This document shows positions 1 to 41,683 of a stretch of 41,683 bases of DNA, one piece after another. Location: the NCBI GenBank assembly GCA_030054035.1, contig JASGCS010000003.1:1-41683 (forward strand), read 5' to 3'. The notes beneath the pieces are model-generated. The model ran no database searches, was not told where the DNA came from, and saw only the letters and a list, made by a program, of their open reading frames with translations. The stretch's first letter is position 1, and the number at the start of each line of letters is the position of its first letter. The position numbers and the translations under genes were made by a program. This DNA is from Candidatus Methylacidiphilales bacterium. GTDB taxonomy: Bacteria > Pseudomonadota > Gammaproteobacteria > JASGCS01.

Positions 1-1
1 C

Positions 2-3000
2 CAACCCTTCACCCTCAACTCCCAAGATACCCTACTCCTAGATCCTGACTATATAGATATAAAAGGTGGTGTTGCTCCGATTCCCTGTCAGAACTGTGTA
101 ATAGGTTCTATGATTAATGCGAGTGATAATACCGGTGGTATATCATATATTTATCAGTCAGTTCTACAATCTTTTGATAGTGGGATAATAAGTTTAACCG
201 CTATTAAAGGCATTTATTTTTCTGGCACCTTCACTAATAATTCTTTAAATTTAGGAAATAAATCTTTAGCTTTGACCACAACTTGTAGTACAAATTGTGC
301 TGGGGTTAACGACTATATTAACATCAGTGTGCTAATTAACACAACAGGTGATGTGACTATAAATTCGCAATCATCAGTTAGAATTGATTCTCTAATTACT
401 GCAAACTCAGTTTCTATAACTTCAAATAGTGGTATTCAAACTTCTCAAACTGTTGAGGTTCTCAATGCTACCAATTTAACCTTAATAAATAATTCAGGTA
501 CAATTGCCACGCAATTAAGGCCTTTAGTAGTAAATAGCTCAAAATTGTCTTCCCTTTCTATTAATTCATCGGGCAATGTTTTTATAAAAGCCGATCAGAT
601 TATATCGTTAATTAATAATTCTTCTACTATTTCTCTAACTAATGGGTCATTAAATTACTATCAATCTAATCCATCGTTGCGAAATATTACAATCGGCACC
701 CTAACACCAAGTTCTAACTTAGCAATTTACAATCTTTATCCAGGTGGGCAAATTATTATTAACGGAGTAATAACTGTTAATAATAATTTGACCTTAAGTT
801 CAGACGGGAGTATTAATGGATCTGGTTCTTTCACAATAAATAATAATGCAAGATTATCGCTAGAGTCCATTTCTGATGATATTGGAACTTCCGCAGTTAA
901 ACTAACAATAGAAAAAAGTAGCGCAACTTCAACTGTTACTTTTTCTGCTAATGACATCAATATAAAATCATTTACAAATAATGTAATTAGTTATTTTAAA
1001 AATTCCAATAATTCAATCTCCGGTAATATTAATTTAGAACAGGATGGTAGTATTTTGATAGATTCTAATTATAGTTTTAATAACCGACTATCACTTACCG
1101 CAACTGGATTTATTTATAGCTCAGATAGACAATTCAAAATAACCGCACAATCCTTTCTCCTTGAAGCGCAGGGAATAGGGATAAGCACCACTCCTGCCGC
1201 AGGCACAGTGCCCGATCCCGCAAATATAAACAGTGAATTAAATTTGTCAATTTACGGTGGTGGCTTGTTTAGTAGTTCAAATCTAGTTTTTAAATCCACC
1301 AGAGTGTACCTTGCCAGCAGTGAAGATGTTTTTCTTTATCAAGTTGGAATGTTTGGAAGTGGCGGAAATGCTAGCTATAGCACACTAGGCTTATTCGGAT
1401 TGACTCAAATTGTAAATGATATTATTTTGCCAAATCAAGACATAGCTTTAACTAACAGTAGTGGCATATTAATACTCCATGCAGTCTCAGGAAACATCTA
1501 TTCTCAACCTAGAAGCGCTCTAATTTCAAGAATAATTAGATTGCAGGCTATAAATGGATCGATCGGTCGCCAAACTAATCCGATATTAGTAATTGCTGGA
1601 AATACATTTTATGTAACTTATGATCCAAATGATTACAATAGTTCAAATTTTTTTGCAGTCGCTTGCTCTTCATCATGTTTAACTGGAGCGGGCAACATTT
1701 TCCTTTCTAGACTTACTTCAGTTGGTGTTTCTGAGTTAAATGATTTAAAAACAGCTGCAGCTCCAGCTGTTGCAAATATTATCTCAACAAATTCAATTAT
1801 TACATTATTTAATAACCCTGTTGATATCGCGACTTGTTCCAGTTTACAACTTTGTACTATTGCGCAAAATATCTTTTCAATTCCAAGCACAATTCGGGCA
1901 ACCAATATTACTAATAGCTCAGGAACCACTTTACAGTACAGTGATGTTACTCTAGTTTCAATTAGATCAGATATAGGCTCTTTAAGTAATCCAATTTTAT
2001 TTAGTGTTGTACCTACCACATTAATTATTCAAACTAGAAATGGCAGTATTTATGCTAGTGGAAATAGTAATTTAGGACAAAATTCAAATATTAATTCTAT
2101 TTATAATAAAATTTTAAATAACGCTACCCCACTCGGACCAAGTCCTACTGCAATACAATCTATAAACCTTACACAAGTACAGGGCGATGTTACTTTTATT
2201 CCTACGCAAAGTCAAATTGCATTACCTCTCAATATTTCTGTTTCCAGTGGTAATTTTTATTTTGGAACTAGTCTAAAACTTTTAAGTAACACATCTGTAC
2301 AAGCTTCTAATATACAAGCCACTAATCAGTCGGTTTTAATAGATGTTAAAAGTAGCGATTTAATTTTAAATTCAAATACTAATATTGGTTCAAATTCAAT
2401 CGGGCTGAAACTAATATCAACTGATTCAATTTATAACAAAATTAGAATTATATCGTTGGATAATGTTTATTTAAGTTTAGATTATAGAGTGGACGCTACT
2501 AATTCGGCAACAATTTACAAACCCCTTGAAGGTTTTTTAAACTCTTTGGGAAGTATTAACCCCTCTATTCCTAACGATAAAATTTTGTATTTAACTAGAG
2601 CTGACGCAATTTCGATGGAAACTATTATTAATAGTGGGTTGACACTAAACTTCTCCATTAACATAAGTTCAACATTAAACGAAATTAATTTAGGAGCACC
2701 CATAACTATAAGTGCGCCTTCCATTAGTATTTCTGGCTCAAAGCTTTTTAATTCTTCACATAAGATCACCTTTGTGTATCCTACCACTGGTAGATTGCAA
2801 CTGGTCTCTTCTAGTTCTATTGGGAATGCTACTGGAAGAATTATTATTCCTTCATCTATTGCAATTAATACAAATAATACTGTTTTTAATATTCCTGGTG
2901 GGCAAATTATTTACGCTGAATCTAGTTCCCCTGTTAATTTATTACTTGCACGATATGAAGGATTTGGGGTGTCAAGTGCCAATACTTTCCCAACGTTGGA

Positions 3001-6000
3001 TATTATTCAAACTTTTGGTGTTAGTTCAATATCAGTAGTTAGTAATCCTATATCTAGCGATCCAATTTCTTTAGATATCGGGTTAAATCTGACACTTAAT
3101 GGAGAACTTACAGGGACAACAAACCTAATAACTAGAAGTCTAGAGCTCAGTGCTTCTGCTATCACAATTAATTCACTCGGGTTAAAATCAACTAATTCTG
3201 ACTCTGTGCTTAAACTGAGTACTACAACTGGCGCAATTGGTACTTCAGCCTCACCATTACAAATATCATTTAACACATTAGCTGATCAAGATCGAATTTA
3301 CAATGTTAGTAATCTCTCAAATACATTTACCATAACTTCAAAAACCAATGTATTCTTAAGAAGTACAGGTGTTGGTGCTTCAAATGGTCTGCTCTATGCC
3401 TTTATAGGTAACGTTAACGATTTTTCAGGAAATGTAACTATTTCTACCATAAATTCTAACAATGCAAACCCCACTCTTAGCCTCACTTTAATTTCTGGTG
3501 ATTTAGTTTTTCCAGTTGGAAATCGTTCAAATAGCATCACGCTGTCTAGGCCGGTCACCTCGTCAACTATAAATTTTATTTTCGCTACTGAAAGTGGTGA
3601 TATTATCATTAATAGAAACTTGGATTTTTCTCTGCATGCTAATAGCAAGTTAACTTTTAATGCTAATAGTAACAATCCATCTAAAGGAAATATTACTATT
3701 TCTTTACCTAGCAATGGCTATATCTATGCTAAGTATATTGAATTGAATGCGAGGTCTAATATTACCACTACGGCTCTTGCAAATAATAGTGGTTTTAGAG
3801 TATTACCCTCAGGTTCAATCAAATTAAATAGTACTGAGGGGTCTATAGGTAGCTCTATATTTCCGGTTTCAATTAGAAATAATACAACAAGTGATTTTGC
3901 AAACAATATTTTCTCTGCGGTATATGGCGATATTTACTTAAGCGACACAAATGATTCTACAGATGATTTCATAAATATAGTTGCAACAAATACGGCGTCA
4001 ACGACTATATTTACTATTTCACCTTCCGGTACGCTAGGGTTGACCCAAATCCACAATGTTCTTTCAAATTTGGTCAGCATTGCTACTATAGATTCCGGTA
4101 CTGCAAGTCAATTTGCTTTTAATAATTTATATCTCAAAGTACCAAGTAACACTACGCTGACTACTGCTAGTACTGCTAAAATTGCAGTTAATACACTTTC
4201 AATTTATGCAGGCTCTATAGGGACTTCACTTTCCCCGATTAATTTATTTGTCGCTAATGTTACTCCAAGCACTGTTATTTTTTCTTCGCAAAATGATGTT
4301 TATATATCTTATTCAGATGACTCAGTTTTAAATTTTGTTAACGCTCTTTTTGATACCATTGGTACTAGCACGGTCGCTTCAGGTGTTGTTTCATCAAAAG
4401 TTATTTCATTTGAGAGAACTGGAGCAACTGCCTTAGATATTTCAAGAGATATAAATATTTTTAATTTCAGATTTGGAAGTTCATCGGTAAAGTCAAATTT
4501 TATTGAGTATGGAAAGTTAATTATTAAATCTGGCGCAGGTATAACAAATAATAGTGGAAGGTATCTAATTTCAGCAAAAAGATTGGAATTGGTTGTTAAC
4601 GGCGCACTTGGAACTTCTACAAATCCAATAATATTAAATGCATTTAATTCAGATTCTGGTAATGCTTGCCGAGACTCAACTTCATCAACAATTAATGTTA
4701 ATGAGTTTTGCAGTTTACTTGTCAGAGACTCAACTAGCTCTAGTAATGCAAATATTTATATTGCCACATTAACAACTAATCTTTGTAATCAACTTGGCAA
4801 CACAACTTGTGTTTCTGGCACTTCTTATTCTCTCGGCAGTACTTTTATAAGTAGAGCAGGGACAGCACCTGCAACAGTTGTTAATTCATTAATTATTAAT
4901 GAAAATTTAAAAGTTGATTTATTTAATGGTTGTTATTTGAATTCACTAGGGTGTTCAACTGTAACACTAGCAAATGTATATATTTTAAATGCCACTAATA
5001 ATGGTTTAGGACTCTCAACAATTAATGGAGTTACTAATTTTTTTGATCAAACTAGAGGCAGTAAATTTGATCTCTCCACTTATTTATCTATTACAATACA
5101 TTCTGATGGTGATATAGGTAGTCCTGATCAGCCAATCCAAATACCATATAACGCAAGTCGAACAATTATAAATTTAGTTGCCGGAGGTAATATATATCTC
5201 GATACAAACGGCAATCTTTTTGAATTATTTAGTAATTCTGCTAATTTTATTTATAGAACTGGTACTACAACAATTTCAGGTACGAGTGAAAGTACTAGCG
5301 CGACAAGATTGTTTGTTACCCAGAGCGGTGTGCTAGGATCTTCGTTTGCTTCAGTTACAAATTCTATCTCTTATTCTGCTTTAAATCTCACTATCTTATT
5401 TAATTTAAATCCTGTAAATAATAGAACTATAACATTGTCGGCAGATCTTTCTTTAAAAGATCTTGAGATATATAATGCTTATTCTTTAAAGTGTTTTTCT
5501 AATGCAAGTTGTGGTTCTATTACAACGACTGACGATTTTCTTTATGATTCATCAACAATTACGGGATCTTCCTTAGGTGATGTTGGTACTGGATTTGCAA
5601 ACATTAATGCTATAGAGATAACCGCAACTAATAGAACTATAAAGGCAGATCAAATTGCGATTAAATTCGATTTGCCTAATACTTTTGATGGCTCGAATTT
5701 ATTGCTTTCAGCATCAGATATTATTGTATTAGTTGATTCAACTTCTTCTAGTAGTACTGATGTAACTATTTCTAAATTAGATTTTGGATTTTCTAAAGTA
5801 TATATCTCAACGATAAGTACGAGGGGAATATTATTAAAAGAAGAATCATCGTTGCCAGCTATATCTGCAGGTTCTGTAAGTTTAAATTCAAAATACATAA
5901 AAAATGATACTACAACAGCAGGCTATATACAATTAAATGGTGGGGGAGTTTATTTGGTTGCTAATGGCTCAACAAGTACAGATGGCATCGGGCTATCAAC

Positions 6001-9000
6001 TAGTCCAATACAGATTGAAAGTAGCAGGGGATCTTTATCAGATTCTTCAAATGAATTTTTCTTTAATGCACTTAATAGTTCAATTTATTTGAGTTCAAAA
6101 TCACAATCTACTTTTTTAGGAAGTTTACTACCAACTACTGAAGGAACCGTTCAAGTAAGCACTACAGGTATCTATTCGTTAAAACAATTAACTGCGGTTG
6201 CTGGAACACCTAGTCATATTACAATTAACGGGGCTTTTAATGTTATTTCGCAGTATATTCCATCATTAGTGGTAACTACCCAAAATGGTAATATTAATGG
6301 AGGGAATGCAAATGGTGATATTTTATATGTTAATAATATCAAGTTAGAGGCCGGTTCTGGCAGTATAAATTACAGGGGAACAATCAGAAGTACAGTTTCT
6401 GGATCAATCACTCTTAAAGCTGAAAATATAGGAACAATAACATATCCATTAACAATACAATCCGATTCATTCATTTCAAATACAAATTTTATTGTAGATA
6501 CAATTGCTAGTAGTAATGTATATCTTCGTTCTCCGGTTTCACAAAACACTCTTTTGTTTGGCGATTTAAGTTTTTCTTCTGTAAGTTATAATTTATTCCT
6601 TATCGCTGATTCATCACTAAATCAGAATTTGAGCATTCCTAATGGTACTATTGATATAAGCGATATTTCTTTACATATTGATGTTAAGTACGGTTATTTA
6701 AATAATAGCGCTTTAATTAAAGTAAAAAATTTAACTATTGTTGCCCTAAGCAATATTTATGGTACAGGTTCGTTAGAATTAGCGGATACGAGCGCCTCTC
6801 TTACAATTACTTCAAAAGAAGGTTCGATTGGTTATGATGGTTTGTTAAAAACAATTCAACCAATAGCACTTAATGTTTATGGTCGTACCTCAATTACTAG
6901 CAACTCACATTTTAGTATTGTTGCAGAAAGTGGAAATCTTTATGTATCTAGTAGCTCAAAATCACTGTACCAATTATTGATTGGATCTGTGGATTCAAGT
7001 AGAACTTACTTTAAACCATTTAATTATGGCACGATAGGATTTATTTTTACTGATTCTACATCAGCCAATCAACCTGTATTGTCAAATAATATTTCAACTG
7101 TTGCTGCAGGTAATCAAATTAAACTTCTTTTTAGTGCACAAAGTTTTACCGGGTCAGCATCAATTACTTCACATGCTGTAGAGTTTCGTAGTCTGACTGG
7201 AAATCAGTTTTATGGTTCTATTAATGCGAATGTTGTCACTATTGTTAATACTAATGGTGATATAGGTCAATCTTCATCCACCAATAGAATGTCTATAAAC
7301 CTTGGTGGCGACGCATTATTAAGTATCTCAAATACTCGTGGCAGTGTTTATATTGCCGCTAATGATATCAATAAATTAGCTTTAGGAAATTATCAATTAG
7401 GTGAAAGCGCAACTACTGTTTCTTTTTATGATAACAGTACTGGATCTACTACATTAAATTTTAATGGTCATATTTTCTTTAATGATAATATTCTATTTGA
7501 TATTAATACCACCAAAATATTGTCTGGTAGTGCATTGATAACATCAGGAAATATTACTTTAACTGCTGCTGGTATTAGTAACTTTACTGGAGCTTTAATT
7601 GCTAATAACATCAATCTTTTTTCTTCAGATGAAATAGGTTCTAAATTACAACCGGTTTATGTTTCAATTGGTGTTAATGGTTTGTTAACTATTGGAGCTG
7701 ACTCATCTACAGCTTTATCCTTTGATGCGTATATATCATCTAATAATGTATCGTCCATTTTATCAACCAGTGTTTTAAGTTCATCTTCCCCAATTTCACT
7801 TATTACTTCTAAAGTGTTACACTTATTTCAAACAACTGGTGATTTAGATTTAAATTCAAATATAAAAACCTACTCATCAGGTAGTGTTGGCTATGGTTTA
7901 GATATTAAATCTTTAAAAGGTTCAATAGTATTAAATTCCACTATTGATGTTGGTACTAGTAGTGTAACATTAGAATCTTTTGAGAATATTAAAACTTCAT
8001 CAAATCTAAGTATTGAAATAATTGCTAATCAAATAACGTTAATTGCAGATGGTACTATTGGAATAGGTGAATTAGACTATCCAATTGCAATAAAACCAGG
8101 CGCAGCTGTTAGTTTGATTTTAAGTGCAGTGAATGGTTCAGCGTATGTAATTAATAAAAGTACAACTAATAGAATCAATCTGTATGGTTCTTTATCCGGA
8201 AATGTGTTTAAAGTAGGTGGAAGCGGTGCTGATATTTATCTTATGGAAAATATCGTTGCAAAAACTGTTATTTTAGAAATTAATAATTTAAATAATGATC
8301 TTGATAAATCTATTATTGCCTCAGATAGCATTTCAATAATTTGTGTTTCTGCTTCTTGTGCAAGTTCCGGAATTGGTAGCTCAGCTCATAAACTTATTAT
8401 AAATTCTGGAAACATTAATAATGTTTTCAAATATTTATATTTTGGAACAAAAGATGTTTATGTTCAATCTACAATCTCAATTAATACTAGTATCGTACGA
8501 TTGCAATCTTCTAGTGCTGCGAGCAGAACTATTTTTATAAATTCAGCTATAGATGCCACATCAATAAAGAATTATAAAGTAGTTGAAATAGCGAGTCAAT
8601 GTAGCACTAGTGACCAAAGATGTTCATATTCACCATATGGTGATATCTATATTAATGCAACGGAGTATGATCGAATAATTGTTACACCAGATACTATAAA
8701 TCAAGCTAAATCAAATATTAACTGGAATGTCTTATCTCATATTTATTCATCAGTTAATTCAATTAGCACAATTGCGTTAGGACAAGGTATTAATTTTACT
8801 ATCTCAACAAATGGGTGTCTAGCTTCTTCCACATGTGGAAATACAGATTCATTTGCAATAAATTTAACTAATATCTGGATTTCTTTACATAGAAGTGTTA
8901 ATACAAACATTCAAAACGGTAAATTAGAATTAACCACACAAAACGGAACTTCAGGTGCGAGTTTATTTGGAATTAATGTTTATAAATTACAAGCATCATA

Positions 9001-12000
9001 TATTAAAATAAACTCAGGCGCTTCTATTGGGAATGTAAATAACTACATTAAAGTTGATTTATATGAAACTATCTCTAATACTAATTTGATAGTTAGCTCA
9101 AATTGTACAAGCTCTTGTACTACATCTGCATCAAGTATTTATTTAGAACATTTAGATAATGCGTTATCATTATTAAATGCTGACATAACATTAAATGCTA
9201 ATGGTTTATTTGCAATAGCTCAAAGTAATAATAATATTACTTTATCAAGCGCTCCTTCAATAGCTACAAATAACGGTTTTTCTATAAATTCATTATCTGG
9301 AAATATCTATCTAAATACTGATTTAACTTCTACTAAAATATTATTATTTGCAAATAGAATTATTCTAAATGCAGATCGTATCATAACTATAAATTCAAGT
9401 TCTGGAATCACCAACTCATTATTACTACTATCTAGAGTTTCAGATATTGCTGATTTAACAAATCGATTAATAATTGTAGATACATCTAATGTGCTTAATA
9501 ATTCTAATTTTAATGTCTATCTTAATGGAGTAAGTGCTTCTATTTATTTTAAATCAACCTCTCAAAATCAATTTAACACTTTAATTACAGGTAATTATAA
9601 TACAGGGTCTAATACCATCCATATTAATTATTCACCGACTTCGAATACATCCTTAGATTTTACTGATTCTGTTATTAACTTATTTAATACAAATATTTCT
9701 AATCACACTATTAATATTGCTAATACTAATGGTAATATAATTTCTACTTGTTCTACAAATTGTTCTTTAGAAACTAATTCAATTTCGTTATCGTCAAATG
9801 GTAATATAACTACCTCTTCTAATTTCAGTATAACCACTAAAAGTATTAGTGGTTATTTAACTTTGATTGCCAATAATGGTTTAGGAAATGTTGGTAGTAA
9901 TGCTAACCCGATTAATGTAAATCCTAATAAGACCCAAACTGAAATATTATCAAGTCAGTTCATTGTTAATGCTAGTTCAATCTTTATAACTTCATTAAGT
10001 ACCTCAGGAAAATTATTAAGTGGAACATTTCCTTCTACAGCAGTGGTAGAAATTAATCAAAAGAATGGGAATTTATATATTCCTTACATCATTCCTACAA
10101 ATTTTGCAACATTAAAATTAAAAACTTTAGGTGATATTCTTAGAGGTTCAGGAAGCACTCTACGAGCTTCAATTTTATCTTTAACTTCAAGCAATGGATC
10201 TATTGGATCATCATCAAATCCAATAACTATTGAAAGAGTATCAGGCACTTGGTCAAGTGGAAATTTAACTGTTTCTGCTAGTAATGGGTCTGTATATATA
10301 AAATCAGGAACTCAAGGTATACTTCCTCTTCTTGGTATGGCTTCATCAACTATTTCTTTTTCTTCATCGGGTGTATTTTCTTTTGATCAATCTTCAGGTT
10401 CATTAACTATTGCTTCAAATTTGAATTTTCCATCAGCTTCAATTATTTTATCTACTTCACAAGCGCTATCAACTATTTCTCTTTCAAACTCAATAATAGC
10501 GAATGTAATCTCATTATCAACTCCTGGAATGGTTAGTGGTAATGGAACTTTAACAGCAAATCAAATTTCGATTACAGCAAATAGCACTAATAATGTCAAT
10601 ATTAGTAGTAATTCAAATTTAACTTTTAATCTAATAACCTCCTCCGCATCTACTATTAATTCCACACCATCTGGTAATCTAATTATTGGTACTATTCATA
10701 GTTCTGATTTGACAATAAATCATTCTGTCTCTACTAATGTATTATTAAATCAAAATTCATCTTTAATTAATACTGGGTTAAGTTTAGTTTTCAATCAAGC
10801 CAATTCTTCCTCTTTATTATTTTCTGACAATTCAAATTTACAATTTAATAATTTAAATGTAAGTTCACCTAATGTAATAGAATTTAATGGAACAATATTA
10901 ATTTCAGGTAGTGTTATTGTTAGTGGGTTAAAAACAACATTAACTATTAATGATAGTTCAAATTTTGGTTCTTTAAAAGTAGTATCATCTAATAGTAATA
11001 GTGGTTTCATATTAAATGAAAATTCTTTATTAAATGTTACAAATGATTTATTAATTAATGTTTTAGGTTCAGTTACATTTAATTCAAATGTAACTGTATC
11101 GCAAGGTAATCTTGCAATTATATCAGGAAAAACAATAGAAAGTTCCGGCACTTTAACAGCTAGAAAACTGTATCTACGAGCAGCTTCTATTGGGACATTA
11201 AATAATTTTATAAATTATAATTTTACTTCAACTGATAGATTAACAATTTGTAACACTTCTATTCAAGGCATTACATTAACCTGTAATTCAAACTTAAGCG
11301 CTTCAAATCAGTCTTATGGTGCGTATTTTGAAGCAACCTCTTCAAATGCACTTGTCGCAATTACTAGTATTGCGATCAATCCACTCATACATCTTAATGG
11401 ACCAACAAACGCTGTTGGCATCTATTTTAATTCAAGTACTCCATCAAACGATTATACCCTTGCATTAGCACTTACAAATGGCGATATTACCATCAATTCT
11501 ACTTTTAATAATTTATTTTCTAATTATGGTGTAATCACGAATAATGGTTTAGTCTCATCCATTACTCTTTGGGCTATAAATGGAAGTATTCTTTCAAATT
11601 CTTCCTCTAATATCTTAAGTTTTTCATCTATAAACTTACACGCATATAATACCATTGGAACTATTTCAAATCCAATACCAGTATCAAATATTGTTAATAG
11701 CGTCCAATCGCCATTTACTACTTTTACACTTACTATAGATTCCACTTCAGCAAGTTCACAAACTGTATATCTATCTAGACAACAACTACCTTCTTTATGG
11801 TACAGACAAATAACTGCAAATAATGCAAATGTAAGATTAAAACTATTTGAAATATCAGGTGCTATACTTAATCCAAACTCTGTCAATTATAATTTTTATA
11901 ACCCTTCTTCTGTAACTATATTTACACAGATTTCAAGTTGTTCTACATCATATATATGCTTAGATAGATCAAACTATAATAATTTTTCTCTTAGTAATTT

Positions 12001-15000
12001 ACTTTATCCTGTAGTTGAAAATACTAATCCTAATATTGAAGTCGGTCTTGTTATTAATGAGAATATTGTAAGCCTAGAATTACACACAAGCAGTAATGTA
12101 ATTATTCCAAGTACTATTACATTTAATCTAGCAACATTGATTTGGATACGCTCTGATAGTAATATTATAATTGGTGAAAATGCAGGATTAATTTTACCTA
12201 ATAATTCTAAACTAATTTTAGACGCTACTAATAATTTAGAAATTCAAGGAACTTTAGATTCTCCTTCTGTAGAATTATTTGCTCGTAATGGTTCTATTGG
12301 TGTTTGCTCAGCTAATTCCCCTTCTGTTTGTGATAGTGGGCTTAGTGTTAATATTAAACCAGTTAAACTGAAATTTATTCCATTAACTGTATTAGCTGGA
12401 AATAATAATAACACATTTATAGCTATCTCTTTTTTATTCTCTAATACTAATCCATTGATTACATCAAATTTAAATACCATTAAGTTTGATTATGCAAGTA
12501 ATTATTCTAGCAACAATCGTCATTTGCTTTATATCGCTTCTAATACACCAATTGATTTAACTGGGTTCTCTTCCCAGAATCTTTCAAATCAATTTTTAAT
12601 TAATCCTAATATTGGGTTATATTTACTAACTACAACAACTAATAATAACATTACATGTTCACAGTGTGTTTTCAGTTCGTATGTTTTAGATTCAACAGGT
12701 ACAGTTAACTTGTCCGCTGCAAATCTTTTAAATGGAAGTATTTTAAATATTTCTAATTTAACTATTAAATCAATTAATTCGATATTAGTTACTTCTCAAT
12801 CAACTGTGTATGTTAATAGTATTGAGTCAGTATCCGCGACTTCAATAAGTTTAACAACTTCATCAGGTAATATTTATGTGTCAGATACTGGGCTTATTAG
12901 TAGCTTAACGCCGTTTAGTCTAGAAATTGGCGCTACTTCAGGTGCAGCAACAAATTTTGTATCGATTGGATTGATAAATAATTATGGGAATGCTGTTCCA
13001 TTGTCAATTGTTAACGCTTCATCATTAACTTTTAATAATCCAACTAATATTGCTTTAAGGGTTGAGAAATTAGATGATGCAAATGTTATTCTAACTAATT
13101 CTAGTTTTATTTCTGGTAGTTTTTTACGATATATACAATTACATAGCGCAACTACAAATCCACAATTTATTCTACCTTTAATAAATATGACTGGTAGTAT
13201 CTACATAGTAAGTACAAACCCAGTTTTAATTAAGTATAACATTACAGCAAGTCTTTTATCAATAAACTCAGTCCAAAATATTGAACAATCCAGTGGAACT
13301 TCTTTAACCGTTAGTCACCTTGCTTTAACCTCAGGCGGCTCTGTAGGTTCATTAAATTTACCTATTGCTCTTTCATCAAATCCAACTACTATTCAAATAC
13401 TTGCTGGTGCAAGAAATAATTCTTCAATATATTTAAAGACAACTTCTGATATCATTAATCTCGTAACTGATAAAACCTCAAGTTCTTTTGTAAGATTTAG
13501 TTTTGATGGAAATTATGATAATTCTGATAGTAATGTTTATCATACTTTAAATATTACAACTTCTGGTGCATCAGGTATAACAATTAATAATGAAATAAAT
13601 CAATTTATCTCTGATAATTACGCTTCATTTTCACGAGTGTATGGACTTAGAAAAGTTATTTTAGAATTAAATGCTACAGCTGGTCCAATAACTATTAATA
13701 ATAATGTAAAAGTTTTAGAACTTTCACTTACCTCATTTGGCTCAATTACAACTAATGCTATTTCAATAGTAACAGCTCGAACCTTTAAATTCACCGCAAA
13801 TAGTATTGGAACTTCAAGTTTACCTATTAACATATCTACAGTTCTATATCCAGAACAAAATGAGCTAGATATTTGTATTTCTCAATGTGATTCAAGTTTG
13901 GTTTATAACAAAACTGATGATAATCAAGTAATTATAAATGTTACTACACTTCCTGCATACTTTATAAGAGCTTTAAATACAAATGAGTGGAATTGTAATC
14001 CAACAAATTCTTGTACTATTATTCCATCCTCTAGTTTAGTCTTTAATCAAATATTAATTGTTGATACTTGTCCAATTACATTGCTATCAACTGATAAATG
14101 TCTTTCAACTACACCAGTGAATCAAGGGGATCTTAATATAATACTTGCTGGAAGAGGATCAAATTACTATATTCCTATTTCAATTTTCAATTCTTTAACT
14201 ACTTTTGATCTCAATTTACGAGCTATGTATGGTATTGTTTCATTACTTTCATCTCCTGTTGTTGTTAATCGCTCTTCAATTACTACCTTTACAGTGGTAT
14301 CAAACAATCCTTCTACAAATCAATCAATTTATTCTGGTATAAATTTAAATAATGTATCATTAGTTTCTACAGCAAAAGTAGTTTTTAATACTAATAATGG
14401 TTTTACAACATTTAATCGTTTAGTGTCTGTTAACGGTGCTGACTTAATATTCAATTCTAAGGCGGCAATTTGTTTTAACACAATTGCAATAAATACTAGT
14501 TGTTCAGATACTCCAAGAACTATTATTGAAAATACAGTTAACTATTCACTTATAGAAGGTGAATTATTAGTGTCTGTTACTTCTGGGAAAATTATTATTA
14601 ATGGTCTTGATGAAAATGGTGTAACTTGTACTGGAGGAGTATCTTGTCTTTTCCCAAATACAGCACGACTTCGTCTCATTAGCCCAATTACCGAACTAGG
14701 TAATATCAGAGTTTCTGGTTTTGTTCGATTAAATGCAGATTCGAATACTGTTTATAATGCTTATTCTGGAAATATTACACAAATCGGCACCGCTGCAAAT
14801 CAAATCACTTCAAATTCTTTGGTGTTAATTGCTGGTTCTACTACCAATTCTACAAATCTAAACCAATTAATTGTCAATATTACTGGAACAATATCTATTA
14901 CAATAAAAAATATTCAATCTGTTACTGCGAGTAACTTATTGTTAGCCGGCACATTTTCTACACCTTTACTATCTATTAGCTATAATCAAAATAATAGCAC

Positions 15001-18000
15001 TAGTAAAAATATTGAGATAACTCAAGTAGTTGGTAATATTTTTATAGATTCTATTTCAAATAATTTTACTTCCAACGCAACTGTTCTTCTTAGATCGTTA
15101 TATGGTTCAATTTTGTGTATTTCTATTTGTCCTTCATTTGCTTCTACAAACCTAACCCTAATTGCAAAAAACTCAATCGGCGCATCTAGTAATCCTTTTC
15201 AAATTTCAACATTCCCTACTACATTTAATGTGAATGTTTCAAATAATGTATTTTTAATTTCACATCTTATTAACTTACTAGCAATTCCTAAAACTAGCTA
15301 CTCATTTAGACAAATTGATAGTAATACAAATTCTATTTATACATCTGCTGGAGCGCTTACTCCAATAAGCACTTTGTCAAATAATTTATTATCTTTACAT
15401 TTTGGAAGTCGAGTTATACAGGTATCAACTGATTTAGATTATAGTTTTCAAAAAACTCGTATAAGCCTTATTACTGATTCAGAAGATGTAAATTCAATTA
15501 ATATTTCAAATACTCTGACTGCTTATGCCTTATCATTTTATTCATTAAATGGTGGAGTCACTTTCAATACTTCTGTACAAACTGATCTATACATAAGATC
15601 AGCGAAGGCAATTAATGGTTCAATTTTTGGTAGTTCAATAATTTCTATACTTACAAACGCTAACGTAACTTTAACTACCGATAATAATTTATTTATTTCA
15701 AGAATACAAACAATTGGTGTAAATAACTTTGTAAAAATAACAGCTACTGGAACTGGAAAAGTTGATAATCAAAATCAATATTCACTTTTACAAACTTCTG
15801 ATTTAACTATTACATCAAATAATTCAATTGGAACATTATTATCACCATTACAGATAGCGGTTTCTAAATTAACTATTTCAAATGCTTCAGCGGCTACTTC
15901 TACAGTAATTTATATAAATAATAATTTTAGCAATGATTTATTAATTAATACTATTACTTCAAATAGTAATGCTTCTAGCTTAGTGCATATATTTTCAAAT
16001 GGTTCTATTCTAATGTTTGATTCAAATTCTAATATTAATGTAAGCAATATAATTTTAAGAACCTCTAAATCCTTAGGAACTGTCAGTAACCCCATAGTAA
16101 TTAATTCTACTTTAAATTCAGCTTCATTTATTGCTGGTGAGATAGAAAATAGTGGAATTAATATTCTTTCCAACAATCTTCCTTCTATAATAGTTGCTCT
16201 ATCTAATAGTTATTTTATTTCTAGCTTGCGTTCTACTAATAATCTTCATTCTATTTCCATTACCTCTTCTGTTTCAAGTTTAACTTTAACCAATACAATC
16301 AATCAATCTAATTTAGGAATATCTTCTTCAAGTTTTGATACTCCTGTCCCAAGCAGTAAAAATGAACTAAGTAATGTACTTATTACTTTTATAGATAGAT
16401 CTCAAAGTGACAATTCATTGTCAATCACTGGTATGGTTAGTGTTAATGAAATAAAATTTAGCAATTACGAAACCATTCAGATTATGGATTATTATGATAC
16501 TAAATCTATTATTTTTGATACACCGACATTATTTAATTTGTCATTAACATCATCATTTGTAACACCAGTTAACAGTTTGGCAAATAATTTATCTTTTGAA
16601 TTTACAAACCCAAATATTAATTTTGAAAATACTCCTGAGATTCCATTAAGCGCAGTTCAAAATTTAACTATTACCATTTCAGGAGCTGGCATAGTTGATG
16701 TTGATCTTAATAATTTATTTATTAATATAATTAGTAAATATACAGTTTTATCAATCCTTACAATAGAGTCTAATGGTAATATTATTTCTAATAGTGCAAT
16801 TCCATTTAAACCTAATTATTTAACTTTCATTGTTAATGGTGAACTTGGTACTTTTAACAACCCTATATCAATTAATAATAGTAATTTATCTCGTTTATCT
16901 ATTACTACGCAAAAAAATGCTTATATCAATTTAAATCCAAATATCATCGTAGAAAGTGTTGTTAACTTTAATGCACCATCTAACTTTTCTTTGTTTGTAT
17001 TCAAACCCAACAATCCTCCTACTCAAATAGTAGCACCAAAGTTTAATGCATATATTATTTCTGATTCTACTTGTCCGGATAATATTTATACTAATGACTA
17101 TTGTATTAATTCATATGTAAGCTATAATTTATTTATCACTAATACGATTAGTTTTGCTTCAAATAACTTAGCTACAGTTTTTATTACCAAAACATTTTTA
17201 GAGAATTTAGCATTTGGAGAAATAATATTTCAAAATTTAAATACATTAAGTGTGCTTGGTTTCAATCAAGTTTCTAATGTTATACAAATAAATCCATCAG
17301 TTTCAAAACTATCTTTTATTGCAGATTCACAAAATGGAATTATAGATTTAATGAATGTTACTTTATACTCATCATCAGAATTAATTTTACATGCAAGTGA
17401 GATTTATTCTGATGCACAACTTATTACAAATTCTATTGAATTAATAGGTACTTCAAATGTTGGCTCTGTATTTAGGCCATTAAAATTGAGCTTGCCGAAT
17501 AGTTCAGTTATTTACGATAAATTTGTAATCAAATCAAATAATCTAGTTGCATTATCTAGTACTATTTCCTTATATGACTACTTACCACAAAACCTAACTG
17601 ATATAAATAATAAAATATTATTGTCTACAGACAATAATATTATTTCAACTAATGCCACCTTATATTTAGAATATCTTGGTGGTCATATTAATTCTAATAA
17701 TGGTATAAATCCTATAGCATTAAATACAGATAGCAATAATTTTAGATTTATTTTAGTTTCTACTAATGGTTCTATCCAGACTTTTGGTAGTATTATTGCA
17801 AGCTCTATCTCTTTATCTGCGCGCAATGGTTTAATAGGTAGTTTTAATTATCCAATATCTATATTCAATTCAAATAGCCCTAGTTTAGCTTCTATTGAAA
17901 TTACAACTAGTGTAAATTCAAATGCTTTCTTAAAAGCAACTTCAGGATTAACCGTAGCTAATTTTAGATCTAAATTAAGTGCCACTATAGGTACAACTGT

Positions 18001-21000
18001 AATCTTCAACAATAATTTAGAAAATACTTATCAACAACAATTCTATAATCCAAGTCAGATTGTTATTATTTCTTCAAATAGTACACTAATCAATAGCCCA
18101 TATGTTGCAAATGCAATATTAAATAATCAAGGTGTTCCGATAGATAACTCTATTTTATATATATTAAATACTGGATTTGTAAATATCTCTTCAAGTCAAA
18201 TAGAAATTAGAACAAATACTTTTTCATTTGCCAATGATTGTGTATGTGAAGTTTCTTTACCAAAAAATTCTAATGTGTTTTTATATAGTAATTCTTTTGG
18301 AACTTCTCCTTTAAATTTTAAAATATCCCGTGATAGTACATTTGAAATCACAAATACATCAATTAATAAAATTAATATTATTATTAATTATTCAGGTCTA
18401 GCTAATAGCTTGAATAAGATTCAATTATCTTTAAAAGGTAGTTATGGTTCTGTAACGACTCGCGCAACTAGCACTATTAACACAATTACTATTAGTGATT
18501 CATCGTCTATCTCATTACAAAACTTATTAATCGAATCTGATAGTACCTATATTCAATTAGGTAATATAAGTAATTTAGTAAGTGCAACAATACAAAATTA
18601 TAAGTTAACACCTATTTCTAATGTTTCTTCATTGCCTTCTACTATGCTATCTTTTATTGGCAATACATCTACTAATTCATTTACAATAAACACAAATACA
18701 GTTGGTCTTGGCAATAAACTTAATATAAGTAATGGCTACCTTAACATTTCTGCAAATGAGATATCTTTGCAACTAAGTAACACTGTAGTAAATCAAGTAT
18801 GCCCTAGTACCTGTACATTAAGATCAATATCAATCAATAATATTCTAGGCAACTTAGCACTACCATCAATTACTGCTACTAACATTACTATTGTTTCGGT
18901 TGGTTCTATAATTTCTGGAACTTTAAATTCAAATTTTATTACTTTAACTTCAATTAATTCCATAGGATCATCTGCCAATCCAATTGTATTATCTAAATTA
19001 AATAGTTCTGGTAAAAATTATAATTTTACAACTGGTGATTCAATTCATTTAATTGGTTCTATTGATTCATTAATACCTGATACTCTTACCTTTACTTCTG
19101 TTTCGATTGGGAATTTGTACCTATATTCAACTGTTGCTACAACTATCACCAATAGTTTGAATTATTCCAATGCTAATATCTTCATTAATAATGGTAACCA
19201 ATCATTTTCTTGCGCGTTAGTGGGAGCTTGTATTACTGCAAATTCTATTTCTATATCTGCAAATTCTATTACCGGTACTGATTCAAATCATTACAAATCT
19301 AATGGTCGTATTACATTTAATTGTAACGGTGCTGTGTTAACCTATTCCTTTTGTTTAACAGCATCAACTAATGTTTCGGTAACGTTAATTAATAATACAA
19401 TTAATGATGGACTAGCTCTTTCAATTGGTTCTGGAACAACAACGATTAATTCCACTAGATTAATTCCTCTCATTAAGTTTACTGATTTGGTAAATTCAAT
19501 TGTTAGATTTAACACTAATATTGAGTTACTATCTTCAATAACAATAAACGGAGTAGTTAGTTTTAATAATAGTTTATTTAATAATGGTTCAAATTCTATA
19601 ACAATTTCACCAGCAGCAAATTTAATACTTGGGGATAGCGGCTCTCTTTTAAATAAGTCTTATGGATCTGAGCAAAACCCATTAATTATCCAAAATAACA
19701 CTTCAATTCTTCCTGGATTAAGTTTTGGTTTCGCCACTGATATAGCAAATAATTTATATATATTGTTTATTGACAATCCTTTTAGTTCAACTTTAACTAA
19801 TTCAGTAAAATCCTCACTAAATACTTTAATAAGTAAGGCTTATTCAGTAGGACTAGGAACTCATAGTAATAATTTAGTTTTAGACTATTTACCTTCAAAT
19901 TTATCTACAAGAAGATCAATCGCATTATATGCGCAAGGTTCCATTACTCAAGGAACTACACCACAGGTACTTACAGCATCTACTATTCATCTATATTCAG
20001 GTTTTAAAACTACTTTGAGTCAATGTCCAATCAATCAGTCGACCTGTAATGATATTGGTGGTTCTAGCTCTTATATTAAATTAAGGCCTGGAAATAGTGC
20101 TTTAAACTTTGATAATATTTTAATTGTTACTCCTGCATATGCTCGTGCCTATATTGAGAAAGATTCACAATATTTATGGAATAATAAGATATATGGAGTA
20201 TATAACAATAATATTTCACTTAAAGAAGTAAACTTATCTTCTTCAACTATTACCGAAAATATATTTGGTAATAGTTTTAGCAATATTATAATTGTTGCAG
20301 ATGCTTTTGATTTAACAAATCAAATTGTATTATTTGATTTGTTTAATAACGGGTACGCATTAATTAATGCAAGTACAGATGTTTATATAACCAAAAACCA
20401 ATTAGAATCAGTTTCTTTTGGCACAATACATCTTAAGGCTTTTAATTCTATTGTTGGTAATTTAAATGGTGTCATTAATTTAAGTTCAGATGTGAACATT
20501 ATTTTAGAGGTCTCAAATTTAATTGATAATACTGGATTGGGAATTACTTTGAATAATACACGAATTACGACTTCTGGTACTGGTAGTATATCTTTATTAG
20601 CATTTACAGGCAGCATTACTTCAAATAGTTCAGTTCAGAGCAGTCTAACTACTGAAAATGGTCCAATTACTTTGGTAACTAATAATAATATTTGTGCAAT
20701 AAGTAATGTAAATAATTCATGCTTATCTACATTTAAATTAAACACCACAAATAATAATACCGAAGATTTAGCTTTTCTAACCGTTGCAGGGTATTTATAT
20801 AATGGTGTTTCAAATGAAATTTGTTTTACTCAAGTCAATGGTTTGAATTGTCGATTACCCAACACTGTTTTAATACATTCTGATAGTACCTTAATTCTTG
20901 GAAATGTATTTGCCAATGAGTATATTTCAATTAATGTAGATGGTTCACTTTATAGTAAACCAGATACTGTACTTGCAACTATATCTTCTACTTCATCTAT

Positions 21001-24000
21001 AGTAATCGATGCTTTAAATATTGGATATATATTTAGTAGGGAAAATGCGATACTAGATACCTCTAAGCGTCTATCTGTCCAAAACGCAGGAATAGTAACA
21101 ATAAATCGTTATACTGGTAGCCAATTTGTTTCTCCAAATAATTTGTACTCAATTGCTCTATCTGGTCAAATAGATTTAACAAAATTAAATATACAACTTA
21201 ATACTGTCACTCCTTTAAAGTACTATTTTTCACTTTATAGTGATACAGATCCAATAATAATTCCATCTTCAGGTATTTCACTCCCTAATTCAGGATTGAT
21301 TGGTCTCAATGATGTATCTAGTGCAATAGTTTTAGTTGCCCAAAATAGTTCAATAGAATGTGTGATTGTTATAGATCAATGCGGAGCATTAAATAGTGAT
21401 ACAATTGATTTGATTGCACCTAATGGCAGTATTGGAAATGCAAATTCCCCTATTCGTACATTATTAAATAAACCATTTGCAGGCACTTTATTTGTTGAAA
21501 TTAGAGATAGTATATATGTACAAGCAGTAGGTACTACGAATTTGATTAATGCTTTACATTTAAGTTCTGCAAACACTAACAATATTAATTTTACACAGGA
21601 TGTAGATCATATTGTTTATCTCGAAAATGATACTTCAGAAATTAATATTGGTTCAAATGGCTTAACATTTTCTAGCTTAGTTACATTAATATTAAAAACT
21701 AAAAATCAAATTTTAGAAAATCAAAGGCAAAGTATTTTAAGCAGTGGATTAATCACAGCTGGCGCTGTGCAGATTGTGAGCGCAAGAGATATTGGATCTC
21801 CAGATCAATTATTCCAAGTTTTAGCCTTAAACCCAACTGGAAGCCCAGTTCTAATTAATAATTCAAGAGGAAATTCATTTACTATTTCACGATGGTTTGA
21901 ATCTACATATTATGACGGTAATATCTATATTGATATATCTACTGATCCTGATTTATCGGTTCGTTACGGTGGTTTATATATCTCATTTTCAGATCAAGTA
22001 AGTGTATCTGGTTCTCATGAATTAGCTATTACAACTTCAGTGGGAGATCTTTTGCTTCCCCAATCAAGTTTTGGTTTAACTAATCAGAATAAAGTATTAT
22101 TACCAGGTGGAAATACTTTATACAATAATCAAAAAATTTCACTTTTACAACTTACATCAATTAATGGTAATGTTTATTCAATTTCTCCAATTACATTAGT
22201 TGCAAATGCTTTTAGAATATATGCTTATAATTCAATAGGAACTAGCCAAGTACCTCTTACTATTGAAGCCAACACTAATACCAATGTTGATTTTGTAAGT
22301 AATACACTTTCTTTTACTGCTGGCTCAGGAATATATTTAAGTAAAAATCATTCAATTTTAAGTTTACTTAATTTAGATGCCATTGGATCTCCAAATGCAA
22401 TTAATTGGATTAACCCATCGCTATGTCTTCCACAATGTGAATTATTATTACAAAATCTTAGCGCCAATGAAAATGTTTATATACCAAGTTCAGGTATTAA
22501 TTTACAGTTAGATGTTATCACTACACAAGATGCAAATATTAGTTTTACTTTACTTAGTAATGGTTCTATCATTACTAGAAGTTTAATAGATGATACTACT
22601 GGTAGTATTTATGTTGATTCTCTACATGTACAAGCCACTAAAGCTATTTCTGTCAAATTATCTTCTTTGAATCCATCAAGAATTCCTAATATTACTGTTT
22701 TTAGCACATCAAGTGAGCAATTTGGTAGTCTAGTTTGTGCATGTGATATTAATGTTGTTGGTACTAATTTCTATCAACAAATTGCTGATTATGTTTCAGA
22801 ATCAGGAATTGCAATTGCTACTAATAGCGAGATTTCACTCAATGCTATTAGTTTTTCAAATGTAAGTTCACCTTTGTATTTATATCAATCAAGGTATGGT
22901 AAGTTTAAGTTTAATAAAAGTTTTGTTATACCTGGTGACTTTTTTTATCGTTCAAATTCAGAATCAGGGATTACTACTGATGCTTTAACACTACTAACTG
23001 CTCGTTCATTTATTCTTTCTTCAAATGGCTCAATTGGTAGCCTTGCTATACCATTAGATTTATCAATTATTGGATTAAATAGTTCATTAAGTTCACTACC
23101 ATCAAAAGTTTTAATAATAGAATTGACCGGTAATAATAATTCTGTATACCTAAATGCAAGCACTTCTATTCTAAATATATTAGGTTCTGGTAAGTCAAAG
23201 TTTTATTATTCTGGCATTTCTACTACTGGTAATGATAATTTACTTTCTCTTAGATCAATAAGTAGCTCTATAACCATATCTAATTCGTTAGTATTTAGAG
23301 CTAATGACTTTATTATTGACAGTGCAAATAGTCGTGATTTAACAATTCAAATACGTGCTGAAAGTTCAACCTATGGTAGTGGCAATATTTTCTCTTCATC
23401 TAATGCTAGTATTGATATTACTAATTTAGGATCAAATATACTTCTTGATTTATACGCTTCACAATCAATAGGTGATTCAGTAAACGCATTATTAGTACAT
23501 TCAAGTAATGAAAATAGAGTACATTTCACATTCAATACCTCACTACACTTAGCACACAATTCTAATATCTTCTCACTTTTAACCATTAATGAAAACAATA
23601 TTATTAGTAATGTTTCTTTTATAAGCAATGTTACACATTTAATACGAATTATTCAGCTTAATGGCGATATCATTCTTCCAAGAGTTATAAATCTTTCTGC
23701 TGATAATTTAATAAATGGAAAAATTAATTTACATATTAAAGCTGAAAATAGATCAAATAGTTCAAATTGTGGTTTATCGTTATTGCAACTTTGTGGCTCT
23801 ATAATAACTACTACAACTTCATCAATAGTTGCAAATACTATCCGTCTAGAAGCTGATTCCAATATTGGTTCAATTTCTTCCCCAATTACTCTATTAGCAA
23901 CAGGAAACCTACCTTCTGATAATATTGAAAACAGAAGAATTTATATCTCTTCAAATGGTATTGACGCAGTAATAAGTATAGCTTCTGGTGATAATATAAT

Positions 24001-24640
24001 TGGTTTATTGGGAGCTTATTTAGGAATATTACCAGTATTCAATAGGATTGATTCAACTAGAACCTTGTATTTACAGCAATTATCTGGGAATATAATTATT
24101 CCAATAGGTGGAGTATCGTTTTTATCACAACTAAATATTACTAATTTATATTTAAAAGCATCTCCAAATACTTCATTAAATGATACTAATCAATATTCGA
24201 TTAATATATATAGTCCTATTAAGGCAGATTATATTTCATTAAATGCGTATAATTCTATTAATTCTTATTCAAATGGTATTGTAATTGCGAATAAATTAGC
24301 TATATATTCTGAGTATGGAAATATTGGTTCATTCACTTCACCGTTAGTTCTTGCTCCTATAAGTGATACTTATATTTCTGCTTTAGTAGACAATGGCCTA
24401 TCAAATACTTCTACAATTTTTATTAAATCATCTATAGGAAACAATATACTAGCTTTAATAACATTAAGTAATAAAAGAGGTAATGTAGTTCTCAACCCAA
24501 CGCTTCCAAAAGCTCCAGTCAAAAAACGTGATTTAGGATCTATAAGTTCACTTGTAGTATCTTTATTTGAGATATTTGGAGAGGATTGTGATGATAATGT
24601 TCTCTTCTCTTTTGTTTTAAAACCTATTTGTAAATTTTAA
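2..24640 (+). CDS. Giant two-partner-secretion-type exoprotein (FHA/HMW1-like repeat adhesin), 5' end outside window
   Basis: The frame is open from position 2; the first in-frame ATG at 110 is internal, because codons 2-109 read as the same kind of protein, so the true start lies upstream. More than 8,200 residues are visible. The opening residues contain LLLDPDYIDIKGG, followed by a segment like ISxxxIxxxLxxGxxxLxAxxxIxF. That pattern is familiar from haemagglutinin-type exoproteins just after the secretion (TPS) domain. The rest is low-complexity beta-strand repeat rich in Asn, Ser, Thr, Ile and Leu, with few charged residues and very few Trp. An IG-S/T-x-x-x-P-I motif recurs about 40 times. 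All cysteines found are in close pairs. I see no C-terminal beta-barrel, which argues for type Vb (separate TpsB transporter) rather than an autotransporter; no TpsB lies in the window. Likely a surface adhesin or very long fibre (inference). Hand counts of two 60-base lines (9181, 24241) give 14 G+C each, against 29 and 27 in two housekeeping lines (30541, 38281). Confidence -1.
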   Translation, partial: QPFTLNSQDTLLLDPDYIDIKGGVAPIPCQNCVIGSMINASDNTGGISYIYQSVLQSFDSGIISLTAIKGIYFSGTFTNNSLNLGNKSLALTTTCSTNCAGVNDYINISVLINTTGDVTINSQSSVRIDSLITANSVSITSNSGIQTSQTVEVLNATNLTLINNSGTIATQLRPLVVNSSKLSSLSINSSGNVFIKADQIISLINNSSTISLTNGSLNYYQSNPSLRNITIGTLTPSSNLAIYNLYPGGQIIINGVITVNNNLTLSSDGSINGSGSFTINNNARLSLESISDDIGTSAVKLTIEKSSATSTVTFSANDINIKSFTNNVISYFKNSNNSISGNINLEQDGSILIDSNYSFNNRLSLTATGFIYSSDRQFKITAQSFLLEAQGIGISTTPAAGTVPDPANINSELNLSIYGGGLFSSSNLVFKSTRVYLASSEDVFLYQVGMFGSGGNASYSTLGLFGLTQIVNDIILPNQDIALTNSSGILILHAVSGNIYSQPRSALISRIIRLQAINGSIGRQTNPILVIAGNTFYVTYDPNDYNSSNFFAVACSSSCLTGAGNIFLSRLTSVGVSELNDLKTAAAPAVANIISTNSIITLFNNPVDIATCSSLQLCTIAQNIFSIPSTIRATNITNSSGTTLQYSDVTLVSIRSDIGSLSNPILFSVVPTTLIIQTRNGSIYASGNSNLGQNSNINSIYNKILNNATPLGPSPTAIQSINLTQVQGDVTFIPTQSQIALPLNISVSSGNFYFGTSLKLLSNTSVQASNIQATNQSVLIDVKSSDLILNSNTNIGSNSIGLKLISTDSIYNKIRIISLDNVYLSLDYRVDATNSATIYKPLEGFLNSLGSINPSIPNDKILYLTRADAISMETIINSGLTLNFSINISSTLNEINLGAPITISAPSISISGSKLFNSSHKITFVYPTTGRLQLVSSSSIGNATGRIIIPSSIAINTNNTVFNIPGGQIIYAESSSPVNLLLARYEGFGVSSANTFPTLDIIQTFGVSSISVVSNPISSDPISLDIGLNLTLNGELTGTTNLITRSLELSASAITINSLGLKSTNSDSVLKLSTTTGAIGTSASPLQISFNTLADQDRIYNVSNLSNTFTITSKTNVFLRSTGVGASNGLLYAFIGNVNDFSGNVTISTINSNNANPTLSLTLISGDLVFPVGNRSNSITLSRPVTSSTINFIFATESGDIIINRNLDFSLHANSKLTFNANSNNPSKGNITISLPSNGYIYAKYIELNARSNITTTALANNSGFRVLPSGSIKLNSTEGSIGSSIFPVSIRNNTTSDFANNIFSAVYGDIYLSDTNDSTDDFINIVATNTASTTIFTISPSGTLGLTQIHNVLSNLVSIATIDSGTASQFAFNNLYLKVPSNTTLTTASTAKIAVNTLSIYAGSIGTSLSPINLFVANVTPSTVIFSSQNDVYISYSDDSVLNFVNALFDTIGTSTVASGVVSSKVISFERTGATALDISRDINIFNFRFGSSSVKSNFIEYGKLIIKSGAGITNNSGRYLISAKRLELVVNGALGTSTNPIILNAFNSDSGNACRDSTSSTINVNEFCSLLVRDSTSSSNANIYIATLTTNLCNQLGNTTCVSGTSYSLGSTFISRAGTAPATVVNSLIINENLKVDLFNGCYLNSLGCSTVTLANVYILNATNNGLGLSTINGVTNFFDQTRGSKFDLSTYLSITIHSDGDIGSPDQPIQIPYNASRTIINLVAGGNIYLDTNGNLFELFSNSANFIYRTGTTTISGTSESTSATRLFVTQSGVLGSSFASVTNSISYSALNLTILFNLNPVNNRTITLSADLSLKDLEIYNAYSLKCFSNASCGSITTTDDFLYDSSTITGSSLGDVGTGFANINAIEITATNRTIKADQIAIKFDLPNTFDGSNLLLSASDIIVLVDSTSSSSTDVTISKLDFGFSKVYISTISTRGILLKEESSLPAISAGSVSLNSKYIKNDTTTAGYIQLNGGGVYLVANGSTSTDGIGLSTSPIQIESSRGSLSDSSNEFFFNALNSSIYLSSKSQSTFLGSLLPTTEGTVQVSTTGIYSLKQLTAVAGTPSHITINGAFNVISQYIPSLVVTTQNGNINGGNANGDILYVNNIKLEAGSGSINYRGTIRSTVSGSITLKAENIGTITYPLTIQSDSFISNTNFIVDTIASSNVYLRSPVSQNTLLFGDLSFSSVSYNLFLIADSSLNQNLSIPNGTIDISDISLHIDVKYGYLNNSALIKVKNLTIVALSNIYGTGSLELADTSASLTITSKEGSIGYDGLLKTIQPIALNVYGRTSITSNSHFSIVAESGNLYVSSSSKSLYQLLIGSVDSSRTYFKPFNYGTIGFIFTDSTSANQPVLSNNISTVAAGNQIKLLFSAQSFTGSASITSHAVEFRSLTGNQFYGSINANVVTIVNTNGDIGQSSSTNRMSINLGGDALLSISNTRGSVYIAANDINKLALGNYQLGESATTVSFYDNSTGSTTLNFNGHIFFNDNILFDINTTKILSGSALITSGNITLTAAGISNFTGALIANNINLFSSDEIGSKLQPVYVSIGVNGLLTIGADSSTALSFDAYISSNNVSSILSTSVLSSSSPISLITSKVLHLFQTTGDLDLNSNIKTYSSGSVGYGLDIKSLKGSIVLNSTIDVGTSSVTLESFENIKTSSNLSIEIIANQITLIADGTIGIGELDYPIAIKPGAAVSLILSAVNGSAYVINKSTTNRINLYGSLSGNVFKVGGSGADIYLMENIVAKTVILEINNLNNDLDKSIIASDSISIICVSASCASSGIGSSAHKLIINSGNINNVFKYLYFGTKDVYVQSTISINTSIVRLQSSSAASRTIFINSAIDATSIKNYKVVEIASQCSTSDQRCSYSPYGDIYINATEYDRIIVTPDTINQAKSNINWNVLSHIYSSVNSISTIALGQGINFTISTNGCLASSTCGNTDSFAINLTNIWISLHRSVNTNIQNGKLELTTQNGTSGASLFGINVYKLQASYIKINSGASIGNVNNYIKVDLYETISNTNLIVSSNCTSSCTTSASSIYLEHLDNALSLLNADITLNANGLFAIAQSNNNITLSSAPSIATNNGFSINSLSGNIYLNTDLTSTKILLFANRIILNADRIITINSSSGITNSLLLLSRVSDIADLTNRLIIVDTSNVLNNSNFNVYLNGVSASIYFKSTSQNQFNTLITGNYNTGSNTIHINYSPTSNTSLDFTDSVINLFNTNISNHTINIANTNGNIISTCSTNCSLETNSISLSSNGNITTSSNFSITTKSISGYLTLIANNGLGNVGSNANPINVNPNKTQTEILSSQFIVNASSIFITSLSTSGKLLSGTFPSTAVVEINQKNGNLYIPYIIPTNFATLKLKTLGDILRGSGSTLRASILSLTSSNGSIGSSSNPITIERVSGTWSSGNLTVSASNGSVYIKSGTQGILPLLGMASSTISFSSSGVFSFDQSSGSLTIASNLNFPSASIILSTSQALSTISLSNSIIANVISLSTPGMVSGNGTLTANQISITANSTNNVNISSNSNLTFNLITSSASTINSTPSGNLIIGTIHSSDLTINHSVSTNVLLNQNSSLINTGLSLVFNQANSSSLLFSDNSNLQFNNLNVSSPNVIEFNGTILISGSVIVSGLKTTLTINDSSNFGSLKVVSSNSNSGFILNENSLLNVTNDLLINVLGSVTFNSNVTVSQGNLAIISGKTIESSGTLTARKLYLRAASIGTLNNFINYNFTSTDRLTICNTSIQGITLTCNSNLSASNQSYGAYFEATSSNALVAITSIAINPLIHLNGPTNAVGIYFNSSTPSNDYTLALALTNGDITINSTFNNLFSNYGVITNNGLVSSITLWAINGSILSNSSSNILSFSSINLHAYNTIGTISNPIPVSNIVNSVQSPFTTFTLTIDSTSASSQTVYLSRQQLPSLWYRQITANNANVRLKLFEISGAILNPNSVNYNFYNPSSVTIFTQISSCSTSYICLDRSNYNNFSLSNLLYPVVENTNPNIEVGLVINENIVSLELHTSSNVIIPSTITFNLATLIWIRSDSNIIIGENAGLILPNNSKLILDATNNLEIQGTLDSPSVELFARNGSIGVCSANSPSVCDSGLSVNIKPVKLKFIPLTVLAGNNNNTFIAISFLFSNTNPLITSNLNTIKFDYASNYSSNNRHLLYIASNTPIDLTGFSSQNLSNQFLINPNIGLYLLTTTTNNNITCSQCVFSSYVLDSTGTVNLSAANLLNGSILNISNLTIKSINSILVTSQSTVYVNSIESVSATSISLTTSSGNIYVSDTGLISSLTPFSLEIGATSGAATNFVSIGLINNYGNAVPLSIVNASSLTFNNPTNIALRVEKLDDANVILTNSSFISGSFLRYIQLHSATTNPQFILPLINMTGSIYIVSTNPVLIKYNITASLLSINSVQNIEQSSGTSLTVSHLALTSGGSVGSLNLPIALSSNPTTIQILAGARNNSSIYLKTTSDIINLVTDKTSSSFVRFSFDGNYDNSDSNVYHTLNITTSGASGITINNEINQFISDNYASFSRVYGLRKVILELNATAGPITINNNVKVLELSLTSFGSITTNAISIVTARTFKFTANSIGTSSLPINISTVLYPEQNELDICISQCDSSLVYNKTDDNQVIINVTTLPAYFIRALNTNEWNCNPTNSCTIIPSSSLVFNQILIVDTCPITLLSTDKCLSTTPVNQGDLNIILAGRGSNYYIPISIFNSLTTFDLNLRAMYGIVSLLSSPVVVNRSSITTFTVVSNNPSTNQSIYSGINLNNVSLVSTAKVVFNTNNGFTTFNRLVSVNGADLIFNSKAAICFNTIAINTSCSDTPRTIIENTVNYSLIEGELLVSVTSGKIIINGLDENGVTCTGGVSCLFPNTARLRLISPITELGNIRVSGFVRLNADSNTVYNAYSGNITQIGTAANQITSNSLVLIAGSTTNSTNLNQLIVNITGTISITIKNIQSVTASNLLLAGTFSTPLLSISYNQNNSTSKNIEITQVVGNIFIDSISNNFTSNATVLLRSLYGSILCISICPSFASTNLTLIAKNSIGASSNPFQISTFPTTFNVNVSNNVFLISHLINLLAIPKTSYSFRQIDSNTNSIYTSAGALTPISTLSNNLLSLHFGSRVIQVSTDLDYSFQKTRISLITDSEDVNSINISNTLTAYALSFYSLNGGVTFNTSVQTDLYIRSAKAINGSIFGSSIISILTNANVTLTTDNNLFISRIQTIGVNNFVKITATGTGKVDNQNQYSLLQTSDLTITSNNSIGTLLSPLQIAVSKLTISNASAATSTVIYINNNFSNDLLINTITSNSNASSLVHIFSNGSILMFDSNSNINVSNIILRTSKSLGTVSNPIVINSTLNSASFIAGEIENSGINILSNNLPSIIVALSNSYFISSLRSTNNLHSISITSSVSSLTLTNTINQSNLGISSSSFDTPVPSSKNELSNVLITFIDRSQSDNSLSITGMVSVNEIKFSNYETIQIMDYYDTKSIIFDTPTLFNLSLTSSFVTPVNSLANNLSFEFTNPNINFENTPEIPLSAVQNLTITISGAGIVDVDLNNLFINIISKYTVLSILTIESNGNIISNSAIPFKPNYLTFIVNGELGTFNNPISINNSNLSRLSITTQKNAYINLNPNIIVESVVNFNAPSNFSLFVFKPNNPPTQIVAPKFNAYIISDSTCPDNIYTNDYCINSYVSYNLFITNTISFASNNLATVFITKTFLENLAFGEIIFQNLNTLSVLGFNQVSNVIQINPSVSKLSFIADSQNGIIDLMNVTLYSSSELILHASEIYSDAQLITNSIELIGTSNVGSVFRPLKLSLPNSSVIYDKFVIKSNNLVALSSTISLYDYLPQNLTDINNKILLSTDNNIISTNATLYLEYLGGHINSNNGINPIALNTDSNNFRFILVSTNGSIQTFGSIIASSISLSARNGLIGSFNYPISIFNSNSPSLASIEITTSVNSNAFLKATSGLTVANFRSKLSATIGTTVIFNNNLENTYQQQFYNPSQIVIISSNSTLINSPYVANAILNNQGVPIDNSILYILNTGFVNISSSQIEIRTNTFSFANDCVCEVSLPKNSNVFLYSNSFGTSPLNFKISRDSTFEITNTSINKINIIINYSGLANSLNKIQLSLKGSYGSVTTRATSTINTITISDSSSISLQNLLIESDSTYIQLGNISNLVSATIQNYKLTPISNVSSLPSTMLSFIGNTSTNSFTINTNTVGLGNKLNISNGYLNISANEISLQLSNTVVNQVCPSTCTLRSISINNILGNLALPSITATNITIVSVGSIISGTLNSNFITLTSINSIGSSANPIVLSKLNSSGKNYNFTTGDSIHLIGSIDSLIPDTLTFTSVSIGNLYLYSTVATTITNSLNYSNANIFINNGNQSFSCALVGACITANSISISANSITGTDSNHYKSNGRITFNCNGAVLTYSFCLTASTNVSVTLINNTINDGLALSIGSGTTTINSTRLIPLIKFTDLVNSIVRFNTNIELLSSITINGVVSFNNSLFNNGSNSITISPAANLILGDSGSLLNKSYGSEQNPLIIQNNTSILPGLSFGFATDIANNLYILFIDNPFSSTLTNSVKSSLNTLISKAYSVGLGTHSNNLVLDYLPSNLSTRRSIALYAQGSITQGTTPQVLTASTIHLYSGFKTTLSQCPINQSTCNDIGGSSSYIKLRPGNSALNFDNILIVTPAYARAYIEKDSQYLWNNKIYGVYNNNISLKEVNLSSSTITENIFGNSFSNIIIVADAFDLTNQIVLFDLFNNGYALINASTDVYITKNQLESVSFGTIHLKAFNSIVGNLNGVINLSSDVNIILEVSNLIDNTGLGITLNNTRITTSGTGSISLLAFTGSITSNSSVQSSLTTENGPITLVTNNNICAISNVNNSCLSTFKLNTTNNNTEDLAFLTVAGYLYNGVSNEICFTQVNGLNCRLPNTVLIHSDSTLILGNVFANEYISINVDGSLYSKPDTVLATISSTSSIVIDALNIGYIFSRENAILDTSKRLSVQNAGIVTINRYTGSQFVSPNNLYSIALSGQIDLTKLNIQLNTVTPLKYYFSLYSDTDPIIIPSSGISLPNSGLIGLNDVSSAIVLVAQNSSIECVIVIDQCGALNSDTIDLIAPNGSIGNANSPIRTLLNKPFAGTLFVEIRDSIYVQAVGTTNLINALHLSSANTNNINFTQDVDHIVYLENDTSEINIGSNGLTFSSLVTLILKTKNQILENQRQSILSSGLITAGAVQIVSARDIGSPDQLFQVLALNPTGSPVLINNSRGNSFTISRWFESTYYDGNIYIDISTDPDLSVRYGGLYISFSDQVSVSGSHELAITTSVGDLLLPQSSFGLTNQNKVLLPGGNTLYNNQKISLLQLTSINGNVYSISPITLVANAFRIYAYNSIGTSQVPLTIEANTNTNVDFVSNTLSFTAGSGIYLSKNHSILSLLNLDAIGSPNAINWINPSLCLPQCELLLQNLSANENVYIPSSGINLQLDVITTQDANISFTLLSNGSIITRSLIDDTTGSIYVDSLHVQATKAISVKLSSLNPSRIPNITVFSTSSEQFGSLVCACDINVVGTNFYQQIADYVSESGIAIATNSEISLNAISFSNVSSPLYLYQSRYGKFKFNKSFVIPGDFFYRSNSESGITTDALTLLTARSFILSSNGSIGSLAIPLDLSIIGLNSSLSSLPSKVLIIELTGNNNSVYLNASTSILNILGSGKSKFYYSGISTTGNDNLLSLRSISSSITISNSLVFRANDFIIDSANSRDLTIQIRAESSTYGSGNIFSSSNASIDITNLGSNILLDLYASQSIGDSVNALLVHSSNENRVHFTFNTSLHLAHNSNIFSLLTINENNIISNVSFISNVTHLIRIIQLNGDIILPRVINLSADNLINGKINLHIKAENRSNSSNCGLSLLQLCGSIITTTTSSIVANTIRLEADSNIGSISSPITLLATGNLPSDNIENRRIYISSNGIDAVISIASGDNIIGLLGAYLGILPVFNRIDSTRTLYLQQLSGNIIIPIGGVSFLSQLNITNLYLKASPNTSLNDTNQYSINIYSPIKADYISLNAYNSINSYSNGIVIANKLAIYSEYGNIGSFTSPLVLAPISDTYISALVDNGLSNTSTIFIKSSIGNNILALITLSNKRGNVVLNPTLPKAPVKKRDLGSISSLVVSLFEIFGEDCDDNVLFSFVLKPICKF
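879..24340 (+). repeat. About 40 diverged copies of an IG(S/T)xxxPI module in the giant exoprotein
   Basis: A recurring protein module starts with a turn such as NGSIGSSSNPI or INSIGSSANPI. About 20-45 residues later comes a strand ending in VYLSS, IYLSS, VYIKS or similar. I located copies near 879, 1173, 1560, 1971, 2817, 3231, 3840, 4211, 4604, 5110, 5983, 6425, 6823, 7259, 7630, 8055, 8370, 9022, 9889, 10198, 11186, 11652, 12293, 13340, 13801, 14783, 15174, 15824, 16070, 16840, 17456, 17831, 18959, 19661, 21428, 21788, 22232, 23031, 23466, 23862 and 24320. Mean spacing is about 200 residues but irregular. Copies are diverged: I saw no long identical nucleotide stretch between them. In haemagglutinin-type exoproteins such modules build successive coils of a right-handed beta-helix. 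Confidence -1.
24587..24631 (+). other. C-terminal cysteine pair of the exoprotein (possible surface-anchor loop)
   Basis: The last residues read CDDNVLFSFVLKPIC followed by KF and the stop. The two cysteines (codons 24587-24589 and 24629-24631) are separated by 13 residues. The HMW1 adhesin of Haemophilus influenzae also has a disulfide-forming cysteine pair close to its C-terminus that keeps the adhesin attached to its transporter. The comparison is by position and spacing, not by sequence identity. Confidence -1.
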
Positions 24641-25705
24641 ATGTTAATTAGTTTAAGACATTTACTAGATTTTGCAGCTGAAAATAATTTTGGTGTTCCT
24701 GCATTTAATGTTAATAATTTAGAACAAATGCAAGCGATTATGAGAGCTGCTAATTCACTTGATGCTCCAGTAATTGTTCAAGCTTCTGCTGGTGCTCGTG
24801 CTTATGCAGGTTCATTTTTTTTAAAGAGCCTCATTGAATCAGCTATAGAGACCTGGCCTCATATTCCATTAGTAATGCATCAAGATCATGGAGCCTCTCC
24901 GGCAGTATGTATTAGATCAATTCAATTGGGCTTTTCTTCAGTGATGATGGATGGGTCTTTAGGTGAAGATATGAAAACCCCTATGAATTATGATTACAAT
25001 AAAAATGTAACAAAACATGTTGTGAGTATAGCTCATGCGGCTGGCGTTTCAGTGGAAGGTGAATTAGGATGTTTAGGATCACTAGAATCAATGAAGGCAG
25101 CAGAAGAAGATGGATCTGGAGCATCTGGAGTCCTTTCACACAATCAACTTTTAACTGATCCTCAAGAAGCAGCTAATTTTGTGCATGATACTCAAGTTGA
25201 CGCTTTAGCTATCGCAATTGGGACATCCCATGGTGCATATAAATTTTCAAAACCACCTACAGGTGAGACTTTAGCTATTGAACGAGTTAAACAAATTAAT
25301 GCTTTAATTCCAGATACGCATCTCGTTATGCATGGCTCAAGTTCAGTCCCACAAGACTTGGTCTCAAAAATTAATACTTATGGTGGAAAAATTAAAAAAT
25401 CTTATGGGGTTCCTGTTTCAGAAATACAAGAATGTATTAAATATGGAGTTAGAAAAATTAATATTGATACTGATTTAAGATTAGCTTGTACTGCTGCAAT
25501 CCGTGAATATTTTAATACTTATCCAGAAGAATTTGATCCTAGAAAATATCTATCTGAAGGTCTAAAAGCTATGGAATTAGTTTGTAAACAAAGATTACAA
25601 GATTTTGGTTGCGCAGGAATGGCTAGTAAAATTAAAGCCAGAACGCTAGAAGAAATGTCTCTCCTCTATAGTAGAGGTGAGTTAAAAAGTAGAGTAAAAA
25701 TTTAG
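24641..25705 (+). CDS. fba: Class II fructose-bisphosphate aldolase
   Basis: Cleaves or forms fructose-1,6-bisphosphate (and probably sedoheptulose-1,7-bisphosphate in this subgroup) using a divalent metal; cytoplasmic. The 354-residue product has the full CbbA/Fba class II pattern: [12 protein letters not shown] near 18-29, metal-ligand region MHQDHG (His80, Asp82, His83), VEGELG around 138-143, GTSHGAYK with His197, MHGSSSVP with His231, and [11 protein letters not shown] from 272. Length and N-terminus match the family, so ATG 24641 is the right start. That ATG follows the exoprotein stop codon with no intervening base and has no Shine-Dalgarno sequence. The gene ends one base from the end of convergent pgk. 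In related cluster arrangements fba usually runs in the same direction as tkt-gap-pgk; here it is inverted. Confidence -1.
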
Positions 25706-25706
25706 C

Positions 25707-26891
25707 CTATGATTTTTTTCTTTTTTCAAAAGCCTTAAGACTAGGCAGTTTAGTTCCGTTTAAGTATTCTAGAAATGCGCCACCACCAGTGCTTAAATAA
25801 TTGATTCTGTTTGAAATCCCAAACATTTCTATTGCAAACACTGTTTCCCCTCCACCTGCTATTACAAATGCATCTGATTTATTTATAGCCTGAGCTATTA
25901 CTTTTGTTCCATCTTTGAATAAGTCTTTTTCTATTACGCCTAACGGTCCATTCCATAGGATTGTTTTAGCTTGTTTGATTATTGAACTATAATGTAATGC
26001 TGTTTGTGTTCCAATATCTAAAATCATTTCATCGTTTGCGACACCTTTACTTATCGTTACATTGTTGCCAATTCTTGAATCTATTGATTTAGCAGTGATT
26101 ACATCAATGGGCAGGATAATTTTATTTTTACCTTTGTTGTTTAAAAGATTATTTGATTGTTCTAAAAAATTATCTTCACAAATTGATGATCCAATGTTAA
26201 TACCGTTACTTTTTAAAAAAGTATTGGCAATACCGCCACCAACTATTAATGTGTCAACAAAATTGAGCATATTATTAATTAAATCAAATTTAGTTGAAAC
26301 CTTTTTCCCACCAATAATTGCAATTAATGGTCGAGTTGGATTATTCATTGCTGTATCCAATTGTTTTATTTCGTATTCTACTAATGGCCCCAAGTAAACC
26401 TCTTTTGCAATTTTGATAATAGCTTCTGTGGAGCTATGTGCACGGTGTGAAGTAGCAAATGCATTAAAAATATATACATCACACATTGAGTTATAACGAT
26501 CTGCTAAAACCTCATCGTTTGAAGTTTCTCCTGCGTTTAGCCGTACATTTTCAAATAGTATTATTTCTTTACTTCGAAATGGTATTGTTTTATTTTGTAT
26601 AGATGAGCAAAATGTTACAGGTACTTTGTATAAATCTCGCAGTACAGTAACCATAAACTCAACAGAATATTCTTTTTGATCTGAACCATCATTAGCTGGT
26701 CTTCCAAAGTGTGTAAGAATGCCAACCTGAGCGCCTGCTTCTAAAAGTGGTTTTAAATTTGATTGAGTAGCGTAAAACTTATTTAAAGATGTTATGGTAT
26801 GTTTTCCATTATGATAGGTTGTTGGCACATTTAAATCTTCTCGGCATAATATTTTTTTGTTTTTAAATGATTTGTACGGTATCTGCTTCAT
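25707..26891 (-). CDS. pgk: Phosphoglycerate kinase
   Basis: Interconverts 1,3-bisphosphoglycerate + ADP and 3-phosphoglycerate + ATP. The 394-residue length is normal. Recognisable motifs: REDLNVP (17-23), HFGRP (61-65), ENVRLNAGE (114-122), ATSHR (146-150), GGKKVSTK (194-201), VGGGIANTF (217-225), WNGPLGV (313-319) and STGGGAFLEY (367-376). Odd points: the segment that normally reads DxRIRASLPTI is SLNKFYATQSNL, placing Lys38 where a conserved substrate-binding Arg (Arg36 in E. coli) is expected. The phosphate loop GGGDT is GGGET (346-350). Other catalytic positions look intact, so the enzyme is probably active but divergent. It is third in tkt-gap-pgk, 10 nt after gap. Confidence -1.
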   Translation of the reverse strand: MKQIPYKSFKNKKILCREDLNVPTTYHNGKHTITSLNKFYATQSNLKPLLEAGAQVGILTHFGRPANDGSDQKEYSVEFMVTVLRDLYKVPVTFCSSIQNKTIPFRSKEIILFENVRLNAGETSNDEVLADRYNSMCDVYIFNAFATSHRAHSSTEAIIKIAKEVYLGPLVEYEIKQLDTAMNNPTRPLIAIIGGKKVSTKFDLINNMLNFVDTLIVGGGIANTFLKSNGINIGSSICEDNFLEQSNNLLNNKGKNKIILPIDVITAKSIDSRIGNNVTISKGVANDEMILDIGTQTALHYSSIIKQAKTILWNGPLGVIEKDLFKDGTKVIAQAINKSDAFVIAGGGETVFAIEMFGISNRINYLSTGGGAFLEYLNGTKLPSLKAFEKRKKS

Positions 26892-26901
26892 GATATCTGT
26901 A

Positions 26902-27894
26902 TCACCCTAGTAATAAGGCAACATCTAACATTCGATTGGAAAATCCCCATTCATTATCATACCAGGCGCAAACTTTAATATGATTGTTCTTTACCTTGGT
27001 AAGTGTTGTATCAACTATAGCAGAAGCTGAATTATGATTAAAATCACATGAAACTAATTGTTCGCCTGATATTTTTAATACACGACCATCAGCTCTTTTT
27101 GTTAATATTGAATGTACCTCTTCTACTGTTGAATTGCGATCAACAATAAAGCTTAAGTCTACAATTGATACATTTAATGTTGGAACTCTTATTGCAAACC
27201 CATCTAACTTACCTGCAAGACTCGGCAATACCAGCCCAATGGCTGCTGCAGCCCCGGTTTTTGCTGGTATCATGGATTGTGTAGCAGAACGGGCTCTGCG
27301 CAGATCGTTGTGGTACACATCACATAAAACTTGATCATTGGTATATGCATGGATAGTTGTCATTAGTCCTGATTGGATGTTTAATTGCTCATGTAATGGT
27401 GCAACAAAATTTGCTAGACAATTTGTGGTGCATGATGCATTTGAAATTATTTGATCTGATTTTTTGATTTCACCATGATTAACTCCATAGACGATAGTTG
27501 CGTCAACATCTGTTGCAGGTGCTGAAATAATCACTTTTTTTGCTCCAGCATTTATATGCATTTTAGCTTTATCTCTACTTGTAAATAAACCTGTGCACTC
27601 GAAAACAACATCTACACCTAAATCTTTCCATGGAAGTTTTTCAGGATTGCGTTCTGAAAAAACAGGTATAGTGTGACCTTCTATAACTAAATTGTTTCCA
27701 CTCGTCCCGACTTTAGATCTAAATGTACCATGGGTGGTGTCGTATTGAGTCAGATGAGCTAAGGTGTTTGAGTCACCTAGATCATTAATACCCACGCAGG
27801 TTAGTGTATCGGTATAATTACCTTCAAAGAATGCCCTGAGCACATTTCTACCAATCCTACCATATCCATTTATTGCAAATTTTATTACACTCAT
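26902..27894 (-). CDS. gap: Glyceraldehyde-3-phosphate dehydrogenase, type I
   Basis: Oxidises and phosphorylates glyceraldehyde-3-phosphate to 1,3-bisphosphoglycerate with NAD(P)+. The 330-residue protein has the N-terminal Rossmann motif INGYGRIGR (8-16), GINDLGD around 35-41, the catalytic SNASCTTNC with Cys155, and His182 in TIHAYTNDQ. The C-terminal ending [12 protein letters not shown] is typical. The Asp in IND suggests NAD preference, but cofactor use cannot be settled here. The ATG overlaps the tkt stop as TAATG (27892-27896), implying translational coupling. tkt, gap and pgk thus form one leftward operon. Confidence -1.
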
Positions 27895-29921
27895 TATTTT
27901 ATATACTCCTTTATTTTTATAGTTACTGATAATACATCTAATTTAAAATACTTATAACAACTTGATTCTGGTGCTGATTGACCAAAGGAATCAATTCCCA
28001 GCACACAAATTGATTTACCAAAAAGCCCTTTCCAAGGTAAGGTAACTCCGGCTTCGAGCACAATTATTTTAGCAGTGTCTTCTGGAATTATTTCTTTTTG
28101 AAAATTATAGGGTTGCCCTAGAAATTGATTTACTGATGGCAGCGACACTACCCGTAAATATATTTCTTCTTTTGCAAGTATTTCCATTACTTGGGTTGCA
28201 ATAGACACTTCACTACCTGTAGCAATAATAATCCCATCAAAGTCTTTAAAGTCATGGACAATGTAGCCACCTTTTTCAATTGCTTTTAATTGCGTGCTTG
28301 CTGAGTCATTGGGTTTTTGAAGGTATAAGCAAGATTGTCTACTCAGCGCTAAAACGGTTGGCCCTTTATTCTTTACCGCTTCTCGCCACGCTACTAATGT
28401 TTCTAGACTATCAGCAGGTCTCCAGACCGAGAGACCGGGTATGAGTCGAAGCGACCATAGATGCTCAATGGGTTGGTGAGTTGGCCCGTCTTCTCCAAGC
28501 CCAATCGAATCATGGGTAAGGATAAAAATGACTTTTTGATTCATCATTGCGCTAAGCCGTATTGCATTACGAGCGTAATCACTAAAAACTAGAAATGTAC
28601 CACCGTAAGGGATGAATCCTCCATACAGTGAGATGCCATTGAGAATGGCTACCATCGAAAATTCTCTCACGCCGTAGTATAAATAATTTCCTTGTAATGA
28701 TTTGTGTAACGGAACTGTTCCGCTCCATGATGTTAAGTTTGAGCTAGTTAAATCTGCTGACCCACCAAATAGTTCTGGAAGTTGTGGTGCGATTGCTTCT
28801 AATGCTTGTTGGGAACTTTGTCTTGTTGCTTGTTTTTTTGCATTTTGATGAACACTGTTAGCAGTCTGCTCAAATAACTCTTCAAAATGTAGGGGTAATT
28901 TTTTTTGTGTTCTTCTAATTAGTTCAATATATTTATCCTGGTAATTATTTTCATATGCTTGAAGTTGAAGTGCCCAAGTTTTATATGCGTAAGAACCAAC
29001 TGTGCGCATATCCCAATTTTCTTTATATTCCAAGGGGATTTCAAATGGAGGATATGGCCATTGCAAAGTTTCTCTTAGTAGTTTTATATCATTTGCTCCA
29101 AGTGGGCTACCATGAATTTTTTCACTGCCAACCTTAGTTGGAACCCCAAAACCAATTTGTGTTTTGCAAATAATTAAAGTAGGTTTGTCGCAAGGTGTTC
29201 TAGCTTGGGTAATAGCTTGTGATATCTCGTTTGGGTCATGGCCATCTATCGGTCCAATTACCCTCCATTGATATGACTTAAAACGAAGCGAGACATCCTC
29301 GCTCATCCAATGCTCAACTTTCCCATCAATTGAGATACCATTATCATCATAAAACACTATTAACTTATTAAGTTTTAATGTTCCTGCTAAAGAGGATGCC
29401 TCATGTGAAATACCCTCCATCACATCACCATCCCCCATAAAACAATAGGTATGGTTGTCTATAATATTAAAGCCATCTAAATTAAATTGTGCTGCTAATG
29501 TGCGTTCTGCAATTGCCATTCCTACAGCATTGGCAAGCCCTTGACCGAGCGGTCCAGTTGTTGCTTCAACCCCTGGAGTGTGAGAATACTCTGGATGGCC
29601 AGGGGTTTTTGAGCCTAATTGTCTAAATTTTTTTAAATCTTCAATCGATAATTGATACCCAGTGAGGTGTAATAATGAATATAGAAGAGCGGAAGCGTGG
29701 CCATTAGATAAAACAAATCTATCGCGATTTAACCAGTCAGGATTGCTTGGGTCAAACTTTAGAAATCGCTTAAATAATACTGTAGAAATGTCCGCCAGAC
29801 CTAACGGAGCTCCTGGATGCCCAGAGTTTGCTTGTTCTACCATATCGCAGGAAAGCACTCGTAAACAGGCACTAAGTTGTGTATGCGAAAGTGAACAGTT
29901 ATTATTAATATTGGAACTCAT
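27894..29921 (-). CDS. tkt: Transketolase
   Basis: Thiamine-diphosphate enzyme moving two-carbon units between sugar phosphates; links glycolysis to the pentose phosphate (or Calvin) pathway. At 675 residues it is full length. Visible motifs: [10 protein letters not shown] with His35, [10 protein letters not shown] (72-81), the [14 protein letters not shown] segment, the ThDP/Mg motif GDGDVMEG (163-170) continuing to the Asp-Asn of FYDDNG, and the central [16 protein letters not shown] segment. First gene of tkt-gap-pgk, reading leftward from the 92-bp region shared with rpoD. An extended -10-like element about 40 nt upstream gives a leader of about 30 nt. Confidence -1.
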
Positions 29922-30013
29922 AGTTTACTCAATCGTGTGGTAAAATGTTTGTTTTATAATTTTATACCAAAGCATGGTAAAAAAACGTTAAAACAATAAA
30001 TCAATAATCAACA
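29922..30013. promoter_or_regulatory. Divergent tkt/rpoD promoter region with TGGTA inverted repeat
   Basis: For rpoD, a perfect TATAAT lies at 29955-29960, about 54 nt before the ATG; I see no good -35. For tkt on the minus strand, TGGTATAAA (complement of 29961-29969) forms an extended -10. TGGTAAAAT (29938-29946) and the inverted ATTTTATACCA (29959-29969) flank the rpoD -10, and a further direct TGGTAAAA begins at 29975. This could be an operator shared by both promoters or a chance result of AT-richness. Confidence -1.
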
Positions 30014-32125
30014 ATGATAAAGAAAATCAAATCAAAGCAAATAGTAAAAACTAAGTCGAAGAAGTCTGAGATTCACAAAAAAAAAGAACCCAAATTAAAT
30101 AAAAATCCGGTCTCTACAAAGGATAAAAGTCTAACAAAAGATCAGGCAAAAGATAAAACGAATTCAACCGTTAAGGGTGTTGTTGCTCATGAAGTAAAAA
30201 ACGACCCTCAGCGCGCTAACGATACTCATTCGAAAAAACACTTTGAGGAGCATAAAGAAATTGATCTTGACAATGCTCCAAATATGCAAGAGTTTTGGGA
30301 ATTCATTAATGATAATAAAGTCCGTGGATATGTCACTATAACAGAAGTTCAGGATAGGTTACCTCTACATATCGACGCTGAGCAAATAGCGGAAGTGTCT
30401 GAATCAATCCAGAATTTAGGTATTGATATTGTTGTAAAACCTCCAAACTACGATGAGATTAATTTTACAGAAGGTGGCGATAGTCTTCGCAATGAAGATG
30501 CGCTCCAAGAAAATCTCTTTAGCCTTGAACGATTAAGCTCCGAAAGCTCTCGTAGTGGCGATCCGGTAAAGATTTATATGAGCGAAATGGGTGCGGTAGA
30601 TTTGCTCAGTAGGGCAGGTGAGATAGAAATAGCAAAACGAATAGACGAAGGTATTGTTATCCTACTAAAATGCCTATGCTACTTTCCGAGCAGTTATAAT
30701 TTATTGCTAGGATCTTATAATTTATATCAGCAGAAATTAATGAGGCTGGCTGATATAGTAATTGGTTTTAATGACAATCGAGAGACCCTTGATGAGGCGT
30801 TTGCTCGAGCAACCCGAGAAGCTAAAATTGCCGCTAAGCGTAAAAAGGTAAAGTATCGTGGGAAGAAAATTGGAAAAGTTGAAGATGAAGATGGTGAATT
30901 ATTTCAAATAGATGAACAAAAATTAGCAATCACTCTTTCTGCAATCAAAAGAAATTATGATATATTTAGCGGTAACTTAGGTAAAAAACCTCAAAAAATA
31001 AAAGCAGCCGCACAACAAAGATGCTCAAAGTTGTTTCTAGAGCTTCGCTTTGCCTATGTGTTTGTTGCGAGAATGATTGCCCTGACGCGAGAAGTAGGAA
31101 ATGTGATTAAGAAAGAGGAAAAAAAATTACTTACTATAGCGTTATCAAATGGCGTGGATCGTGATTTATTTATTCAGCAATACCTTAAACATGGAATAAA
31201 GAGAGATTGGTTAGAAAAAGTCATTAAGAGCGCCCCTAAATTTGATAAAATTAAATTCAAGCAGCAGCTTTCAGAAATCGATTTGTCGTATGCAATTTTT
31301 CAAAAAATAGAGCAGGAATGCCAACTTCCGCTCGTTAAAATTAAAGATCTCTACAAAAACATAACTAGAGCAGAGATCGAAACACAAAAAGCAAAAAAAG
31401 CAATGATCGAAGCGAATTTACGATTAGTAATTTCTATTGCAAAAAAATACACCAATCGAGGGTTAAACTTTTTAGACTTGATACAAGAAGGGAACTTAGG
31501 ATTAATCAAAGCTGTAGATAAATTTGAATATAAAAGAGGGTATAAATTCTCTACCTACGCAACCTGGTGGATTAGACAGGCTATTACTAGATCAATTGCG
31601 GATCAAGCCAGAACCATTAGAATACCTGTGCATATGATAGAAACTATAAATCAACTAAATAAAGTATCACGATCTTTGCTTTCTCAAACTGGTAAAGAGC
31701 CAACCCCAGATCAATTATCAAAACATAAAAATATGAAAATTGTATTATCTGAAGAGAAAATTAGAAAAGCGTTAAAGATATCTCTTGACCCTATTTCACT
31801 TGATCAAATGGTTGGGGATGAGGATAATTCCAGAATTGGTGATTTTGTTACAGATGTTAACGCACTTTCACCTGATCAGTTTAATAGTGAATCCAACATT
31901 CATGTGTCTATCCATGAAATTTTAAATACACTTTCGGACAAAGAAGCAAAAGTTATTAAAATGAGATTCGGTATTGGTATTGCAAAAGATTATACTTTAG
32001 AAGAAGTTGGTAGGCATCTTGGTGTTACGCGCGAGCGAATTAGACAAATTGAAGCAAAAGCGTTAAGAAAATTAAAACACCCTTCTCGATCCCAGATCAT
32101 AAGGTCATTTTTAGAAGATTCTTAA
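30014..32125 (+). CDS. rpoD: RNA polymerase primary sigma factor (sigma-70)
   Basis: Directs RNA polymerase to housekeeping promoters. The 703-residue protein has a Lys-rich N-terminal extension (about 1-85), region 1.1 (about 90-150, with [14 protein letters not shown]), region 1.2 ([17 protein letters not shown], about 185-205), a long non-conserved region, and near-identical regions 2-4: [52 protein letters not shown], and the region 4.2 helix-turn-helix [17 protein letters not shown]. The extension resembles betaproteobacterial RpoD. The ATG at 30014 has no Shine-Dalgarno sequence; a later start cannot be excluded because the extension is poorly conserved. A tRNA gene follows after 8 nt. 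Confidence -1.
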
Positions 32126-32133
32126 CTATACAT

Positions 32134-32210
<77 letters not shown>

Positions 32211-32217
32211 AAACTAC

Positions 32218-32223
32218 TATAAT
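32218..32223 (+). promoter_or_regulatory. TATAAT hexamer 7 nt before rarA start
   Basis: A perfect TATAAT sits between the tRNA CCA end and the rarA ATG at 32231. A transcript from this -10 would begin at or next to the ATG. No -35 is evident because the expected position lies inside the tRNA. rarA may also be read through from rpoD and the tRNA. Confidence -1.
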
Positions 32224-32230
32224 AAGATTG

Positions 32231-33493
32231 ATGAGCGTTAATAAAAACCTACCTTTGGCAGAGGCAATGCGCCCAACTAGTATTAATGAAATTTTCGGAC
32301 AAAATCATTTATTAGGTAAAGGAATGCCAATTGAAGTAATGATTTGTTCTGGAAAGTTTCAGTCAATGATTTTATATGGGCCAGCTGGGTGCGGGAAGAC
32401 TACCCTAGCTAGGGTACTGTGTGCAAGTGATAACGCATCGTTTATTACTTTTAGCGCAGTATTTTCGGGTGTCAAAGAAATTAGAGACGCTGTTCTAAGT
32501 GCAAAAAGCGAACATCAAAATGGTAAGCGAATATTTTTATTTATTGATGAGATTCATCGCTTTAACAAATCCCAACAAGACACCTTACTACCTTTTGTTG
32601 AGGATGGGACATTTGTATTGATTGGCGCTACTACTGAAAATCCATCCTTTGAAATTAATCAGGCGTTGTTATCGCGAGTGCGAGTTTTTGTATTACGCAC
32701 TTTAGACCATGAAAGTTTGTTACAAATAATAAAGCGTGTGTGGACAAAAAAACCATTACCTCAAGAAGTTATTGATTATTTGATACAATACGCAGATGGT
32801 GATGGGAGGCGATTAATTTCAGCTCTAGAAGCTATGGTAAATGTGCCTGATGTTACTTTAATTTCAATTACTACAGTTGCGCAGTTACTTTCCAAACAAC
32901 CATCTAAATTTGATAAGCGAGGAAATGTCTTCTATGACCAAATTTCAGCTTTACATAAATCAGTCAGAGGCTCCCATCCTGATGCTGCATTGTATTGGTT
33001 ATGTCGTATGTTGGATAGCGGAGTTGATGTACATTTTATTGCTCGCAGGATTATACGAATGAGTTGGGAAGATGTAGGTCTTGCAGACCCTAGAGCAATC
33101 ACCATTGCATTAGAAGCTGCCCAAACCTACGAAAGACTTGGTAGCCCCGAAGGTGAGCTTGCGCTTGGTATTGCTGTGGTGTATCTATCGTTAGCTAGCA
33201 AAAGTAATGCAGGTTATTACGCAATGCTAGAGGCTCAGGAATATGTAAAAAATCACAGTTCCTTTGAGGTGCCTTTACATTTAAGAAATGCACCAACAAC
33301 ACTCGCAAAAGAAATGGGGCACTCTTCAGGCTATCGCTATGCCCATGATTATCCCAATGGATTTGAGCCAGAACAAGTTTATTTTCCTAAAGATGATCAA
33401 GAGTGGTATCATCCAAAGAATCATGGTTTTGAGGCAAAAATAGCTGAAAAAATTAAATATTTTAGAGAAGAACGAAAGAAGTTCAGTAACTAG
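32231..33493 (+). CDS. rarA: Replication-associated recombination protein A (MgsA/RarA AAA+ ATPase)
   Basis: Clamp-loader-like AAA+ ATPase acting at stalled replication forks. The 420-residue product carries [21 protein letters not shown] at the start, Walker [10 protein letters not shown] (50-58), Walker [11 protein letters not shown] (102-111), sensor 1 GATTENPSF, and the family's C-terminal tetramerisation region ending [25 protein letters not shown] and following residues. A TTG at 32177 opens the frame further but lies inside the t[18 protein letters not shown] fits the family start, so 32231 is chosen. The stop overlaps the convergent DUF2779 stop within a CTAG palindrome (33490-33493). 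Confidence -1.
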
Positions 33494-34842
33494 TTAACCG
33501 TAGCTAACTTCTGCAGTAATGCAACGAGTACTTCGGTGTCTCTTTTGCAATAGGCACCCATGTGGGTTCTGATCTCTTCTTTTTTTTCATGAGTTGTTGA
33601 GCTATCTATACACCTGATGTAAGCATTTTGTATTTCGTACCCATTTTTTACACCGGCTAAGTTGGAATAAGTTAAAGTGGGGTCAATACCATGTACTAAT
33701 GATTTTAAGTTTAATGAGAATTTTTCTTGTGAAGATTTGTCTGAAGCAATTGCAGAGCGAATGATTGGGAGAAGATCTACTAAAGATCTGTCAATCCTAA
33801 GTAGTTCTGATGCAATTTCTGGATTGGTTTTTTGACATAATTTGACACTATGTCGTTCTAAAGAGATGTCATACACTAATACTGAGCCTTCATGCCTGAT
33901 GGCTTTTACGAGAGCTTCTGAGAATTGTTTTACTGGGTACTCTCCACTGGTGTCTATAAACTCATGGTGATGCAATGCACCATCTTCAGTTAATACATGG
34001 CAAGAAAATTGAAAAGGTATTTTGTCAAATGGCTTGCAGCCTTTCCAGCGGGGTATCGTGAATGATATAGCTTCAACATCAAAAAAATAAATTGGTCTAG
34101 GAAGTTTAGAAATTGTTTTATTTATAGATTCTAACATGTTGGTACTTAAAAGAGAATTAGTGGGTTTAACTTTATGTTCAGAACAATGAGAAAAAAAGTA
34201 ACATTGGTTAGGAAATTCACAATGTTTGCCCATTGCTGTATCTGGAATATTTCCCAATAAAAGTAATAATCGTGCTTCGTTTAAAATTGCCTTCCCGCCC
34301 TCAATATGTTCTAAAATAGTTTGACTCAAATCATGGAACTTAAATAATCCATCATATTGAGAATCTCCCTGATAAATGAAATCGTGGTTAATGTTAACTA
34401 ATGTAGTAGAAACTATCTCCCATCCCATTAATTGAAGTAAGTGTACTTTTAACGCCAGTAATTCATAATGGTGTTTTCTAATATTGATAATTGATTTAAG
34501 TTCAAATAGCTGTATTTTTTTTTCTCCAAGTGAAAAAAGCAATGGAAAGGTTATAGGTATATCCTGATATAAATAGGCAGGACGAGAAATAAATAAATTT
34601 TTCGTCTGACAAAGTATGGCAGTATCTGTTGCATCAAAATTAGCATCTTTATAATTTTTATCTTTCGTGGTATTATTTATAAAGTATTTTGTAATTTCTC
34701 TTGATTCTTGATTAAACAGTGTTTTATTGTCTTGAGGGGTATCTTTTTGAATTCTATCTTGGCTACTGAGTACAAACTTTTTTTTGCAATGCCTGAGGTT
34801 GTTTAGCTTTGAAAAGCTAATTGATTGATTGACGATACGCAT
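33490..34842 (-). CDS. DUF2779 protein: Cas4-like nuclease domain plus DnaQ-like domain
   Basis: A 450-residue protein. The C-terminal half (about 249-446) matches DUF2779: FFDVEAISFTIPRWKG (Asp255, Glu257), DKIPFQFSCHV, VLVYDISLERH and YCKRDTEVLVALL (Asp435). The acidic residues suggest a DEDD-type 3'-5' exonuclease fold (inference). The N-terminal half looks like a Cas4/AddB-type PD-(D/E)XK nuclease: Cys19 near the N-terminus, FELKS (113-117), then Cys208-x5-Cys214-x5-Cys220, which together could bind a 4Fe-4S cluster. Cellular role unknown; DNA or RNA processing is likely. An 8-bp inverted repeat with 2-nt loop (34803-34820) lies about 20 nt inside the coding start. Only 38 bp separate it from divergent dapF. 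Confidence -1.
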   Translation of the reverse strand: MRIVNQSISFSKLNNLRHCKKKFVLSSQDRIQKDTPQDNKTLFNQESREITKYFINNTTKDKNYKDANFDATDTAILCQTKNLFISRPAYLYQDIPITFPLLFSLGEKKIQLFELKSIINIRKHHYELLALKVHLLQLMGWEIVSTTLVNINHDFIYQGDSQYDGLFKFHDLSQTILEHIEGGKAILNEARLLLLLGNIPDTAMGKHCEFPNQCYFFSHCSEHKVKPTNSLLSTNMLESINKTISKLPRPIYFFDVEAISFTIPRWKGCKPFDKIPFQFSCHVLTEDGALHHHEFIDTSGEYPVKQFSEALVKAIRHEGSVLVYDISLERHSVKLCQKTNPEIASELLRIDRSLVDLLPIIRSAIASDKSSQEKFSLNLKSLVHGIDPTLTYSNLAGVKNGYEIQNAYIRCIDSSTTHEKKEEIRTHMGAYCKRDTEVLVALLQKLATVN

Positions 34843-34880
34843 TAATTAATTACTCTATTTTATGGTAAATTTATACGGGT

Positions 34881-35840
34881 ATGAACGGATCGAATCAATT
34901 AATTAATTTGGTGCTTTATAATGCCCATGAAAACTATATTGCAATAATATCAGGAAATCAAGCACAAAATAACTTTCCAAATGATTATTTTGAGCAATCT
35001 TTATACTGGAAACAACCATTATTGCGTACCATTCCAAGTTTAACGCAAAGCAAGGTTCGTCAATTAACTGAGTCTTTAAAGCATATTGGGCTTTTCTATG
35101 ACCAATTACTTCAAGTTCATCCCGAATCAGATGGTGTAATTCCATATCATATTCATAATGCGGATGGTTCTTATGCTGCACAATGTGGAAATGGAGCTAG
35201 AAGTTTAATTGCTCATCTTGCAGAATCAACATCCCAAGATTCTTTTATGCTCCTTTCTCCATCTAACCGTCAATTTGGAAGAGTCTTGCAAGATCAAAGC
35301 GTGGAGGTTGAAGTGGGTGTCACAAGCACTGATCGAGACGAGTTAATTCAATCTGGAATTCTGGTGAATAAACTTAATAGGAGTGCTGATGGCCGGTATT
35401 TGTTATTTTTACCACTGCTGGAAAAAACCATACCGGTGCATTTAATCTCGGCAGGAAATCCACATGCTATTTTTAATTTACATGATATCACTGATCAAGC
35501 AGGCGATATTGACATCTTGTCAAAAATCGGCCAATACTGTAACACAGAGTGTGATATTTTCCCTCATGGTGTTAATGTTAGTTTTTATGAGCCTATGCAG
35601 GGCGATGCAGAATTGCAGATAATCATTTATGAACGAGGAGTGGGGTTTACCGGTTCTTGTGGAACAGCGTTAATTTCTGTCTATAGCGCAATTTGGGAGA
35701 GCCAAGAAGGCTTGCGCCAAGTATGCACTACAAATCCGGTCACAAAATCTAGAAATGTTATTACAATTAAAAATCAAAGAGGGGTACTCTCATTGATAGG
35801 ATCAGTTGTTAAGGTAGGCGAGTATCAGCTTTCCATTTGA
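34881..35840 (+). CDS. dapF: Diaminopimelate epimerase (divergent)
   Basis: Converts LL- to meso-diaminopimelate, the lysine and peptidoglycan precursor, using two cysteines as acid/base. Seen: NADGSYAAQCGNGAR with Cys102, GNPHAIF (192-198), and ERGVGFTGSCGTA with Cys260. Both catalytic cysteines are present. It is long (319 residues against about 275) and divergent: the usual N-terminal MHGxGNDF is YNAHENYI, about 20 extra residues precede FYDQLLQV, and the usual ACGTGA-type loop is SCGTAL. Function as an epimerase is likely but less certain than for a canonical copy. Its 3' end overlaps the convergent redoxin gene by 32 nt. No clear promoter was found in the 38-bp gap upstream. Confidence -1.
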   Translation: MNGSNQLINLVLYNAHENYIAIISGNQAQNNFPNDYFEQSLYWKQPLLRTIPSLTQSKVRQLTESLKHIGLFYDQLLQVHPESDGVIPYHIHNADGSYAAQCGNGARSLIAHLAESTSQDSFMLLSPSNRQFGRVLQDQSVEVEVGVTSTDRDELIQSGILVNKLNRSADGRYLLFLPLLEKTIPVHLISAGNPHAIFNLHDITDQAGDIDILSKIGQYCNTECDIFPHGVNVSFYEPMQGDAELQIIIYERGVGFTGSCGTALISVYSAIWESQEGLRQVCTTNPVTKSRNVITIKNQRGVLSLIGSVVKVGEYQLSI

Positions 35841-36378
35841 TATTGCAGCCCATACTTGGGTGTTGCGTTATCGGACCTTTGCCGGTTTTAATAATTTCAC
35901 TCATTGCATTTAGTAGTTCTGGTATTGGGTTGCTCACCGAAGTATCTGATCGGGCAGAGTCCAATCTTCCACGGTATTGAAGCTTGAGTTCGCTGTTGTA
36001 GCCAAAAAAATCAGGTGTACATACAGCGCCGTACGCTTTTGCAATTTCTTGGGTTTGATCAATCAGATAAGAAAATGGATACTGGTGAGATTTTGCAATC
36101 GTAAGCATTTGTTCAGGTGAATCTTCTGGGTAAGCTAAATAATCATTAGACATAATCGCCACACAGCCGATGGATTCTTTTAGCAATCGCTCTGAGGTAG
36201 AAACGAGTTTTTCTTGTATGGCTTTTACATAGGGGCAATGATTACAGATAAACATAACTAAAAGTCCATTAGCTTTCTTTACCATATCTCTTGTAATAAA
36301 AGTACCATGCGCGTCAGGTAATCTAAAATTAGGAGCTGGAGTGTTAAACTCACAAAGAGGTGTATAGGTAAGCGCCAT
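35809..36378 (-). CDS. Thioredoxin-like redoxin (AhpC/TSA-related family)
   Basis: A 189-residue cytoplasmic protein of the conserved thioredoxin-family group with CNHCPYVKA (Cys45, Cys48), FxVRGTPDF-like CTPDFFGY (Cys120) and a C-terminal PSMGCNIKWK (Cys178). The CxxC sits where a thioredoxin active site would be; there is no signal peptide. Probably a thiol peroxidase or disulfide reductase; substrate unknown. Its ATG overlaps the upstream gene's stop as TAATG (36376-36380), so it is translated with the unrecognised 244-residue protein. Its end overlaps dapF on the opposite strand by 32 nt. Confidence -1.
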   Translation of the reverse strand: MALTYTPLCEFNTPAPNFRLPDAHGTFITRDMVKKANGLLVMFICNHCPYVKAIQEKLVSTSERLLKESIGCVAIMSNDYLAYPEDSPEQMLTIAKSHQYPFSYLIDQTQEIAKAYGAVCTPDFFGYNSELKLQYRGRLDSARSDTSVSNPIPELLNAMSEIIKTGKGPITQHPSMGCNIKWKADTRLP

Positions 36379-37112
36379 TAGTGTTTCTGCTCAGAGCTAG
36401 TTGCCCCAATAACGAGCTGTGAGCTATTTCGATAATGGTCAATCATTTGATCAATTACTTTTGCTGAGCGAATTAAACAATTATCAAATCGCATATTTTC
36501 CCAGAGCTCAAATTCATCAGCATTACTAATTAAGACTAAGTCGGGGATGCTATACACAGATCGGTTGATATCAATATTGGTGTTTCTCTTTTTTTGATTA
36601 AATGGAATATCAGTAAGGACTACCACTTGATTGCTGTTTTCTAAAAATACGAGCAAGTCGTTTTCTAAAAACTTAGATGAGCTATCTATTATTAACCAAA
36701 TGTCAATACTATTAGCTAGAATTTGTTGTCGCAACCATTGATTTCTTTGTTTCCTAGAGTATTGATTTGGTAAAGATAACATGGTGCTTAGTGATGCGTC
36801 GGGTAAAGGATTTTTCAGAATATTCTCATGTACTTGAATGAGGGTAAGAGAAGCTAGATGTTTTGAACGAACTATCCCATTACTTAATTCCATAAGCATG
36901 TCATTGCCCACAATTAACAGGTCAGTATTTTGACAGAAAAAAATACCGACTCTAAAATAATTAGAATTGCTCGCTCCAAGGGGTGTTTGGCACACATCAA
37001 CTGCACGAAAAGTTCGATAGTGTTTATTGATTCGTCTGATTAAATTATAGAGGTAGTAAAATTTTAATTCAAAGCAATAAGATTGCAATCTGATAAGTAA
37101 GGACAATATCAT
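36378..37112 (-). CDS. Unrecognised 244-residue protein
   Basis: I do not recognise this protein. It begins with a hydrophobic and basic stretch (about 1-35) that could be an amphipathic membrane-associating helix. It continues with alternating strand and helix segments, for example NTDLLIVGN, SIDIWLIIDSSSKFL and NQVVVLTDIPF, suggesting an alpha/beta fold. No catalytic motif stands out. The ATG at 37112 is preceded by TATAAT exactly 6 nt upstream on the minus strand, supporting this start and a leaderless mRNA. Coupling to the redoxin gene (TAATG) suggests a shared function. Confidence -1.
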   Translation of the reverse strand: MILSLLIRLQSYCFELKFYYLYNLIRRINKHYRTFRAVDVCQTPLGASNSNYFRVGIFFCQNTDLLIVGNDMLMELSNGIVRSKHLASLTLIQVHENILKNPLPDASLSTMLSLPNQYSRKQRNQWLRQQILANSIDIWLIIDSSSKFLENDLLVFLENSNQVVVLTDIPFNQKKRNTNIDINRSVYSIPDLVLISNADEFELWENMRFDNCLIRSAKVIDQMIDHYRNSSQLVIGATSSEQKH

Positions 37113-37132
37113 ACATGTATTATACTATTCAT
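37113..37132. promoter_or_regulatory. Overlapping divergent -10 elements between the 244-aa gene and the HAD gene
   Basis: On the minus strand TATAAT (complement of 37119-37124) lies 6 nt before the ATG at 37112. On the plus strand TATACT (37121-37126) lies 6 nt before the ATG at 37133. The two hexamers overlap by 4 bp, so polymerase could not occupy both at once. No -35 boxes are clear. Confidence -1.
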
Positions 37133-38020
37133 ATGTTAAAGACTTCTAGTTCAAATACTGCCTGTATTATAGCTTTTGTTTATGATTTTGATGGCACCCT
37201 CATCCCTGGCAATATGCAAGAACAACATTTATTGCCAGACTTAGGCTTTTCCAAACCTACCCAATTTTGGGAGCAAGTCACACAAAGGGGTAAAAAATTA
37301 AACATGGAACAGACCTTGTGTTACATGTATCTTTTAATGGAACATTCAAAAAAAGCGAACAAACCATTAACGAGAGCAGGATTAAATCAATATGGTAAAA
37401 AACTTAAGCATTATTTTCCTGGCGTGATTGGTTTAAATAATTGGTTTGAACGAATTAATAAATTTGCTCAAACATTTTCTGATCCGTATCCTTGTATTGT
37501 TGAGCATTATTTCATCTCAGCTGGACATTTAGAGATGATTGAAACAACTCCAATTAAACAATATGCTAAAACTATTTTTGCCTCCCAGTTTGCGTACGAC
37601 CAAGATACTTTGCAAGCATTTTGGCCTGCTCGTGAAGTGAATTACACCATTAAAACTCAATACCTATATCGAATTAGTAAAGGAGCGACAAACTTAATTA
37701 GTGATGAAGATGAACGAGAGCTTAATAGAAAATTTAGTGAAAAAGAATATAGAATACCATTTAAGCGGTTTGTTTATATTGGAGACGGCGCTTCAGATAT
37801 TCCTAGTTTTAGTTTAATTTCTAAATATCAAGGGCATTCAATAGCAGTATATTCAGATAAGTCAAATAAAGGCAATCAAGCTTTACAAAAAGCGTTAGAA
37901 GGTAGAGTAAGTAAATATCTAAAGGCTGATTACAGCCAAGGAAAACCAATTGAGCGATACTGTAAAACAATAATATCAGCTATTTACTATCAGTTTGTTT
38001 CTGAAAAAATTCAGTTCTAA
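37133..38020 (+). CDS. HAD-superfamily hydrolase
   Basis: A 295-residue haloacid-dehalogenase-like protein, probably a phosphatase. Motif I is YDFDGTLIPG (Asp18, Asp20), motif II YFISAGH (Ser129), motif III probably Lys174 in YTIKTQYLY, motif IV YIGDGASDIPS (217-222). A helical cap lies between motifs I and II (about 30-120). An in-frame ATG at 37115 would add six residues, but it lies 2 nt from the divergent gene's ATG and upstream of the -10-like TATACT, so 37133 is preferred. The stop overlaps convergent gpmI by 4 nt. Substrate unknown. Confidence -1.
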   Translation: MLKTSSSNTACIIAFVYDFDGTLIPGNMQEQHLLPDLGFSKPTQFWEQVTQRGKKLNMEQTLCYMYLLMEHSKKANKPLTRAGLNQYGKKLKHYFPGVIGLNNWFERINKFAQTFSDPYPCIVEHYFISAGHLEMIETTPIKQYAKTIFASQFAYDQDTLQAFWPAREVNYTIKTQYLYRISKGATNLISDEDERELNRKFSEKEYRIPFKRFVYIGDGASDIPSFSLISKYQGHSIAVYSDKSNKGNQALQKALEGRVSKYLKADYSQGKPIERYCKTIISAIYYQFVSEKIQF

Positions 38021-39504
38021 AAATCAACCAGACTGCGTCCTTCAACTTCAGAAGGGATATCAATGCCCATGAGTGAACAGATTGTCGGCGTAATCATTTT
38101 CAAACCATCATTAACTGAGTGTTCCACAAGGCAAGTCACTTCTGGATCAATAACAATACAGGGAACTGGGTGCAAACTATGTTGGGTATGGGGTTGATTG
38201 TTGCTGTCGACCATCTCGTCACAATTGCCATGATCAGCGGTTAGCACTACGCTATAATTGTGCTTAATCGCGCTTGAGATAACTGTGGCGAGTTGATTGT
38301 CTAAACATTCTATCGCTTGCAGGATCGCAGGTCTATTTGCAGTATGTCCTACCATGTCTCCATTCGCGTAATTAACTGCAATAAAGTGGTGTTGCCCTTT
38401 CGTTAATGCACCAGTGATAGTTTTTGTAATTTCTTTTGCGCTCATTTCTGGAGCCAAGTCATAACTTGCAACTTTAGGAGAAGGTATGATAATTCTTTCT
38501 TCACGCTCATAGGGATCATTTTTCCCATTATTAAAAAAATAAGTGATATGAGCAAATTTTTCTGACTCAGCACATCTAAGCTGGTTTAAACCTAGGTCGC
38601 TAATTATTTTTCCTAATGTGGTCGCGACTTTTTTCTCCCCAAAGAGATAGGGAACTTTAAGCGATGGATCGATTTGAGTCATTGATACTGCATGGGATAC
38701 TAAAGAGTGGAATTTATTTGAGATTTGCCTCATTCTATCTACCCTAAAATTGAAATACAACAGTGCGCTATCTTTAGTAATGTACGGTGAAGACTCAACT
38801 CTAAAGGGTTCAATAAATTCGTCAGTAACATTATTAGCGTGCGATTCTTGTATCCCAGCGAGCCAAGATGCATAAGTACGCACACCATCTCCGGTAAGGG
38901 TAGCATATGCTTTTTCAGTGCGCTCTACTCTATTATCTCTATCCATCGCATAGTATCTCCCAGAAACACTAGCAATCATCCCTCCATTACCTTTGCATGT
39001 AGCATCAATGCGCTCTAAGTATTTAATTGATGTCATAGGAGGGGTATCTCTTCCATCGGTGATAGCATGTACAATCGGTCGTATTCCAAGCGTATTCGCC
39101 AAGGTAATTAATGCTACAAGATGCTCTATGTGAGAATGCACTCCACCATCTGAAACCAAACCCAACAAGTGCAACTCGCCTTTTTTTTTCGCATGAGCAA
39201 GTAATACCTGTAGAGGTTCAATTTGCTCTATGCTGTGATCTTGACATGCCTTTGAAATGCGTACCAGGTCATGCTCTAACACTATCCCGCTCCCTATCAG
39301 TGCATGTCCAATTTCTGAGCTCCCCATTTGATTATCTGGCAACCCTACTGCTAGACCACTTGCTTCTAATGTGGTATGTGGGTACTCTGCTAACATTGAT
39401 TTCATAAATGGAATTGATGCTAGAGCAATTCCATTGTGCTCAGGATTCGGGTTGCAGCCCACACCATCAAGAATTATTAAAAGAACCTTCCTTCTAATTT
39501 TCAT
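38017..39504 (-). CDS. gpmI: 2,3-bisphosphoglycerate-independent phosphoglycerate mutase
   Basis: Interconverts 3- and 2-phosphoglycerate through a phosphoserine intermediate with two Mn ions. The 495-residue protein has Asp13 in LIILDGVG, the catalytic serine in QMGSSEIGH (Ser62/63 region), GGVHSHIEH, TDGRDTPP, GRYYAMDRDNRVER, NFRVDRMRQI, ESEKFAHITYFFN, NYANGDMVGH, TADHGNCDEM and PHTQH. All recognised metal and substrate positions appear present; the usual GNSEVGH and GAGR are GSSEIGH and GSGI. It overlaps the end of tatC by 11 nt, so it is probably the last gene of tatABC-gpmI. Confidence -1.
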   Translation of the reverse strand: MKIRRKVLLIILDGVGCNPNPEHNGIALASIPFMKSMLAEYPHTTLEASGLAVGLPDNQMGSSEIGHALIGSGIVLEHDLVRISKACQDHSIEQIEPLQVLLAHAKKKGELHLLGLVSDGGVHSHIEHLVALITLANTLGIRPIVHAITDGRDTPPMTSIKYLERIDATCKGNGGMIASVSGRYYAMDRDNRVERTEKAYATLTGDGVRTYASWLAGIQESHANNVTDEFIEPFRVESSPYITKDSALLYFNFRVDRMRQISNKFHSLVSHAVSMTQIDPSLKVPYLFGEKKVATTLGKIISDLGLNQLRCAESEKFAHITYFFNNGKNDPYEREERIIIPSPKVASYDLAPEMSAKEITKTITGALTKGQHHFIAVNYANGDMVGHTANRPAILQAIECLDNQLATVISSAIKHNYSVVLTADHGNCDEMVDSNNQPHTQHSLHPVPCIVIDPEVTCLVEHSVNDGLKMITPTICSLMGIDIPSEVEGRSLVDF

Positions 39505-40222
39505 CTTTTAAAAAATATCTAAAAAATATTAACGAGCCTTCAAATAGCAACCACATCGGCACCAGCACCAGCAACATTGATAGTGCATCAGGAGGCGTGA
39601 TAATAGCAGTAATTATCGCTGTAGTCATTATAAAGTACGGCCTGCTTTTAGTCAGTGCATTCAAATCCAAGATTTTAAATCGCAATAAAATATAACAAAC
39701 TACCGGCACCTCAAAAGCAATTCCAAATGCAATGAACATGACAATTAAAAAATCAAAGTAATTAGATATATCAGGCATGTAGGTAACGCCCTCTGGGGTT
39801 ACCGCATTAAAATACTTGAACATCAAAGGAAGGGCAACAAAAAAAGCAAAACAACAGCCCGCATAAAAGAAAAAGACCGCAGAAATCAAGATTGGTTTTG
39901 CTCGTTTAATTTCATTAGGAAATAATCCTGGCACTACAAACTTCCACATTTCATACAATATTAATGGTGCAGTAATAAATAGAGCCATAAGCATAGCTAG
40001 CTTGAGCGGAACAAAAACAGTGCCAACTATTTGAGTTGAGACCAATGTTTGAGAATTACCAAGTATAGCTAACATTGGCTTAGACATATAGCTAAATAAA
40101 GATTTAGAATAAACTGCAAGTGGCAACAACGCACAGACATAGTAAATAAATGCCCTTACAATATGCCTTCGCAACTCACGAAGATGGCTAAAAAAATCCC
40201 CCATTGCAGACCCTTCACTCAT
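39494..40222 (-). CDS. tatC: Sec-independent translocase subunit TatC
   Basis: Inner-membrane receptor for twin-arginine signal peptides. The 242-residue protein has six hydrophobic segments, the N-terminal FFSHLRELRRHI (family consensus HLxELRxRL), KFVVPGLFPNE after the second helix, and the TPEGVTYMPDI periplasmic loop. ATG overlaps the tatB stop as ATGA (40219-40222). Together with tatA and tatB this gives a complete three-component Tat system. Confidence -1.
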   Translation of the reverse strand: MSEGSAMGDFFSHLRELRRHIVRAFIYYVCALLPLAVYSKSLFSYMSKPMLAILGNSQTLVSTQIVGTVFVPLKLAMLMALFITAPLILYEMWKFVVPGLFPNEIKRAKPILISAVFFFYAGCCFAFFVALPLMFKYFNAVTPEGVTYMPDISNYFDFLIVMFIAFGIAFEVPVVCYILLRFKILDLNALTKSRPYFIMTTAIITAIITPPDALSMLLVLVPMWLLFEGSLIFFRYFLKDEN

Positions 40223-40590
40223 GCTCGTTTCGCCTTCTTCTTACCTGGAGTAGCTTTTTTTAACTTCTTAACAACTTTTTTAACAACCTTCCTGCTTATT
40301 TTCTTAACACTAGTTTTTTCTTCTCTCAGTGAAATAACTGGTGCAGGTGGTGGCGTGATTGTTGCGATTTCGGCCACCGATGTGTTTGCTATTTTTGTAA
40401 ATTCATCTTTGTGTCTTGTTGCCGACTCCACTGCTTGTGATACTTCTTGTTGAGCCTCAAATAAAACCTTCCTAGCCTTAGCTAAAAAACTACCAACTGC
40501 CCTCATAAGTTCAGGCATCTTTTCACTATCAAATAAAATAAGAAATAATAATCCGAGAAGAAGTATCTCACCAAAACTCAATCCAATCAT
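40219..40590 (-). CDS. tatB: Sec-independent translocase subunit TatB
   Basis: A 123-residue protein with a single N-terminal membrane helix (about 5-20), an amphipathic helix (about 24-55) and a very basic C-terminal tail rich in Lys and Val. It pairs with TatC in the substrate receptor. Identity rests on the order tatA-tatB-tatC and the long amphipathic helix. The hinge that usually reads (L/F)GPExLP reads LFDSEKMPEL (19-28): Glu and Pro remain but the Gly-Pro is replaced by Asp-Ser. It starts 12 nt after tatA. Confidence -1.
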   Translation of the reverse strand: MIGLSFGEILLLGLLFLILFDSEKMPELMRAVGSFLAKARKVLFEAQQEVSQAVESATRHKDEFTKIANTSVAEIATITPPPAPVISLREEKTSVKKISRKVVKKVVKKLKKATPGKKKAKRA

Positions 40591-40602
40591 ACAAGATTGA
40601 TT

Positions 40603-40824
40603 TTAATGTACGCTTTTCTTTTCTTCTTTCTTAACAGGTTCACTATGAGCAGAGCTTTGAGCTGATTGTGTATGTTGAGCAGTGTCATTATCTTGTAAAC
40701 CTTTCTTAAAATTCTTAACTGCAGATCCTAAATCAGCGCCAATGTCCTTAATCTTACTAGTGCCAAAAATTAAAATTACAATCACTAACAAAATTATTAA
40801 ATGTGTTACACTAAATGCACCCAT
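40603..40824 (-). CDS. tatA: Sec-independent translocase subunit TatA
   Basis: Pore-forming Tat component, 73 residues: short transmembrane helix (5-20), [20 protein letters not shown] (20-39) with the canonical Phe-Gly hinge, then an acidic/basic polar tail. [20 protein letters not shown] closely follows betaproteobacterial TatA. First gene of the operon, with the best Shine-Dalgarno sequence in the region. Confidence -1.
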
Positions 40825-40830
40825 GAGTAT

Positions 40831-40835
40831 CTCCT
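40831..40835 (-). promoter_or_regulatory. Shine-Dalgarno sequence of tatA
   Basis: AGGAG on the minus strand, 6 nt before the tatA ATG. It stands out because most other genes here lack a recognisable ribosome binding site. Confidence -1.
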
Positions 40836-40870
40836 AAAGTTGTATAAATCATTTCAATATCATACCCTAA

Positions 40871-40916
40871 CAGCTAAGTTATCACCACATTAACAACTAA
40901 GTTATATCCACATTAT
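40871..40916. repeat. Two 23-bp imperfect direct repeats
   Basis: Units 40871-40893 and 40894-40916 match at 19 of 23 positions and share CTAAGTTAT and CCACATTA cores. Each looks like a DnaA box (TTATCCACA) with two extra bases inside, so neither is a true box. They lie upstream of tatA and overlap the 3' end of the decayed gene on the minus strand. Confidence -1.
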
Positions 40917-41140
40917 CTATGATAACTTTTGCAGGTTCAGGCAAATCGTGATAATAATATTCTAGAAAATCATCTATTGATGATTTATGCCCTTTCTCTA
41001 CCAATTCTTTAATTCTTTTTGGATTTCATAATTACTTTTATTTGAGATTGATGTGGAAGGATCTTTAGATCCAAATAAGCAATCTTCTATATCGTTTTCT
41101 TATTCAATGGTATCGTATTGACTGCAATATACTTCTCTAT
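40897..41140 (-). pseudogene. Decayed small gene with two frame breaks, function unknown
   Basis: This is the only longer gene-free stretch (40825-41158). On the minus strand three successive open segments in different frames read like one protein. The first, EKYIAVNTIPLNKKTI, begins near 41137. The second begins ENDIEDCLFGSKDPS, near 41089. The third begins PKRIKELVEKGHKSSIDDF, near 41021, and ends at TAG 40899-40897. One break falls at a run of five A. No ATG is in place: an ATA stands where a start would fit. The reading is suggestive only; no family recognised. Confidence -1.
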
Positions 41141-41146
41141 ATGGTA

Positions 41147-41152
41147 TATAAT
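41147..41152 (+). promoter_or_regulatory. TATAAT hexamer 6 nt before the DUF2892 gene
   Basis: A perfect TATAAT ends 6 nt before the ATG at 41159, as if transcription began at the start codon. TTGACT at 41118-41123 is too far away (23 nt) for a normal -35. Confidence -1.
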
Positions 41153-41158
41153 TTATCT

Positions 41159-41359
41159 ATGAACTTCATCAAAAAAAATATGGGTAAAAAAGACAGAATC
41201 TTACGCTTGATTGCAGCAGTTGTGTTCTTAACTATTGGAGTCTACTTATCTAGCTATGTGCTTTTATTTTTTGCACTCCTTTGCTTATTTCAAGCAGTAT
41301 TCTCTTGGTGTCTGTATCATGCCTTAACTGGCAAAAATACCTGCCAGTTACAACAATAA
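41159..41359 (+). CDS. DUF2892 / YgaP-type small membrane protein
   Basis: A 66-residue protein with two hydrophobic helices. MGKKDRILRLIAA near the start and FSWCLYHALTGKNTCQL at the end match the DUF2892 pattern (NxGxxDRxxR ... GWCPLYxLxGxxTC), including two cysteines. An ATG at 41141 would add six residues but overlaps the -10-like TATAAT; 41159 is preferred. Role unknown; in YgaP this domain anchors a rhodanese. Eleven bases separate it from the next gene, so the two probably share a transcript. Confidence -1.
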   Translation: MNFIKKNMGKKDRILRLIAAVVFLTIGVYLSSYVLLFFALLCLFQAVFSWCLYHALTGKNTCQLQQ

Positions 41360-41370
41360 CTTCATTTTTA

Positions 41371-41683
41371 ATGAAGAAGATTGCAATTGGATTGCTTGGC
41401 TTTGCATTACTAGCAATAGTGTATTTACTCTTTATAAATGTTGGGATATCTAAGCTGACTGGTGCGAACCATTTAAGTAATGCACTAATAACAAATATGC
41501 ACAACAGAAATACCTCTCTAATTGAACAAAATAAATTTGCAACAGAAAACTATGTCAAAGGTGGAGTGCTTGCGCTTGAAAGTAATAATAAAAGCAATAA
41601 CAAAGGCGGAGTGCTTGCACTAGAAAGCAATAATAAAAGCAATAACAAAGGCGGAGTGCTTGCACTAGAAAGCAATAATAAAA
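41371..41683 (+). CDS. Secreted or membrane-anchored tandem-repeat protein, 3' end outside window
   Basis: An open frame runs from ATG 41371 to the window edge (104 codons). MKKIAIGLLGFALLAIVYLL is a signal peptide or membrane anchor. A polar stretch of about 40 residues follows, then tandem copies of the 15-residue unit GGVLALESNNKSNNK: two complete and a third cut by the edge. I do not recognise the family. The protein is probably outside the cytoplasm. Confidence -1.
   Translation, partial: MKKIAIGLLGFALLAIVYLLFINVGISKLTGANHLSNALITNMHNRNTSLIEQNKFATENYVKGGVLALESNNKSNNKGGVLALESNNKSNNKGGVLALESNNK
41560..41683 (+). repeat. 45-bp in-frame tandem repeat (minisatellite)
   Basis: Units start at 41560, 41605 and 41650. 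Units 2 and 3 are identical over the 34 bases visible. Unit 1 differs from unit 2 at four positions, all silent (Gly, Ala, Leu, Ser codons), so the peptide is unchanged. The array continues beyond the window. Confidence -1.

Follow-up and report, generated by a model that had tools for sequence, protein, structure and literature searches.

We analysed a window of 41,683 bases, the first part of contig C3 in a 1.72-Mb genome of 16 contigs. The genome is probably gammaproteobacterial: its RpoD finds its best hits among solved structures in RpoD chains, that of E. coli included. The window opens with an ORF of 8212 residues (2..24640, + strand), which has lost its 5' end at the contig edge. We read it as the body of an HMW-type TpsA, an exoprotein of a two-partner secretion system. 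Its 72 Cys residues, taken consecutively, form 36 close pairs, which are listed below. A 45-bp tandem repeat (2.8 copies, 95% match) occupies the right end of the window at 41556-41683.

2..24640, +, body of the giant TpsA exoprotein, 72 Cys in 36 close pairs
86..97, +, pair 1, CQNC; paralogues C4, C10 and C1 also paired in this region (x6, x6, x7)
284..298, +, pair 2, CSTNC; position kept in C1, C4 and C10 (CTSSSC, CTSSVC, CTSSSC)
1664..1678, +, pair 3, CSSSC
1835..1855, +, pair 4, CSSLQLC
4667..4711, +, pair 5, C-x13-C; largest internal loop, equal in size to the C-terminal element
4784..4810, +, pair 6, CNQLGNTTC
4931..4954, +, pair 7, CYLNSLGC
5492..5512, +, pair 8, CFSNASC
8342..8359, +, pair 9, CVSASC
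8600..8623, +, pair 10, CSTSDQRC
8816..8836, +, pair 11, CLASSTC
9104..9118, +, pair 12, CTSSC
9749..9763, +, pair 13, CSTNC; at a strand-to-strand turn of the module model (mean pLDDT 78.8)
11249..11284, +, pair 14, CNTSIQGITLTC
11939..11959, +, pair 15, CSTSYIC
12305..12331, +, pair 16, CSANSPSVC
12656..12667, +, pair 17, CSQC
13874..13888, +, pair 18, CISQC
13994..14014, +, pair 19, CNPTNSC
14069..14101, +, pair 20, CPITLLSTDKC
14471..14503, +, pair 21, CFNTIAINTSC
14627..14647, +, pair 22, CTGGVSC
15116..15130, +, pair 23, CISIC
17072..17104, +, pair 24, CPDNIYTNDYC
18239..18247, +, pair 25, CVC
18800..18814, +, pair 26, CPSTC
19211..19231, +, pair 27, CALVGAC
19322..19354, +, pair 28, CNGAVLTYSFC
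20024..20047, +, pair 29, CPINQSTC
20693..20722, +, pair 30, CAISNVNNSC
20822..20851, +, pair 31, CFTQVNGLNC
21359..21382, +, pair 32, CVIVIDQC
22424..22438, +, pair 33, CLPQC
22736..22744, +, pair 34, CAC
23768..23794, +, pair 35, CGLSLLQLC
24587..24631, +, pair 36, C-x13-C; 2 residues short of the C-terminus and preceded by a hydrophobic segment (SISSLVVSLFEIFGED)

The full count bears out the original prediction, which described 36 pairs, no lone Cys and spacings from CxC to about 13 residues. Partners are separated by 1 (CVC, CAC) to 13 residues, all the motifs quoted in it are present, and lone Cys number zero in the present part of the ORF, which is open at the 5' contig end. Loop sequences differ from pair to pair, and the median distance between successive pairs is 157. 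We compared this arrangement with random placement of 72 residues. The mean intra-pair distance is 6.6 against 112 under the null, the largest observed distance is 14 against a smallest null maximum of 194 in 20,000 random placements, and 72/72 Cys have a partner within 14 residues where 15 ± 4 are expected. Calculated exactly, the chance of finding all 36 gaps at ≤14 is ~10^-38, for a threshold picked post hoc with the data already seen. Residues H, W, M, E, R, K and Q of the same ORF pair at null values. In its +1 frame, 16 of the 74 TGT/TGC triplets are paired, where 16.0 are expected, so the Cys pairing is a protein-level effect. The proposal that the pairs are under selection is thus upheld for the window ORF, where pairing lies far beyond chance and at the protein level only.

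No Pfam family scored above cut-off in the body of the window ORF, and the TPS domain is absent from the window, the contig starting at the end of that domain. At least eight further TpsA genes are present in the genome. The first 55 nt of the window are found again at the ends of contigs C1 and C10 and within C4 (96%), a complete paralogue that comprises a signal peptide, a TPS domain whose mature form contains 0 Cys, the shared QPFTLNSQDTLLLDPDYI and then its body. Several copies of the TPS-domain DNA have 96-99% identity to one another, and six contigs (C1, C3, C5, C6, C10 and C15) break off inside this DNA, which explains the missing 5' end of the window ORF. The TPS domain of paralogue C15 matches PF05860 (E 2e-18), and the TPS-domain alignment of the paralogues matches the EtpA (E 7.6e-31), HxuA and HMW1 structures. 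Paralogue bodies have diverged while this DNA has stayed near-identical (contig edges C4, C5, C6, C10, C1, C3 and C15), a pattern resembling the outcome of gene conversion, or of a secretion domain shuffled recently.

The C-terminal Cys pair that characterises the HMW subfamily is present in the window ORF (C-x13-C at aa 8196/8210); the FHA subfamily, which has a C-terminal prodomain and lacks a C-terminal disulfide, does not match the ORF in this respect. A TpsB gene was found at C12:39480-40460 (PF03865 3.9e-75, with POTRA_2 and POTRA_3) and a second one on C11. The C12 gene is not adjacent to the giant ORF, and its product is a candidate partner of the giant protein. Among 55 other genomes of the class, no relatives of the first 800 residues of the giant were found.

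We read the paralogues on C1, C2, C4, C7 (three: C7a, C7b and C7c), C10 and C15. Together with the window ORF, their mature parts hold 146 pairs with 0-22 residues between partners and 0 lone Cys, a count over the readable parts, since C2 is open at a contig edge and C7c contains an assembly gap. This agrees with the expectation that small loops would fit a TpsB pore. The exact pairing probability for single paralogues ranges from 10^-5 to 10^-24, to be read with the caveats that the FG-GAP repeats are mutual copies and that, paralogues and repeats being related, the pairs are not independent. A search for conserved pairs showed that pair 2 keeps its position in C1, C4 and C10, and that the region around pair 1 is shared and also paired there, though loop lengths differ. 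In paralogue C7a (Pfam FG-GAP_2, E 3e-137) most pairs occur one per ~72-residue FG-GAP repeat; arrays of this kind lie in TpsA proteins at C7:16850-31750 and C7:74213-81641, most repeats having one C-x9..15-C loop. Pairing is therefore found in beta-helix-like modules and in unrelated FG-GAP repeats, a rule independent of repeat type, and the comparison of these two sequence families supports the view that pairing would follow the export route rather than one fold. The same genome also encodes small exported outer-membrane-like proteins (220-260 aa) with one close Cys pair each:

C7:43329-44048, small one-pair exported protein
C7:57016-57801, small one-pair exported protein
C7:84796-85584, small one-pair exported protein
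L035:115-795, small one-pair exported protein
L035:2645-3451, small one-pair exported protein

For a wider comparison we searched 369 genomes of the class for PF05860 and read 73 TpsA ORFs, most of them belonging to different families. Close pairs account for 192/221 of their Cys (87%), where 23.5 are expected. When partners were allowed up to 40 apart, 96/96 pairs had ≤23 intervening residues and none had 24-39. These ordinary, low-Cys proteins follow the same pairing rule at a density (0.087% over 254,444 aa) some 10-fold below that of the window ORF (0.88%), and the family here spans 0.26-1.65%, in line with the remark that proteins exported through TpsB are usually Cys-poor. Giant TPS-domain ORFs of other genomes with 29,202 (G052:C1:289430-381000) and 18,099 aa (G105:C1:243008-303007) contain 0 Cys; pairs are thus not needed for giant size. 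The 29 unpaired Cys of the class sample are in many cases single and at or beside the C-terminus. Eight TpsA of the class (L069, L071, L073, L083, L091, L094, L116 and L117) have a single Cys as the last or next-to-last residue (LTCS, SPC, LECA, GMCT, LQCR, AMCS, RMCR, LTCR), which is possibly another anchoring or cross-linking device.

The window-ORF body comprises ~33 copies of a degenerate ~170-residue module that is also present in the paralogues, and no tandem repeat was found inside the ORF. In the module alignment, pairs occupy many different sites and most modules have none, so both members of a pair are gained or lost together. Loops inserted into the module hold 33% of the Cys (26/79) and 8% of the residues (odds ratio 5.9, p 1e-10, the two Cys of one pair not being independent). 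A model built from 27 internal repeats is strand-rich (mean pLDDT 78.8) and places CSTNC of pair 13 (C-x3-C) at a turn; single-sequence AlphaFold prediction of aa 505-840 gave a pLDDT of 35. Foldseek with the module model returned no significant match, and the beta-helix is accordingly backed by the modules and homology only. Modelled strands carry 28% of Cys and 32% of residues and are not avoided, and a strict placement of Cys in turns only is rejected. The suggestion that the pairs sit on beta-helix turns was therefore partly right: it holds for the loop enrichment and the one modelled turn, and fails for the Cys on strands and in finding a structural match. N-x-S/T sequons occur at chance level, and selection for glycosylation sites of the HMW1C type is therefore not indicated.

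The C-terminus could be observed in eight members of the family (C1, C3, C4, C7a, C7b, C7c, C10 and C15), and every one of them ends in a Cys pair. In the TpsA family 11-19 residues separate the partners of these pairs, several of which follow a hydrophobic segment. The defining mark of the HMW subfamily is a C-terminal disulfide that serves as the protein's anchor (PMC4873976, PMC3297439), and the anchor pair of HxuA is C-x5-C, Cys855/861 (PMC4873976). On this precedent and the 8/8 count, pair 36 is probably an anchor of the HMW1/HxuA type and not an ordinary internal loop. Pair 36 and internal pair 5 are alike C-x13-C, so the anchor cannot be told from loops that pass by size alone, and such equal-sized loops question loop size as the sole maker of the C-terminal anchor.

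The genome encodes a canonical DsbA (CPHC, cis-Pro VPA), DsbB (CPLC) and DsbC, the first two of which had been named as enzymes to look for. Type V proteins are described as having few Cys, a few residues apart, with small loops that do not hinder translocation (PMC8151025); autotransport tolerates only closely spaced Cys pairs (PMC3546941), and FHA secretion is blocked by a disulfide-containing C-terminal fusion (PMC3297439). Our data match this picture unusually sharply. We propose that Sec would carry the giant adhesin into the periplasm, where DsbA/DsbB would oxidise it, and that it would then pass a TpsB pore with its N-terminus leading. Neighbouring Cys would be joined as tiny disulfide loops (0-22 residues), small enough to cross in a chain that is unfolded elsewhere. 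Mispaired or large loops, as a lone Cys or a distant partner would give, would jam the translocon; selection would then remove such Cys, and gain and loss would proceed only as local pairs. At the surface the disulfide loops may staple the beta-helix-like modules, at their turns and inserted loops, and likewise the FG-GAP repeats of two paralogues, while the C-terminal pair would stay in the periplasm and anchor the fibre. Disulfide formation, passage while oxidised, stapling and anchoring are what we infer; DsbA-made mini-loops that staple a surface fibre, with the last pair as anchor, are the likely function. We give this explanation as a whole, an HMW-type TpsA with Dsb-made mini-loops passing a TpsB pore, surface staples and a C-terminal anchor, a probability of about 0.75.

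The pairs might instead be reduced in the pore and close at the surface as staples or redox switches, their closeness serving fast vectorial folding and not reflecting a pore limit. Some internal loops that have to pass equal the C-terminal lock in size, which suits this idea, as does the short-spaced pair C375/C379 of IcsA, which alters surface conformation and not export (PMC9769942). The presence of DsbA/DsbB and the same loop-size ceiling in all sampled TpsA families count against it, and we consider it rather unlikely. Exported proteins also prefer even Cys numbers in general (PMC7678975), and this preference might operate with no translocon-specific constraint. Evenness leaves closeness unexplained, however, and in rough samples from this genome the other exported proteins pair 38/62 Cys versus 24 expected and cytoplasmic proteins 134/259 versus 123 expected, against 72/72 in the window ORF, making this account improbable.

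Some pairs are CxxC, as sites for metal, haem c or Fe-S would be, but intervening lengths vary continuously from 0 to 22, and ligand sites in place of disulfides are very improbable; haem c in particular is rejected, CxxCH being absent from the four proteins checked. An artefact of the DNA, through repeat expansion or codon clustering, could draw on the FG-GAP repeats of C7a and C7c, which copy their pairs. For the window ORF it is refuted by the +1-frame count, and its varied loop sequences and freedom from tandem repeats leave such an origin with a negligible probability.

The equal size of the anchor and one internal loop here, and the small anchor loop of HxuA, create a tension. Should oxidation of the internal loops precede export, the lock cannot depend on loop size by itself; otherwise the pairs close outside. 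We consider it unlikely that internal loops which match or exceed the C-terminal lock in size go through the TpsB pore in oxidised form and that serial mini-loops act as pawls against back-sliding of the fibre. Were this so, loop size would not be what anchors HMW-type TpsA, and a fibre of >8,000 residues would be kept from sliding back during export.

The Cys distribution may be read as a record of what the TpsB pore passes: all 242 pairs (146 here and 96 in other TpsA) have ≤23 intervening residues, which gives type Vb export and surface display a simple limit that can be tested. The pairing favours a view in which the chain is mostly unfolded during translocation and any closed loops in it are very small. 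The rule of few Cys, close together, is already known for type V secretion from reviews (PMC8151025); the number and density of pairs, the lack of exceptions across a paralogous family and the class-wide test go beyond the descriptions that we found in the literature.

Comparison with known systems places the family closest to HMW1 and HxuA of Haemophilus influenzae, which share the TPS domain (here in the paralogues), the long beta-helix-like body, the TpsB partner and, behind a hydrophobic segment, the Cys pair at the C-terminus. The 884 residues of HxuA contain just one pair, whereas the giant has 35 internal pairs in addition to the C-terminal one. EtpA, the closest solved TPS domain by sequence, belongs to a chain of 1564 residues. 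Autotransporters (IcsA, and Pet and Hbp in loop-size experiments) similarly tolerate close pairs through an outer-membrane pore (PMC3546941, PMC9769942), but are type Va proteins with one or few pairs and translocate from the C-terminus. The chlamydial Pmp autotransporters are likewise Cys-rich type V passengers, with up to 18 Cys (PMC8151025), whereas the giant described here is a type Vb protein with 72 Cys, strictly paired.
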